NCBI GenBank assembly: GCA_003313425.1
Contig: NHZP01000065.1
Span: 186,001 to 250,000, forward strand
Source: Pseudopyrenochaeta lycopersici
Taxonomy: Eukaryota > Ascomycota > Dothideomycetes > Pleosporales > Pseudopyrenochaetaceae
Direction of reading: 5' to 3'
DNA: 64,000 nucleotides
In this document: positions 1-64,000 of the stretch, piece after piece
How the letters are laid out: each line of letters starts with the position of its first letter
Position numbering within the stretch: the stretch's first letter is position 1
Notes under the pieces: model-generated
Told to the model about the DNA's origin: nothing
Database searches by the model: none
What the model saw: only the letters and a program-made list of their open reading frames with translations
Made by a program: the position numbers and the translations under genes

Positions 1-653
1 GTGCATGGTGTGCGCTCTCCATTTCCTTCTTGTAGGGAGGGACTCTGGCTAATACCCTTGTAGTGCTGGTGGAGCAGCACATTTCAGTCACGTGTGTCTT
101 GCTGGATGGCAAAGTATCCTGGAGGCTTACAGAGGAGACCGGACGGGTTCCTTACATCTCCAGTGGTGTTGGAGTTGAACACCCTCGTCACCCTCGTGTT
201 ATGGTACGGACTGCGTATGCTGTCGTGAAGCTTAGTACACGTTTCTGGGCGGAGACTGTGCAATGGAGTGAAGTGCTTGTTAGCGAACTTAGTGGTCATT
301 CGCTTTGGGTGATTGAGCATCGGGTTGTCCCCATGCTTGTTGGACTTTTTGGAGAGCAGGCGTGCGGTGTAGAGGCACCGCTTGGGAGATATGCAGTGAC
401 GCTGTGGGTGCGTCTTGCACAGAATGTTTTTGCGTTGCTGGAGGCTGGTGCCTTTTCCAGTGGTTGTTTGTGTAGTTGTACGATTTGTGGAGTATGCGAT
501 AGTTGCATAACGAATTGCAACCAGGCAGGGCTGTTTGTAGAGCAGTGGAGGTTTTGTGGATTGTTTCCTCTCGGCGAAGGACACTGGTGGAGCGGCGTTA
601 CGGATGCTGTGGGAGATATTCGCAATAGCATCAACTGGTTGTCGTTAAGTTGA
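1..653 (+). CDS. SDAVG-family protein, 5'-partial (U0)
   Basis: Only the last 7 nt of exon 1 (codons for V-H plus one base) lie in the window. A 56-nt intron follows (8-63, GT donor at 8, acceptor TTGTAG), then exon 2 from 64 to the TGA at 651-653. The protein begins LVEQHISVT, has WRLTEETG where most relatives have WWLTKESG, a Cys cluster CSCTICGVCDSC, then WWSGVTDAVG and NWLSL. It is one of the more divergent paralogues. Function unknown; the Cys pattern could bind zinc (inference). The start is outside the window. Confidence 0.65.
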
Positions 654-1289
654 CTGACAGCTGTTATTATGGGGCAGCAGTACTAATTTTGTAAGAGTGG
701 GAACATTGGAACAATGAGAAGTTATTATTGCGCAGCTTCATTGTTAAGGGTGGGAGCCCTTCAGATGGAACGTCGAACCTTCAAAAAAAAATGCGTAAGT
801 CCATTTTCCGTGTGGCTGACGGTCATGCAGAGTCACGCTGGGTTGCTGTGGCGCGTTTTGCGCACAGACGGGTTGTGATGGGCACGGGCCCATTCCGTCA
901 ACTTTCGAGTGTATATATGATTCCTTTCACTAGAAAGTTGTCAAGTGGTCGGCAGCCTCGCGCTGCCTACCCTTGCCACTTTACACATAAGCATCGCCCG
1001 CGAGTGGAGCGAGTACCGAAGGGGTAGACTACTTGTAGGCTAGGGCCATGCACTTAGTAAGCAACGCAGAGCACGGACAGTGCGGGTCAGATGACTCTTC
1101 TTTGCCACTCTCTTCTTTCAATCAATGCTTTGATTGGTCTATGAACGTAGACAGATGGAATGGGCACATTATTGCCTGCTAGGGACTAGTTACTCTTGGC
1201 GGTGCCATAGATAGAGGTATATAGTCACAACAGAGGATCTGTGTTCATGGATATGTTTTACAATATGTAGTTTTTTTACTACACATGCG
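654..1289 (+). repeat. Cassette boundary B1, core hairpin 899-940
   Basis: Gene-free stretch. It holds an AAGGG/CCCTT hairpin (747-763), an A-tract with AAATG/CATTT pairing, a GCGC-GTTTT-GCGC hairpin, the short-loop form of the core (CAACTTTCGAGTG, TATATATG loop) and, downstream, GGCAGC/GCTGCC and TAGACTAC/GTAGGCTA helices. A GCAAC-type multi-helix block, CTGATTGG-like hairpin, GGGACTAG box and TATA at 1218 follow. No coding sequence seen. Confidence 0.8.
1218..1224 (+). promoter_or_regulatory. TATA box of U1
   Basis: TATATAG, followed by ACAGA/TCTGT initiator hairpin and the ATGG...CATGG leader; ATG of the gene 66 nt downstream. Confidence 0.6.
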
Positions 1290-2082
1290 ATGGATTCGCA
1301 ACCTGGAGAGCAGGCAGTGCCATCACCAGATAGTGGTGCAACAAAGTTGTTATCGCTTGTGGAAGCGTTAGAAGAAGGGAGTTCTTCCGCATTGTCCGTA
1401 GGGACACCCATGGAACAGCAGACTGTGAGGGATCACGTGCCTGGTAAGTGTCAAAGAAACAGAAGACACGGAAGAAGTTGGGCCCTTCCCAACTAACCTC
1501 ATCACAGTGCTCCACCAGCTCTGTGTCTCTATCACTGTGCATGTGCCATTGTCGGGGGGACAATCCTGGTGGGTGACCAAGGAGAGTGGGAAGTTGCCTC
1601 GTCAGTGCGTTTCTCAGAAACACACGGAGTGTTTAAAGCATCACAACGAACTTTGTGCACGGGGTGGCACGCTGAAGGCGCTTCTTGTCCTCAAGGTGGA
1701 TACGTTGAACATCGGGGAGCTAGAAAGCTCTGTTGCCTTCGCGGTGCTTTCTGTAAAGGCACTGGATGTGTTGGTGGAGCGCATTCTTCCTCTGCTCACA
1801 CTGCCGGATGGGCAGGCTGCGGAGGGTATTGTAGTCGGTATGTTATTTGATCGACTGTGCTTTGGGTACTATAGTACGCGGGTCGACTGCGCGTGTACCT
1901 TCTCCACACAGTGTGAGCCTTGTGCGTATGCGCATTATTGTTCACCGAGATTTCTCTGGTTAAATACATTTTCCGGTGAGTGGCCGCCTGGAAAGTTTGA
2001 CTGGTTCGCTGGGATCAGTGACGCTGTGGGAGCAGTACTACCGTCTGGCAGGAACTGGTTGGGTTGCAGTCGTTCTTGGTGA
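1290..2082 (+). CDS. SDAVG-family protein (U1)
   Basis: Two exons, 1290-1443 and 1508-2082, 242 aa. The 64-nt intron has a GTAAGT donor, a TTGGGC/GCCCAA-like hairpin, CTAAC branch site and CACAG acceptor; exon phase 1 is the same throughout the family. Exon 1 starts MDSQPGEQA and ends VRDHVPG. Exon 2 has WWVTKESG, a VLSVKALDVLVERILPLL helix, the CACTFSTQCEPC putative zinc site, WFAGISDAVG and NWLGC. Odd point: just after the acceptor the usual CTGGTGGAG reads CTCCACCAG, its exact reverse complement, changing LVE to LHQ. Function unknown; it could be a host-interaction protein given the F-box relatives. Confidence 0.75.
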
Positions 2083-2932
2083 GAATATTACTAGTAAGTT
2101 GCTCTCCTTTGTCTCTATGTATATGGTGTATACTAAGGTAGTAGTAGTTGTCTACGATTACGATGCGTTACATTTTGCGTATCAGCTTAGTTTAGTTTAG
2201 TACGTTATTATAACAGTATGTTGATACACTCAGTTTTGTCTTTATTTCGGTAGGTACTGATTTTGTAATGGTAGGGCCATTAGAATAACAAAGAATTTGT
2301 AGGGCGGAGGTCAGTCATGAAGGGTGGCTACGCTTACGATGGAACATCATTTTTCAGAAAAAAAAAATTTGGCTAAGTCCAATTTCCGTGTGGCTGGAGG
2401 CCATGTTGGGTCACATGGAGGTGTGGCGCGAAGAGGGCACGGGCCCATCCTCAACTTTCTAGTGTGGCGTTTTGCCTATATATGATTCCTTTCACTAGAA
2501 AGTTGTCAAGTGGTCACCAGCCTCGTGCTGGAGACCCTGGACACTTTACATCTAAGCTGTGGCCTCGAGTGGAACGAGAAGCGGACGCGTCAAGCTACTT
2601 GTAGTTTGGGGCCATTGCCCCCTGTAAGCCAACAGACGCACGGACTGTGTGAGTCAGATGACGCTGGGTTGGCACGTGAGGAGCACCCCTGCCCTCACAT
2701 CTACTAGATGTTCATAGCTATGGACACAACGGAGTGGGCGCATTATGGAATAATAGTCTTGGCGTAGGCAAAGGGTAGTGTCTCTATGCCCTTTTCTTTC
2801 CGTGTGTATACTGCGGGTACATGTGGAGCATGTTATGTATGGTGACTTTGTGTGGAGCACAATTGTACGGTAGTATCTTTTCATCAACTGCGTGAGCCTC
2901 TTTTGGCGGGCAGCGATCCGCCTCTGATTCCC
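2083..2932 (+). repeat. Cassette boundary B2, core hairpin 2452-2505
   Basis: Gene-free. Long-loop core (inner hairpin GGC-GTTTT-GCC), CCAGC/GCTGG helix, CAAGCTAC/GTAGTTTG helix, multi-helix block. The distal part (2690-2770) matches B19 (29512-29590). No convincing TATA before the U2 gene; only TATA at 2807 without the usual context. No AATAAA after U1. Confidence 0.75.
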
Positions 2933-3392
2933 ATGGAGTGGGGGTTCAATGATAAGTGCTCGGGCGTGGCTGATGTAGCCCTGCTTGCGGAGCAGGCAAA
3001 TGGTATGTATTTGTTGCGTGCATGTGCACTGTATTTGTCAGGGCTGACTTTCTGTTGCAGCAATGGGTATGCTGCTGTTTGGTGCCAGTCCGGGTGGGCT
3101 GTTTTCCACGGTGTGGTCTCTAGTAGGGGACACAGTGTTTGCATCTATGGTTCGAGGAAACGCTCGAACCCCGCTGCTTGTATCCGCGGATGGCGGTGTG
3201 TGTTGTACATCTCCTTCTGGAAGGTATGAGATTGTGTTGTCACGCTACGGGGGTAGTCGTAGGGAAGCAGTGGAACATCTTCTTCTTGAGTTGGAGCGTA
3301 TGTTTTCGGAGAAACACAAGGGTACCTTGATTAGGGCTTCCCTAACGATGTCTGAGAATTCTGACGGCTGGATATCGGCTGGACATGGTTAA
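2933..3392 (+). CDS. Unrecognised two-exon protein (U2)
   Basis: The first in-frame ATG is 2933. Exon 1 is 2933-3002; the intron 3003-3060 (58 nt) has a GTATGT donor, GGGCTGAC branch and TTGCAG acceptor; exon 2 is 3061-3392, giving 133 aa. The open frame extends upstream to 2846 without ATG, so an extra 5' exon is possible. The exon 2 part has a hydrophobic stretch GLFSTVWSLVG, a beta-like segment LLVSADGGVCCTSPSGRYEI and an amphipathic helix AVEHLLLELERMF. It has none of the SDAVG motifs and I do not recognise it. Coding status rests on the splice signals joining two open frames. Confidence 0.5.
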
Positions 3393-4547
3393 TGTTGTGT
3401 AGTATTGTTTGGTATCTATTGAGATACTATCTTTGTTGCAGTAGAGCTATGCTGGAGGCATTGGGACGGCGTCTTAACAGGTTGTGTTTATTGAAGAAGG
3501 ACTTTAGTTAATACTATCGTATTGCCAGTGTACCTACGCAACAGTACACTGCTCTCGGTAGTATGGAGGTCCAGCTGTACGTGTACGACCTTACTCAAGT
3601 AAGTGGTAGAACCCTGAATAAGCTGCTTTTATCTTGAATCGACGTAGAAGAGCGTTATTATCGTAATCGAACGCTCAAGTTGTTGACCAGTGTAGGGACT
3701 CGGTATGAACATGATGTATGTTTTTTTTGTACTCTTAGTATTGTGTATATCATTCTTATAAGTGTTGCTTATATGCTAGAAGTGTCTTTTTATGTTTTTT
3801 AAAGTAAACATTTTATAGTGTGTAGCTTTTAACTTGTTGATATTTCGTGGCATCGTAATCTTTGATGGCGTTGGAGGTTGTTGTTTTAGTAAGGGTGTGA
3901 GCCCTTCAGATGGAACACCGTCTTCTGAAGAAAAAAAGCGTAAGTCCATTTTTGCTGTGGCTGACGGCCATGCTGAGTCAGGATGCTGTGGCTCGAGAGA
4001 GCACACATGTGGCGCAGATTGTGCGCACAGGCCTCTCCGACAACTTTCTTGTGCTATATATGATTCCTTTCACTAGAAAGTTGTCAAGTGGTCGAGGAGC
4101 CCCGTGCTCCTTGACCCCTGACACTTTACATGTAAGCAGGGCCAACGACTGGAAGGAGTAGCGAAGCGGTAGACTACTTGTAGGCTAGGGCCGCTGCACT
4201 CTTAAGTAACCCGGCGCACGGACGTAGCGCAAGATCATCTGATCTCTGGGTTACACGTGGGAGGCACTCTTGCCCCCACTCCACTCAGATTCTTCGTCTG
4301 ATTGGTCTATGGCGATAGACACAGGGAGGGAGCACTTTGTTGCCTACTAGGGACTAGTTTCTCTTGGCGAAGAATATTCTAGGTAGATACTTGGTTGTGA
4401 CGGGTAGTCATGTATGGAGGTAGTAGTATATATAAGTAAGGCCGGTCATGGCCGACTCTTTCATTACCGACGCCCTCACGGAGGCAGGACGTTGGTGGGT
4501 TTGCCTCGAGTGTCTTTTGTGGATGCAAAGGGCTGTTGCACTAGCGT
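3393..4547 (+). repeat. Cassette boundary B3, core hairpin 4041-4083
   Basis: The first ~450 nt (3393-3840) are AT-rich 3' flank of U2 with no feature I can name. Then AAGGG/CCCTT hairpin, short-loop core (CTTTCTTGTG left arm), GGAGC/GCTCC and TAGACTAC/GTAGGCTA helices, multi-helix block with GCGC and GATCATCTGATC, GTGGGAGGCAC/GCCCCCAC hairpin, CAGA/TCTG hairpin, GGGACTAG box, TATA 4427. Confidence 0.8.
4427..4436 (+). promoter_or_regulatory. TATA box of U3
   Basis: TATATATAAG; initiator hairpin GGCC-GGTCAT-GGCC just downstream; ATG 112-130 nt away. Confidence 0.65.
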
Positions 4548-5283
4548 ATGCTTAATAGTTATAGTATGGAAACTATGAGCGCGGATGTTGCTCTTTGCAT
4601 TGTTGAGCATGTAGGGACCCTCACTGAGCTTGCGTTGCTGCGACGTGTTTGTCGCGGCTGGAGGTCATCTGTTACGAAAGGGTTTAGCGCATGGGTGCGG
4701 GCACAGCGGAGCGATATGCCTTCAGAGGTCTTCTCTTTGGCGGAGCTCGCTCTTGTGAGGGATCACGTGGACAGTGAGTTAGACGGAGTTGTGCAGTGTA
4801 GCTGCGGTATTGTTGATCCCTCACGCAGTTCTTGTGTCCCATGGAGTGGTACTGGAGTGCGACGTTTCTCGGCCATGGAGAGCGTGGCGGCTTATATGGA
4901 ATGGTGCGCAGAGGGCGCTGCTTTGTGGCAGTATGTGGGGTTGTAACTGCCTCTTGCGTGTAAAGCCTTCTTTACCAGCAGCAGGCGAAGGCTATCTTGT
5001 CCTGCGAAGGGTTCCTTGGCCATGTTGGAGCCATGCTCAAAGCTGTGATGTGTGTATCACTATGCTATGTACGAAGTCGTTGGATGCGTTGGTAGAGACG
5101 ATTATTCCCTTCTTTTGGGAATCCCGTGGGAGAGAGGTCCCGCAGGATATCGTTCTTTGTGGGGACTGGAGGGTTACCTTTGTCTGGCGCGATAAGCTCT
5201 ATCATGTGTTACATGAGGTTGTGTTTGGCTGTCTGCGTAGGCGGCATTCCTGTAGTGGTACTGTGTTATTACGTGGTACGTAG
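4548..5283 (+). CDS. F-box protein with SDAVG-family C-terminus (U3)
   Basis: Exons 4548-4773 and 4829-5283 (intron 55 nt: GTGAGT donor, CCTCAC branch, CGCAG acceptor), 226 aa. Exon 1 encodes a recognisable F-box at about residues 10-50: ADVALCIVEHVG, ELALLRRVCRGWRS, then AWVRAQ, matching the L-x3-L-x-RVC-x2-W pattern of F-boxes that bind Skp1 in SCF ubiquitin ligases (family knowledge). It ends in VRDHVDS, the same exon end as F-box-less paralogues. Exon 2 resembles the family in LVSHGVVL and KSLDALVETIIPF but lacks WLTKESG and SDAVG and stops early. An alternative start is ATG 4566. Likely a substrate adaptor (inference). Identical cassettes are at U9 and U10. Confidence 0.7.
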
Positions 5284-6044
5284 TACACTTACGACAGAGT
5301 TGTTAAGGTAATAGTATATTTGTAAACGGTAGTTGAGGTTTGTATAGTTACTGATCTATTGTATAGGTAAACGCGGTTTTGATATACGTTGCGGTAGCAG
5401 TTGTAGTAGTAGACTGTATTGCTTTGTTCTGTCATTTTGTAATAGCAGTATTTTTTTGCAGCAGGACTGGAATTTACTAAGTCGGACACGGTGTGGCGAA
5501 AAAAGAAGTTGAGGATTGGCCTGTGCGCGATTTAGCGCAGTTCCGGAGGTACATGGTGCTCACCCAGAAGTGGGTGGGCGGGAGGTCACACTCCAGCCAC
5601 AGTCAACATTTCTAGTGAGGCGCAGCCTATATATGATTCCTTTCACTAGAAAGTTGTCAAGTGGTCAGGAGCCTTGCGCTCCTTGACCCCTGACACTTTA
5701 CTGTAAGCTTTGCCTGTGAGTGGAGCGAGTACCGAAGGGTTAAACTACTCGTAGTTTAGAGGCAATGCACTTAGTAAGCAACACAGCGCACGGACGTAGC
5801 GCGAGATCATCTGGTCTCTGGGTTGCCACACTTCTAAGATTATCTATCTGATTGGTCTATGAATATGGACACAGGGAGTGAGCAGAACCCTGCTAACTAG
5901 GGACTAGCATTTTTTTGGCGAAGACAAGCTATCGAGGAATATATAAGAGGGGAGTCCCTCCTCTTTCATGGAGTTTCGGTAGTAACGTAGTTCGTTTTCT
6001 AACGCACTTGGATACTCGAAGTATCAAGTGGGTTCTACTTTGCG
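5284..6044 (+). repeat. Cassette boundary B4, core hairpin 5604-5656
   Basis: Pre-core module of the second class (5498-5603): GCGCGATTTAGCGC-like and CACCCAGAAGTGGGTG hairpins instead of the AATTGG/CCAATT one. Left arm CAACATTTCTAGTG, loop AGGCGCAGCCT. Downstream AGGAGC/GCTCCT and perfect TAAACTAC/GTAGTTTA helices; multi-helix block; TATA 5940. The segment after the core recurs at 63799-64000. Confidence 0.8.
5940..5947 (+). promoter_or_regulatory. TATA box of U4
   Basis: TATATAAG, followed by a GAGGGGAG/CCCTCCTC initiator hairpin. Confidence 0.65.
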
Positions 6045-6890
6045 ATGGGGTCGCATACTGGACAAGAGGCTCAGGCGGAGGCTGGTGGTGCATTGAGTGC
6101 GTCTCTGGAGTGTAGCGCTCTCCCCTTAGACAAGCTTGTCAAGGGAGCTTCATGTGAGCCTTTCGTAGGGACAGAAAGCCAAGTTCAAGTGGTGCGGAGG
6201 CACATACACAGTGAGTAGGTCCTTCGTTCTTAGTTATGTGGAACAGGTGTGGAGACAACTAACACGGAGTAAGTGCTAATGGAACATGGCATTTCGTTGA
6301 CGTATCACGTTCAGCTTGATGGTATACAGCATTGGTGGTTAACCAAGGAGAGCGGGAAGCCTCCTCAGCAGTGCGTGGAGGAACAACATGAGGGGTGCCT
6401 TGACTGCTATGATATTTTCACGGCATGTAGTGATAATAGGAGAGCGCTCCTGGTCTTCAAGGTGGATACCAAACAGGAGAGTGGGACATATAGTCTCGTT
6501 GCGTTTGCGAAGCTTTCTGTGCAGACATTCGATGTGTTTCTGCAGCGGGTGCTGCCTCTTATTGTCTTGCCGGACGGGCAGCCTGCGGAGACTGTGATGG
6601 TGGATACCGTGTTCGAGTTGCTAGATAACGGGTATTTTTCTAGCAGTGTGGATTGCGGATGTAGTCTCTATCTCGCTTGTAGAGAGTGTGCTATCCTACA
6701 GCCAACATATTCAAGGTTTGTCTGTTTCGACAGATTCTATTGTCCATATCCGTCTGGATCGAATGTTTGGTTTAGTGGTATCACGGATGCAGTAGGCATA
6801 ATAAAGCCGGCAGGGGTGAACTGGTTGAGTTGTCCGTTCTTTTCTATCAAGGAACGGCGATTGAAGAAGGCGAAGCGTGTGCCTAGTTAG
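6045..6890 (+). CDS. SDAVG-family protein (U4)
   Basis: Exons 6045-6210 and 6268-6890, 262 aa. Exon 1 (MGSHTGQEAQAEAGG ... VRRHIHS) is too short to stand out alone but keeps phase 1 with exon 2. The 57-nt intron has GTGAGT, ACAACTAAC and an unusual TAAG acceptor; it contains an in-frame stop so it must be spliced. Exon 2 has WWLTKESG, AFAKLSVQTFDVFLQRVLPLI, CGCSLYLACREC, WFSGITDAVG and NWLSC, then a basic tail (KERRLKKAKR) absent from most paralogues and possibly nuclear targeting. Function unknown. Confidence 0.72.
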
Positions 6891-7588
6891 GTTGGAGGAT
6901 AGCAATGTAAGGACTGTTCTTTTATAATCGAACTTTATTTTCTTTAGGAGATTATAGGTACAGGCAGTAATCTATCTATTTTTTATTAGTAAGTGGATGC
7001 GCTCGGAGAGTATGTTAAGTTTGGCTAATCGGGGTAAGATGTGGGTTTGGAAGATCAAACCTCTCAAAAAAAACGCGTAAGTCCATTTTCCGTGTGGCTG
7101 ACGGCCATGCTGAGTCAGGATGCTGTGGCTCGAGAGAGCACACATGTGGCGCAGATTGTGCGCACGGGCCAGAACTCAACTTTCTAGTGTGGCGTTTCGC
7201 CCTTATATGATTCCTTTCACTAGAAAGTTGTCAAGTGGTCAGGAGCCTTGCGCTTCTGATCCTAGACACTTTACACGTATGCGTTGCCTACGACTGGAGG
7301 GAGTAGCGAAGCGTTAGGCTCCTTGGAGACTAGAGGCAAGAGCCCCTGTAAGCAGAGCAGAGCACGGACGTCGCGGGTCAGATGACGCTGCTTTGCACGT
7401 GAGGAGCACCCCTGCCCTCGCTACTCTCTCAATCAGTTGTCTGATTGGTCTATAGCTATAGACGCATGGAATGTGCATTAGGTTGCTCATTAGGGACTAG
7501 TGGTCTTGGCATGGTTCAAGAGCTGGATGTATAAGAGGGGGGGGGGGCCCTCTGCCTCATTTACGGAGTGTGTTCCAGCTCACTCTAA
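6891..7588 (+). repeat. Cassette boundary B5, core hairpin 7177-7230
   Basis: Long-loop core (GGC-GTTTC-GCC, then CCTTATATG instead of CCTATATATG). AGGAGC/GCTTCT imperfect helix, TAGGCTCC/GGAGACTA helix. CAATCAGTTGTCTGATTG hairpin, CTATAGCTATAG dyad, TATA 7530. No other gene seen. Confidence 0.78.
7530..7537 (+). promoter_or_regulatory. TATA box of U5
   Basis: TATAAGAG, followed by an 11-12 G run pairing with CCCTCTGCC; ATG 59 nt downstream. Confidence 0.65.
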
Positions 7589-8458
7589 ATGACGATGGTG
7601 TCGTCAACCGGAGGGCATATTCGTACGGATTGTGATGGCCGTGTAGGTAGCGTACAGCTCGAGCTTGCTCTGTCGGGGATCGACTGCCTTGTAGAAGGCA
7701 AGTTAGGAGAATTTGTTACATGGAGTGCATCTGATTTAGATTGTTTGCGGAGCCACATGGACAGTAGGCTTTTCTCTCTGTCTATCTTTCAACAGTTGGG
7801 GGCTGCAACTGACGGAGTGGTAGTGTTGGTGAAGCAACGCGTGTCTCTTACGTTTCACCTACAGCCGGATGGCGCGCTGGAGGTATGCCTGACCAAGGAG
7901 AGCGGGCAGGCTCCTCGCCAGTGTTCTGCGCCCAATGTGTGTGGGTGTTATTTTGGAAGTTGTACTTCTGCCGATAATGCCCCGATGGCATTTCTTGTTT
8001 GGAAAGCAGACGTTGTAGGACAGTACAATCAGATGCGGAGCATGGTTGCATTTGCACGTCTTTGCTCGGAAACACTGGAGGTGTTCATCGAAAGCGTATT
8101 GCCCTGTGTGTATACACATGGGAGAGATCACGTGCAGGCGGAGGAGGTCGATACGCTCTTTGACGCACTTGATCAAGGGCGATTTTCCAGTAGCGTTGGG
8201 TGCGGGTGCAAATTGCGAGAGCATTGTTTGTCCTGTTTGTCGTTACGTTCTAATCAGCAACGTTTCACGAGATGGGACATGTTTAGTGGGCCATTCCCAT
8301 GCGGTCCAGATGGCTGGTTTTCTGGGTACAGCGATGCGGTTGGAATCGTAGAACCGTTGGCGCTTGACTGGCTTACATGCCCGTATACTGCGCTCAATTC
8401 TATCTCGCCTCTCGAGGGTGCACTTAGTAAGTACTCTGTAGACGAGTTGCTCAGTTAA
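7589..8458 (+). CDS. SDAVG-family protein, long form (U5)
   Basis: A single open frame of 289 aa from ATG 7589. The position of the family intron (7764-7823, GTAGGC ... GTGGTAG, 60 nt with ACTGAC branch) is a multiple of three and has no stop, so both spliced (269 aa) and retained forms would be in frame. Exon 1 (MTMVSSTGGHIRTD ... RSHMDS) is unlike the MES type and is shared only with U25/U34/U40. Exon 2 has LTKESGQAPRQC, FARLCSETLEVFIESVLP, CGCKLREHCLSC, WFSGYSDAVG and DWLTC. Second copy at U34. Confidence 0.78.
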   Translation: MTMVSSTGGHIRTDCDGRVGSVQLELALSGIDCLVEGKLGEFVTWSASDLDCLRSHMDSRLFSLSIFQQLGAATDGVVVLVKQRVSLTFHLQPDGALEVCLTKESGQAPRQCSAPNVCGCYFGSCTSADNAPMAFLVWKADVVGQYNQMRSMVAFARLCSETLEVFIESVLPCVYTHGRDHVQAEEVDTLFDALDQGRFSSSVGCGCKLREHCLSCLSLRSNQQRFTRWDMFSGPFPCGPDGWFSGYSDAVGIVEPLALDWLTCPYTALNSISPLEGALSKYSVDELLS

Positions 8459-9186
8459 GTATTGTTTAGTATGGACTATTATTGTCAAGCATGATAGGTG
8501 CACGATTTCTGTCGGACAGACTCTACATGAAACAATTAATTTGTGGTAGTAGTTGGCGGTAGCTAATTTTTGTTTTCAGGTATGGATGGTGGTTATGTAC
8601 TATGGTATATAGTAAGGGTGTGAACCCTTAGGATGGAACATCAAATCTGAAGAAAAAATGCGTAAGTCCATTTTGTGTGTGGCTGACAGTCACGCAGGGT
8701 CACGTTAGCTGTGGCGCGGGGAGCGCAGACATGGGTCGTTTTTGGGCACGGGCCCATTCTCTCAACTTTCTTGTGCTATATATGATTCCTTTCACTAGAA
8801 AGTTGTCAAGTGGTCACCAGCCTTGCGCTGGTTACCCTTGCCACTTTACAATTAAGCAGGGCACGCCTAGGGACTAGGCAGCGGAGCGTTAAACTACGAG
8901 TAGTTTAGGGGCCATGCACTTAGTAAGCAACACGAAGCACGGACAGTGCGGGTCATCTGACCATGGGTTGCCCACTCTACTTCAGAGCTTTAGTCTGATT
9001 GGTCTATGAATATGGACGCATGGAATTGGCATGGTTCTGCCTCTTAGGGACTAGGTGCTCTTGGCGGCGCACAAGGAAGGGACGTATATAACCACAACAG
9101 TTCCTCTGTTGTCACGGAGGTGGTGCACTCCCTCAACGGACAGTCAGATCGGGTAGTTTTCTGACCCGCATGGTTTTGTGTAGGCT
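8459..9186 (+). repeat. Cassette boundary B6, core hairpin 8763-8805
   Basis: Short-loop core (CTTTCTTGTG arm). CCAGC/GCTGG helix, GCCTA-GGGAC-TAGGC hairpin where most cassettes have CTGGAGGGAG, TAAACTAC/GTAGTTTA helix. TATA 9085. An ATGGAACATC motif and A-tract precede the core. Confidence 0.78.
9085..9091 (+). promoter_or_regulatory. TATA box of U6
   Basis: TATATAA with ACAACAG/CTGTTGT initiator hairpin; ATG 102 nt downstream. Confidence 0.65.
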
Positions 9187-9982
9187 ATGGAGTTGCCACG
9201 CGTAGCAGAGCGCACAGAGAACGCGCTCCTCTTGACGGCTGATAGGCTTAGTAAGGGCATGTATGGCCCTCCCTTTGTAGGGGACGCTGCAGCCATTGAG
9301 TGGCTAATGTGTAACGTTTGCTGTAAGTCACGTGTCCATTGGGTTGGTTGGGGGAACAACTAACATGGTTGTATACCTTGTGGAACAGCAAGTGTCGGTG
9401 ACGTGTCATGTCAAGTCGCAGGGCGAGTACTGTTGGTGGCTCACCAAGGAGAGTGGGCAGCTCCCCCCAACGTGTGGTTCGAAGGTAGTGTGCGGATGCT
9501 CGGCTACCTTCTCTACCTCATGTTTTGGTTGTGTTTCCCCTAAAGCGCTACTCGTCTGGAAGGTCGATATTGCTGTTAGCGCTATGCAGATGCGGAGCGT
9601 TGTCGCGTTTGCGCAACTCTCCTTGATCACCTTGCGGATGTTTTGGCATCGCGTATTGCCCAGTGTTTGGGTATCGGAAGGGGCCTTGGCGGATGCCTTT
9701 ACTATTGATGGATTATTCTCCGTGTTGGATTGCGGAGGCTTTTCTGGATCATTTTCGTGTGGGTGCACTTTGCAGGCGTCTTGTCAGCCCTGTTGCAGCT
9801 TGCCCATTACGCATCAGCGGTTTACACGTTGGGACAAGTTTAGCGGAGTGTGTCCTGATGGGCCCCATGGATGGTTTTCTGGGTGCAGTGATGCTGTCGG
9901 TATGGTGCATCCGTCGAGGCTTGACTGGTTAACCTGTTTAGATGTTTGGGCGTCGCCCTTAGGGTTGTGTACGCATTGTTGA
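9187..9982 (+). CDS. SDAVG-family protein with damaged splice acceptor (U6)
   Basis: Exon 1 9187-9322 (MELPRVAERTENALLL ... WLMCNVC, 45 codons plus one base) ends at a good GTAAGTC donor. A hairpin and CTAAC branch follow, but where relatives have AG before (A)G-CTG-GTG the sequence reads GTATAC-CTT-GTG, so no canonical acceptor exists. Without splicing the exon 1 frame stops at TAA near 9356. The exon 2 frame (open from 9332, ending 9982) is intact: WWLTKESGQLPPTC, FAQLSLITLRMFWHRVLP, CGCTLQASCQPC, WFSGCSDAVG, DWLTC. Either a non-AG acceptor is used, translation starts at ATG 9365, or the gene is recently broken. Confidence 0.6.
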
Positions 9983-10766
9983 TGCGGAGGCAAAGATCTT
10001 GTATGGCACAGTATATGTGTTGTCTCATATATATTTGTGAGTATTATTGGTAGATGGTTCTATTTACGATGGAATATGTGTGGGGGACCGTTTTTACCTT
10101 AGCAGCCTTTGGTTTTTTGTGCAGTGGTGGCTGCTTGTTCATTGTTTGCAGGATTTACTTGTAAGTATCTGCAGAGAGTATTTTTTCAAAAAAAAAATTG
10201 GCTAAGTACGACACAGTGTGGCGCAAAAAAAAAGTTGTCAATTGCCCTGTGCGCGATTTAGCGCGGTTCTGGAGGTACATGGTCCTCACCCAGTAGTGGG
10301 TGGGCGGGAGGTCACTCTCCAGCCACGTCAACTTTCTAGTGTGGCGTTCCGCCTATATATGATTCCTTTCACTAGAAAGTTGTCAAGTGGTCACCAGCCT
10401 CGTGCTGGAGACCCTGGACACTTTACATCTAAGCTGTGGCCTCGAGTGGAACGAGAAGCGGACGCGTCAAGCTACTTGTAGTTTGGGGCCATTGCCCCCT
10501 GTAAGTAACACGCAGCACGGACTGTGTGAGTCAGATGACGCTGGGTTACACGTGGGTGGCACCCTTGGCCCCACACTCTATCAGATTCTTCGTCTGATTG
10601 GGCTATGGCGATAACCTCATGGAATGGGCACGTCTTTGCTCGCTAGGGACTAACGCTTCTTGGCGTTGCCATGTCTTTGGGACGACGAGTAGTTAAGAGA
10701 GGGGTGTGCCCTCTGCCTCTTCTCTCTACCACGGAGGTGGTGTCTTTGTGTAGCAATAGTAGCAGG
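9983..10766 (+). repeat. Cassette boundary B7, core hairpin 10329-10382
   Basis: Second-class pre-core module (about 10196-10328): GGCGCA-A-tract, CAATTGCCCTGTGCGCG, CACCCAGTAGTGGGTG hairpin. Long-loop core GGC-GTTCC-GCC. CCAGC/GCTGG and CAAGCTAC/GTAGTTTG helices. At the TATA position the sequence is AGTTAAGAG (10691-10699), so the promoter is degenerate, yet the GAGAGGGGTGTGCCCTCT hairpin is kept. Confidence 0.75.
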
Positions 10767-11654
10767 ATGCGGTTCTTCACATTTGTTACAGGTGATCGCC
10801 GAAGGAGGCTTCCAGGCGATATTTGGTTGATGGTGATGGAGTCACTCGTCGCGGGGTCGACGTTCTCAGAGCTGGTGGCCAGCCTGTACCGGATGGACTT
10901 TTTTAAAGAATGTTTCTTTAGACTGTGGGTGCGGATGCAGCCCGAGGGAGTATGCCTGGAGCCCTTTTCAGGCACCGATATAGAATTGGATATGGTGATG
11001 GATCACGTGCACGGCGAGTGCTTTCTTTTCTCTCTATATAAGTTGAGAGACTCCCTACTAACTGGGACAGTTCTTGTGGAGCAAGGTGTTTCAGTGACAC
11101 TTCACGTTAGGATGAGTAGGCGACGAACATGGTGGCTTACCAGGGAGAGTGGACTTACCCCGTGCGAGTGTATTGAGCAAGCGGATGCTTCTTCTGTGTC
11201 ATCCTACTTGGTAGTTGTTGATGAACGCGCGCTCCCCCCGAGCGTCTCTCCTCGCTGTTTACGTATTTCCTCATGGATTGCGATGTTAACTGTGGATACA
11301 TTGTATGTGTTACGGCATCGGATAATTCCCGGGGCGTCCTATCATCGTTATGCGCGTTACTTGGGAGATATGGGGTATTGGAACCTGTTGGAGCGTGGTT
11401 TCTTTAGTAGCAGGCGTGACTGCGCGTGTGGCCTGGAAGGTTATCTTTTACCGTGTGGTGAGTGCGAGGCGGTCCCAAAACGGCTCCGGTTGTTTGGTGT
11501 GTTGCCACCGTACTGGGGTCATCATGATGCATTGGAAGAGGTTGAACCACAGTCATGGTTTCATGGCGTGACAGACGCCAGGGGTTGTATTACAGAGGAC
11601 TGTACGCCGTGGTTGCAGTGTGCATGTGCGGAAGGAACTGGTTGTAGTACGTAG
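10767..11654 (+). CDS. F-box-like SDAVG-family protein (U7)
   Basis: 295 aa from ATG 10767; an in-frame ATG at 10671 lies upstream of the presumed transcript start and is less likely. Residues ~14-55 (LPGDIWLMVMESLVAG, then ELVASLYRMDFF, FFRLWVRMQ) resemble an F-box that has lost the RVC-x2-W core. The usual intron site reads GGCGAGT, i.e. a GC-AG intron 11014-11070 of 57 nt, open and in frame, so it may be retained. The rest has WWLTRESG, CACGLEGYLLPCGEC (expanded Cys spacing), WFHGVTDARG and WLQC. Links the F-box and plain members of the family. Confidence 0.7.
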   Translation: MRFFTFVTGDRRRRLPGDIWLMVMESLVAGSTFSELVASLYRMDFFKECFFRLWVRMQPEGVCLEPFSGTDIELDMVMDHVHGECFLFSLYKLRDSLLTGTVLVEQGVSVTLHVRMSRRRTWWLTRESGLTPCECIEQADASSVSSYLVVVDERALPPSVSPRCLRISSWIAMLTVDTLYVLRHRIIPGASYHRYARYLGDMGYWNLLERGFFSSRRDCACGLEGYLLPCGECEAVPKRLRLFGVLPPYWGHHDALEEVEPQSWFHGVTDARGCITEDCTPWLQCACAEGTGCST

Positions 11655-12324
11655 TGCCTTATTTTATTGTAAGGGACAGAGGTTTTGTTTATTTAGTGGG
11701 CGAATGCCTGATTGATGGAATGGTTGTATAGAGTGTGTAAACAGATTCAGTATATCGAGTTGTGGAACAACAAAAATCAAAAAAACGGTAAGTCCAAAAA
11801 AAAAACATTGAAATTTTTTTGGCTAAGTCCAATTGTGTGTGGCTGGAAGACACGCAGAGTCAGTGTGGCTCGGGAGAGCACACATGGGTTGGGTGTGGCG
11901 CGGATTTCGCGCACAGACCCTCCCTCAACTTTCTAGTGTGGCGAACCGCCTATATATGATTCCTTTCACTAGAAAGTTGTCAAGTGGTCGAGGAGCCCCG
12001 TGCTCCTTGACCCCTGACACTTTACATGTAAGCAGGGCCAACGACTGGAAGGAGTAGCGAAGCGGTAGTCTTGAATAAGACTAGGGGCGCTGCACTTAGT
12101 AACCACAGCAAAGCACGGACGTGTGGTCGTCTGACATGGTGTGGCACGCTTTGATCTGTGATCTAATTGGTCTATGAACATAGACAGCATGGAGTGGGCA
12201 GAACCCTGCCAAGTATGGAATAGTATATCTCGGCAGAGAGGACCAGTCGGTAGGGCGCTATATAGGGTGTTCTTTAGCGCTTAGCTTCTGCACGGACTGT
12301 GCTTGTAGCAGAATTATAAAGAGA
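11655..12324 (+). repeat. Cassette boundary B8, core hairpin 11926-11979
   Basis: Contains AAAACGG-TAAGTCC-A-tract, GGC-GAACC-GCC long loop, GCGCGGATTTCGCGC hairpin, GGAGC/GCTCC and TAGTCTT-GAAT-AAGACTA helices; GGCAGAACCCTGCC hairpin; TATA 12259. Confidence 0.78.
12259..12265 (+). promoter_or_regulatory. TATA box of U8
   Basis: TATATAG inside GCGC...GCGC; ATG 66 nt downstream. Confidence 0.6.
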
Positions 12325-12808
12325 ATGGCGTCTGCCGTGATTCTGTTCTCTTCTTTGGCTGTGCTATGCGGGGCCTTTTTTTGCACAGCTGCGGTGCGTC
12401 ACACGGAGGTGTGTTACAGAATTGGCCAATTGTCTCGAGCGCGGGACGCTGTTGTCGCGCGCAATGCGTACGGATGGTATGCTCATAGCCATGGGTACCA
12501 CACTTTTACGTAGTGTGGACGAGGGGGGTTCGCCAACCCGCTCACATGAAAGCGTGTTCTTCCGGAGGGATGATACGAGTAGCAAGACAGTGGCTACTTG
12601 GGTGGCAAGCACGTCGTGGCCGCACGTGACTACGTTGCCTCTACCTAGTGGTATGAACGGAGGAGGCGGCTCAACTGGTAGCCGTGGAGCGAGCGATGTG
12701 TTGTTAGCAACCGTTCTTGCGGTTGTTGCTTTTGTGGCAGCGCTGGTGGCGCTCTCGTTGGTTTTATGGCGATGCACGGGAAGGTATTACGCGCGTGCTC
12801 TGGTGTAG
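12325..12808 (+). CDS. Signal-peptide / single-pass membrane protein, copy 1 (U8)
   Basis: ATG 12325 opens a frame with a clear signal peptide (residues ~1-22, hydrophobic core VILFSSLAVLCGAFFC) that stops at 12513. A second frame ending 12808 has a Ser/Thr/Gly-rich stalk, a TM segment (VLLATVLAVVAFVAALVALS) and a short tail RCTGRYYARALV. A 37-nt intron 12477-12513 (GTATGC ... ACGTAG) would join them in frame (148 aa). The intron is very short, so a frameshift is the alternative. The result would be a type I membrane protein with a ~90-residue ectodomain containing few Cys. Ligand unknown. Three apparently identical copies exist (also 32850 and 40757). Confidence 0.6.
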
Positions 12809-13265
12809 AGCATCTACATTTCACGGCAATGTCGTTTCTGCTAGGGGCAAAACAAAAACATGCCCTACCATGCTCCGTTTTTTGGTAGCACGGTGCGCTT
12901 CTATAAGTTGTTTTGACTCTCTTAGCTGTGGAGCAGCGATTCTGGGTTGTATGCATAGGGTCTCAATAGTGGGACACGGCAGGCAGGATGCGTCCTCTGT
13001 TAAGGCTTCGTTCACCGTGTAGGTGTTATACATATTGCGTCAAGGATTTGCGCTGTGGGAGCGTTTGGTGTATGGTACAATATAGCTGCAGAGCTAGTCT
13101 CTTGCTGGGAACGGTGAATGCCGGTTGTTTGTTTCTGTTAGTACTCAGTAAATTCACAAAAAAAAATACTGAGTATTTACGTTGGAGTTACAGAGGGACG
13201 TAGTATAGTTTGTATTGGTAAGTACCTATTTTACGGTTTATGTCTTTTATTTTCTGTTTCTTTAA

Positions 13266-13271
13266 AATAAA
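13266..13271 (+). terminator. Poly(A) signal of U8
   Basis: AATAAA in TTTAAAATAAAGTT, following a T-rich TTTTATTTTC stretch; 460 nt after the stop. Confidence 0.55.
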
Positions 13272-13904
13272 GTTATGGTGTATTGTAAAGTATAGTAATT
13301 GTATTGCGTAGGCTTTGTACGGTGGTAAGAGCAACAAAGGATTTGTGGTGCAGAGGTCAGTCAGGAAGGGTGTGGGCGCCCTTGGGATGGAATACCGAAG
13401 ATCAAAAAAAAATGCGTAAGTCCATTTTCCGTGTGGCTGACGGTCATGCAGAGTCACGCTGGGTTGCTGTGGCGCGTTTTGCGCACAGACGGGTTGTGAT
13501 GGGCACGGGCCCATTCCGTCAACTTTCGAGTGTATATATGATTCCTTTCACTAGAAAGTTGTCAAGTGGTCGAGGAGCCCCGTGCTCCTTGACCCCTGAC
13601 ACTTTACATGTAAGCAGGGCCAACGACTGGAAGGAGTAGCGAAGCGGTAGACTACTTGTAGGCTAGGGCCGCTGCACTCTTAAGTAACCCGGCGCACGGA
13701 CGTAGCGCAAGATCATCTGATCTCTGGGTTACACGTGGGAGGCACTCTTGCCCCCACTCCACTCAGATTCTTCGTCTGATTGGTCTATGGCGATAGACAC
13801 AGGGAGGGAGCACTTTGTTGCCTACTAGGGACTAGTTTCTCTTGGCGAAGAATATTCTAGGTAGATACTTGGTTGTGACGGGTAGTCATGTATGGAGGTA
13901 GTAG

Positions 13905-13914
13905 TATATATAAG
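13905..13914 (+). promoter_or_regulatory. TATA box of U9
   Basis: Same TATATATAAG as in U3. Confidence 0.65.
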
Positions 13915-14025
13915 TAAGGCCGGTCATGGCCGACTCTTTCATTACCGACGCCCTCACGGAGGCAGGACGTTGGTGGGTTTGCCTCGAGTGTCTTTTGTGG
14001 ATGCAAAGGGCTGTTGCACTAGCGT

Positions 14026-14761
14026 ATGCTTAATAGTTATAGTATGGAAACTATGAGCGCGGATGTTGCTCTTTGCATTGTTGAGCATGTAGGGACCCTC
14101 ACTGAGCTTGCGTTGCTGCGACGTGTTTGTCGCGGCTGGAGGTCATCTGTTACGAAAGGGTTTAGCGCATGGGTGCGGGCACAGCGGAGCGATATGCCTT
14201 CAGAGGTCTTCTCTTTGGCGGAGCTCGCTCTTGTGAGGGATCACGTGGACAGTGAGTTAGACGGAGTTGTGCAGTGTAGCTGCGGTATTGTTGATCCCTC
14301 ACGCAGTTCTTGTGTCCCATGGAGTGGTACTGGAGTGCGACGTTTCTCGGCCATGGAGAGCGTGGCGGCTTATATGGAATGGTGCGCAGAGGGCGCTGCT
14401 TTGTGGCAGTATGTGGGGTTGTAACTGCCTCTTGCGTGTAAAGCCTTCTTTACCAGCAGCAGGCGAAGGCTATCTTGTCCTGCGAAGGGTTCCTTGGCCA
14501 TGTTGGAGCCATGCTCAAAGCTGTGATGTGTGTATCACTATGCTATGTACGAAGTCGTTGGATGCGTTGGTAGAGACGATTATTCCCTTCTTTTGGGAAT
14601 CCCGTGGGAGAGAGGTCCCGCAGGATATCGTTCTTTGTGGGGACTGGAGGGTTACCTTTGTCTGGCGCGATAAGCTCTATCATGTGTTACATGAGGTTGT
14701 GTTTGGCTGTCTGCGTAGGCGGCATTCCTGTAGTGGTACTGTGTTATTACGTGGTACGTAG
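14026..14761 (+). CDS. F-box protein, second copy (U9)
   Basis: Apparently identical to the U3 gene (offset +9478). Exons 14026-14251 and 14307-14761. The upstream neighbour here is U8 rather than U2, and identity to U3 begins within the invariant core, so the whole cassette was copied as a unit. Confidence 0.7.
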
Positions 14762-15598
14762 TACACTTACGACAGAGTTGTTAAGGTAATAGTATATTTG
14801 TAAACGGTAGTTGAGGTTTGTATAGTTACTGATCTATTGTATAGGTAAACGCGGTTTTGATATACGTTGCGGTAGCAGTTGTAGTAGTAGACTGTATTGC
14901 TTTGTTCTGTCATTTTGTAATAGCAGTATTTTTTTGCAGCAGGACTGGAATTTACTAAGTCGGACACGGTGTGGCGAAAAAAGAAGTTGAGGATTGGCCT
15001 GTGCGCGATTTAGCGCAGTTCCGGAGGTACATGGTGCTCACCCAGAAGTGGGTGGGCGGGAGGTCACACTCCAGCCACAGTCAACATTTCTAGTGAGGCG
15101 CAGCCTATATATGATTCCTTTCACTAGAAAGTTGTCAAGTGGTCGAGGAGCCCCGTGCTCCTTGACCCCTGACACTTTACATGTAAGCAGGGCCAACGAC
15201 TGGAAGGAGTAGCGAAGCGGTAGACTACTTGTAGGCTAGGGCCGCTGCACTCTTAAGTAACCCGGCGCACGGACGTAGCGCAAGATCATCTGATCTCTGG
15301 GTTACACGTGGGAGGCACTCTTGCCCCCACTCCACTCAGATTCTTCGTCTGATTGGTCTATGGCGATAGACACAGGGAGGGAGCACTTTGTTGCCTACTA
15401 GGGACTAGTTTCTCTTGGCGAAGAATATTCTAGGTAGATACTTGGTTGTGACGGGTAGTCATGTATGGAGGTAGTAGTATATATAAGTAAGGCCGGTCAT
15501 GGCCGACTCTTTCATTACCGACGCCCTCACGGAGGCAGGACGTTGGTGGGTTTGCCTCGAGTGTCTTTTGTGGATGCAAAGGGCTGTTGCACTAGCGT
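14762..15598 (+). repeat. Cassette boundary B10, core hairpin 15082-15134
   Basis: Left half as in B4 (3' end of the F-box cassette, second-class module), right half as in B3: the junction of two tandem F-box cassettes. TATA 15478. Confidence 0.8.
15478..15487 (+). promoter_or_regulatory. TATA box of U10
   Basis: Same TATATATAAG as in U3. Confidence 0.65.
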
Positions 15599-16334
15599 AT
15601 GCTTAATAGTTATAGTATGGAAACTATGAGCGCGGATGTTGCTCTTTGCATTGTTGAGCATGTAGGGACCCTCACTGAGCTTGCGTTGCTGCGACGTGTT
15701 TGTCGCGGCTGGAGGTCATCTGTTACGAAAGGGTTTAGCGCATGGGTGCGGGCACAGCGGAGCGATATGCCTTCAGAGGTCTTCTCTTTGGCGGAGCTCG
15801 CTCTTGTGAGGGATCACGTGGACAGTGAGTTAGACGGAGTTGTGCAGTGTAGCTGCGGTATTGTTGATCCCTCACGCAGTTCTTGTGTCCCATGGAGTGG
15901 TACTGGAGTGCGACGTTTCTCGGCCATGGAGAGCGTGGCGGCTTATATGGAATGGTGCGCAGAGGGCGCTGCTTTGTGGCAGTATGTGGGGTTGTAACTG
16001 CCTCTTGCGTGTAAAGCCTTCTTTACCAGCAGCAGGCGAAGGCTATCTTGTCCTGCGAAGGGTTCCTTGGCCATGTTGGAGCCATGCTCAAAGCTGTGAT
16101 GTGTGTATCACTATGCTATGTACGAAGTCGTTGGATGCGTTGGTAGAGACGATTATTCCCTTCTTTTGGGAATCCCGTGGGAGAGAGGTCCCGCAGGATA
16201 TCGTTCTTTGTGGGGACTGGAGGGTTACCTTTGTCTGGCGCGATAAGCTCTATCATGTGTTACATGAGGTTGTGTTTGGCTGTCTGCGTAGGCGGCATTC
16301 CTGTAGTGGTACTGTGTTATTACGTGGTACGTAG
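15599..16334 (+). CDS. F-box protein, third copy (U10)
   Basis: Apparently identical to U3 (offset +11051) and U9. Exons 15599-15824 and 15880-16334. U9 and U10 are an exact tandem duplication with a 1573-bp period. Confidence 0.7.
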
Positions 16335-17068
16335 TACACTTACGACAGAGTTGTTAAGGTAATAGTATATTTGTAAACGGTAGTTGAGGTTTGTATAGTT
16401 ACTGATCTATTGTATAGGTAAACGCGGTTTTGATATACGTTGCGGTAGCAGTTGTAGTAGTAGACTGTATTGCTTTGTTCTGTCATTTTGTAATAGCAGT
16501 ATTTTTTTGCAGCAGGACTGGAATTTACTAAGTCGGACACGGTGTGGCGAAAAAAGAAGTTGAGGATTGGCCTGTGCGCGATTTAGCGCAGTTCCGGAGG
16601 TACATGGTGCTCACCCAGAAGTGGGTGGGCGGGAGGTCACACTCCAGCCACAGTCAACATTTCTAGTGAGGCGCAGCCTATATATGATTCCTTTCACTAG
16701 AAAGTTGTCAAGTGGTCGGGAGCCTTGTGCTCCTGGCTACGACGGCTTTACCGTTAAGCAGGGCACGCCTAGGGACTAGGCAGCGGAGCGTTAAACTACG
16801 AGTAGTTTAGGGCCTCTGCCCCCTGTAAGTAACACAACGCACGGGCAGTGCGGTCATCTGACCTTGTGTTGCACGTGGGAGACACACCTGGCCCCACCAC
16901 CCTCTCAATCGGGTTTCTGATTGGTCTATGGATGTAGACGCATGGAGTGGGCACCCTGTTGCGTACTATGTAGTAGTTTCTCTTGGCGGTGCACAAGGAA
17001 GAGATGTATATAACTACAACAGCGTCTCTGCTGTTGGCACGGAGTGTGTTTTTTAAAACTTCATTGCG
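16335..17068 (+). repeat. Cassette boundary B11, core hairpin 16655-16707
   Basis: Left half as in B4. Right half differs: GGAGC/GCTCC, GCCTA-GGGAC-TAGGC, TAAACTAC/GTAGTTTA. CAATCGGGTTTCTGATTG hairpin, CTATGGATGTAG, TATA 17007. Confidence 0.78.
17007..17013 (+). promoter_or_regulatory. TATA box of U11
   Basis: TATATAA with CAACAGC/GCTGTTG initiator hairpin. Confidence 0.65.
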
Positions 17069-17845
17069 ATGGCATCGTATACCGGGCAGGGAACTAGCCT
17101 GGTCAAGGCTGTTGGTGATGGTGATTTACTGTCACTCGACCAGCTTCGGCCGGGTCAGAGGGGCTCCCCCTTCCCTGGGACAGCGGCAAACATTCAAGAG
17201 GTGCGGAGGCACATTCCTAGTAAGTATGTACTTCTTTCGTTAGGTTGGGCTTCCCCAACTAATAGAATAATAGAGCTGGTGGAGCAAGCTGTGTCCCTTA
17301 CCTTCTGTATGGAATTGTCGGGAGAACAGTCTTGGTGGCTCACCAAAGAAAGCGGATGCCTTCCTATCCAATGCCTTTCTCATAAGCGCAGATTATGTCC
17401 GGAAGACTACAAGGAACGTTATGCGCAGAGATTTATTCGACAGTCGCTCCTTGTGCTCAAGGTAGACGCACGCTTGTATGGGGTGGAGCGGAGCTTTGTT
17501 GCGTTTGCGGAGCTCTCAATAGAGGGACTTGATGTGCTTGTACAGCGCATTTTACCTCTTCTTATACTACCTGGAGGGCAGAGGGCGGAGGCTTCTGTTG
17601 TTGACGAAGTGCTTCAGTTGTTAGACAATGGATGGTATAGCACCAGCGTGGACTGCGCGTGTACGCTGCACAGGGCATGTGAGCCTTGTGGGTTTTTATC
17701 TTATAAATCTCAAAGGTTTGTTCGTCTAGACCGATTCCATTGTGTATGGCCTTTTGGAGAGTCCGTGTGGTTTGCTGGACGCAGCGATGCGGTAGGAGAA
17801 GTCCATCCCTTGCGGTGTGAGTGGCTTTCCTGTTCCAGTCTGTAG
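17069..17845 (+). CDS. SDAVG-family protein (U11)
   Basis: Open frame of 258 aa from ATG 17069. The conserved intron (17220-17273, GTAAGT donor, TTGGG/CCCAA hairpin with CTAAT, ATAG acceptor; 54 nt) is stop-free and in frame; splicing would give 240 aa. Exon 1: MASYTGQGTSLVKAV ... VRRHIPS. Exon 2: WWLTKESGCLPIQC, FAELSIEGLDVLVQRILPLL, CACTLHRACEPC, WFAGRSDAVG, EWLSC. Closest in exon 1 to U33 (shared GQRGSPFPGTA). Confidence 0.78.
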   Translation: MASYTGQGTSLVKAVGDGDLLSLDQLRPGQRGSPFPGTAANIQEVRRHIPSKYVLLSLGWASPTNRIIELVEQAVSLTFCMELSGEQSWWLTKESGCLPIQCLSHKRRLCPEDYKERYAQRFIRQSLLVLKVDARLYGVERSFVAFAELSIEGLDVLVQRILPLLILPGGQRAEASVVDEVLQLLDNGWYSTSVDCACTLHRACEPCGFLSYKSQRFVRLDRFHCVWPFGESVWFAGRSDAVGEVHPLRCEWLSCSSL

Positions 17846-18902
17846 GTGGCATCATGTTTATCTAAGGTACGGAGTATACTATGGTATTGTTAACAATGGT
17901 GTGATCTTGTAATCCACGTGTGTTTTTAGTAATCATAGGTGCAGGAATCCGCATCGGTGTGTAGTAGTAGTGTAGCGTCCTAGGTATGTTTGTTATACTA
18001 GCAGTGTAATTATTTTTATCTCTTCGAAAAGAGTATTAATGTAGTAATGGCAGGGCCCTTACAACAAATCAGAATTTGTGGTGCGCAGCTTGGTCAGTAA
18101 GGGTGTGGGAGCCCTCAGGATGGAACACCATCTCTCAGAAAAAAATAAAAAATTGGCTAAGTCCAATTTTGTTGTGGCTGGAGGCGATCCCAGGTCACAT
18201 GGAGTGTGGCGCATGGAGGGGGCACGGGCCCCGACTCAACTTTCTAGTGTGGCGTTTTGCCTATATATGATTCCTTTCACTAGAAAGTTGTCAAGTGGTC
18301 GAGGAGCCCCGTGCTCCTTGACCCCTGACACTTTACATGTAAGCAGGGCCAACGACTGGAAGGAGTAGCGAAGCGGTAGACTCTTTAGAGTGTAGGGCCT
18401 CTGCCCCCTGTAAGCAAAGCAGAGCACGGACTGTGCGGGTCAGATGACGCTTCTTTGCCCACTCTTTTTCAGAACGTCAGTCTGATTGGTCTATGGCGAT
18501 AGACACGGGGAGTGAGCAGCCCTCTGCTAACTAGGGACTAGTGTGTCTTGGCGAAGACAGGATGGTTATAAGAGATCTGCCTCCGCCCACGGATGGTATG
18601 ATCATTTTTGTTTTGGAGTAGCTGCTCCTTTCGTGGAACGTCTTGTCGTACGCCTCAGCGTTGAAGAGGAACGTAACAGTACTGTTTTGTGGGTAGATGC
18701 CCATTGATAAACCGGTGGTTTTCCCAGGGAGGGGTTGAGGTATCTTGCTGAAGGCGGTGCCTCCCAACGTTGTTCACGTAAGTGGTCTTCTATTCGTAGC
18801 ACTGGGCGGAAGACATAGGGTCGTGTAGCGGGATCGCGGATGCGTTGTACGCACTTGTGTTAAGGGTCTTTGTTGTAGAAGACATCTGCAGAGACGTAGG
18901 CG
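17846..18902 (+). repeat. Cassette boundary B12, core hairpin 18237-18290
   Basis: AATTGG/CCAATT hairpin before the core, GGC-GTTTT-GCC long loop, GGAGC/GCTCC, imperfect TAGACTCT/AGAGTGTA helix, AGCAG-CCCT-CTGCT hairpin, TATA 18567. 18600-18900 holds no confirmed gene but has an open + frame around AAPFVERLVVRLSVEEE and a 78-codon minus-strand ORF (18531-18767). Confidence 0.7.
18567..18572 (+). promoter_or_regulatory. TATA box of U12
   Basis: TATAAG in the usual place, 277 nt after the core. Confidence 0.55.
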
Positions 18903-19022
18903 ATGGACGGAGGGTTGGTGCCTGTGCTAGCTGTGGCAGCATTGGTCATTTCGATTTTGGCCATGGCCCTAGCCCTTTGGCCCTGCGTAGGACGTCTCTT
19001 CGTTCGCGCTGTGGTCCGGTAG
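18903..19022 (+). CDS. Short hydrophobic membrane peptide, possibly an exon (U12)
   Basis: ATG 18903 encodes 39 residues: an N-terminal hydrophobic helix (VPVLAVAALVISILAMALAL) then a basic end (GRLFVRAVVR) and TAG. The same frame stays open for a further ~38 codons after the TAG, and a different + frame is open to 19225, so this is probably one exon of a spliced gene whose structure I could not resolve. Topology (TM then Arg-rich loop) recalls the first segment of the four-TM protein of U38. An AATAAA at 19416 could end the transcript. Confidence 0.35.
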   Translation: MDGGLVPVLAVAALVISILAMALALWPCVGRLFVRAVVR

Positions 19023-19415
19023 GCCGTGTGGTGCATAGCGGAGGTACTTATTATGCGGTGCTGGAGGCAACTGTGGAGACATGTTTACGTGCGGGAGCTG
19101 CCTCGTGCACACCCCGTGCATGCAGCGTGGTGGGCGTAGGCCATCGTAGGAGGCGTTATAGGATAAGTTGCTATACCGTTAGGCGATGTCGCGGAGCCGT
19201 ACCCCGGTGGTCTCTCCCTGTGTAGCTTGTCGGTCGCTGATGCGGTAGACGAGGGTGTCTCTCTATCTGTACAATCTATGATTTGCGTACCTTTCACCTA
19301 CAGTAGTGTGTTTGCAGGGCAAGAAAAACAATAATTGTTTCTGCGCGTAGTGTGGTTTGTTTACCCTTCTACTGCGTTTTGTTGTAGACTTCCCTATGTT
19401 TAGATGGTGGATGCT

Positions 19416-19421
19416 AATAAA
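19416..19421 (+). terminator. Poly(A) signal of U12
   Basis: AATAAA followed by AGAGAATGG; a second variant signal GATAAAG lies near 19568. Confidence 0.4.
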
Positions 19422-20149
19422 GAGAATGGTAGTAAAGCTAGTAAGCGTGGTGTAGTGTACTACGTTTTGTTAAGATGTTCTGTGGAACTAAGAGGATCGT
19501 ATTTTGTGGTGTAACCAAGAAGGATTTTTTTTTATAGGTATTTTATGTCTTTTATTTTCCTTTAAGATAAAGTCATAGTATATGGTGTTACTCTATAGTA
19601 ACTATATCGTATAGATTTTTGAAGGTTAGCCAGTATAACGAGAAGTTATTATTGCGGAGCTCAGTCAGTAAGGGTGTGGGCGCCCTGGGATGGAACATTG
19701 AACATCATTTTTCAGAAAAAAAAAATTGGCTAAGTCGATTTTGTGTGTGGCTGACAGTCACGCAGGGTCACGTTAGCTGTGGCGCGGGGAGCGCAGACAT
19801 GGGTTGTGATGGGCACGGGCCCATTCTGTCAACTTTCTTGTGTATATATGATTCCTTTCACTAGAAAGTTGTCAAGTGGTCAGGAGCCTTGCGCTCCTTA
19901 CCCTTGTCACTTTACACGTAGGCTTTGGCCGTGACTGGAGGGAACAGCGGAGCGTTAAACTCTTTAGAGTTTACTGCCATTGCCCCCTGTAAGCAAAGCA
20001 GAACATGGATATGTTGTCAGGTGACTCATGTTTTGCCACTCTTTTTATCAATCAGTTGTCTGATTGGTGTATGGATATAACTACATGGAATGGGCGGGAC
20101 CCTGCCTCGTAAGGACTAGGCTCTCTTGGCGGTGCGCAAGACCGAGATG

Positions 20150-20156
20150 TATATAA
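20150..20156 (+). promoter_or_regulatory. TATA box of U13
   Basis: TATATAA with CAACAGC/GCTGT initiator hairpin; ATG 74 nt downstream. Confidence 0.65.
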
Positions 20157-20223
20157 CTACAACAGCGTCTCTGCTGTGTTCATGGACATGTTTTACACTA
20201 TGTAGTTCTTTTACTACATTGCG

Positions 20224-21009
20224 ATGGAGTCGCGCTCTGGACAGGGCACTATGGCGGGTCCTAGTGCTGCAAGAACGTTCTTATCCCTTGTGGATGCGTT
20301 ACAGGAAGGGAGTTCCTGTTCATTGTCTGTAGAGACAGCTGTGGAACTGCACCGCGTGAGAGATCACGTGCACAGTCAGTGTCTTTGTCTTCTAGACACG
20401 GAAGTAGTTGGGGATTCCCAAACTGACGGAGTAGTAGAGCTGGTGGAGCGTGGAGTATCTCTTACTCTCTATTTCGATTTGTCGGGGAGACAATCCGCGT
20501 GGTTGACCAAGGAGAGCGGGCAGCTCCCTCGACAGTGTATTTCTCAGAAGCACGCGGAGTGTTTAAACGCTCATAAGGAACTCTGTGCACAGGGTCCCAT
20601 CCGGCAGTCTCTCCTGGTCTTCAAGGTGGATACCTTGGTTAGGGGTGTAGTGCAGAGCCGCGTTGCATTTGCGGACCTCTCTCTGGAGACACTAGATGTG
20701 TTTCTGCAGCGGGTACTGCCGCTTATCGCATTGCCTAGTGGGCAAGCTGCGGTTGCTTCTTCTGTTACGGTACGTAGATTGTTCTACGTTTTAGAGGAAG
20801 GGTACTACAGTACGCGGGTGGACTGCGCATGTATTCTCGATAGGATCTGTCAGCCTTGTGCGTGTGCGCAACGGATTTCATCGAGGTTTCACTGGCTGGA
20901 TAGATTTTATGAGGTATGGCCATTCGGAAGGTCTGACTGGTTCGCTGGGATCAGTGACGCTGTTGGAGAAGTTCAGCCGGAAGGCGAAGACTGGCTGAGT
21001 TGTGTATAG
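20224..21009 (+). CDS. SDAVG-family protein (U13)
   Basis: 261-aa open frame. Intron site 20375-20437 (63 nt) has an atypical GTCAGT donor, TTGGGGATTCCCAAA hairpin and CTGAC branch, and is open in frame; the spliced form would be 240 aa. Exon 1 is of the MES type (MESRSGQGTMAG ... VRDHVHS). Exon 2: LTKESGQLPRQC, FADLSLETLDVFLQRVLPLI, CACILDRICQPC, WFAGISDAVG, DWLSC. AATAAA at 21150. Confidence 0.8.
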   Translation: MESRSGQGTMAGPSAARTFLSLVDALQEGSSCSLSVETAVELHRVRDHVHSQCLCLLDTEVVGDSQTDGVVELVERGVSLTLYFDLSGRQSAWLTKESGQLPRQCISQKHAECLNAHKELCAQGPIRQSLLVFKVDTLVRGVVQSRVAFADLSLETLDVFLQRVLPLIALPSGQAAVASSVTVRRLFYVLEEGYYSTRVDCACILDRICQPCACAQRISSRFHWLDRFYEVWPFGRSDWFAGISDAVGEVQPEGEDWLSCV

Positions 21010-21149
21010 GGACAGCGATAGGAAGAGTAAGACACAGATATCTAGCAAATCTATGGAGATAGGTGTTGAGTAGTAGGATAGGACGTAGTACGGCCTGTAA
21101 CAGCAAGTATGTATTTTATACAGTATATGGTTTATTTTCTTTCCCCCAA

Positions 21150-21155
21150 AATAAA
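21150..21155 (+). terminator. Poly(A) signal of U13
   Basis: AATAAA in CCCCCAAAATAAAGTC, after TTTATTTTC. Confidence 0.55.
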
Positions 21156-21717
21156 GTCATTGTACATTTTACGATATACTAACGGTAGCGTACAGGCCCC
21201 GCAGAAAGCAGGAACACTAAAGAAGTTGTGGTGCGGAGGTCAGTCAGTAAGGGTGGGAGCCCTCAGGATGGAACGTCAATCCTGTCGAAAAAAAATAAAA
21301 ATTGGCTAAGTCCAATTTTGTTGTGGCTGGAGGGCACGTTGGGTCAGCTGGGTGTGGCGCGGATTTCGCGCACAGACCCTCCCTCAACTTTCTAGTGTGG
21401 CGTTTTGCCTATATATGATTCCTTTCACTAGAAAGTTGTCAAGTGGTCGAGAGCCTTGCGCTCGGGACCACGACGGCTTTACTCTAAGCTTTGCCCGCGA
21501 CTGGAGGGAGTACCGAAGGGTTAGGCTCCTTGGAGACTAGGGGCAAAAGCCCTGGTAAGTAACACGAAGCACGGACTGTGCGGGTCACTTGACCTCAGTT
21601 TACCCACATTTATTCAATCAGAGTCCTGATTGGTCTATGAACGTAGACAGCATGGAAGGGGCATGCCTCTGCCTACTAGGGACTAGTGTGTCTTGGCAAA
21701 GACAGGGTGGACATCGA

Positions 21718-21724
21718 TATATAA
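21718..21724 (+). promoter_or_regulatory. TATA box of U14
   Basis: TATATAA with CAACAGC/GCTGTTG initiator hairpin as in U11. Confidence 0.65.
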
Positions 21725-21882
21725 CCACAACAGCGTCTCTGCTGTTGGCACGGAGTGTGTTTTTATAGAATACTTCTTTTTGATTTAGGGTGGAGCCCGT
21801 TTTCTGTAGGGTTTTTTAAAGTTCCACCAAGCCGAAGGCTGGGGCTTAGGTTCTGTAGGTTTTTCTCGCGTGGAGCGCATTG

Positions 21883-22458
21883 ATGTTTGGGAAGCTTAGG
21901 CTGATCTTTTGTCCTGCAGTACTGCAGACTTTTGTCACGAGCCGCGCTTGTAGTAGTAGTCCGGGTTCGGACGCGATGGACTCAGATGCCATGGAATGGG
22001 AAGGTACGGATGGTACTGGCAACTCAGAAGGGGCTGTTAGGGGACCTGTTGCGGGAGATTCCGTGAAGCTCTCGAAACGTAGGAAGCGGGAGCGTCGTGG
22101 TCTTCGCACGAAGCCATCTTCGTTAGTGCACCAGCCGCCTTTTTTTAGAGAGGTTGTGCGGCGGGAGTCCTTTTCTAGAGCGTGGGAGCGCGAGGTTGTG
22201 GTGTGCCATTCTTGCACTTCCTTGTGTACGCGCGAGTCGTGTCAAGGTGCTCGTGTAGAGGAGCAGTGGGTAGTCAGCTATGTGCAGTTGTATGATCGTT
22301 CAGGGGCAACGCGGGTGTTGCCTTCGAGTGGAGGGCGGCTTTTATGGAAGAGCGACTGTGGCGCGGAGTCGTGGTTTAATGACATGGGGGAGCGTGTTCC
22401 CTATTCGCAGTCTGGAGCTGCGTTGTTCCGTGTGAGAATGAGTGGAGCTATTGAGTAA
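21883..22458 (+). CDS. Unrecognised basic/acidic protein, probably nuclear (U14)
   Basis: 191 aa from ATG 21883, the first ATG after the TATA box; ATG 21976 is an alternative, because TTTTGTCCTGCAG before 21920 looks like a splice acceptor. From N to C: Ser-rich stretch, acidic segment DSDAMEWEGTDG, a strong basic cluster KLSKRRKRERRGLRTK (nuclear-localisation-like), CHSCTSLCTRESC (C-x2-C-x4-C-x4-C, metal-binding candidate), and a C-terminal WVVSYVQLYDRSGATR region with some family flavour (compare EYVQTYDGFSVRR in U15). No further identity. Confidence 0.6.
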   Translation: MFGKLRLIFCPAVLQTFVTSRACSSSPGSDAMDSDAMEWEGTDGTGNSEGAVRGPVAGDSVKLSKRRKRERRGLRTKPSSLVHQPPFFREVVRRESFSRAWEREVVVCHSCTSLCTRESCQGARVEEQWVVSYVQLYDRSGATRVLPSSGGRLLWKSDCGAESWFNDMGERVPYSQSGAALFRVRMSGAIE

Positions 22459-23457
22459 ACCGGAGGATTATGGTTATTGGAAGTAACATATCCGTTACTC
22501 TCTTTATTTGTCTGCGTGGAGGCAGTGACTGTAAGGGAAATAGAAGGTTAGGTTTGTTGGGCTAGGCAAAGCGTTTCAGTTACTGTCTGCTAATAAGGAG
22601 TTGTAGTTTTGTGGTATATGGAAATTTTGTACGGTGTATTCGGAGAAGCTATTTGGATGAATATGGTAAGTTTTCGTTATTTTTCGATAGGTAGGCATTG
22701 AGTTGATAAAGGTGTTGTTTTAACATAGAAGTAGTATCTAGGATACGACTGTTACGTTAATTTGATTTTTGTAATTGCTATACTTTTGTATGGTTGTGAG
22801 GAAAATCGGAGAGTTGTGGTGCGGAGCTCAGTCGGTAAGGGTGTGGGCGCCCTTGGGATGGAATACCGAAGATTAAACCTCTCGAAAATTGGCCAAGTCC
22901 GATTTCCCTGTGGCTGGAGGGCCATGCAGAGTCACATGGGTGTGGCGCGGATTTCGCGCACAGACCCGGACTCAACTTTTCTAGTGAGGCGCAGCCTATA
23001 TATGATTCCTTTCACTAGAAAGTTGTCAAGTGGTCAGGAGCCTTGCGCTCGGGACCACGACGGCTTTACCCTAAGCTTTGCCTGCGACTGGAGGGAGTAA
23101 CGAAGTGTTAAACTACAAGTAGTTTAGAGGTAAAGACCCCGGTAAGCAACACGCAGCACGGACCGTGTGGGTCAGATGACCGCAGGGTTGCCCACTTTTC
23201 TCTCAATCAGCTTTCTGATTGGGCTATGTAGATAGACACAGGGACTAGGCAGTATATTGCCCAGTAGGGACTAGTTCAACTTGGTGGGGCCAAGGGTCTG
23301 GGAGAGACAGACTGACATATATAAAGAGAGGGCGTCCCCTCTTTCCACGGATTGTGGGATATATGAGTAGGGATTTTGTACCTGTGTTACCTGAGGCGTA
23401 GGCCGATTGTAGAATACAATTCGTTAACGGAGTGGGCGCTCTTGGTAAAGAGGTTTG
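22459..23457 (+). repeat. Cassette boundary B15, core hairpin 22973-23025
   Basis: 22459-22800 is T-rich 3' flank without AATAAA. Then AAGGG/GCCCTT hairpin, GCGCGGATTTCGCGC, core with AGGCGCAGCCT loop, GAGC/GCTC, TAAACTAC/GTAGTTTA, CAATCAGCTTTCTGATTG; TATA 23318. Spacer between TATA and ATG is 140 nt. Confidence 0.76.
23318..23325 (+). promoter_or_regulatory. TATA box of U15
   Basis: TATATAAA with AGAGGG/CCCTCT initiator hairpin. Confidence 0.65.
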
Positions 23458-24081
23458 ATGTTGTCGGTAGACATGTCAGAAAGTGGTGTTCTTTGCGAAG
23501 CGCTTGCAGGGAGTGCAGCTCAGATAGAGTGGGTGCGGAGGCACATGGACGGTAAGTGGATACTTCCTTTCACCAGAAAGTTGGGGGACTCTCGACTAAC
23601 AGTGGATGTAGAGCTTGTGGAGCAAGGGATTTCTGTCGTTTGTTACGCGGCCGTCGGTAGAGGTGTATCGTGGTCGTTTACGAAGGATACTCGTGGAGAT
23701 GCAGAGACCGAAGAGCATGAGGTGGAATATGTGCAAACCTATGATGGCTTCAGTGTTAGACGTCGCGGTAGTCGATGTCCTCATCTTGTTTACCGTGTGG
23801 GGGTCCCTTTGACAGGTACCAGAATGGTACATCGCGTAGCCATGTTCGGGCCGTTGTCGGTTGAACGGCTTGATGTGTTGGTGCAACACTTCTTACCATC
23901 CATGCATCGTATTAGTGCGTTCGTGGTGGATGCCAACGCCGCGGTGGAGCTGGTCCGTTTAGTTTGGACCAGTTGTTTGGTGAGTGCTACGATTGCATCT
24001 CGTGGGGGTAGCACCTCAGCTAGTGCTGTGCCTCTAATGCGCGACGACTGCGGGTGCGTACTGAGAATGGGAAACGGTTGA
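23458..24081 (+). CDS. Divergent SDAVG-family protein, short C-terminus (U15)
   Basis: 207-aa open frame from ATG 23458. Exon 1 ends at 23551 (VRRHMDG); the intron 23552-23611 (60 nt, GTAAGT, CGACTAAC, ATGTAG) is open in frame. Remarkably it contains 23564-23583, which matches 19 of 20 bases of the array core (TTCCTTTCACTAGAAAGTTG). Exon 2 has ELVEQGISVVCY, WSFTKDT, then MFGPLSVERLDVLVQHFLPSM, and a CGC at the end, but no SDAVG/WLSC region. Resembles U17 (same EYVQ/LQRY segment), so the two form a subgroup. Confidence 0.68.
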   Translation: MLSVDMSESGVLCEALAGSAAQIEWVRRHMDGKWILPFTRKLGDSRLTVDVELVEQGISVVCYAAVGRGVSWSFTKDTRGDAETEEHEVEYVQTYDGFSVRRRGSRCPHLVYRVGVPLTGTRMVHRVAMFGPLSVERLDVLVQHFLPSMHRISAFVVDANAAVELVRLVWTSCLVSATIASRGGSTSASAVPLMRDDCGCVLRMGNG

Positions 24082-25007
24082 CGTCCCTAGGAAGGGTACC
24101 TAAGTAGGTTTAGTTATGTCTGTTAATGTACAATACTTTAGAAGATTCACGTATGTGTACATTGTGTTACAGGGTGGGATGATCAGTCTGTGCATGGAAT
24201 GTTATGTGGGGATTGGACACAGATCCTCTGTTGTGATTATATACCTCTGTCGGCCCCGCGTTAAGGTGGTTTGTATGGCATTGATGGAACATCTATGCGG
24301 AGACAGTTTTTGGGAGAGTAGGAACGAATTTATTTTACGGAAATTGTTTCACGACAGCCGAAAATATTGTATATTTGTTGGTCGAACAGGTTAGGACAGG
24401 AAAGAAATTTTGGCTAAGTACGACACAGTGTGGCGCAAAAAAAAAGTTGTCAATTGCCCTGTGCGCAGTTTAGCGTCATTTGGGGGTACATATTCTCCAC
24501 CAAGTTGTTGGTGGGGCGGAGGTCACTGTGGCTATGCTGACCAACTTTCTAGTGTGGCGCAGCCTATATATGATTCCTTTCACTAGAAAGTTGTCAAGTG
24601 GTCACCAGCCTTGCGCTGGTTACCCCTGACACTTTACACGTATGCGTTGCCAACGAGTGGAACGAGTACCGAAGGGTTAGTCTTGAATAAGACTAGAGGC
24701 ATAAGCCCCTGTAAGCAAAGCAGAGCACGGACGTCGCGGGTCAGATGACTCTTCTTTGCCACTCTTTTTATCAATCGGGTTTCTGATTGGTCTATGAACG
24801 TAGACGCAGGGACGGGGCACACTCGTGCTCCCTAGGGACTAGGTTTTCTTGGCGTAGCTTGAGGTAGATACCTATATAAGACTAACAGTGGAGCTGTTTT
24901 CACGAAGTGTTCTACTTTGTGTAGTTTCTTTTCTTCTACGCTGCGATTGTATCGCTTGCACTGATTAAGTGCGTACGGAGATTGTCCCATTTGATTCTTG
25001 TTTAAGA
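24082..25007 (+). repeat. Cassette boundary B16, core hairpin 24542-24593
   Basis: Second-class pre-core module with a changed hairpin, CCACCAAGTTGTTGGTGG, in place of CACCCAGTAGTGGGTG. Core loop GGC-GCA-GCC. CCAGC/GCTGG, TAGTCTT/AAGACTA. TATA 24873. 24082-24410 holds AT-rich 3' flank plus a segment (24186-24250) resembling 5' leaders (ATAGATAG-free, ACAGATCCTCTGT hairpin), i.e. a possible promoter relic. Confidence 0.75.
24873..24880 (+). promoter_or_regulatory. TATA box of U16
   Basis: TATATAAG with AACAG-TGGAG-CTGTT initiator hairpin. Confidence 0.68.
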
Positions 25008-25856
25008 ATGGATCACCGCATCAGCGATAGTAGAGCGGCAGGCGTCGCGGGCCAGGATGGCGGGTCTGGTACTGCTGTAGGGATAACCAGCAATGGGAAG
25101 AGGGCGAAGCTTTGTCGGGACGATCCCACTGGAGGTGTTGTCTCTCTATTGCGGAGCAAGGAAGTCGTAGAGGATTTGTTATCACGTGTTCCGGAGCCAT
25201 CGCTGATGTCTAGCCGACCTGGTGGGGGAGGCTCGGTGTCGTATCTTTCAGCAACGGATGCTATCCGCCTTGCTAACAGGGTGTTTGGTTTTGACGGATG
25301 GGCAAACGAAATTCTCGAAGATGAACGGCTTGGAGAGGAACCGGGGCCGGTGTCTAAGACTAGGCAGTCTACTACGACTACGACTACGACGGTCTATTGG
25401 CGATCGAAGATAGCAGTCACACTGGCGGAGCACTTAGGAGGGGCGCGCCATGAGGATTGGGGCTATGGGAAGGCCACAGCTGCTAGTAAACTCGTAGCCA
25501 TTGAGAACGCAGCGAAGGAGTCTGTGACGGATGGCATAAAGCGAGCGTTGATTTTTTTTGGCGAGGCTACAGGGAACTGTTTTAAGGATCATGCCTATCT
25601 CGCCTGGGCACAGCGTGTTATGCGGAGCGGCGAGTGTGCTAGGAAGAGATTTTCTATGGATGAAGTTGTGCGTTTGGATGACGCAGGCAGTGATCGATGT
25701 CCCGCTGGTGGATCTACCAGTGCATTGGCTTCTCGGGTGGCTGTGCCTGTTACGAGGTCTCCTGTTAAGCAGGAAAAAGAGGTGGAACGGCTTGGTGGGG
25801 ACGCTGATATATTTGATTCAGATGATTTTGATTATGATATGGGGGAGTTCAATTAG
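25008..25856 (+). CDS. Rad52-family single-strand annealing protein (U16)
   Basis: 282 aa from ATG 25008; no intron needed. Residues ~75-205 match the Rad52/Rad22 N-terminal annealing domain: YLSATDAIRLANRVFGFDGW (substrate-binding beta/alpha region), later HEDWGYG, then KESVTDGIKRALIFFGEATG and NCFKDHAYL, the family's most conserved helix (E-A-x-TDG-x-KRAL-x-x-FG). Rad52 proteins form rings that anneal complementary single strands. N-terminal 70 residues and the acidic C-tail (DADIFDSDDFDYDMGEF) are not conserved; no Rad51-binding region is evident. It is the only DNA-metabolism gene seen in the window. In an array whose cassettes share a 39-bp core, an annealing protein would suit recombination between cassettes (inference). 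Confidence 0.88.
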   Translation: MDHRISDSRAAGVAGQDGGSGTAVGITSNGKRAKLCRDDPTGGVVSLLRSKEVVEDLLSRVPEPSLMSSRPGGGGSVSYLSATDAIRLANRVFGFDGWANEILEDERLGEEPGPVSKTRQSTTTTTTTVYWRSKIAVTLAEHLGGARHEDWGYGKATAASKLVAIENAAKESVTDGIKRALIFFGEATGNCFKDHAYLAWAQRVMRSGECARKRFSMDEVVRLDDAGSDRCPAGGSTSALASRVAVPVTRSPVKQEKEVERLGGDADIFDSDDFDYDMGEFN

Positions 25857-26577
25857 GTACAATGTAACCATTTTTTGTATTACGTTTACATTGCGTACAG
25901 GTTTGGTGGAACTGTTCATTTGGTAACGAACGTTATTCCATTGTAGTTGTTTATTGCGTGGTGCTTCGTCATGAAGGGTGTGGGCGCCCTTGGGATGGAA
26001 CATCAAATCTTCAAAAAAAAATGCGTAAGTCCATTTTCCCTGTGGCTGACAGTCACGTTGGCTGTGGCTCGGGAGAGCGCACATGGGTTGCTGTGGCGCA
26101 GATTGTGCGCGCACAGGCCACAACTCAACTTTCTTGTGCTATATATGATTCCTTTCACTAGAAAGTTGTCAAGTGGTCACCAGCCTTGCGCTGGTTACCC
26201 TTGCCACTTTACAATTAAGCAGAGCCTGCGAGTGGAGCGAGTAACGAAGTGTTAGACTACTTGTAGGCTAGAGGCGCTGCCCCCTGTAAGCAACACGCAG
26301 CACGGACCGTGTGAGTCAGATGACGCTGGGTTGCCACTCTCTTTTTCAGATCTTTAGTCTGATTGGTCTATGAACATAGACAGCATGGAGTGGGCAGAAC
26401 CCTGCCAAGTATGGAATAGTTTAGCTTGGCATTGGCAAGGGTCTGAGAAGACAGAGATGTATAAGAGAGGCGAGTGCCCTCCATCTCTTCTCACGGGTAG
26501 TGAGCGTATCTAAATCTACAGTTTCTCTGTAGTATTTTTCATATCCTTTCCTTAATTTCAACGGGTAGTTGATTGCG
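25857..26577 (+). repeat. Cassette boundary B17, core hairpin 26126-26168
   Basis: AAGGG/GCCCTT and AAATG/CATTT hairpins, GCGCAGATTGTGCGC hairpin, short-loop core (CTTTCTTGTG arm), CCAGC/GCTGG, TAGACTAC/GTAGGCTA, GGCAGAACCCTGCC, TATA 26460. Confidence 0.78.
26460..26467 (+). promoter_or_regulatory. TATA box of U17
   Basis: TATAAGAG with GAGGCGAGTGCCCTC initiator hairpin. Confidence 0.62.
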
Positions 26578-27263
26578 ATGGAGATGCAAGCCGGATCATG
26601 GTCCTGGACAAAGGGTAGCACGCCTAAGTCGGATTCAGATTTCTTATCTGATTGGTCTATGAAGATAGACCCAGGGACTGCGTTGAAGCTGGATAGCGAG
26701 GAGGTGTATACGTTGAAGGCGCAGTTGCACGGTGAGTGCTCTCTTATCTCTCTATATAAGTTGGGAGATCCCCAACTAATTTGGTCTTGTTCTCTGGGAC
26801 AGAGTTTGTGAAGCAAGGCACATCAGTCTGGTGCGAGGCGGAGCCTTCTGGTACTGTCAAGTGGAACCTTGTAAAGGATCAACAGGTTCCTGGCCGCGGT
26901 GTATCCGACGAAGACGAGAAAGAGATTTCGCCAGAGTTTTTGCAACGTTATAGGCACTTTGAGGTTGTTAGTAAGGGCCGACCCTGTGCGAAGGGGTCGC
27001 ACCTTGTCATCACGTATGCAGGCCACGGGCGTGGACGGACTGGGTTAGGGATGAGGGAGATTAGTATGTGTGTGCCGTTGACGGACGCAGCGTTTGATTT
27101 TCTGGTACAGAGTGTGCTACCGAACGTCTATAAAGTCGTCGAAGGTTCCAGGTTTAGCGTATTAGTGGTACTATTAGAGGGGTTTGGTGTCATGGATATA
27201 ACATGCGAATGTGTCTTGAGACCTACTCGTTGTTTGTCTGATCAGGCGGCGCTGGAGACTTAG
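26578..27263 (+). CDS. Divergent SDAVG-family protein (U17)
   Basis: Exons 26578-26731 and 26803-27263, 204 aa. The 71-nt intron is the longest of this type: GTGAGT, TTGGGAGATCCCCAA hairpin, CTAAT, GGGACAG acceptor. Exon 1 (MEMQAGSWSWTKGS ... LKAQLHG) contains, at DNA level (26640-26675), a TTCTTATCTGATTGGTCTATGAAG run resembling the upstream CCAAT-hairpin block, so promoter sequence appears to have been exapted as coding sequence. Exon 2 has KWNLVKDQ in place of WWLTKESG, CVPLTDAAFDFLVQSVLPN and CECVLRPTRC; the SDAVG and WLSC parts are missing as in U15. Confidence 0.68.
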
Positions 27264-28175
27264 ATGGAAGGGATTGTTCGTATGTAGGACAATTATTTTG
27301 CACGAAGTGTGTATGTTGTATACTGTACGTTGGGCTGTGAGTGACAGGTTTTGTACTCTGTATACGTGAAGCGAGTATAGGTTGTTGCTAAGAATTAGCA
27401 GTAAAGATGATGATTTTCTCTCGTGTCTGTAGAGAGGGAACTAGGAATAGTTGTTGTAGCACACATGATATTTGTGTTGCAGTATGTTGCGGCTGTAGGA
27501 GCTCAGGGAGCGGGGTGTGTAAACAGAGTCAGTAGATTGAGATGTGGAACAACCAAAAACAAAAAACGGTAAGTCCAAGAAAAAAATCGCAAATTTTTTT
27601 GGCTATGTCCGATTGTGTGTGGCTGGAGGCGATGCTGAGTCACGGTTGCTCGAGAGAGCACGCGCTGGGGGTGTGGCGCGGATTTCGCGCACAGACCCTC
27701 CCTCAACTTTCTAGTGTGGCGAAAAGCCTATATATGATTCCTTTCACTAGAAAGTTGTCAAGTGGTCACCAGCCTTGCGCTGGAGACCCTCGACACTTTA
27801 CCTGTAAGCAGAGCCTGTGAGTGGAGGGAACAACGGAGTGTTAAACTAGAATTAGTTTAGAGGCGCTGCACGCTTAAGTAACACGCAGCACGGACCGTGT
27901 GAGTCAGATGACTGCAGGGTTACCCGTGGGAGGCACCCCTGCCCCCACAACACGGTCAGACTGAAGTTCTGATTGGTCTATGGACATAGATTCATGGAAT
28001 GGGCACTCCGCTGCTCCCTAGGGACTAGGTGCTCTTGGCGTTGCGCAAGACAGAGATCTATATAGGAGGGGAGCCCGCTCACAGAGTACTGAGACGCAGG
28101 GAGTGCGTGTTTCGGAGACAGTTGTTGAAGGTTGTTTTACTTTGAAAACAGCATTTGTAGTACGCAGAGGGGCGG
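27264..28175 (+). repeat. Cassette boundary B18, core hairpin 27704-27757
   Basis: 27264-27530 T-rich flank. Then TAAGTCC/A-tract block, GCGCGGATTTCGCGC, long-loop core GGC-GAAAA-GCC, CCAGC/GCTGG, TAAACTA-GAAT-TAGTTTA, TATA 28059. From the core onward identical to B31. Confidence 0.77.
28059..28066 (+). promoter_or_regulatory. TATA box of U18
   Basis: TATATAGG followed by GGGGAGCCC; ATG 117 nt downstream. Confidence 0.6.
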
Positions 28176-28774
28176 ATGGCTGGACGGCACAGCACCAGCG
28201 TGGAATGCCTACGTTTACCCCGGGCAAGTTCGGGGGCGAGAGCGTGGCGACGGTTTGGCGAAGCACATCGAAGATTAACAACAACGGAGTGTTTCTTGCT
28301 GCAAACTATACAGGCTGTATATCCAGTTAGTGGTAGCAACTCGTCCACGTCTGTGCTCGACACAACACGACTAGGTGTGTGGCGGTATGTATCACGTAGT
28401 GTCCTGCCAGTGGAGCGTGTGCTTATACAACAGTTTTTTTCAGAGGACGGATTCGTCTCTTGTTGTCGCATTTATCGATATGTGGTGCATATCTGGAGGA
28501 TCATGAGAGAAGATGGTTGCATGCTCGTGTTAACGGCTTTAGGGATCGAGTTGCAGAGTTGGTAGGCAGCAGTAGTCTGTATGCGCAGTATACGGTTTCT
28601 TGGAGAGACCAGTTGGATTCTCTCGTGCAGGACGGAAGTCGGCGTTTACCACTCGGAGAGTTATCCCTAGATGCTGTATTGGCAAGGCAAAGAAACGCTG
28701 TTAGTCCGCAAGGGCGTAATTCTCGTGTGCACGATCTCGAAGAGGTAGAGAATGATTATAGTACTACACATTAG
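28176..28774 (+). CDS. Unrecognised helical protein (U18)
   Basis: ATG 28176 opens one frame; a second frame runs to the TAG at 28774. A 59-nt intron 28385-28443 (GTATGT donor, T-rich tract and TTTTTTTCAG acceptor) joins them in frame: exons 28176-28384 and 28444-28774, 179 aa. N-terminus is Arg-rich; the middle is rich in amphipathic helices (CFLLQTIQAVYP; AYLEDHERRWLHARVNGF; DRVAELVG); the C-tail is acidic. No SDAVG motif. I do not recognise the fold; an all-helical adaptor is plausible. Exact copy in U31; AATAAA at 29097. Confidence 0.55.
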
Positions 28775-29096
28775 ATCTTTTGTAGATCTTGTTATTTGCT
28801 ATGGTGGTCGCGGACTGCGTTACGATCTGGGTGAGGCATGGTATGTGTTTTATGCTATGTGTTAGTATCTATTGTAGGAACACGTACATTTGTTTAAGGT
28901 ACGTATGTAACGTTCTATCGAGAGTAAGGTAAGTAATAACATTCCTTCTGCTAGGTATGTAGTTAGTATTAAGTATGCTTTAACCATGTTACTAGGTTGC
29001 TTTATAGGATGTACATATCTATACATAATTATAGTTGTACGTTTAATTTTCCTGGAAATAAGTACTACTGTAGTAAAGGTAGGGTTATTGCGAAGA

Positions 29097-29102
29097 ATAA
29101 AG
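29097..29102 (+). terminator. Poly(A) signal of U18
   Basis: AATAAA at 29097, 320 nt after the stop and 190 nt before the core. Confidence 0.45.
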
Positions 29103-29639
29103 AATTTGTATGGCAGAGCTTGGTTAGTAAGGGCTCCCACCCTTAGGATGGAATATCGAACATCCATTCTTCTCAAAAAAATGGCGAAGTCCAATTGTGT
29201 GTGGCTGGAAGACAGGCTGAGTCAGATGGGGGCTGTGGCGCGTTCTGCGCACAGACGGGTTGTGATGGGCACGGGCCCATTCTCTCAACTTTCGAGTGCT
29301 ATATATGATTCCTTTCACTAGAAAGTTGTCAAGTGGTCAGGAGCCTTGCGCTCCTTGACCCCTGACACTTTACACGTAAGCAGGGCCCGCGAGTGGAACG
29401 AGAAGCGGATGCGTCAAGCTACTTGTAGTTTGGGGCCATTGCCCCCTGTAAGCAACGCGAAGCACGGACGTAGCTTCTAGATCATTCTGATCGTGGGTTG
29501 CACGTGAGGAGCACTCTTGCCCTCACATCTACTAGATGTTCATAGCTATGGACACAACGGAGTGGGCGCATTATGGAATAATAGTCTTGGCAGAGACAGA
29601 TACCTGGATAGAGTTCGTTATACTATGGAGTGTAACGCT

Positions 29640-29645
29640 TATAAG
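29640..29645 (+). promoter_or_regulatory. TATA box of U19
   Basis: TATAAG with a perfect AACGGG-TGTGT-CCCGTT initiator hairpin. Confidence 0.6.
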
Positions 29646-29796
29646 GAAACGGGTGTGTCCCGTTACCTTTCCTTATTACCAATTTTTTTTGCGTCTATTT
29701 ACAGCGTGTACCGGGTACCGCTCGTACTAGAGGTATCGAACGTAGCTTGGTGGAGGCAGTTCTTGTTCTTGGACATGTTGTCAGCGTGTAGCGCCC

Positions 29797-30389
29797 ATGA
29801 TGAGTGCTGATAAGGCGTACGTCGCGGAAGCGTTACGCAGTTGTATTGTAGGACGTATGTCGGTCGATAGCCTGGTAGGGCTAGTTTGCGGTGCGTATGG
29901 TTTCGGATACCACTGGTACACTATCCGAAACAACCTTTCTTCCCTTTTGTCAAGGCATGGCGATGCTGCTTAGTGGAATGGATTTTGAGTAGAGTGACAG
30001 GTACTGCTAGTGGGTGCTGGGGAGGCACCGCGGTTTCGGTACGACTGTCCGTTGTTCGCGATGAGGCAGGATGCGTAGGCATGCGAGCGTCAGTGATGCG
30101 CCCGCGTTCATCCTTTCTGTATTGGACGAAGCGTTGTCACGTAGTGCATGGCAAGACGTTGCCGTTACATTTGTCTGAGGGAGGCACTGCTGCGGAGCGT
30201 GTGCGTATTTGTTTGTGGCTGCTCCTTGTGGAGCTTTGCGTAGTTGCGTCGGAGGAGGATGAATTCTCCTCTTGGATTTCACATCGTTACTTGTTGTGTG
30301 GAGCACCTTTTATGGGAATTACGAGGGCTCCGTTCGCGTGGGGGGCCTTCGTAGTATGCGTAGCTATAGTAGTATGGGGGGCTACCTGA
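29797..30389 (+). CDS. Tail-anchored helical protein, exon structure uncertain (U19)
   Basis: ATG 29797 (MMSADKAYVAEALRS) opens a 58-codon frame ending TAG 29971. A second frame runs to the TGA ending at 30389 and finishes with a hydrophobic tail (AFVVCVAIVVWGAT). A GTATGT donor at 29855 and GAGTGACAG acceptor ending 30000 (146 nt) would join them in frame, but other donors (GTGCGT at 29891) also fit. The second part is helical (CLWLLLVELCVVASEEDEF) with SGCWGGTAVSVRLS. Helix content, C-terminal anchor and a small LSRHGD motif in the first frame are compatible with a Bcl-2-like protein, but this is only a weak resemblance. An ordinary tail-anchored protein is the alternative. Confidence 0.45.
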
Positions 30390-31163
30390 CCCTGGGAGGT
30401 GTTTGTATGTACATACAGAGAGGGTTTGTTACATAGTATACTATGCATTTATCTAGTCTATACGATATTTATGTTGGTATAGTGTATCATTACCATTATG
30501 GTAATAGTAGATGTATATCTCTTAGTATACGTAGTCAGAGTGTGTAGGTGTCGTAATAACTACGTCTGGTTACGAATAACAGCATAGTTTTTTATATACA
30601 TAGAGTATAATACCATTATACTATGCATTATAGCTAGTTATAAACAGAGCGATTCTATAGTGTTGATGTGTAGAGCGTTTTAATAGTTTCAGGGCTAAGA
30701 AATAATTTGATTGTATGGATATTTGGTAGAAATTGGGGTGTGAGCCCTTGTAGATGGAACACCATCTCCAAAGAAATTGGCGAAGTCCGATTTTGCTGTG
30801 GCTGGAGGTCACGTTTTACCGGGGTGCTGAAAAATTTTTCAGCCACGACTCAACTTTTCTAGTGTGGCGCAGCCTATATATGATTCCTTTCACTAGAAAG
30901 TTGTCAAGTGGTCGAGAGCCTTGCGCTCGGGACCACGACGGCTTTACTGTAAGCTTTGCCTGTGACTGGAGGGAACAGCGGACGCGTCAAACTACTTGTA
31001 GTTTAATGGCAAAAGCCCCGGTAAGCAACATGCAGCACGGACCGTGTGAGTCAGATGACCGCAGGGTTGCCCACTCTCTCTCAGATCTTTGGTCTGATTT
31101 GTTAGCGGGAGCGTTGGGAGCTAGTAGCGGGTCACGGACGTGGGTTAGGTATCTACTGGTATG
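30390..31163 (+). repeat. Cassette boundary B20, core hairpin 30851-30903
   Basis: 30390-30720 is AT-rich with many TATAC/GTATA dyads. Pre-core hairpin GCTGAAAAATTTTTCAGC (30826-30843), an 18-bp perfect palindrome. Loop GGC-GCA-GCC. GAGC/GCTC and AAACTAC/GTAGTTT helices. The array of upstream hairpins stops at 31099 (CTGATTTG): no CCAAT-like hairpin, GGGACTAG box or TATA follows. Confidence 0.75.
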
Positions 31164-31765
31164 CTTATTGGTCGGATGACATCAAGGCGGGGCACCGGTG
31201 TTTTTCCGCCGTTTTTCCGCGGGGCTGGCGGAGGCTCGCGGCTTCTGTCTGTTGCGGGGTTATCGCAAAGACTTCTTTAACTCTTCCATCGCGGACGCAT
31301 TGAGCAAGAATTGCAACGAAAAGGGACGTTTTCTCATTGTACGGCGGAGCCTCGCATATCGTATTCCTTGTGCGCCGCACATATTGGACATGGACGCACG
31401 GTGGAACCGGCCCCAAGAGGTGTTTATGCAAAGCACGAGTGGTGCGTGGAGCGTGTCTCCCGGTTGGCAGACCTGGATGCAGAGCGGAATACTTTACGAT
31501 GGTCGTTCTTCGGCGGGAGCGAACAATGGTTTGGAAGGCGCAGGCCCAGTCACAACACTGGATGAAGGTGCTGGAGAGCGGGAAGGCCGCGATATCGGTC
31601 GAGTGTAGCTCGATTGCGTTGGAGGCGCTTGGGGTGATTTTCGTGAGCGTCCTACAGAGTGCTTTACTCTGTTGCACTTGCCTGTCACGGATGTGCTGGG
31701 TTGGTGATCGGTCGGCCTCGGAGAGTTACTTGCGGAAGCGGACGCACTGTGGACGCAGTGGGTAG
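31164..31765 (+). CDS. Unresolved gene of U20, family relic possible
   Basis: Three overlapping + frames are open here: 31164-31283 (ATG, MLIGRMTSRRGTG), 31198-31608 (FSAGLAEARGFCLLRGY ... YRKDFFNSSIADALSKN) and 31337-31765. The last contains SSIALEALGVIFVSVLQSALL, reminiscent of the SDAVG-family LSVEALDVLVERILPLL helix, and the second has an RGFCLLRGYRKDFF segment like the first exon of U7. I could not find one convincing exon chain. Base composition is more GC-rich than neighbours. Treat as a probable spliced or decaying gene. Confidence 0.35.
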
Positions 31766-32849
31766 GGATGGTTGCTGCGCCGAAGGTGTGGGCTTTTTGG
31801 TAAGTATACCGCCTTGTCTATTGCGACAAGTTAAGAAGGCTTGTGTATCATGTTACTGACGTTTCTGTCTTCGTAGTTCTCTACGATATGTGGTTGTACT
31901 GCGGGAAGCATATGTCGTGTAGCCTGTAACGTATAGAGTTATCTTTACTCTTCCCTATTTGAGGATGCAGTATGTGCGTAGTACTGTTTTTCTCATAATG
32001 CGTAGCTATAATGTTAGGGCAGCGTCTATTACGTGAGTGTTTGTTTCTGTAAATGTTTTATTTCCCTACTGATAGGCTAGGTAGTAGCCTTGTGTTCTGT
32101 GTTTAGGGTATTTCCTACCCTACTTGCTTTTTTACAATACGTTGATGGTATCTATGTCGTAGGTTCTTTTTTTTTTTTTAGAATTGCGAGGCTATTTGTT
32201 TTGTCTCTATCATGGGTGTTTTTACTAATTTGTGTTATATAGGAACTAGGTAAGAGGTACTATGCGTTAGACGTGCGTTGCTTGTGGTGGGGCATAGTAC
32301 GTTAGGAAGTGCGGAGCTTCATTGTTAAGGGTGGGAGCCCTTGGGATGGAAGATGGAACATCAGACCTCTCGAAAAAATGGCTAAGTTCATTTTTGTTGT
32401 GGCTGGAGGTCACGTTTTACCGGGGTGCTGAAAAATTTTTCAGCCACGACTCAACTTTTCTAGTGTGGCGCAGCCTATATATGATTCCTTTCACTAGAAA
32501 GTTGTCAAGTGGTCGAGGAGCCCCGTGCTCCTTGACCCCTGACACTTTACATGTAAGCAGGGCCAACGACTGGAAGGAGTAGCGAAGCGGTAGTCTTGAA
32601 TAAGACTAGGGGCGCTGCACTTAGTAACCACAGCAAAGCACGGACGTGTGGTCGTCTGACATGGTGTGGCACGCTTTGATCTGTGATCTAATTGGTCTAT
32701 GAACATAGACAGCATGGAGTGGGCAGAACCCTGCCAAGTATGGAATAGTATATCTCGGCAGAGAGGACCAGTCGGTAGGGCGCTATATAGGGTGTTCTTT
32801 AGCGCTTAGCTTCTGCACGGACTGTGCTTGTAGCAGAATTATAAAGAGA
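31766..32849 (+). repeat. Cassette boundary B21, core hairpin 32452-32504
   Basis: 31766-32310 T-rich flank without a recognisable gene or AATAAA. AAGGG/CCCTT; the GCTGAAAAATTTTTCAGC palindrome; loop GGC-GCA-GCC; right half as in B8 (start of the U8-type cassette), TATA 32784. Confidence 0.76.
32784..32790 (+). promoter_or_regulatory. TATA box of U21
   Basis: Same TATATAG context as U8. Confidence 0.6.
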
Positions 32850-33333
32850 ATGGCGTCTGCCGTGATTCTGTTCTCTTCTTTGGCTGTGCTATGCGGGGCC
32901 TTTTTTTGCACAGCTGCGGTGCGTCACACGGAGGTGTGTTACAGAATTGGCCAATTGTCTCGAGCGCGGGACGCTGTTGTCGCGCGCAATGCGTACGGAT
33001 GGTATGCTCATAGCCATGGGTACCACACTTTTACGTAGTGTGGACGAGGGGGGTTCGCCAACCCGCTCACATGAAAGCGTGTTCTTCCGGAGGGATGATA
33101 CGAGTAGCAAGACAGTGGCTACTTGGGTGGCAAGCACGTCGTGGCCGCACGTGACTACGTTGCCTCTACCTAGTGGTATGAACGGAGGAGGCGGCTCAAC
33201 TGGTAGCCGTGGAGCGAGCGATGTGTTGTTAGCAACCGTTCTTGCGGTTGTTGCTTTTGTGGCAGCGCTGGTGGCGCTCTCGTTGGTTTTATGGCGATGC
33301 ACGGGAAGGTATTACGCGCGTGCTCTGGTGTAG
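32850..33333 (+). CDS. Signal-peptide / single-pass membrane protein, copy 2 (U21)
   Basis: Apparently identical to U8 (offset +20525): signal-peptide frame 32850-33001, 37-nt intron candidate 33002-33038, TM frame 33039-33333. Neighbours differ on both sides from U8, while the 3' flank including AATAAA is the same. Confidence 0.6.
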
Positions 33334-33790
33334 AGCATCTACATTTCACGGCAATGTCGTTTCTGCTAGGGGCAAAACAAAAACATGCCCTACCATGCTC
33401 CGTTTTTTGGTAGCACGGTGCGCTTCTATAAGTTGTTTTGACTCTCTTAGCTGTGGAGCAGCGATTCTGGGTTGTATGCATAGGGTCTCAATAGTGGGAC
33501 ACGGCAGGCAGGATGCGTCCTCTGTTAAGGCTTCGTTCACCGTGTAGGTGTTATACATATTGCGTCAAGGATTTGCGCTGTGGGAGCGTTTGGTGTATGG
33601 TACAATATAGCTGCAGAGCTAGTCTCTTGCTGGGAACGGTGAATGCCGGTTGTTTGTTTCTGTTAGTACTCAGTAAATTCACAAAAAAAAATACTGAGTA
33701 TTTACGTTGGAGTTACAGAGGGACGTAGTATAGTTTGTATTGGTAAGTACCTATTTTACGGTTTATGTCTTTTATTTTCTGTTTCTTTAA

Positions 33791-33796
33791 AATAAA
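33791..33796 (+). terminator. Poly(A) signal of U21
   Basis: AATAAA as in U8. Confidence 0.55.
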
Positions 33797-34389
33797 GTTA
33801 TGGTGTATTGTAAAGTATAGTAATTGTATTGCGTAGGCTTTGTACGGTGGTAAGAGCAACAAAGGATTTGTGGTGCAGAGGTCAGTCAGGAAGGGTGTGG
33901 GCGCCCTTGGGATGGAATACCGAAGATCAAAAAAAAATGCGTAAGTCCATTTTCCGTGTGGCTGACGGTCATGCAGAGTCACGCTGGGTTGCTGTGGCGC
34001 GTTTTGCGCACAGACGGGTTGTGATGGGCACGGGCCCATTCCGTCAACTTTCGAGTGTATATATGATTCCTTTCACTAGAAAGTTGTCAAGTGGTCAGGA
34101 GCCTTGCGCTTCTGATCCTAGACACTTTACACGTATGCGTTGCCTACGACTGGAGGGAGTAGCGAAGCGTTAGTCTCTTTAGAGGCTAGGGGCAATGCAC
34201 GCTTAAGTAACCCGGCGCACGGACGTAGCGCGAGATCATCTGATCTCCGGGTTGCCACATTTTTGGTCTCTGACCTAATTGGCCTGTGGATGCAGGGATG
34301 CACGGAGGTGATGTAGGTGCGCGATTGGGTTGGGAGCGTTGGTTTACTTGTGCACGGACGTGTCACTGCGGCGCGGTGTCTGCGCGTTG

Positions 34390-34395
34390 TATAAA
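34390..34395 (+). promoter_or_regulatory. TATA box of U22
   Basis: TATAAA 77 nt before the ATG, preceded by GC-rich GCGGCGCGGTGTCTGCGCG rather than the usual block. Confidence 0.55.
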
Positions 34396-34466
34396 TGGTG
34401 CTCGTTCCCACGGGTCTCGTGGCACCGGAGGTTCTTCTTTTCCTCACTCTTTGAGTGTGCCTTATT

Positions 34467-35349
34467 ATGGATGCACGATGGAATGTCTGCACACTTGTTT
34501 CGAGTCAGGGAGCTGACGGACGGTGGAGCTCTATGTTTACGTCTTGTTTGCAAGGTGGGGCGTTGTACGCTGCTACTGTCGTTGCTGCTGGGACAGCTTT
34601 ACTTGGGAAGCGGAGGCGTAAGCCCGGTAGTGATCCGGGTCTCTCCAGAGTAGGTCTCTGTTTGGCGCTTGTGTAGCATGATAATGCTGACTCCTTCGTT
34701 TTTGCAGGTTCCGAAGGTACAGAAGGTCGATAAATTGCTCGAAGGGCCCGCGAAGTGGTTCCTAGAACGTCTGTCAACTATATCCACGAAGTGGGGGTTT
34801 CTTAGATCTTGTGGGAGCGAAGAAGTCGCTTTGGTGGAGAGCTTTTTACGTGCCAAGGTGGACCTTGCAGAGTATAACGTGGTGCGAAATTTAGAAGGCC
34901 TGTCTGCTCCCTCTGTTATGGGAAGCCTCATGTATGGAGCGGATACACTGAGATGTTATCCCTCTGTATTCACGGGGGAGTACCCGCCGTTGAGTGTCGG
35001 CGATGGTTGCGGGCCAGTGAATGCTGCCTCTATGGATATTGTGGAAACCCCGGGACTGTCCGGTTTTGGATCCGGTGGTGGTGGATGCGCTTATGTCGAC
35101 CCTGCTTGGCTGGAGCCCCCGGAAGGGTTTTGTTGTTATGCTAGTAGTTTTGTACTTCCTGGCCACTCTGACAGTGTGGCTTCTGATTACGATTCCGCTG
35201 ATTGGATGTCATTAGCACCAGAACCCTTTAACAGCGATGAAGGAGAGGGTGGTCTTGGTCTTGTAGAGATGGAGGACTGGGAGCTGGGGGCTCTTACGGA
35301 TGTGTTGTATGATCGTAGTGGGGATCTGTTGTTAGGGGAGTATTCGTAG
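34467..35349 (+). CDS. Activator-like protein with acidic C-terminal domain (U22)
   Basis: Exons 34467-34649 and 34708-35349 (phase 0), 274 aa. Intron of 58 nt: GTAGGT donor, TGCTGAC branch, TTTTTGCAG acceptor. Exon 1 has a basic nuclear-localisation-like GKRRRKPG. The middle (FLERLSTISTKWGFLR; EEVALVESFLRAKVDL) is helical. The last ~60 residues are acidic with bulky hydrophobics (DYDSADWMSLAPEPF, EMEDWELGALTDVLYD), the make-up of transcriptional activation domains. I infer a transcription regulator, perhaps acting on the shared promoter blocks; no known DNA-binding domain is visible. A scaffold protein is the alternative. Confidence 0.6.
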
Positions 35350-36088
35350 GTATGGAATTATTGTAGGGTATGTCTATTTTATGGTTGACTTATTGTGCAG
35401 TTGGTCTACCATTGTGTACGATCTGTTTTGATGGACTGGATTATGTAGAATACCTATGTTGTATTCGCAAGATTTTTCATTTTGGGTGTGAGCGCCCTTG
35501 GGATGGAACACCATCTCCAAAGAAAAAAAAAATGCATAAGTCCATTTTTGCTGTGGCTGGGGGGGCACGCCGAGTCAGGTTGGCTGTGGCTCGGGAGAGT
35601 CAGCTGTGGCGCGGATTCTGCGCGCACAGACCAGAAATCAACTTTCGAGTGCTATATATGATTCCTTTCACTAGAAAGTTGTCAAGTGGTCAGGAGCCTT
35701 GCGCTCCTTACCCTTGCCACTTTACAATTAAGCAGGGCCGGCGAGTGGAACGAGTAGCGAAGCGGTAGTCTTGAATAAGACTAGGGCCTCTGCACTTAGT
35801 AAGCAACACAGCGCACGGACGTAGCGCGAGATCATCTGATCTGTGGGTTGCCACATTCTTCAGATTTTTTATCTGATTGGTCTATGGATATGGAGGCAGG
35901 GAGTGTGCAGGACCCTGCTAACTAGGGACTAACACATCTTGGCGGGGCCAAGGGTCTGGGAGACAGATTGAGATATATAAGAGAGGGGAGCGCCCTCCTA
36001 TCTCTAATATCAACGGAGGTGTGCTTTGTTCGGTTCAGTTGTAGTCACTACATAGTGAACGTATTGTACGTAAGTAGTAGCGGTAGCT
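35350..36088 (+). repeat. Cassette boundary B23, core hairpin 35639-35681
   Basis: Short-loop core; GCGCGGATTCTGCGCGC hairpin; AGGAGC/GCTCCT; TAGTCTT/AAGACTA; GCAGGACCCTGC hairpin; TATA 35974. No AATAAA after U22. Confidence 0.77.
35974..35981 (+). promoter_or_regulatory. TATA box of U23
   Basis: TATATAAG with GAGGGGAGCGCCCTC initiator hairpin. Confidence 0.65.
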
Positions 36089-36866
36089 ATGGCGATGGAG
36101 TCGTTGCACGGAGTTGGCGTTTTCAGAGAACGTAGTATATTGTGTAGTAACAAGATGCCGGCGGGTACGTCGAGCGAAGCGTTTGCAGGGAGTGAAGAGC
36201 AGATGGAATGGGTGCGGAGTCACATTCCCGGTAGGTACTTCTTTCTCCTCGGGAAGTTAGTATCCTTTAACTGACACTGGGACAGAGTTTGTGGAACAAG
36301 GTGTTTCTCTTACATGTCATGTAAACCCGTGGGGGGCACGGTGTTGGTGGTCAACGAAGGAGAGTGGGAAGCTCTCTCGCGAATGTGTAGAGGAACAGCA
36401 CAGTCCGTGTCTTAATGATTACGAAGTGATTGGCGCGGGCGGCGACAGGAGACGGGCGCTCCTTGTGTTCAAGGTGGACATCTTGGTAGGAGATGAATTG
36501 CAGAGCAATGTTGCGTTTGCGCAACTCTCTTTAGAGACACTGGAGGTGTTCCTGCAGGATGTTTTACCTCGTGTCTACTCGCTTGAAGAGAATTCGGTGG
36601 ATACCTATATTGTGGACGATTTGTTCCACTCGTTAAACGTCGGGTGTTACTCTACGACGGTAGGGTGCGGATGCACGCGTTCTGATATTTGTATGAAGTG
36701 CGCGCCGGTGAGGATAGAGCGTGCTAGGTTTATCGTGCTCCACAGATTTACCTCTGTTTATCCGTTTGGCTTGGGGAGGTGGTTTGATGGAATCAGCGAT
36801 GCAGCAGGGACTGTGTACCCGTCGGGAAAAAACTGGTTGAGTTGTTCCCATAGCCGTGTTCTGTAG
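36089..36866 (+). CDS. SDAVG-family protein (U23)
   Basis: Exons 36089-36230 and 36286-36866, 240 aa; ATG 36095 is an alternative start matching the MES type. Intron 55 nt: GTAGGT, CTGAC, GGGACAG. Exon 1 ends VRSHIPG. Exon 2: WWSTKESGKLSREC, FAQLSLETLEVFLQDVLP, CGCTRSDICMKC, WFDGISDAAG, NWLSC. Confidence 0.75.
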
Positions 36867-37634
36867 AGCACGATGTATTTTGTCTGGCCTGGAGGAGCTG
36901 CATTGAGGTAGACATAGTAGAGTTTTATTAACGATTTTATTGTAAAGGATGCAGAGGAAACGATAGGTATATGTGTGGAGAGCAATTAGCGAGCATAGTG
37001 GTAATGCAGGTGTGGACCTGTTATGGCCGGCAGGTATTGAATTTACATTACGGGGTGTTGTAACGGAGTGTTGTTGTAGGACAACCCAAAAAAAAACGGT
37101 AAGTCAAAAAAAAATCCCAAGTTTTTTTGGCTAAGTCCGATTTTGCTGTGGCTGGAGGGCCATGCTGGGTCACGTTTGCTGTGGCGCGGGGAGCGCACAG
37201 GCCCCGACTCAACTTTCTAGTGTGGCGAAAAGCCTATATATGATTCCTTTCACTAGAAAGTTGTCAAGTGGTCAGGAGCCTTGCGCTCCTTACCCTTGCC
37301 ACTTTACAATTAAGCAGGGCCGGCGAGTGGAACGAGTAGCGAAGCGGTAGGCTTTTTAAAGCCTAGGGCCATTGCCCCCTGTAAGCAAGCCGAAGCACGG
37401 ACGTCGCGGGTCAGATGATCACTGCTTGCCCACTTTTCTCTCAATCAATCATTTGATTGGCTTATGGATATAACTACATGGAATGAGCAGGCCCCTGCCA
37501 ACTAGGGACTAGGTTCTCTTGGCATCGCGCGAGGTCGGGAAAGACATATAAGAGGGGAGGCCGTCCCCCCGCTCACGGAGTGTGTTTGGGTACATTGCTG
37601 TTCTACGTAGAGGGACAGCGAAGTTGTAATAGGC
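36867..37634 (+). repeat. Cassette boundary B24, core hairpin 37210-37263
   Basis: GGC-GAAAA-GCC long loop, GCGCGGGGAGCGC hairpin, AGGAGC/GCTCCT, perfect TAGGCTTT/AAAGCCTA helix, CAATCAATCATTTGATTG, TATA 37547. Confidence 0.78.
37547..37552 (+). promoter_or_regulatory. TATA box of U24
   Basis: TATAAG followed by GAGGGGAGGCC/CCCCC pairing. Confidence 0.62.
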
Positions 37635-38518
37635 ATGGCGGAGGCCGTGTCAGAGATGCCCTCTCCTATGTTGTATGGCAACACTGAGTTTCAGTCATGG
37701 TTTGCGGAGCTAACAGCAGTGGTGGTCCCGAACGGGTTGACTTGTGCACCCTTGCTTTCTGCGCGGATTGCGGAGGTGCCGGAAGGGCAATGTTTGGTAC
37801 AGTCAGAAGGAACGACGGAGGAGTTGCAGGTGGTGAGGAATCACCTTGATGGTTAGCACAGTCCTTTTTTTTTGGTGGACTGTTTTTCTGAAGCTAATGA
37901 GTAGCTTCAGTACTGGTGGAACACAGTGTTTCAGTAAGTTGGTTGATCACCGCGGAGAGCGTGTCCTGGCGTTTAACGCGAGAGAGTGGCGCCCTTCCCG
38001 CACAATGTAGTCGGGTGGATGGATCTTCTTGTTTTGCGTGTAAAGCAACTGGAGAGGATTTGCGTCGTTCCTACCTCGTGGTGGAGGCCAGTGGATGGTG
38101 GTGGAACGAGTCTGTCTGGTTTGCAGAGGCAGTGTGTGCTCTCCTTACGCGAGATGCGTTGGACATGGTGGTGTCAACTGTGTTGCCCCGTTTCATAGAG
38201 TTGCGGGCGCAGGGCGAAGGAACGTATGGCTGTCGGCAGCGGTGGGCGTTAACGGAAGTTACGACCTATGTTGATCGTTTGAATAACGGTGCATATTCTA
38301 CAGATGGTAATCGATGTAAGTGTTATCTAGTAGGACTGTGTACTGCATGTGATGCAGTAACGGAGGGTCGGCGTCGGTTTTTACGTATACCACAGTTTCA
38401 GGGCGTGTTTCCACGGGGCCGGCAGCATTGGTTTGCTGGTGTTACAGACTCTACACAGTTGTTGTTGTTCAGTGGGTTCCCATGGCTGAGTTGTGCTTCT
38501 GGGTGGCAGAGCTTGTGA
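37635..38518 (+). CDS. SDAVG-family protein with long first exon (U24)
   Basis: Exons 37635-37851 and 37911-38518, 274 aa. Intron 59 nt with atypical GTTAGC donor, T9 tract, and GAAGCT-AATGAGT-AGCTTC hairpin in place of TTGGG/CCCAA; acceptor is the CAG closing that hairpin. Exon 1 (MAEAVSEMPSPML ... VRNHLDG) is 72 codons, the longest non-F-box one, with no recognised domain. Exon 2: LTRESGALPAQC, AVCALLTRDALDMVVSTVLP, CKCYLVGLCTAC, WFAGVTDSTQ, PWLSC. Similar to U28 in the C-terminal PWLSC. Confidence 0.72.
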
Positions 38519-39199
38519 TCCTACTTTAGTTGTGTTATCGGCACAGAGAGTAAGGTATGTCTTGTATTTTCTGTTGTCTTGTAAGAACTATGTTTGTTCT
38601 TTTTTTGGTTACTATTATTTTATAGTAGAGCTATGCGTAGGTTGAGTTTATTTTTAGCGTAAGCTGAATTTGTTAAGGGTGCGAGCCCTTCAGATGGAAC
38701 GTCAATCCTCTCGAAAAATGCGTAAGTCCATTTTCCTTGTGGCTGGAGGGGCACGCAGAGTCACGTTTTACCGGGGTGCTGAAAAATTTTTCAGCCACTC
38801 CTCAACTTTTCTAGTGTGGCGCAGCCTATATATGATTCCTTTCACTAGAAAGTTGTCAAGTGGTCGGCAGCCTCGCGCTGCCTACCCTGGACACTTTACC
38901 TGTAAGCAGAGCCTGTGACTGGAGGGAACAACGAAGTGTTAGTCTTGAATAAGACTAGAGGCAATGCACTTACTAAGCATAGCAGAGCACGGGCGCGTGC
39001 TGATCATCGGATCGCTGCTTGCCCACTTTTTTTTTCAATCAGTTGTCTGATTGGTCTATGAATGTAGACAACATGGAATGGGCAGCCCTCTGCTAACTAG
39101 GGACTAGTAACTCTTGGCGAAGACAGCGTGGATATCACGGTATATAAGCAGGGGAGGGCCTCCCCCGCCCATGGAAGTGATGTTTTTGGTTTACTCCAA
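38519..39199 (+). repeat. Cassette boundary B25, core hairpin 38803-38855
   Basis: The GCTGAAAAATTTTTCAGC palindrome again; loop GGC-GCA-GCC; GGCAGC/GCTGCC; TAGTCTT/AAGACTA; CAATCAGTTGTCTGATTG; AGCAG... CTGCT; TATA 39141. Confidence 0.78.
39141..39148 (+). promoter_or_regulatory. TATA box of U25
   Basis: TATATAAG with perfect GGGGAGG/CCTCCCC initiator hairpin. Confidence 0.67.
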
Positions 39200-40095
39200 A
39201 TGACGATGGCGTCGTCACCCAGAGTGCACATCTCTACGGAGCATGATGGAAGTGTTTCTAGCGTACAGCTGGAGCGTGTTTTGTCGGGGATCGACTGCCT
39301 TGTAGAAGGAATTCGAGGGGAAGCTATTGCAGCGAGTGCATCTAGCTTACATTGTGTGCGGGCGCACATAGACAGTATGTTCTCTTTTTGTAGATGTTTT
39401 AGTAGTTGGGCGGAGGTCCCCCAACTAACGGAGTAGCAGAGTTGGTGGAGCAAGGCATCTCTTTTACGTTTCATCTAAAGCCGGATGGCGCCTTAGACGT
39501 ATGGCTCACTCGGGAGAGCGGGCAGGCTCCTCGCCAGTGTTCTGCGCCCAATGTGTGTGGGTGCTATTTTGGAAATTGTGCGTCTGCCGACAATGCCCTG
39601 ACTGCATTTCTTGTCTGGAGAGCAGATGTTGTAGGAGAATACAATCAAGTGCGGAGCATGGTTGTGTTCGCGAAGCTCTGTTCCGATACATTTGATGTAT
39701 TCATCAAAAGCGTGCTGCCTTGTGTGTATACACGTGATAGGGATCTTGTGCAGGCGGAGGACGTGGATACGCTGTTTGGTTTGCTAGACGTAGGCGGATT
39801 TTCCAGTAGCGTGGGGTGCGGGTGCACATTGCGAGAGCATTGTCTGTCCTGTTTGTCGTTGCGTTTTAATCGGCAACGTTTCACGAGATGGGACATGTTC
39901 AGTGGGCCATTCCCATGTGGTCCAGACGGCTGGTTTCCTGGGTACAGTGATGCGGTTGGAATTGTACAACCGTTGGCGCTTGACTGGCTCACATGTCCGC
40001 ATATTGCGTTATCGTCTACTTTGTCTATTGACGGTGCACTTAGTAATTGTTCTGTAGATGAGTTACTATGGATGACTATATTTAGGAATGATTGA
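39200..40095 (+). CDS. SDAVG-family protein (U25)
   Basis: Exons 39200-39374 and 39440-40095, 276 aa. Intron 65 nt: GTATGT, TTGGGCGGAGGTCCCCCAA hairpin, CTAAC, GTAGCAG. Sister of U5/U34 (same MTM-type exon 1 with VQLE and SGIDCLVEG), but here the intron is not a multiple of three, so splicing is obligatory. Exon 2: LTRESGQAPRQC, FAKLCSDTFDVFIKSVLP, CGCTLREHCLSC, WFPGYSDAVG, DWLTC. Copy at U40. Confidence 0.77.
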
Positions 40096-40756
40096 GTTTT
40101 GTTGGATAGACCATGGAAGAATGGTTGATTTGTAGCATTAGTACGTGCGGTAGTAGAATTCTGTTGTTAAGGTATGCATGGCTGTGGTACGGCATAGTAC
40201 TGTGCAATATTCTGGGAAGCGAAGGCTGACATTAGCGTAGGGTGGTTAATGGAACATCGAACCTTCAAAAAAATTGGCTAAGTCCAATTTCACAGTGGCT
40301 GGAGGCCATGCAGAGTCACGTTGGCTGTGGCGCAGATCGTGCGCACAGACCCCGACTCAACTTTCTAGTGTGGCGAACCGCCTATATATGATTCCTTTCA
40401 CTAGAAAGTTGTCAAGTGGTCGAGGAGCCCCGTGCTCCTTGACCCCTGACACTTTACATGTAAGCAGGGCCAACGACTGGAAGGAGTAGCGAAGCGGTAG
40501 TCTTGAATAAGACTAGGGGCGCTGCACTTAGTAACCACAGCAAAGCACGGACGTGTGGTCGTCTGACATGGTGTGGCACGCTTTGATCTGTGATCTAATT
40601 GGTCTATGAACATAGACAGCATGGAGTGGGCAGAACCCTGCCAAGTATGGAATAGTATATCTCGGCAGAGAGGACCAGTCGGTAGGGCGCTATATAGGGT
40701 GTTCTTTAGCGCTTAGCTTCTGCACGGACTGTGCTTGTAGCAGAATTATAAAGAGA
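40096..40756 (+). repeat. Cassette boundary B26, core hairpin 40358-40411
   Basis: AATTGG/CCAATT hairpin, GCGCAGATCGTGCGC hairpin, GGC-GAACC-GCC long loop; right half as in B8. TATA 40691. Shortest interval class (1556 bp) on its left. Confidence 0.78.
40691..40697 (+). promoter_or_regulatory. TATA box of U26
   Basis: Same TATATAG context as U8. Confidence 0.6.
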
Positions 40757-41240
40757 ATGGCGTCTGCCGTGATTCTGTTCTCTTCTTTGGCTGTGCTATG
40801 CGGGGCCTTTTTTTGCACAGCTGCGGTGCGTCACACGGAGGTGTGTTACAGAATTGGCCAATTGTCTCGAGCGCGGGACGCTGTTGTCGCGCGCAATGCG
40901 TACGGATGGTATGCTCATAGCCATGGGTACCACACTTTTACGTAGTGTGGACGAGGGGGGTTCGCCAACCCGCTCACATGAAAGCGTGTTCTTCCGGAGG
41001 GATGATACGAGTAGCAAGACAGTGGCTACTTGGGTGGCAAGCACGTCGTGGCCGCACGTGACTACGTTGCCTCTACCTAGTGGTATGAACGGAGGAGGCG
41101 GCTCAACTGGTAGCCGTGGAGCGAGCGATGTGTTGTTAGCAACCGTTCTTGCGGTTGTTGCTTTTGTGGCAGCGCTGGTGGCGCTCTCGTTGGTTTTATG
41201 GCGATGCACGGGAAGGTATTACGCGCGTGCTCTGGTGTAG
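40757..41240 (+). CDS. Signal-peptide / single-pass membrane protein, copy 3 (U26)
   Basis: Apparently identical to U8 (offset +28432): frames 40757-40908 and 40946-41240. The CDS and AATAAA are intact although the cassette is truncated shortly afterwards. Confidence 0.6.
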
Positions 41241-41697
41241 AGCATCTACATTTCACGGCAATGTCGTTTCTGCTAGGGGCAAAACAAAAACATGCCCTAC
41301 CATGCTCCGTTTTTTGGTAGCACGGTGCGCTTCTATAAGTTGTTTTGACTCTCTTAGCTGTGGAGCAGCGATTCTGGGTTGTATGCATAGGGTCTCAATA
41401 GTGGGACACGGCAGGCAGGATGCGTCCTCTGTTAAGGCTTCGTTCACCGTGTAGGTGTTATACATATTGCGTCAAGGATTTGCGCTGTGGGAGCGTTTGG
41501 TGTATGGTACAATATAGCTGCAGAGCTAGTCTCTTGCTGGGAACGGTGAATGCCGGTTGTTTGTTTCTGTTAGTACTCAGTAAATTCACAAAAAAAAATA
41601 CTGAGTATTTACGTTGGAGTTACAGAGGGACGTAGTATAGTTTGTATTGGTAAGTACCTATTTTACGGTTTATGTCTTTTATTTTCTGTTTCTTTAA

Positions 41698-41703
41698 AAT
41701 AAA
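41698..41703 (+). terminator. Poly(A) signal of U26
   Basis: AATAAA retained only 6 bp before the deletion junction. Confidence 0.5.
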
Positions 41704-42013
41704 GTTATGATTCCTTTCACTAGAAAGTTGTCAAGTGGTCGAGGAGCCCCGTGCTCCTTGACCCCTGACACTTTACACGTAGGCTTTGGCCGTGACTGGA
41801 GGGAACAGCGAAGCGTTAAACCACCTGGGGTTTAGGGCCATTGCCCCCTGTAAGCAACGCGAAGCACGGACGTAGCGCGAGATCATCTGGTCTCTGGGTT
41901 GCCACACCTGTTAAATCTATGATTTGATTGGTCTATGAATGTAGACATAGGGAGTGTGCGTTTCTTCGCTCACTAGGGACTAGGTGCTCTTGGCATGACT
42001 TGATGGATGTCAA

Positions 42014-42021
42014 TATATAAG
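42014..42021 (+). promoter_or_regulatory. TATA box of U27
   Basis: TATATAAG with CAACAG-GTGCG-CTGTTG initiator hairpin. Confidence 0.66.
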
Positions 42022-42092
42022 TACAACAGGTGCGCTGTTGGCACGGATGTGGTGCAGATCCCGTAAGGGACTTTTTTTTCTACTGGACTGCG

Positions 42093-42860
42093 ATGGAATT
42101 GCGCCGAGGAGCGGATGCTTTAGGCACGAATATATCCCCGTCTATTAGAGATGGGTTAGAGGAGGGGAGCTCTTCCATGTTGTCCGTAGGGACAGAAGCA
42201 GAGTTTAACGTAGTGAGGGATCACGTATCTAGTAAGAGTCTCTTTGGTTGTCTAGAGACTGAATTAGTTGGGCCCCTAAGTAACAGCGTAGCAGCTTTAG
42301 TGGAACTTGGAGTGTCTCTCACTTTCCACATAGACCCGCATGGCATGCGACATGGGTGGTTAACCAAAGAGAGTGGGAAACCCCCTCGACGGTGTGTGGA
42401 GGAACAACACAGGTCTTGTCTATACGAGTATGGGCGGTTTATTGCCGAGGGTGGGACTCGGCAGTCTGTCCTAGTTTTCAAGGTGGACATCCTCAGGTAC
42501 GGGGTAATGCGGAGCCTGGTTGCGTTTGCGCAGCTCTCGTTAGAGGCACTTGACGTGCTTTTACAGCGCGTTATTCCTCTTATCACAACGCCGGAAGGGC
42601 AGTTAGTAGAGGCTTTTGCTGTTGATGAAGTGCTGCACTTGTTGGACAGTGGATGGTATAGCACCAGCGTGGATTGCGGGTGCACACCAGGGAAGAGGTG
42701 TAAGCCTTGTGTATCTGTAGAGGATAGTCCGCCACGGTTTCACCGGCTAGATCGATTCTACGGCGTATGGCCGTTTGGAGAGGAAGATTGGTTTACTGGG
42801 ATCAGCAGCGCCGTTGGAAAACTGGAGCCACATGGTATAGACTGGCTGAGTTGTTCGTAG
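42093..42860 (+). CDS. SDAVG-family protein (U27)
   Basis: 255-aa open frame from ATG 42093. Intron site 42232-42294 (63 nt, GTAAGA, CTAAG near the branch, GTAGCAG) is stop-free and in frame; spliced form 234 aa. Exon 1: MELRRGADALGTNIS ... VRDHVSS, sharing SVGTEAEFNVVRDHVS with U30. Exon 2: WLTKESGKPPRRC, FAQLSLEALDVLLQRVIPLI, CGCTPGKRCKPC, WFTGISSAVG (SDAVG altered to SSAVG), DWLSC. AATAAA at 43033. Confidence 0.77.
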   Translation: MELRRGADALGTNISPSIRDGLEEGSSSMLSVGTEAEFNVVRDHVSSKSLFGCLETELVGPLSNSVAALVELGVSLTFHIDPHGMRHGWLTKESGKPPRRCVEEQHRSCLYEYGRFIAEGGTRQSVLVFKVDILRYGVMRSLVAFAQLSLEALDVLLQRVIPLITTPEGQLVEAFAVDEVLHLLDSGWYSTSVDCGCTPGKRCKPCVSVEDSPPRFHRLDRFYGVWPFGEEDWFTGISSAVGKLEPHGIDWLSCS

Positions 42861-43032
42861 GGCAGGTGTATTGTTAAGAGAGGAGGTACCCTGTTTGCCT
42901 TATGGAATGGCGTTGGTATATTTGAGTAACGGAAGTATGATATTTTATATAGGAAGGGATAGATAGAGTGGTATTTTTCAGTTGGTATCTAGTAAGATAG
43001 TAAGTACGTGTTTTATTTTATTTGTGTTTAAA

Positions 43033-43038
43033 AATAAA
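43033..43038 (+). terminator. Poly(A) signal of U27
   Basis: AATAAA in TTTAAAAATAAAGTC after TTTTATTTTATTT. Confidence 0.55.
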
Positions 43039-43553
43039 GTCGTTGTATATTGTAACATAGACTAACTATTGTACGAGGTTTTGTAGAGAAGCAAGAACAC
43101 TAAAGAGTTGGGGGTGCGGAGCGTTGTTGTTAAGGGTGCGAACCCTAGGATGGAAAATCCAAAAAAAATTGGCTAAGTCCGATTTCACAGTGGCTGAAGG
43201 CCATGCAGAGTCACGCTGGGTTGCTGTGGCGCGGGGAGCGCAGACATGGGTTGTGATGGGCACGGGCCCATTCTGTCAACTTTCGAGTGCTATATATGAT
43301 TCCTTTCACTAGAAAGTTGTCAAGTGGTCACCAGCCTCGTGCTGGTTACCCTTGCCACTTTACCGTTAAGCAGGGCCTGCTATTGGAGATAGCACCGGAG
43401 GGTTAGGCTTTTTAAAGCCTAGAGGCGCTGCCCCCTGTAAGCGCTAGCCTTTTTGTCACGTGGAGGCGGGAACACATGGAGTGGGCGGTTCATCGCTTGT
43501 TATGGAATGATCTTCTCTTGGCGTAGTCCAATTGCTGGATAGACGCTTTTCAA

Positions 43554-43560
43554 TATAAAA
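43554..43560 (+). promoter_or_regulatory. TATA box of U28
   Basis: TATAAAA with AGTGG-TTTGCG-CCACT initiator hairpin. Confidence 0.64.
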
Positions 43561-43703
43561 GTGGTTTGCGCCACTGTGCAATCACGCAAGGAGTGCGTTA
43601 AGGTATGTCCTTTTTTTCTTCGGGAGCGAAGGGTATGGAGTTAATATGATGAAGCTTAGATAAGCGTCATACGACAGTACATGTTGTACATAGCTTAGGT
43701 GCG

Positions 43704-44449
43704 ATGGATCGCTCTACGGAGTGTTGTGGCAGCGGGAGCGTGGCATCTATTACTTCAGGTGTGCCGGTAGGGCCGCTTTCCACAGTGGATACGCTGAAGT
43801 TGTTAGAGGTGTATCTCAACGGTTTGTATCGTAGTGCGCCGGCTGGCCAGTCGCTAATGGAGTCACAGACTTTGTGGTACGGTCTGTGTCTGTGACCTGC
43901 GTAGCTCGTGCAGAGTCTGTACAGTGGTGGCTCAACAAGGAGAGCGGGCAGCTGCCCCAGCGTTGTCGGGAGACAGAATGTTCGAGTTGTGTATGGGATG
44001 AAGCTCGACAGCCTTATCCAACAGCGTATCTTGCTGTTGTTTTTGTCATTGACAGCCAACAACCGGAGGTTTGTCTTGCGGAGCTTTCTACGTATAGCGT
44101 GTGTAATCTACTTGGGCGAGTATTGCCCCAATGGGATGTTGTGGCTTCGTCAGCGGACGCGGCGCAGCTTATGTCGTCGTTCTTGTCAAGAGGTGGATAC
44201 GGGGTGTCTACAGAGTGTGACTGTAGTCCATTAGCCGCTGTTTGTCAGGCTTGCCGAAGTAACGTAGGAAGCGGAGCGATGTGGGTGTGGCGGAATGGAT
44301 TTACAGGTGTATATCCGTGTCCAGAGCGGAGGTGGTTTACTGGGGTTACAGATGCGCTCGATATCCCGAAGGTGAGAGATATTACTAAGTTCCCGTGGCT
44401 TAGTTGTTGTTTTACTACATCTACAGGGTCTGTGTATGGAGTACCATAG
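43704..44449 (+). CDS. SDAVG-family protein (U28)
   Basis: Exons 43704-43821 and 43869-44449, 232 aa. Shortest family intron (47 nt) with a GTTTGT donor, CGCTAATG branch and GTCACAG acceptor. Exon 1 (MDRSTECCGSGSVAS ... EVYLNG) lacks the VRDH ending. Exon 2: WWLNKESGQLPQRC, LAELSTYSVCNLLGRVLP, CDCSPLAAVCQAC, WFTGVTDALD, PWLSC. Donor quality makes the exon 1 end less certain. Confidence 0.68.
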
Positions 44450-45270
44450 GAGTTTAGGGTGTTCACTATGTTGTGTAGGTTTACACTATGACAGTGTCGA
44501 CATGAGTATGGGCGGCATGCAATTTACTATTGTGTTAATTTTGTACGTATGTAGAATGTCTTCCTATGTAATATCAGAGTGTAGTATTAATGATACTTAT
44601 TTTAAGTGTTTGTGATGCAGAGCAGTCTGCGTATTTTACAAGTAATCGGAAAGCTCGTTTTTTTCAGCTGTTGTCTGTATGTTATGGTCGTGGTAACTAT
44701 GGAATGTTTTTGTTGGATGGACGATGTTTTGAAAAATCAATCGTCGAAAATTGGCTAAGTCCATTTTGTTGTGGCTGGAGGGCCATGTTGGGTCACCTGG
44801 GGGTGTGGCGCAGATTGTGCGCACGGGGCAGAAATCAACTTTTCTAGTGTGGCGCAGCCTATATATGATTCCTTTCACTAGAAAGTTGTCAAGTGGTCAG
44901 GAGCCTTGCGCTCCTTACCCCTGACACTTTACACCTAAGCAGGGCCTGTGACTGGAGGGAACAGCGAAGCGGTAGGCTTTTTAAAGCCTAGGGGCCATGC
45001 ACGCTTAAGTAACACGAAGCACGGACTGTGTGAGTCAGATGACGCTGGGTTACCCGTGGGTGGCACTCCTGCCCCCACTCCGTCCTCAATCAGTTGTCTG
45101 ATTGGTCTATAGCTATAGACGCATGGAATGTGCATTTGGTTGCTCACTAGGGACTAGCATTTCTTGGCGAAGACAGCATGGACATGAATATATCACACGA
45201 ACAGAGAATCTGTGTTCACGGATGTGCTTCACTTCCTCAAGGGTTTGTTTTCTTCTTGTATTACCGCGCG
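44450..45270 (+). repeat. Cassette boundary B29, core hairpin 44836-44888
   Basis: AAATTGG/CCATTT, GCGCAGATTGTGCGC, GGC-GCA-GCC loop, AGGAGC/GCTCCT, TAGGCTTT/AAAGCCTA, GTGGGTGGCACTCCTGCCCCCAC hairpin, CTATAGCTATAG; weak TATA at 45189. Confidence 0.77.
45189..45193 (+). promoter_or_regulatory. Weak TATA element of U29
   Basis: TATAT followed by CACAC; ACAGA-GAA-TCTGT initiator hairpin retained. Confidence 0.5.
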
Positions 45271-46053
45271 ATGGAGTCGCAAGCCGGGCAGGGCACTGGC
45301 AATGCGGAGGCTGTTTCTGCTATAAGCTTCTTGTCTCTTCTAGAAGCGTTGGAGGAAGGAAGTTTTTTCCTATTGTCTGTAGAGACAGGTGCGGAGCGGC
45401 AATGCGTGAGAGGTCACGTGCATAGTCAGTGTCTTTTTTCCCACTCGTCTTCTAAAACTGACGGAGTAGCAGCGCTAGTGGAACGCGGGATGTCTCTCAC
45501 AATCTTCTTGGATTTGTCGGGGAGACAATCTTGGTGGGTAACTAAAGAAAGTGGACGACTCTCTCAACAGTGTGTGGAGCAACAGCATATATTTTGTCTA
45601 AAAGATTATAAGGAACTTAGTGCCGAAGGTGGGACCCGGCAGTCGCTCCTGGTCCTCAAGGTGGATGCACTCCACCCGGATGGGGTGGTCGAGAGCCAGG
45701 TTGCTTTTGCGCAGCTCTCGGTAGAGGCACTCGATGTGGTCGTGGAACGCATAGTACCCCTTCTCATCCTACCAGAAGGGCAGAGGGCGGATACTTTTAT
45801 GACGTCTTCTATATTGTTGTACTCGTTGGACAATGGGTGGTACAGTACGTGTGTCGATTGCGCATGTACGGCGCGTAGAAAGTGTGAGCCTTGTGCGTAT
45901 GTACAATTTTTTAAGGCTAGGTTTGTTCGAGTAGATGAATTTTCCGGGGTACGGCCATGTAGAGAGTCGTATTGGTTTACTGGGATCAGTGACGCTGTGG
46001 GAGCAGTACTACCATCGGGAAGGAACTGGTTGAGTTGCACTCGTTTTTGGTAA
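45271..46053 (+). CDS. SDAVG-family protein (U29)
   Basis: 260-aa open frame from ATG 45271, a good representative of the family. Intron site 45425-45472 (48 nt, GTCAGT donor, ACTGAC, GTAGCAG) is open and in frame; spliced form 244 aa. Motifs at about: VERGMSLT 70, WWVTKESG 88-95, FAQLSVEALDVVVERIVPLL 150-170, CACTARRKCEPC 207-218, WFTGISDAVG 237-246, NWLSC 252-256. No signal peptide or TM, so cytosolic or nuclear is likely. Confidence 0.8.
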   Translation: MESQAGQGTGNAEAVSAISFLSLLEALEEGSFFLLSVETGAERQCVRGHVHSQCLFSHSSSKTDGVAALVERGMSLTIFLDLSGRQSWWVTKESGRLSQQCVEQQHIFCLKDYKELSAEGGTRQSLLVLKVDALHPDGVVESQVAFAQLSVEALDVVVERIVPLLILPEGQRADTFMTSSILLYSLDNGWYSTCVDCACTARRKCEPCAYVQFFKARFVRVDEFSGVRPCRESYWFTGISDAVGAVLPSGRNWLSCTRFW

Positions 46054-46838
46054 GAATATCGTGATGGTAAGAGTACGTAGTCCCTGTGTCCATGTAATGG
46101 TAATAATATATCTCAGTAGGATACAAAAAGTATCAAGTCCATATGGTATGTTATAGTAAAGTATATTATGGTAAGTGTATTTACTTTTTTACATATAGTT
46201 GCTAACATGGTAATGGTAGGGTGATGAGAACAAAAAAATGAACAATGGTAGTGCGGAGCTTCATTAGTAAGGGTGTGGGCGCCCTTGGGATGGAGCACCA
46301 TCTCCAAAGAAAAAAAAAATGCGTAAGTCCATTTTCCGTGTGGCTGGAGGGCACGCCGAGTCAGCAGGAGATGTGGCACATGGGGGGGCACGGGCCCCGA
46401 CTCAACTTTCTAGTGTGGCGTTTTGCCTATATATGATTCCTTTCACTAGAAAGTTGTCAAGTGGTCAGGAGCCTTGCGCTCCTTGACCCCTGACACTTTA
46501 CCTTAAGGTTTGCCCACGACTGGAGGGAGTAGCGAAGTGTTAGTCTCTTTAGAGGCTAGAGGCAAAGACCCTTGTAAGCCTACAAAAGCACGGACGGTGC
46601 GGGTCATCTGACTGTTGTGGGCACGTGGGAGGCACCCTTGCCCCCACACCATCTAAATCTATGATTTGATTGGTCTATGAACATAGACACAGGGAGTGAG
46701 CTTTTGGTTACTTACTAGGGACTAGGTGGTCTTGGCAAAGACAGGATGGATATCACGGTATATAACAACAGAGGATCTGTGTTCATGGACATGTGGCATG
46801 GCCTCGAAGGGATTCTTTTCTTTTTGTATCACCCTGCG
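46054..46838 (+). repeat. Cassette boundary B30, core hairpin 46403-46456
   Basis: AAGGG/GCCCTT, AAATG/CATTT, long-loop core GGC-GTTTT-GCC, AGGAGC/GCTCCT, TAGTCTCT/AGAGGCTA, CCTACAA/TTGTGG multi-helix closing stem, AAATCTATGATTT; TATA 46759. Confidence 0.78.
46759..46766 (+). promoter_or_regulatory. TATA box of U30
   Basis: TATATAAC with ACAGA-GGA-TCTGT initiator hairpin. Confidence 0.65.
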
Positions 46839-47638
46839 ATGGAGTCGCAAACCGGGCAGGGCACTGGCTATGCGGAGGCAGACATGACAAGTGTCCTTCC
46901 ATTACGAATAGATGGGTTGCAGGAAGGAAGCCCTTCCGCATTGTCCGTAGGGACAGAAGCAGAGTTTAACGTAGTGAGGGATCACGTGTCCTGTAGGTGT
47001 CTCTTTCTGTTTACGTAGACACGGAAGAAGTTGGGCCCTTCCCAACTAACCTCATCACAGTGCTGGTAGAGCATCATGTGTCTCTCACGCTCACCATAAA
47101 TGCGTCGGGAAGACAAGCTTGGTGGTTCACCAAAGAGAGCGGACGCCTTCCTATCCAATGTGTAAAGGAGGAACACACGTTTTGTCTGAGAGAGTACGGT
47201 CAGTTCATTGCCGATGGTGGGACTCGGCAGTCGCTCCTGGTCCTCAAGGTGGAGGCGGTCCGTCGGGATGGTGAACTGTGGAGCCTTGTTTCATTTGCGC
47301 AGCTTTCGGTAGAGACACTGGATGTTCTCTTGCAGCGGATCCTACCCCTTCTAATACTGCCGCCGGGGCAGATGGTAGAGGCCTTTACGGCGTCTATGTT
47401 GTTGTATTCCTTACAGGATGGATGGTATAATACGCGGGTGGACTGCGCATGTACTCTCAACTGGATATGTGAGCCTTGTGTGTATGCACATGGTGTTTCA
47501 TCAAGGTTTGTTCGAGTAGATGAATTTTCCGGGGTACGGCCATGTAGAGAGTCGCCTTGGTTCGCTGGAATCAGTGACGCTGTGGGAGCAGTACTACCGT
47601 CTGGCAGGAACTGGTTGAGTTGCACTCGTTCTTGGTAA
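46839..47638 (+). CDS. SDAVG-family protein (U30)
   Basis: Exons 46839-46992 and 47061-47638, 243 aa. Intron 68 nt: GTAGGT, GTTGGGCCCTTCCCAAC hairpin, CTAAC, ATCACAG, nearly the same sequence as the U1 intron. Exon 1: MESQTGQGTGYAEAD ... VRDHVSC. Exon 2: WWFTKESGRLPIQC, FAQLSVETLDVLLQRILPLL, CACTLNWICEPC, WFAGISDAVG, NWLSC. C-terminal third is almost the same as U1 and U29, the front differs: a mosaic. Confidence 0.78.
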
Positions 47639-48456
47639 GGTGGTTACCTGTAGGTTCCTCTTCTTGTCTCTATGTATATGGCGTATACGAAAGTAATAGT
47701 GTGTATACTATGAGGATATATTATACATTATGTATCAGGTTCATTTAGTACATTATTGTAAGTGTATTTATTTTTTTCACATATAGTTGCTAAGATGGTA
47801 ATGGCAGGGCTCTTCTGGAAACGAAGAAGTTGTGGTGCGCAGCTTGGTCAGTAAGGGTGGGAGCCCTTCAGATGGAAATTCGTAAAAAATTGGCTAAGTC
47901 CACAGGAACTGTGGCTGGAGGGGCACGCCGAGTCAGGTTGGCTGTGGCTCGGGGAGCGCAGACATGGGTCGTTTTTGGGCACGGGCCCCCTCCGACAACT
48001 TTCGAGTGCTATATATGATTCCTTTCACTAGAAAGTTGTCAAGTGGTCACCAGCCTTGCGCTGGAGACCCTCGACACTTTACCTGTAAGCAGAGCCTGTG
48101 AGTGGAGGGAACAACGGAGTGTTAAACTAGAATTAGTTTAGAGGCGCTGCACGCTTAAGTAACACGCAGCACGGACCGTGTGAGTCAGATGACTGCAGGG
48201 TTACCCGTGGGAGGCACCCCTGCCCCCACAACACGGTCAGACTGAAGTTCTGATTGGTCTATGGACATAGATTCATGGAATGGGCACTCCGCTGCTCCCT
48301 AGGGACTAGGTGCTCTTGGCGTTGCGCAAGACAGAGATCTATATAGGAGGGGAGCCCGCTCACAGAGTACTGAGACGCAGGGAGTGCGTGTTTCGGAGAC
48401 AGTTGTTGAAGGTTGTTTTACTTTGAAAACAGCATTTGTAGTACGCAGAGGGGCGG
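47639..48456 (+). repeat. Cassette boundary B31, core hairpin 47996-48038
   Basis: CCACAG-GAA-CTGTGG hairpin in the pre-core, GGGGAGCGC element, short-loop core; right half as in B18; TATA 48340. Confidence 0.77.
48340..48347 (+). promoter_or_regulatory. TATA box of U31
   Basis: Same TATATAGG context as U18. Confidence 0.6.
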
Positions 48457-49055
48457 ATGGCTGGACGGCACAGCACCAGCGTGGAATGCCTACGTTTACC
48501 CCGGGCAAGTTCGGGGGCGAGAGCGTGGCGACGGTTTGGCGAAGCACATCGAAGATTAACAACAACGGAGTGTTTCTTGCTGCAAACTATACAGGCTGTA
48601 TATCCAGTTAGTGGTAGCAACTCGTCCACGTCTGTGCTCGACACAACACGACTAGGTGTGTGGCGGTATGTATCACGTAGTGTCCTGCCAGTGGAGCGTG
48701 TGCTTATACAACAGTTTTTTTCAGAGGACGGATTCGTCTCTTGTTGTCGCATTTATCGATATGTGGTGCATATCTGGAGGATCATGAGAGAAGATGGTTG
48801 CATGCTCGTGTTAACGGCTTTAGGGATCGAGTTGCAGAGTTGGTAGGCAGCAGTAGTCTGTATGCGCAGTATACGGTTTCTTGGAGAGACCAGTTGGATT
48901 CTCTCGTGCAGGACGGAAGTCGGCGTTTACCACTCGGAGAGTTATCCCTAGATGCTGTATTGGCAAGGCAAAGAAACGCTGTTAGTCCGCAAGGGCGTAA
49001 TTCTCGTGTGCACGATCTCGAAGAGGTAGAGAATGATTATAGTACTACACATTAG
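48457..49055 (+). CDS. Unrecognised helical protein, second copy (U31)
   Basis: Apparently identical to U18 (offset +20281): exons 48457-48665 and 48725-49055. The following pre-core region through the core is also the same (AATAAA at 49378), while the next cassette differs. Confidence 0.55.
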
Positions 49056-49377
49056 ATCTTTTGTAGATCTTGTTATTTGCTATGGTGGTCGCGGACTGCG
49101 TTACGATCTGGGTGAGGCATGGTATGTGTTTTATGCTATGTGTTAGTATCTATTGTAGGAACACGTACATTTGTTTAAGGTACGTATGTAACGTTCTATC
49201 GAGAGTAAGGTAAGTAATAACATTCCTTCTGCTAGGTATGTAGTTAGTATTAAGTATGCTTTAACCATGTTACTAGGTTGCTTTATAGGATGTACATATC
49301 TATACATAATTATAGTTGTACGTTTAATTTTCCTGGAAATAAGTACTACTGTAGTAAAGGTAGGGTTATTGCGAAGA

Positions 49378-49383
49378 ATAAAG
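49378..49383 (+). terminator. Poly(A) signal of U31
   Basis: AATAAA as in U18. Confidence 0.45.
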
Positions 49384-49888
49384 AATTTGTATGGCAGAGC
49401 TTGGTTAGTAAGGGCTCCCACCCTTAGGATGGAATATCGAACATCCATTCTTCTCAAAAAAATGGCGAAGTCCAATTGTGTGTGGCTGGAAGACAGGCTG
49501 AGTCAGATGGGGGCTGTGGCGCGTTCTGCGCACAGACGGGTTGTGATGGGCACGGGCCCATTCTCTCAACTTTCGAGTGCTATATATGATTCCTTTCACT
49601 AGAAAGTTGTCAAGTGGTCAGGAGCCTTGCGCTCCTTGACCCCTGACACTTTACACGTATGCGTTGCCACGACTGGAGGGAGTACCGAAGGGTTAAACTA
49701 GAATTAGTTTAGAGGCATAAGCCCCTGTAAGCAGAGCAGAGCACGGACGTGGCGTGTCAGATGACGCTGCTGTGCCGCATTTTCTTTCAATCAGGCTTCT
49801 GATTGGGCTATGGACATAGACGCAGGGACGGGGCAGCCCATTGCCTGCTAGGGACTAGGTGGTCTTGGCATTGCGCAAGGCAGAGATG

Positions 49889-49896
49889 TATATAAC
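49889..49896 (+). promoter_or_regulatory. TATA box of U32
   Basis: TATATAAC with AACAG-TGGAG-CTGTT initiator hairpin. Confidence 0.65.
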
Positions 49897-50037
49897 ATGA
49901 ACAGTGGAGCTGTTGTAACGGAGTGTTCTACACAATGTAGTTTTTTTTTTTACGTTGCGGTAGCCGTACTTCCTGGGAAGGATACCATCGTTGGTAGGTC
50001 GAACACGTAACGTCACGTGTGAGTTCCCAAGAGAGAG

Positions 50038-50738
50038 ATGGTTCTCGAAGGGTGTGCAGAGTGTATAGACCCGTTGGTGTCTGGTAGTAAGGCGGAGCCT
50101 TTTGTAGGGACAGAAAGCCAAATTCAAGGGGTGCGGATGCACATTCAACGTATGTGGATGTTCTCTTCCCGAGTTGGGGTCCCCCAACTAACAGTTGTGT
50201 AGATCTTGTGGAACAGAAGACTTCTGTGACTTGCCATGTGAAGCGGGATGGTGAACAGGTTTGGTGGCTTACCGTCCCACCCAGCGTCAGTTCTGAGGGC
50301 TTGGAGAGCTGTGATTGTCTCAGGCGGGGGCGCATCTGTGGGCCGTTCTCACGGCTTTTGTTGCAGGTGGAGACCGTAAAACCGGATGGCACCCCACGTC
50401 GCATGGTTGCGTTTGGGGATCTTTCGGTGGAGGCGCTGGATGCGGTTGTAACGGGTGTTTTGCCGCGTCTTGTGCAGCAGGATGGGGCCCTGCTTGGGAA
50501 CTCAGTCAAGGTGATGGAGTTTTTTGAGACACGCTTGGCAGGTCTAGGGTCTCCGCAGATATCGGAGGAACCACCATCTCTCAAAAAAATGGCTAAGTCC
50601 ATTTTCCTTGGTGCCCGTGGGTTTACGGCGTGTGATCGCTGTGTAGAGAGCGTTGCGCGAGCTTTTGAGGTAGCTTTGGCCGCGGAATTGTCGCCTCCGC
50701 TCCCCAACCATACTGTATCATTAACACGACGGATGTAG
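50038..50738 (+). CDS. SDAVG-family protein with replaced C-terminus (U32)
   Basis: Exons 50038-50149 and 50203-50738, 215 aa. Intron 53 nt: GTATGT, GTTGGGGTCCCCCAAC hairpin, CTAAC, GTGTAG. Exon 1: MVLEGCAECIDPL ... VRMHIQR. Exon 2 starts normally (LVEQKTSVTC, FGDLSVEALDAVVTGVLPRL) but after ~residue 155 the DNA (50569-50612) is a copy of the usual pre-core block (GGAACCACCATCTCTCAA, A-tract, ATGGCTAAGTCCATTTTCC), read as EEPPSLKKMAKSIF. The Cys cluster, SDAVG and WLSC parts are gone, replaced by a new 35-residue end. A recombinant gene, probably still translated. Confidence 0.66.
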
Positions 50739-51570
50739 TCTGGCTGTTGTAACGAACAGTGGTAATATTTGTGAGTAGTAGAGAGGATGTTCTTTAGTTA
50801 TGGATATACAAGGAGGGCGGTAGCATGTGGAGGATTGTGCGCAATGTTTTTATTTTGTCGCTCTTTTTGTTTTCTTAACTTCTTTTTCTAAGACAAAAGT
50901 TGTACGCAGGAATGAGTGCTGACTGTATTATGTAGGTGTTATTGGATTGTGCGAACAATGCATTATTATTTATACCGAAGCTATATTGTGGGGGGTGTCG
51001 ACCCTGTTGATGTTCCATCAATTCTGTCTCAAAATTGGCTAAGTCCGATTCCTGTGTGGCTGGAGGCGATGCTGGGTCACATGGGGGCTGTGGCGCGGGG
51101 AGCGCAGACATGGGTTGTGTTGGGCACGGGCCCCTTCCCTCAACTTTCTTGTGTATATATGATTCCTTTCACTAGAAAGTTGTCAAGTGGTCACCAGCCT
51201 TGCGCTGGTTACCCTTGCCACTTTACATCTAAGCAGAGCCCATGAGTGGAACGAATACCGAAGGGTTAGACTCCTTGGAGACTAGGGGCGCTGCACCCTG
51301 TAAGCCCACAGGAGCACGGACGGTGCGGATCAGATGATCACAGTGGGCACGTGGGAGGCACTCTTGGCCCCACTACCCTTTCAATCAGTACGCTGATTGG
51401 TTTATGGATATAATTACATGGAATAGGCACTCCGTTGCTCCCTAGGGACTAGGTGCTCTTGGTGAGAGGAGGTGGATATAACATGAACAGAGGACCTGTT
51501 TTTACGGAGTGTTTTTTAAAACTTTATTGCGACTTCATCGCAAGCCGGGCAGGAGGCTCCCGTAGTGGCT
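50739..51570 (+). repeat. Cassette boundary B33, core hairpin 51141-51182
   Basis: AAATTGG/CCGATT, GCGCGGGGAGCGC, short-loop core (CTTTCTTGTG arm), CCAGC/GCTGG, TAGACTCC/GGAGACTA, CAATCAGTACGCTGATTG. TATA 51477. 51529-51570 is in frame with the gene but lacks its ATG. Confidence 0.76.
51477..51482 (+). promoter_or_regulatory. TATA box of U33
   Basis: TATAAC with AACAG-AGGAC-CTGTT initiator hairpin. Confidence 0.6.
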
Positions 51571-52305
51571 ATGGGTGACGGTCATGTAGTGTCACTGGAC
51601 ACGCTTGTGTCGGGTCAGAGGGGCTCCCCCTTCCCTGGGACAGCTGTAAACATTGAACAGGTGCGGAGGCAAGTGCCAGGTAGGTGAACCTTCCAGTGCT
51701 TGTTGGGCATCTCCCCAACTAACATGATCACAGAGTTTGTGGAGCAAGCTGTGTCCCTTACGTTCTGTATAGAATTGTCGGGAAGACAGTCTTGGTGGCT
51801 CACCAAGGAGAGTGGGCAACCACCGCAGAAGTGTGTATTGCTACGACATACGAAGTATGTAGTGTTCAGCGAAGAATTTCGCGCCGATAGGGGAACTCGA
51901 CAGGCGTTTCTTGTCGTGAAGGTGGAGACAGTGGATCAGAACGAGAGGGAAACGATGGTTGCATTTGCGGAGCTCTCGGTAGAGGCGCTGGATGTGCTGG
52001 TGGAGCGCATTCTACCTATTCTTATACTGCCGGATGGGCAGGCTGCGGAGGCTTCTGTTGTCGAAGAAATGTTCCGTCGAATGCGCTTCGGGCACTATAG
52101 TACGCGGGTCGACTGCGTGTGTAGCTTGTACACACAGTGTGAGCCTTGCGCATGGGTAAGCCATGAGTCACCAAGGTTTGTTCTGGTAGACCGATTTTCG
52201 GGTGTATGGCCGTTTGGAAAGCGAGACTGGTTTACTGGGGTCAGTGATGCGGTAGGCATGATACAGCCTGACGGCGTTGAGTGGCTCTCTTGCCGTTTTG
52301 AGTAG
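51571..52305 (+). CDS. SDAVG-family protein, ancestral start lost (U33)
   Basis: Exons 51571-51679 and 51734-52305, 226 aa from the first in-frame ATG. Relatives start at TTGCG-ATG; here the same place reads TTGCG-ACT (51529-51533), followed by an in-frame SSQAGQEAP segment, so the N-terminus is shortened by ~14 residues. Intron 54 nt: GTAGGT, TTGGGCATCTCCCCAA, CTAAC, ATCACAG. Exon 2: WWLTKESGQPPQKC, FAELSVEALDVLVERILPIL, CVCSLYTQCEPC, WFTGVSDAVG, EWLSC. Confidence 0.72.
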
Positions 52306-53109
52306 GATGTAGCAGGAATGTTAGGTAAGATACAGAGTATGCTAAGGTAAAGACAGAGTACATACTGACTTTGTGCTTTTTATAATACCTTAGTATCATA
52401 AAGCTCTTTGGTATGGTATAACCTATTTGTGTAGCATTATGGGTACGTTTGTTTATTTTAGATATATCTAATTTTTTGTTATCGAATAGGAGGCTAATAT
52501 TGTAATGGCAGTGCCTTGTTAAGCACTAAGAAATTGTGGTGCGCAGCTTGGTCAGTAAGGGTGTGGACGCCCTGGGATGGAACATCAAATCTCTCAAGAA
52601 ATTTTGACTAAGTCCACAGGAATTGTGGCTGGAGGCGATGCCAGGTCACATGGAGCTGTGGCGCGTTCTGCGCACAGACGGGTCGAGTTGGGGCACGGGC
52701 CCCTCCGACAACTTTCGAGTGCTATATATGATTCCTTTCACTAGAAAGTTGTCAAGTGGTCAGGAGCCTTGCGCTTCTGATCCTAGACACTTTACACGTA
52801 TGCGTTGCCTACGACTGGAGGGAGTAGCGAAGCGTTAGGCTCCTTGGAGACTAGAGGCAAGAGCCCCTGTAAGCAGAGCAGAGCACGGACGTCGCGGGTC
52901 AGATGACGCTGCTTTGCACGTGAGGAGCACCCCTGCCCTCGCTACTCTCTCAATCAGTTGTCTGATTGGTCTATAGCTATAGACGCATGGAATGTGCATT
53001 AGGTTGCTCATTAGGGACTAGTGGTCTTGGCATGGTTCAAGAGCTGGATGTATAAGAGGGGGGGGGGGCCCTCTGCCTCATTTACGGAGTGTGTTCCAGC
53101 TCACTCTAA
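52306..53109 (+). repeat. Cassette boundary B34, core hairpin 52709-52751
   Basis: CCACAG-GAA-TTGTGG hairpin, GCGCGTTCTGCGC hairpin, short-loop core; right half as in B5; TATA 53051. Confidence 0.77.
53051..53058 (+). promoter_or_regulatory. TATA box of U34
   Basis: Same TATAAGAG plus G-run as U5. Confidence 0.65.
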
Positions 53110-53979
53110 ATGACGATGGTGTCGTCAACCGGAGGGCATATTCGTACGGATTGTGATGGCCGTGTAGGTAGCGTACAGCTCGAGCTTGCTCTGTCGGGGA
53201 TCGACTGCCTTGTAGAAGGCAAGTTAGGAGAATTTGTTACATGGAGTGCATCTGATTTAGATTGTTTGCGGAGCCACATGGACAGTAGGCTTTTCTCTCT
53301 GTCTATCTTTCAACAGTTGGGGGCTGCAACTGACGGAGTGGTAGTGTTGGTGAAGCAACGCGTGTCTCTTACGTTTCACCTACAGCCGGATGGCGCGCTG
53401 GAGGTATGCCTGACCAAGGAGAGCGGGCAGGCTCCTCGCCAGTGTTCTGCGCCCAATGTGTGTGGGTGTTATTTTGGAAGTTGTACTTCTGCCGATAATG
53501 CCCCGATGGCATTTCTTGTTTGGAAAGCAGACGTTGTAGGACAGTACAATCAGATGCGGAGCATGGTTGCATTTGCACGTCTTTGCTCGGAAACACTGGA
53601 GGTGTTCATCGAAAGCGTATTGCCCTGTGTGTATACACATGGGAGAGATCACGTGCAGGCGGAGGAGGTCGATACGCTCTTTGACGCACTTGATCAAGGG
53701 CGATTTTCCAGTAGCGTTGGGTGCGGGTGCAAATTGCGAGAGCATTGTTTGTCCTGTTTGTCGTTACGTTCTAATCAGCAACGTTTCACGAGATGGGACA
53801 TGTTTAGTGGGCCATTCCCATGCGGTCCAGATGGCTGGTTTTCTGGGTACAGCGATGCGGTTGGAATCGTAGAACCGTTGGCGCTTGACTGGCTTACATG
53901 CCCGTATACTGCGCTCAATTCTATCTCGCCTCTCGAGGGTGCACTTAGTAAGTACTCTGTAGACGAGTTGCTCAGTTAA
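53110..53979 (+). CDS. SDAVG-family protein, second copy of U5 (U34)
   Basis: Apparently identical to U5 (offset +45521), 289 aa, in-frame intron site 53285-53344. The copy is 45 kb away, follows U33 instead of U4, and keeps its own pre-core tail into B35. Confidence 0.77.
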   Translation: MTMVSSTGGHIRTDCDGRVGSVQLELALSGIDCLVEGKLGEFVTWSASDLDCLRSHMDSRLFSLSIFQQLGAATDGVVVLVKQRVSLTFHLQPDGALEVCLTKESGQAPRQCSAPNVCGCYFGSCTSADNAPMAFLVWKADVVGQYNQMRSMVAFARLCSETLEVFIESVLPCVYTHGRDHVQAEEVDTLFDALDQGRFSSSVGCGCKLREHCLSCLSLRSNQQRFTRWDMFSGPFPCGPDGWFSGYSDAVGIVEPLALDWLTCPYTALNSISPLEGALSKYSVDELLS

Positions 53980-54701
53980 GTATTGTTTAGTATGGACTAT
54001 TATTGTCAAGCATGATAGGTGCACGATTTCTGTCGGACAGACTCTACATGAAACAATTAATTTGTGGTAGTAGTTGGCGGTAGCTAATTTTTGTTTTCAG
54101 GTATGGATGGTGGTTATGTACTATGGTATATAGTAAGGGTGTGAACCCTTAGGATGGAACATCAAATCTGAAGAAAAAATGCGTAAGTCCATTTTGTGTG
54201 TGGCTGACAGTCACGCAGGGTCACGTTAGCTGTGGCGCGGGGAGCGCAGACATGGGTCGTTTTTGGGCACGGGCCCATTCTCTCAACTTTCTTGTGCTAT
54301 ATATGATTCCTTTCACTAGAAAGTTGTCAAGTGGTCAGGAGCCTTGCGCTTCTGACCCATGTAACTTTACCTTAAGCTGTGGCCACGAGTGGAACGAGAA
54401 GCGGAGTGTTAGACTACTTGTAGGCTAGGGCCTCTGCCCCTTGTAAGCCTACAAAAGCACGGACTGTGCGGGTCATCTGACTGTTGTGGGCACGTGGGAG
54501 ACACTCTTGGCCCCACTCCAGCTAAATCTATGATTTAATTGGTCTATGTCTATAGAGTCATGGAATGTGCATTCTATTGCTTACTAGGGACTAGTATTTC
54601 TTGGCAGCGCTCAAGAGAGAGAGGTATATAGGAACAACAGAGGATCTGTTTCTACGGAGTGTGGCAGTCCCTTGAGGGATCCTTTTTTATTTCTACTTTG
54701 C
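53980..54701 (+). repeat. Cassette boundary B35, core hairpin 54284-54326
   Basis: Left half as in B6; right half: AGGAGC/GCTTCT, TAGACTAC/GTAGGCTA, CCTACAA/TTGTGG closing stem, AAATCTATGATTTAATT; TATA 54625. Confidence 0.77.
54625..54632 (+). promoter_or_regulatory. TATA box of U35
   Basis: TATATAGG with AACAG-AGGAT-CTGTT initiator hairpin; promoter intact although the gene is dead. Confidence 0.55.
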
Positions 54702-55443
54702 GATGGGGTCGCATACTGGATAGTGTGCTTTTGCGGGGTCCGCTTGCACAACCACCCTCCTATCTATAGTAGATGGGGTACAGGCAGGATGTCGCTGCCC
54801 AGTGTCTGTAGGGACATCCACAGCGTTGAGAGATCACGTGCACAGTGAGTATCTTTCTCTTCTGACACGCAATCAGTTGGGTACTGTAACTGATAGAGTA
54901 GTAGCCCTAGTGGAGCGGCGTGTGTCACTAACTACCTAGGCAGATTTGCCAGGCAGACGACATTGGTGGGTAACCAAAGAGAGCGGGCAGCCTCCCCGCG
55001 AATGCATTTCGCAGAAACACACGGAGTGTCTTCACCGCTACGGAGAACTCTGTAGACAGGGAGGGACGCAACAGTCGCTCCTTGTATTCAAGGCAGATAC
55101 GAACTACTAGGGCGAGACTCTTTGTCTCGTTGTATTTGCGAAGCTCTCTCTAGAGGCATTAGACATCGTCTTGCAGAGTATTTTACCCCTTCTCATTCTG
55201 TCGTCGGGGCAGAGGGCAGACGCTGTAGAGCTTGATGGAGTATGCTCCATATACTGCTAGAGAAACCTCCTCAGCAGTGTAGACTGCGGATGTAACGAGT
55301 TCGGTTTCTGTAGGCCTTGCAGACGCATAAGGCCCGCGTCAGGGAGGTTTTCCCATTCCAATGGATTTGATAGAGTTTATCTCAATAGGAAGCGTATGTA
55401 GTTGAGTAGGATCAGCAACACAGTAGGAGTAGTACAGCCATAA
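54702..55443 (+). pseudogene. SDAVG-family pseudogene (U35)
   Basis: The ATG in TTGCG-ATG is kept (MGSHTG) but TAG follows at codon 7. Family motifs remain readable in one frame (VERRVSLT, WWVTKESGQPPREC, FAKLSLEALDIVLQSILPLL, VDCGC), broken by TAG in several places and one TAA near the end; SDAVG reads SNTVG. Nearly all breaks are substitutions, not indels, and most stops are TAG, consistent with TGG or CAG-type changes. The usual intron signals are still recognisable (54844-54903 region). Confidence 0.75.
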
Positions 55444-56281
55444 GGTTATGGAGTAGCAGTCATGTCTATAGGACAGCTAGATGGTTATAAGAAGACGTGG
55501 TCTATCAGAGTCGTATCTAGTAAGAGACAGGTTAAGATGTAGTAACCCAAAAAAAGTACATTTGGTAATAGTAAGTACTTTTTGTTTATTTACAGTATTC
55601 CAAATTCATTAAAATAAGGATAACCCAAAAACTATAGAATAGTTACTAATGGTACGATGTAAGGTTTGTAGATTCGGGAAGAAGAGCAAAGAATGTTGGG
55701 TGCGGAGCTCAGTTGTTAAGGGTGTGAGCCCTTCAGATGGAATTTCCAAAAAAAATTTGCTAAGTCCACAGGGCGTGTGGCTGACAGTCACGTTGGGACA
55801 GCGTGGCGCGATGAGCGGACAGGGGGTGGTGTGGCGCGGATTCTGCGCGCACAGACCAGAAATCAACTTTCGAGTGCTATATATGATTCCTTTCACTAGA
55901 AAGTTGTCAAGTGGTCAGGAGCCTTGCGCTTCTGACCCATGTAACTTTACCTTAAGCTGTGGCCACGAGTGGAACGAGAAGCGGAGTGTTAGACTACTTG
56001 TAGGCTAGGGCCTCTGCCCCTTGTAAGCCTACAAAAGCACGGACTGTGCGGGTCATCTGACTGTTGTGGGCACGTGGGAGACACTCTTGGCCCCACTCCA
56101 GCTAAATCTATGATTTAATTGGTCTATGTCTATAGAGTCATGGAATGTGCATTCTATTGCTTACTAGGGACTAGTATTTCTTGGCAGCGCTCAAGAGAGA
56201 GAGGTATATAGGAACAACAGAGGATCTGTTTCTACGGAGTGTGGCAGTCCCTTGAGGGATCCTTTTTTATTTCTACTTTGC
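55444..56281 (+). repeat. Cassette boundary B36, core hairpin 55864-55906
   Basis: AT-rich 3' flank, AAGGG/CCCTT, TAAGTCCACAGGG, GCGCGGATTCTGCGCGC, short-loop core; right half identical to B35. TATA 56205. Confidence 0.78.
56205..56212 (+). promoter_or_regulatory. TATA box of U36
   Basis: Same TATATAGG as U35. Confidence 0.5.
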
Positions 56282-57023
56282 GATGGGGTCGCATACTGGA
56301 TAGTGTGCTTTTGCGGGGTCCGCTTGCACAACCACCCTCCTATCTATAGTAGATGGGGTACAGGCAGGATGTCGCTGCCCAGTGTCTGTAGGGACATCCA
56401 CAGCGTTGAGAGATCACGTGCACAGTGAGTATCTTTCTCTTCTGACACGCAATCAGTTGGGTACTGTAACTGATAGAGTAGTAGCCCTAGTGGAGCGGCG
56501 TGTGTCACTAACTACCTAGGCAGATTTGCCAGGCAGACGACATTGGTGGGTAACCAAAGAGAGCGGGCAGCCTCCCCGCGAATGCATTTCGCAGAAACAC
56601 ACGGAGTGTCTTCACCGCTACGGAGAACTCTGTAGACAGGGAGGGACGCAACAGTCGCTCCTTGTATTCAAGGCAGATACGAACTACTAGGGCGAGACTC
56701 TTTGTCTCGTTGTATTTGCGAAGCTCTCTCTAGAGGCATTAGACATCGTCTTGCAGAGTATTTTACCCCTTCTCATTCTGTCGTCGGGGCAGAGGGCAGA
56801 CGCTGTAGAGCTTGATGGAGTATGCTCCATATACTGCTAGAGAAACCTCCTCAGCAGTGTAGACTGCGGATGTAACGAGTTCGGTTTCTGTAGGCCTTGC
56901 AGACGCATAAGGCCCGCGTCAGGGAGGTTTTCCCATTCCAATGGATTTGATAGAGTTTATCTCAATAGGAAGCGTATGTAGTTGAGTAGGATCAGCAACA
57001 CAGTAGGAGTAGTACAGCCATAA
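56282..57023 (+). pseudogene. SDAVG-family pseudogene, tandem copy (U36)
   Basis: Apparently exact repeat of U35 at +1580 bp, carrying the same premature stops, so the duplication is younger than the inactivating mutations. Confidence 0.75.
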
Positions 57024-57830
57024 GGTTATGGAGTAGCAGTCATGTCTATAGGACAGCTAGATGGTTATAAGAAGACGTGGTCTATCAGAGTCGTATCTAG
57101 TAAGAGACAGGTTAAGATGTAGTAACCCAAAAAAAGTACATTTGGTAATAGTAAGTACTTTTTGTTTATTTACAGTATTCCAAATTCATTAAAATAAGGA
57201 TAACCCAAAAACTATAGAATAGTTACTAATGGTACGATGTAAGGTTTGTAGATTCGGGAAGAAGAGCAAAGAATGTTGGGTGCGGAGCTCAGTTGTTAAG
57301 GGTGTGAGCCCTTCAGATGGAATTTCCAAAAAAAATTTGCTAAGTCCACAGGGCGTGTGGCTGACAGTCACGTTGGGACAGCGTGGCGCGATGAGCGGAC
57401 AGGGGGTGGTGTGGCGCGGATTCTGCGCGCACAGACCAGAAATCAACTTTCGAGTGCTATATATGATTCCTTTCACTAGAAAGTTGTCAAGTGGTCAGGA
57501 GCCTTGCGCTCCTTACCCTTGCCACTTTACACGTAAGCTTTGCCTGCGATTGGAGATCGCAACGGAGTGTTAAACTAGAATTAGTTTAGAGGCAATGCAC
57601 TTAGTAAGCAGAGCAGAGCACGGACGGTGCGGGTCATCTGACTCTTCTTTGCCACTCTTTTTTTCAATCAGTCATTTGATTGGTCTATGAATGTAGACAA
57701 CATGGAATGGGCACTCCGCTGCTTACTATGTAGTAGTTGGTCTTTGCAGGGTGCAAGAGACAGAGGTATATAATAATAACAGGGGAGCTGTTTGTACGGA
57801 GTGTCTTTTTTTCATTCTTTTTGCTTTGCG
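57024..57830 (+). repeat. Cassette boundary B37, core hairpin 57444-57486
   Basis: Left half as in B36. Right half: AGGAGC/GCTCCT, GCGAT-TGGAG-ATCGC hairpin, TAAACTA-GAAT-TAGTTTA, CAATCAGTCATTTGATTG; the GGGACTAG box reads ATGTAGTAG; TATA 57767. Confidence 0.77.
57767..57774 (+). promoter_or_regulatory. TATA box of U37
   Basis: TATATAAT with AACAG-GGGAG-CTGTT initiator hairpin. Confidence 0.65.
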
Positions 57831-58617
57831 ATGGAGTCGCTACAGGGACAGGGTGCTCCCATAGAGGCTATGGATGATAGTCGCTTGTTAGCAGTAGATA
57901 CGCTCTTGCCTGGCGAGAAGGGGGAGCCCTTTCCTGGGACAGCCAACAATCTTCAATGGGTGCGGAGGCACGTTCAACGTAAGTATGTACTTCTTTTCTC
58001 AGGTTGGGTATCCCCTCCCAACTGATATCGTCACAGAGCTGGTGGGACACTGCGTTTCTCTTACTCTCTATCTCGATGTGTCGGGGAGACAATCCGCGTG
58101 GTTGACCAAGGAGAGCGGGCAGCTCCCTCGACAGTGTATTTCTCAGAAGCACCGGTTTTGTCTGGAGGACTATAAAGAACTCTGTGCACAGGGTACCACC
58201 CGGCAGTCTCTCCTGGTCTTCAAGGTGGATACGTTGGTTAGGGGCGTGGTGTGGAGCTATGTTGCGTTTGCGCAGCTCTCGTTAGAGGCACTGGATGTGC
58301 TGGTGGAGCGCGTTATCCCTCTTCTTGCATTGCCTAGTGGGCAAGCTGCGGATGCTTCTTCTGTTACGGTACGTAGATTGTTCTACGTTTTAGAGGAAGG
58401 GTGGTATAGTACGCGGGTCGACTGCGCGTGTACTGTTAAAAGTAGGTGTGAGCCTTGTGGGTTTTTATCCCATACATCACCAAGGTTTGTTCGTCTAGAC
58501 CGATTCTACCGTTTATGGCGGTCGTCAAGGACATGTTGGTTTGGTGGACTCAGCGATGCAGTAGGAATAGTACAACCGTCAGGAGAGGACTGGCTCTCCT
58601 GTCGTGGATGGTCGTAA
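57831..58617 (+). CDS. SDAVG-family protein (U37)
   Basis: Exons 57831-57978 and 58037-58617, 242 aa. Intron 58 nt: GTAAGT, TTGGGTATCCCCTCCCAA hairpin, CTGAT, GTCACAG. Exon 1: MESLQGQGAPIEAMD ... VRRHVQR. Exon 2 shares long runs with U13 (LTKESGQLPRQC, the SSVTVRRLFYVLEEG segment) but other parts follow U11 (FLSHTSPRFVRLDRF), again mosaic. CACTVKSRCEPC, WFGGLSDAVG, DWLSC. Confidence 0.77.
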
Positions 58618-59560
58618 CCACGATGTAGTTTGTTTGCCTTATGGAATGGCATTGGTAATGCTATAGTCTTTGAGACAGAGTACATGCTGACTTTGTGCTT
58701 TTTATAATACGTTAGTATCATAAAGCTCTATGGTATAGTATAGCCTATTTGTGTAGGAGAATAGGTATGTTTATTGTATTTTACTTTTTTTTCGTATTAG
58801 AAAATAGGACTGATTTAGTAATGGTAGGGCTCTTCTGGAAACGAAGAAATCGTGGTGCGGAGCTTCATTGTTAAGGGTGTGGGCGCCCTTGGGATGGAAC
58901 ATCAAATCTCTCAAGAAATTTTGGCTAAGTCCAATTTCCCTGTGGCTGGAGGGCCATGCAGAGTCACATGGAGATGTGGCACATGGGGGGGCACGGGCCT
59001 CCCTGACAACTTTTCTAGTGTGGCGCAGCCTATATATGATTCCTTTCACTAGAAAGTTGTCAAGTGGTCGAGAGCCTTGCGCTCGGGACCACGACGGCTT
59101 TACCTGTAAGCTTTGGCCGCCTACGGAGTGGGCAGTGGAACGTTAAACTACTCGTAGTTTAGGGGCAATGCACTTAGTAAGCGCAGCATGACATGGATAT
59201 GTTGTCAGATGACGTTGCTGAGCCTGATTTCTTTGATCTTTGATCTAATTGGTCTATGAATATGGACAGCAGGGAGTGTGCAGGACTCTGCCATCTAGGG
59301 ACTAGGTGGTCTTGGCGTCGCGCAAGGGCTGGATAGGTATATATATAAGGGGGGGAAGGCCCTCCCCCCGCTCACGGAGTGTGATGTTCATTAGAACAGG
59401 TTGGTACCCTGCTGAGGATCAGCCTGGCTAGTGGGCCTGTTGTTGTGGAGTGTTCCACTACTTAGCTGGCAGTGTGCCAGTTACGAAGGAGCCGTTGGGC
59501 GAAGTATTGTCGGATTTCGACGTGCGTTGGTGACGCTCTAGGTACTTGGTTAAGTACGGT
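58618..59560 (+). repeat. Cassette boundary B38, core hairpin 59007-59059
   Basis: AAGGG/GCCCTT, AAATTTTGG/CCAATTT, GGC-GCA-GCC loop, GAGC/GCTC, GCC-TACGGAGT-GGGC, TAAACTAC/GTAGTTTA; TATA 59338. The leader 59352-59560 (209 nt) is unusually long and may contain a first exon I could not define. Confidence 0.74.
59338..59349 (+). promoter_or_regulatory. TATA box of U38
   Basis: TATATATATAAG, the strongest TATA in the window, with GGGGGAAGGCCCTCCCCC initiator hairpin. Confidence 0.68.
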
Positions 59561-60041
59561 ATGGACGATGCGGTGTTGCTATGGGTTGCAGCCCTTGCTT
59601 ATGCCCAAGGAGGCCTTTTAGTGTGGCTGCTGTGGACAGCGGGCCGTGTCTATCGCAGGCTTCGACGGAGGCGGCTGGTTTGTTACAGTGGAGCTTTGTA
59701 CCCGGCGTGTGAGTCCGCTGACGACAGGTTAGGGTCTTGCCCGTGTTCGGCTTGCAGTCACGTGGAGCGTGGTCACGGTGGTGGTGGTAAGCAGCGCGTT
59801 CGTTCTTCTTGCTGTGTTTGACCAAGTTGGTCTTATGTGGAGCTGTAGCGCCCGGTTAGGTGGCCTCGGGGCGCTTTTAGCATGGTTGGCGGTGGTCTAT
59901 CAGGTATGGGGACTACTCTGGATCCTGCTTGTGCTCAGCTATCCTGTCACGTCTTTTGGGCGGAGGCGACGTGCGTATACAAGTGTTGTTCTTGTATTCT
60001 ATGGCGTTGTAGTGCTGTGGCTGGTGGCAAGCTCGTGTTAG
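59561..60041 (+). CDS. Four-transmembrane protein (U38)
   Basis: Exons 59561-59708 and 59758-60041, 143 aa. The 49-nt intron has a consensus GTGAGT donor, GCTGAC branch and GGCTTGCAG acceptor and restores one frame. Hydrophobic segments: ~4-26 (DDAVLLWVAALAYAQGGLL), ~52-72 (VVTVVVVSSAFVLLAVF), ~82-106 (ALLAWLAVVYQVWGLLWILL), ~122-140 (VVLVFYGVVVLWLVA). Basic loops (RRLRRRRL after TM1, FGRRRRAY after TM3) put both on the cytosolic side by the positive-inside rule, so N- and C-termini would be outside or luminal. Family not recognised; a small channel or receptor-like protein is possible. Not related to the SDAVG proteins. Confidence 0.62.
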
Positions 60042-60619
60042 CCATCCACCTGTTCCTACAGAGTGTATAGCATTTTCCTGCTGTTTTTTAGCGTGCACTA
60101 TTCACTGCGGAGCGTGTGGGGGTAGGGAGCGCACGGTATTGTTATTCGCTGGTAGGAGAACGATGCATTTGTGTGAGAGTTAGGGTCGCTTACTATTAGT
60201 AGAACATGGTTTGTCGTACGTATGTGGTTGTATGGTAGACTGCGATGAGAACGCTCTACTCGTCATGCTTCCGCCCCTCGTAGACGTGCGCGAATGTCTG
60301 GAGATAGCCGGTACGTAGGGTTTAGATTTTATTGTTAGTGAAGCTGATGTGTGTAGTATAGTATTGTTCTTCAGGTTAGGGTGCGTGCACAGAGGGAAGC
60401 GTGGTTGGTAGTAGTTACTATTTGCGTGCAGTATTTTGGAAAAAAAACCAAAAAAAAATCACGAAGTGCTCCAGGGTGTGGCGCAAAAAAAAGTTGTCAG
60501 TTGCCCTGTGCGCAGTTTAGCGCGGTTCTGGAGGTACATGCCGTTCAGGCATTCCTTGGTGTGCGGGGAGGTCACTCCCCAGCCACGACAACTTTCTAGT
60601 GTGGCGTTCCGCCTATATA

Positions 60620-60640
60620 GGGTTAGGGTTAGGGTTAGGG
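60620..60640 (+). repeat. Interstitial telomeric repeat in the core loop
   Basis: Three GGGTTA units plus GGG, exactly between TATATA and TTCCTTTCAC. TTAGGG is the telomere repeat of vertebrates, many other animals, many fungi and some protists, and occurs in some herpesvirus genome ends, so it does not identify the host. Confidence 0.9.
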
Positions 60641-60943
60641 TTCCTTTCACTAGAAAGTTGTCAAGTGGTCACCAGCCTTGCGCTGGTTACCCTTGCCACT
60701 TTACATTGTAGGCTTTGGCCGTGACTGGAGGGAACAGCGAAGCGTTAAACCACCTGGGGTTTAGGGCCATTGCCCCCTGTAAGCAACGCGAAGCACGGAC
60801 GTCGCGGGTCAGATGACCTCAGGTTGCCCACTCTTTTTCAGAATAAAATTCTGATTGGGCTATGGACATAGACAACATGGAATGGGCAGCCCCTGCCTTC
60901 TAGGGATTAGTGTCTCTTGGCAAAGGCAGCATGGACATCAACA

Positions 60944-60949
60944 TATAAG
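60944..60949 (+). promoter_or_regulatory. TATA box of U39
   Basis: TATAAG with GAGGGGAGCCCTCTCCCC initiator hairpin. Confidence 0.62.
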
Positions 60950-61108
60950 AGGGGAGCCCTCTCCCCGTCCATGGAGATGGGTTATGCCAAGTAGTTTGTG
61001 TTCGTAGGGACTGAACATTATTCTTTTTTATGCTCACGGAGTGGCGCGGTGTGTATACTATTGTTGCGTGTTCATAACAATTGTCTTTTGTTTCTTTGGG
61101 AAACTACT

Positions 61109-61765
61109 ATGGAGTGCCCTACCCCGGCGGAGTTGGGTCCTTTACTAGCAACGGCTCGGTTGCGTGGTCACGTGGTGGAACTGTCTCGTGGGTTTTCTGA
61201 GAAGACATGGCGGATTGGGGAGCTACCGGAGGTGTCGACTGGGATGATTGTGACGGAGTTTACTCCCGCTCGCGGTATCCCTTCTGATGTTGATAAACTT
61301 CTGCTAGTTACGGACATGTATGTGGCTGTAAGCGGAGCGTCGGATGCTCACCTGGCGGCAGGTATGGTGCATGTGATTGCGTTTGCCGCGGACGCTGCCC
61401 TTGCAGAGCGAGTTGTCACGGGAGAGGTCGATACATGCAATGTCCTTTTCGGTGACTTGGATAAGGAACAGATGGATTTTGTCAGGCCATTCACCAGGGC
61501 GGATATCTCGGAAAGTAGCCTTTTGGTCGCGCCAGTATCATCGTCTTCTGTCGGACGGACGGTCCCTATTACTCTAGAAGAGAAGCGGTATGTCAATGTA
61601 TCTGCTTGTCCTTTAGTCTCTAAACCGGGTACGCGGTGGTTTGTTTGTACTGTGGGTATGTTTCGCGAATGCGCTTCCGTGTTTCTTTATACTCGAGCAT
61701 CACTAGGTGCTGTGTATGCAGGGTCTGCCGCGTCGTCGAGTTCTGCGTCGAGCGTTAAGTTGTAG
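61109..61765 (+). CDS. Unrecognised 218-aa soluble protein (U39)
   Basis: Single open frame from ATG 61109 (MECPTPAELGPLL), the first long frame after the TATA; no intron needed. Balanced composition with alternating hydrophobic strands (DKLLLVTDMYVAVSG; GMVHVIAFAADAALAERVV; TRWFVCTVGMFRECASVFLY) and a Ser-rich C-tail. No signal peptide, TM or Cys cluster and no SDAVG motif. The GMVHVIAFAADAALAERVV segment slightly resembles the family's SxVAFAQLSLEALDVLVERIL, so it could be a very distant relative. Confidence 0.6.
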   Translation: MECPTPAELGPLLATARLRGHVVELSRGFSEKTWRIGELPEVSTGMIVTEFTPARGIPSDVDKLLLVTDMYVAVSGASDAHLAAGMVHVIAFAADAALAERVVTGEVDTCNVLFGDLDKEQMDFVRPFTRADISESSLLVAPVSSSSVGRTVPITLEEKRYVNVSACPLVSKPGTRWFVCTVGMFRECASVFLYTRASLGAVYAGSAASSSSASSVKL

Positions 61766-62586
61766 GCCCTTACGTCCATCCTTGTAGGTTAGATACATAT
61801 TTGGCTATTATGTAGGAGTATGTTCCATAATGCAATGGGATAAGTTTTTACATGGGTTGTGTTTAAAGTTAGTTGTATGGGACGCTTATTTGTACGGTGG
61901 TATATGCTTGTAACCAAGTTATTGGTAGTAATGGGTTTATTATTTTACCTGTTCAAAGGTTTGCACACAGGAAGTATTGGTAATGTCCTACTCTTTAGAC
62001 ATTTTGCTTACGGTAGTTGTAGGGATGCAGTCTTAGAATGCGCAGAATTTTTTAAAATGGCCAGGGAGTGAGGCTCTAGGATGGAATAGCGAAGATCAAA
62101 AAAATTTGGCTAAGTCCAATTTCCGTGTGGCTGGAGGCCATGTTGGGTCACATGGAGGTGTGGCGCGAAGAGGGCACGGGCCCATCCTCAACTTTCTAGT
62201 GTGGCGTTCTGCCTATATATGATTCCTTTCACTAGAAAGTTGTCAAGTGGTCGGCAGCCTCGCGCTGCCTACCCTGGACACTTTACCTGTAAGCAGAGCC
62301 TGTGACTGGAGGGAACAACGAAGTGTTAGTCTTGAATAAGACTAGAGGCAATGCACTTACTAAGCATAGCAGAGCACGGGCGCGTGCTGATCATCGGATC
62401 GCTGCTTGCCCACTTTTTTTTTCAATCAGTTGTCTGATTGGTCTATGAATGTAGACAACATGGAATGGGCAGCCCTCTGCTAACTAGGGACTAGTAACTC
62501 TTGGCGAAGACAGCGTGGATATCACGGTATATAAGCAGGGGAGGGCCTCCCCCGCCCATGGAAGTGATGTTTTTGGTTTACTCCAA
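61766..62586 (+). repeat. Cassette boundary B40, core hairpin 62189-62242
   Basis: AT-rich flank 61766-62060, AATTTGG/CCAATTT, long-loop core GGC-GTTCT-GCC; the AAGGG/CCCTT hairpin is degenerate here. Right half as in B25; TATA 62528. Confidence 0.77.
62528..62535 (+). promoter_or_regulatory. TATA box of U40
   Basis: Same TATATAAG as U25. Confidence 0.65.
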
Positions 62587-63482
62587 ATGACGATGGCGTC
62601 GTCACCCAGAGTGCACATCTCTACGGAGCATGATGGAAGTGTTTCTAGCGTACAGCTGGAGCGTGTTTTGTCGGGGATCGACTGCCTTGTAGAAGGAATT
62701 CGAGGGGAAGCTATTGCAGCGAGTGCATCTAGCTTACATTGTGTGCGGGCGCACATAGACAGTATGTTCTCTTTTTGTAGATGTTTTAGTAGTTGGGCGG
62801 AGGTCCCCCAACTAACGGAGTAGCAGAGTTGGTGGAGCAAGGCATCTCTTTTACGTTTCATCTAAAGCCGGATGGCGCCTTAGACGTATGGCTCACTCGG
62901 GAGAGCGGGCAGGCTCCTCGCCAGTGTTCTGCGCCCAATGTGTGTGGGTGCTATTTTGGAAATTGTGCGTCTGCCGACAATGCCCTGACTGCATTTCTTG
63001 TCTGGAGAGCAGATGTTGTAGGAGAATACAATCAAGTGCGGAGCATGGTTGTGTTCGCGAAGCTCTGTTCCGATACATTTGATGTATTCATCAAAAGCGT
63101 GCTGCCTTGTGTGTATACACGTGATAGGGATCTTGTGCAGGCGGAGGACGTGGATACGCTGTTTGGTTTGCTAGACGTAGGCGGATTTTCCAGTAGCGTG
63201 GGGTGCGGGTGCACATTGCGAGAGCATTGTCTGTCCTGTTTGTCGTTGCGTTTTAATCGGCAACGTTTCACGAGATGGGACATGTTCAGTGGGCCATTCC
63301 CATGTGGTCCAGACGGCTGGTTTCCTGGGTACAGTGATGCGGTTGGAATTGTACAACCGTTGGCGCTTGACTGGCTCACATGTCCGCATATTGCGTTATC
63401 GTCTACTTTGTCTATTGACGGTGCACTTAGTAATTGTTCTGTAGATGAGTTACTATGGATGACTATATTTAGGAATGATTGA
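62587..63482 (+). CDS. SDAVG-family protein, second copy of U25 (U40)
   Basis: Apparently identical to U25 (offset +23387): exons 62587-62761 and 62827-63482, 276 aa. Preceded by U39 instead of U24 and followed by a U4-type cassette instead of U26. Confidence 0.77.
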
Positions 63483-64000
63483 GTTTTGTTGGATAGACCA
63501 TGGAAGAATGGTTGATTTGTAGCATTAGTACGTGCGGTAGTAGAATTCTGTTGTTAAGGTATGCATGGCTGTGGTACGGCATAGTACTGTGCAATATTCT
63601 GGGAAGCGAAGGCTGACATTAGCGTAGGGTGGTTAATGGAACATCGAACCTTCAAAAAAATTGGCTAAGTCCAATTTCACAGTGGCTGGAGGCCATGCAG
63701 AGTCACGTTGGCTGTGGCGCAGATCGTGCGCACAGACCCCGACTCAACTTTCTAGTGTGGCGAACCGCCTATATATGATTCCTTTCACTAGAAAGTTGTC
63801 AAGTGGTCAGGAGCCTTGCGCTCCTTGACCCCTGACACTTTACTGTAAGCTTTGCCTGTGAGTGGAGCGAGTACCGAAGGGTTAAACTACTCGTAGTTTA
63901 GAGGCAATGCACTTAGTAAGCAACACAGCGCACGGACGTAGCGCGAGATCATCTGGTCTCTGGGTTGCCACACTTCTAAGATTATCTATCTGATTGGTCT
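63483..64000 (+). repeat. Cassette boundary B41, core hairpin 63745-63798, and start of a U4-type cassette
   Basis: Left half as in B26. After the core, 63799-64000 matches 5657-5858 (AGGAGC/GCTCCT, TAAACTAC/GTAGTTTA, multi-helix block, TATCTGATTGG). The window ends before its TATA and gene. Confidence 0.8.

Follow-up and report, generated by a model that had tools for sequence, protein, structure and literature searches.

Among the described systems closest to the locus analysed here is a four-segment ascomycete single-stranded DNA (ssDNA) virus. According to the part of its description available to us, its circular ssDNA segments are near-equal in length (1669-1707 nt) and carry one gene each, its Rep has 321 or, when spliced, 380 aa, a putative capsid protein (CP) is encoded on another segment, and common regions include the nonanucleotide TACTCTT^CA in a stem-loop. 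By description, the units reported below appear alike in these respects. However, that virus consists of four segments, compared with 63 observed and an estimated ~72 types here, and has a negative-sense Rep, whereas our Rep lies on the nonanucleotide strand; telomeric arrays are not mentioned in that part of the description. Fusarium graminearum gemytripvirus 1 (FgGMTV1), likewise a multipartite ssDNA virus of a fungus, places Rep, CP and one other protein on segments of their own, but it has three segments, and the available part of its account mentions no telomeric form (PMC10731770). This tripartite virus is counted in the Genomoviridae, whose genomes of 1.8-2.4 kb hold both Rep and CP (PMC10731770). 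We found a different genome form, with units of 1.58 kb and with Rep and a CP candidate on different units in the same sense.

Segments of the Nanoviridae have a common stem-loop and one virion-sense gene each, and uniform segments with one gene and a shared stem-loop are also what we observe, the gene count here coming from mechanical models. The partial description at hand adds that several nanovirus segments of similar length are individually packaged, as we propose for the present units, but gives 6-8 segments of ~1 kb in plant hosts, against 63 types of 1.58 kb in a member of the Pleosporales. We know of no telomeric archive of a nanovirus. Polydnaviruses have dozens of segments, large paralogous families and a chromosomal proviral form, all of which recall this locus; however, their segments are large dsDNA circles from wasp loci, are not of the Rep type and are not known to form telomeric unit-length arrays. 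Human herpesvirus 6, a large dsDNA virus found at TTAGGG ends, carries its own telomeric repeats, whereas the units here have none and are joined at TT|CC. MoTeR and FoTeR, non-LTR retrotransposons at fungal telomeres, share the location, but the reverse transcriptase was not found among the queries scanned here. Our literature search returned no report of telomeric segment arrays such as those described below.

We analysed a 64,000-nt stretch (the window) of a 62.7-Mb Pleosporales genome, together with the arrays to which it belongs. We conclude, with a probability of roughly 0.8, that its cassettes are segments, now integrated in the chromosome, of a single CRESS-type (Rep-encoding, circular ssDNA) virus or virus-derived element with a highly multipartite genome of ~72 segments of ~1.58 kb.

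Fixed-length units fill telomeric arrays

We found 41 copies of the core 20-mer TTCCTTTCACTAGAAAGTTG on the + strand of the window, and 39 of the 40 intervals between copies measure 1556-1601 bp, the remaining one 1319 (mean of all 40, 1571; median, 1575). This agrees with an earlier note, made from the sequence alone, which had also proposed an autocorrelation check; the maxima in the window fell at lags 1573 and 1580. The array containing the window has 71 units, bounded by C65:178992 on the left and by the telomere at C65:291165 on the right. Genome-wide we counted 893 cores, against 0 matches for the reversed control pattern, corresponding to ~1.4 Mb of array DNA (893 cores x 1.58 kb). All arrays that could be placed are at chromosome ends.

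Unit lengths did not scatter outside the window, as they might if, contrary to the note, size were unconstrained. Among 142 units, including those of the window and with telomeric tracts trimmed, the mean was 1575.5 nt (SD 23.7; 5-95% limits 1562-1595), and the 1319-nt unit was the only one below 1540 or above 1620. The 263-nt deletion in this unit has TATG at both break points and removed the 3' common region and the left stem arm. The unit in the interval 59040-60640 measures 1580 nt, since this interval includes a 21-nt telomeric tract. Across 63 unit types the SD of unit length was 10.1 nt, against 241 nt for the longest ATG ORF (r = -0.03), confirming that cassette length is independent of content. 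The longest ATG ORF is on the + strand in 54 of the 63 types, and G+T content is 58.6% in the C65 array against 50.0% and 51.1% in two flank stretches; the one-strand gene orientation and the G+T-rich strand claimed earlier thus both hold. RIP-like indices were seen in the flanks and hardly in the arrays.

Table 1. Positions in the window of array units, boundaries and selected genes
Feature	Position	Strand	Remarks
Complete units, head-to-tail (n=40; 33 distinct strings)	921..63778	+	Continues to left and right of window
3' part of unit	1..920	+	Core upstream of window, at C65:185336
Origin-like stem-loop spanning unit boundary (between 922 and 923)	899..947	+	-8.3 kcal/mol, z -4.0
Stem-loop at next boundary	2450..2512	+	13-bp stem, small inner GGC/GCC hairpin; -11.8 kcal/mol, z -5.7
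Weak F-box-like domain before family A exon, unit 4064-5636	4548..4946	+	PF12937 E=7e-4, below curated cut-off
Family A domain, example	6273..6845	+	
Family A single-ORF gene, 289 aa	7589..8458	+	In-frame intron possible
Family A gene, 327 aa	10671..11654	+	N-terminal stretch F-box-like by eye, no Pfam match
Small ORF with hydrophobic segment	12422..12808	+	Probably membrane-spanning (by eye); no Pfam match
Rad52/Rad22-family gene, 282 aa, unit 24574-26148	25008..25853	+	PF04098 E=7.2e-28
1319-nt unit	40392..41710	+	Type of 11960-13541 minus 263 nt
Two identical neighbouring copies	54307..57466	+	Family A match of this type divided among three open frames
Interstitial telomeric tract GGG(TTAGGG)3 between two units	60620..60640	+	TT|CC joint to next unit

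Copies are identical as whole units and randomly ordered

The 132 units that we located by position represent 63 types (Chao1, 72), giving ~12 copies per type (893/72). Identity among them is all-or-none by whole unit. In 94 of 105 pairs, copies of the same type are letter-identical, and such differences as occur are mostly short gaps; between different types (63 compared) the longest exact match is 168 nt. Unit order is random, with one recurrent ordered pair against 1.8 expected among 124 adjacent pairs (P 0.84), and identical neighbours occur 4 times against 1.9 expected (P 0.13).

The subtelomeric, tandem and single-orientation arrangement would suit an ordinary family of tandem genes kept alike by unequal crossing-over and gene conversion. 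However, identity that is all-or-none by whole unit, neighbour order that is not conserved, lengths independent of ORF length and, as described below, a Rep, origin-like boundaries and telomeric repeats placed exactly at boundaries make such a family extremely unlikely.

Since order is random and dispersed copies are near-perfectly identical, frequent passage through a free pool is required. This bears on the possibility of a domesticated element, in which, as in polydnaviruses, the arrays are now the main hereditary form. The fungus would keep them to protect its telomeres or to deliver family A proteins, and segments would be cut out of the arrays for packaging, with no independent virus in circulation. 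Arrays of ~1.4 Mb with ~12 copies per type, an open Rep frame and a large paralogous family spread over the segments are compatible with domestication, but inheritance of an archive does not by itself provide frequent free-pool passage, and we consider this origin unlikely.

Unit boundaries resemble replication origins and in places abut telomeric repeats

The unit boundary, TATGATT|CC, falls within the loop of a stem-loop that resembles a replication origin. Folded with both arms, 5 of 5 boundaries were in the loop (z -4.0 to -5.7), and a stem of at least 8 pairs forms around the unit's own joined ends in 61 of 63 types; in only 26 of the 63, however, are all four bases on the 3' side of the boundary free of pairing. 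An origin stem-loop with a loop nonanucleotide is a trait of CRESS-DNA viruses, and TATGATT|CC is the putative counterpart here. The TATGATTCC stem-loop is our proposed Rep substrate.

A genome-wide exact-pattern scan found ATGATT before 852 of the 893 cores, TTAGGGTT before 40 and neither before one, the array start C4:2186166 having neither junction form. Thus 40 of the 41 cores without a preceding ATGATT have TTAGGGTT, which is one register of six. All six array starts examined have 2-3 telomeric repeats immediately before the first unit. Telomere repeats also occur inside arrays, and the arms flanking the tract in the window fold into a stem-loop that holds this tract in its loop (-16.1 kcal/mol, z -4.9).

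The assembler could have attached free replicative concatemers of a genuine multisegment virus to chromosome ends, and the inter-copy differences, being mostly short gaps, do resemble long-read error. However, the six starts link different flanks to their arrays by telomeric tracts of one kind, and arrays end in telomere caps; we therefore regard an assembly artefact as very unlikely.

A weightier alternative accepts real integrated segments but attributes their growth and shuffling to host or viral homologous recombination, or to single-strand annealing at identical cores, possibly with the encoded Rad52, in place of joining by Rep. The 20 or more identical core bases at boundaries, the Rad52 gene with its 13 copies in the library and the number of identical neighbours all point this way. 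Alone, however, recombination explains neither the single register of TTAGGGTT, found before 40 of the 41 cores that lack a preceding ATGATT, nor the absence of visible exchange in the other shared stretches, where exact matches between types reach at most the 168 nt given above. We regard it as doubtful, though a serious contender.

Genes carried by the units

One type encodes the full-length form of a CRESS-like Rep, an open frame of 392 aa present in nine identical full copies. It contains VTWS, HYHAV and YCFK, together with the Walker A sequence GPSRLGKT, LVLNDIDF and VTCN, which we take to be HUH motifs I-III and the SF3-type helicase motifs of Rep. This combination, a trait of CRESS-DNA viruses, was found in an alignment with 11 of 14 homologues. 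Against Pfam, the two halves gave weak matches, below curated cut-offs, to Gemini_AL1, Gemini_AL1_M and REP_ORF2-G2P; Gemini_AL1_M matched 6 of the 12 aligned Reps (our own counted), and Gemini_AL1 and AL1_M were stronger for some homologues. One of the 14 homologues lies on a 1600-bp contig of Pyrenophora tritici-repentis, and P. seminiperda also gave a Rep hit; none is named as a genomovirus Rep, and most are without any name. A search of IMG/VR returned no relative.

Telomere-associated retrotransposons of the MoTeR/FoTeR kind, known in fungi, would account for the location of the arrays. However, the 21 protein queries scanned against Pfam, covering part of the 63 types, contained no reverse transcriptase, the unit genes retain putative introns, and a Rep and an origin stem-loop are present instead, which leaves such elements scarcely credible.

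CRESS-DNA viruses (Cressdnaviricota) have circular ssDNA genomes in particles and a jelly-roll capsid protein. The capsid candidate here (353 aa, basic N-terminus) is encoded by one type with eight identical full copies. It had no homologue at E<=0.01 and no Pfam or PDB sequence match, and its fold model was unusable (pLDDT 36). The Rad52 gene likewise belongs to one type, with 13 identical full copies genome-wide. Family A, a single paralogous family, occurs in 40 of 63 types, and a fold search with it gave no match. For 13 of the 23 types that lack family A, a Pfam scan gave names for Rep and Rad52 only. Some types have no long ORF, and one main gene per unit was read from mechanical models.

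Discussion

The earlier note suggested a multipartite or minicircle-like genome held as a concatemer under a physical constraint on cassette length. The CRESS-like Rep, the capsid candidate, the origin-like boundary stem-loops, the common library in random order and unit lengths that do not follow ORF length support, but do not prove, a multipartite concatemer with a length constraint on each cassette. The likeness to organelle minicircles was not upheld, the array being nuclear and telomeric: we rejected a minicircle organelle genome because nuclear telomere repeats are present both at the ends of arrays and within them, and because the named proteins are Rep and Rad52.

We envisage segments that usually carry one main gene on the nonanucleotide strand, have end regions in common and bear a stem-loop as their origin. 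A single trans-acting Rep would nick every origin at TATGATT|CC to yield unit-length circles, and a packaging or unit-length replication limit would fix segment size. The telomeric G-strand 3' end (...GGGTT-OH) could substitute for the usual acceptor (...TATGATT-OH), and the Rep-linked 5' end (CCTTTC...) would therefore be joined to the telomere. The new 3' end (...ATGATT) might serve as acceptor for a further segment or as a substrate for telomerase (AGGG...), and repeated addition would produce head-to-tail arrays in random order. The joining of segments to telomeric 3' ends is probably the work of Rep. We infer the free circles, their encapsidation and the identity of the capsid, as well as Rep catalysis of the joining, sequential growth and a single source virus rather than several. 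The full proposal, that an ssDNA virus of ~72 separately replicating segments ligates these to telomeric 3' ends by Rep and that chromosome ends are a growing random-order archive of the whole set, capped partly by virus rather than by telomerase alone, is tentative, and we rate it at slightly below even odds.

If true, ~72 segments would be far above the numbers given for nanoviruses (6-8) and fungal relatives (3-4) in the parts of those descriptions available, and would extend the unsolved problem of how genomes divided in this way persist. With ~12 copies per type, the arrays are a genomic record from which the gain and loss of segments and the limits on packaging can be traced. A new way of adding DNA to chromosome ends is suggested by the uniform TT|CC joint, in which a Rep-bound 5' end would be transferred to a telomeric 3' overhang. 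The arrays also offer a system for studying the interplay of virus integration with telomerase, RIP and subtelomeric gene evolution.

Unit length and extent of the arrays

The earlier note had counted 41 core copies in the window, dividing it into 40 intervals, and had claimed a unit length that is constant irrespective of content. A recount reproduced these figures, with 39 intervals of 1556-1601 bp and one of 1319 bp. Constancy of length also held across the 63 types of unit, which measured 1578.2 ± 10.1 nt (SD) against 518 ± 241 nt for the longest ATG ORF, used as a proxy for coding length because the gene models are mechanical only. The two lengths were not correlated (r = -0.03), indicating that the remainder of the unit compensates. 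The sole outlier in length, the 1319-nt unit, lacks 263 nt, among them the left arm of the stem at the core, a loss that would preclude its replication as a circle with an origin. We infer that it is a deletion that arose after integration.

The array on contig NHZP01000065.1 (C65; other C numbers are contigs of the same assembly) exceeds the window, and its last unit is cut and followed by telomeric repeats up to the contig end (Table). Across the 62.7 Mb assembly of 188 contigs CCTTTCACTAGAAAGTTG occurs 893 times and its reversed control not once; at 1.58 kb per core, the arrays total ~1.4 Mb. A fragment of RPB2 from this genome places the host in the Pleosporales (Ascomycota), with 94% identity to Plenodomus lingam and 93% to Pyrenophora seminiperda and Parastagonospora nodorum, and no higher value among the 120 matches listed. 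An earlier report of such arrays was not found in the open-access literature, a body that leaves most subscription papers and preprints outside.

Coordinates of features in and around the arrays
Feature	Location	Remarks
C65 array	begins C65:178992; contig end 291258	71 complete units
Flank adjoining the C65 array (fetched loci L012, L013)	C65:172001-178900	GC skew +0.85, AT skew +0.45 over 6.9 kb; strongly purine-rich; scattered GGGTTAGGG toward its end
Last unit before the telomere	C65:290777-291165	apparently the capsid-candidate unit cut after ~390 bases, then TTAGGG
Type with family A match split over three open frames	window 54307-57466	two adjacent copies
Host RAD52-like exons	C12:1420608-1421119	45-48% identical to segment-borne Rad52
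Core preceded by neither ATGATT nor TTAGGGTT	C4:2186166	
Second Rep-like open frame	L036:2-541 (C92 about 44980-45519)	HUH motifs only

The units form a library in random order

Units in the window were either identical end to end or plainly different. The 24 pairwise matches between them (≥150 nt, ≥90% identity) comprised 8 whole-unit matches at 100%, 2 to the shortened unit and 14 at the 5' end (≤220 nt). The census of types was drawn from ~132 of the 893 units, those fetched by place. Among these 132, 21 types were singletons, 23 had two copies, 12 had three, six had four and one had five, giving a Chao1 lower-bound estimate of 71.8 types. Copies of the same type were identical strings in 94 of 105 pairs; the other pairs involved the 1319-nt unit with its deletion, a unit end lost when a telomeric tract was trimmed off, or short gaps, in one case with 3 substitutions besides. 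The units make up a library rather than an in situ gene family.

The order of units is random. Identical neighbours made up 4 of 124 adjacent pairs (shuffled 1.9 ± 1.35, P = 0.13). Block duplication should have yielded recurrent ordered pairs, and only one was seen among the same 124 (shuffled 1.8 ± 1.35, P = 0.84).

Two types, V056 (C50 array) and V060 (C23 and C61 arrays), were 87.7% identical over 1448 nt and shared the longest exact match between different types, 168 nt. Their alignment suggests a duplicated segment that diverged fairly recently.

A predicted origin-like stem-loop at the core

The core is a predicted origin-like stem-loop. Four boundaries folded as ssDNA gave -8.3 to -12.1 kcal/mol (z -4.0 to -5.7). 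A boundary with a telomeric insert gave z -1.9 when folded without the left arm, and -16.1 kcal/mol (z -4.9) with both arms, a fold that places the telomeric tract inside the loop. When each type's own ends were joined, 61 of 63 types formed a stem of 8 or more pairs around the boundary, and in 26 of 63 all four bases on its 3' side were unpaired. The boundary TATGATT|CC, where the bar marks the joint and putative nick position, is shaped like the nonanucleotide TACTCTT^CA described in BcssDV1, a tetrasegmented fungal virus. The end regions are common to types, with mean identity of 0.89 over the first 50 nt and 0.77 over the last 50 (150 sampled type pairs; shuffled baseline 0.57).

A variant core, with TTGAGCAAGTGG replacing TTGTCAAGTGG, marks some types (loci L016, L028, L031 and other array loci). 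The commoner 28-nt form has 809 exact copies genome-wide and is absent from 84 of the 893 cores.

Rep and other encoded proteins

One type encodes a putative Rep of 392 aa carrying rolling-circle Rep motifs and helicase motifs. Its halves matched Pfam REP_ORF2-G2P (5e-4), Gemini_AL1 (0.0086), Phage_GPA (0.06) and Gemini_AL1_M (1e-3) without reaching the curated cut-offs; among 12 aligned Reps, our own included, Gemini_AL1_M was matched by six, Gemini_AL1 by three and REP_ORF2-G2P by three. The closest PDB sequences were two Rep proteins (E 0.07-0.09), and a PDB sequence search with the helicase half gave no match. Protein searching returned 14 homologues, including those of Pyrenophora tritici-repentis (52%, on a 1600-bp contig) and P. 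seminiperda (57%, on a 241,788-bp contig). The genome itself holds 9 full-length identical copies and several fragments, two with an internal stop. A second relative, with 3 copies genome-wide, shares 46% identity with the main Rep across residues 50-171. Its open frame (Table) matched REP_ORF2-G2P at E=4e-5, below cut-off, and no helicase was seen in it.

A 353-aa protein with a basic N-terminus is, from its composition and size, a capsid candidate; there are 8 identical full copies and 2 further matches of 29 aa (93%) adjoining telomeric repeats. The window also encodes a Rad52/Rad22 protein (PF04098, 7e-28; 13 identical copies). Its gene may have been captured from the host, with the RAD52-like exons on C12 (Table) as a candidate origin.

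Family A, a paralogous domain of ~185 aa, is present in 40 of 63 types, always on the + strand; of the 23 types without it, 13 were covered by the Pfam scan. Its AlphaFold model (pLDDT 76) had no fold match in PDB or viral models. One type has a weak F-box match upstream of the domain. The type with a split family A match numbers 4 copies among placed units; as it has been amplified nonetheless, an intact family A frame may be unnecessary for propagation.

Base composition and age

RIP-like indices were TpA/ApT 1.78-3.91 and second index 0.19-0.80 in five flank stretches of four arrays. In five arrays the signal was absent or slight (1.07-1.20 and 1.00-1.07), a contrast that is suggestive only, because the flanks are also purine-rich, which shifts these indices. 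Together with the near-identity of copies, it hints at young arrays or at their continual rewriting. On the array strand of C65 the GC skew is +0.21 and the AT skew -0.135, an asymmetry of the kind that would be expected from a strand at times single-stranded.

Telomeric joints

The telomere repeat is TTAGGG. At all six array starts fetched, 2-3 telomeric repeats stood between the flank and the first unit, with no gap before the unit. ATGATT lies directly before 852 of 893 cores, and 40 of the other 41 are preceded by TTAGGGTT, so that, outside the normal joint, no more than one core departs from a single telomeric register out of six. This register leaves TT before CC, as a nicked origin would. 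The converse joint, unit end straight into telomeric repeats, occurs in 17 places, and both kinds with terminal-looking telomere tracts beyond are found on at least 8 contigs (C5, C18, C50, C54, C65, C83, C89, C92). At two array ends (C65, C54) units are cut at other places before the telomere repeats.

Growth of the arrays by homologous recombination or annealing at the cores, whether or not the encoded Rad52 takes part, is a real rival explanation. We favour a chemical joining model, in which the 5' end bound by Rep would be transferred to a telomeric 3' end. One strand carries both TATGATT|CC and, at its 3' end, TTAGGG, an orientation that agrees with this model.
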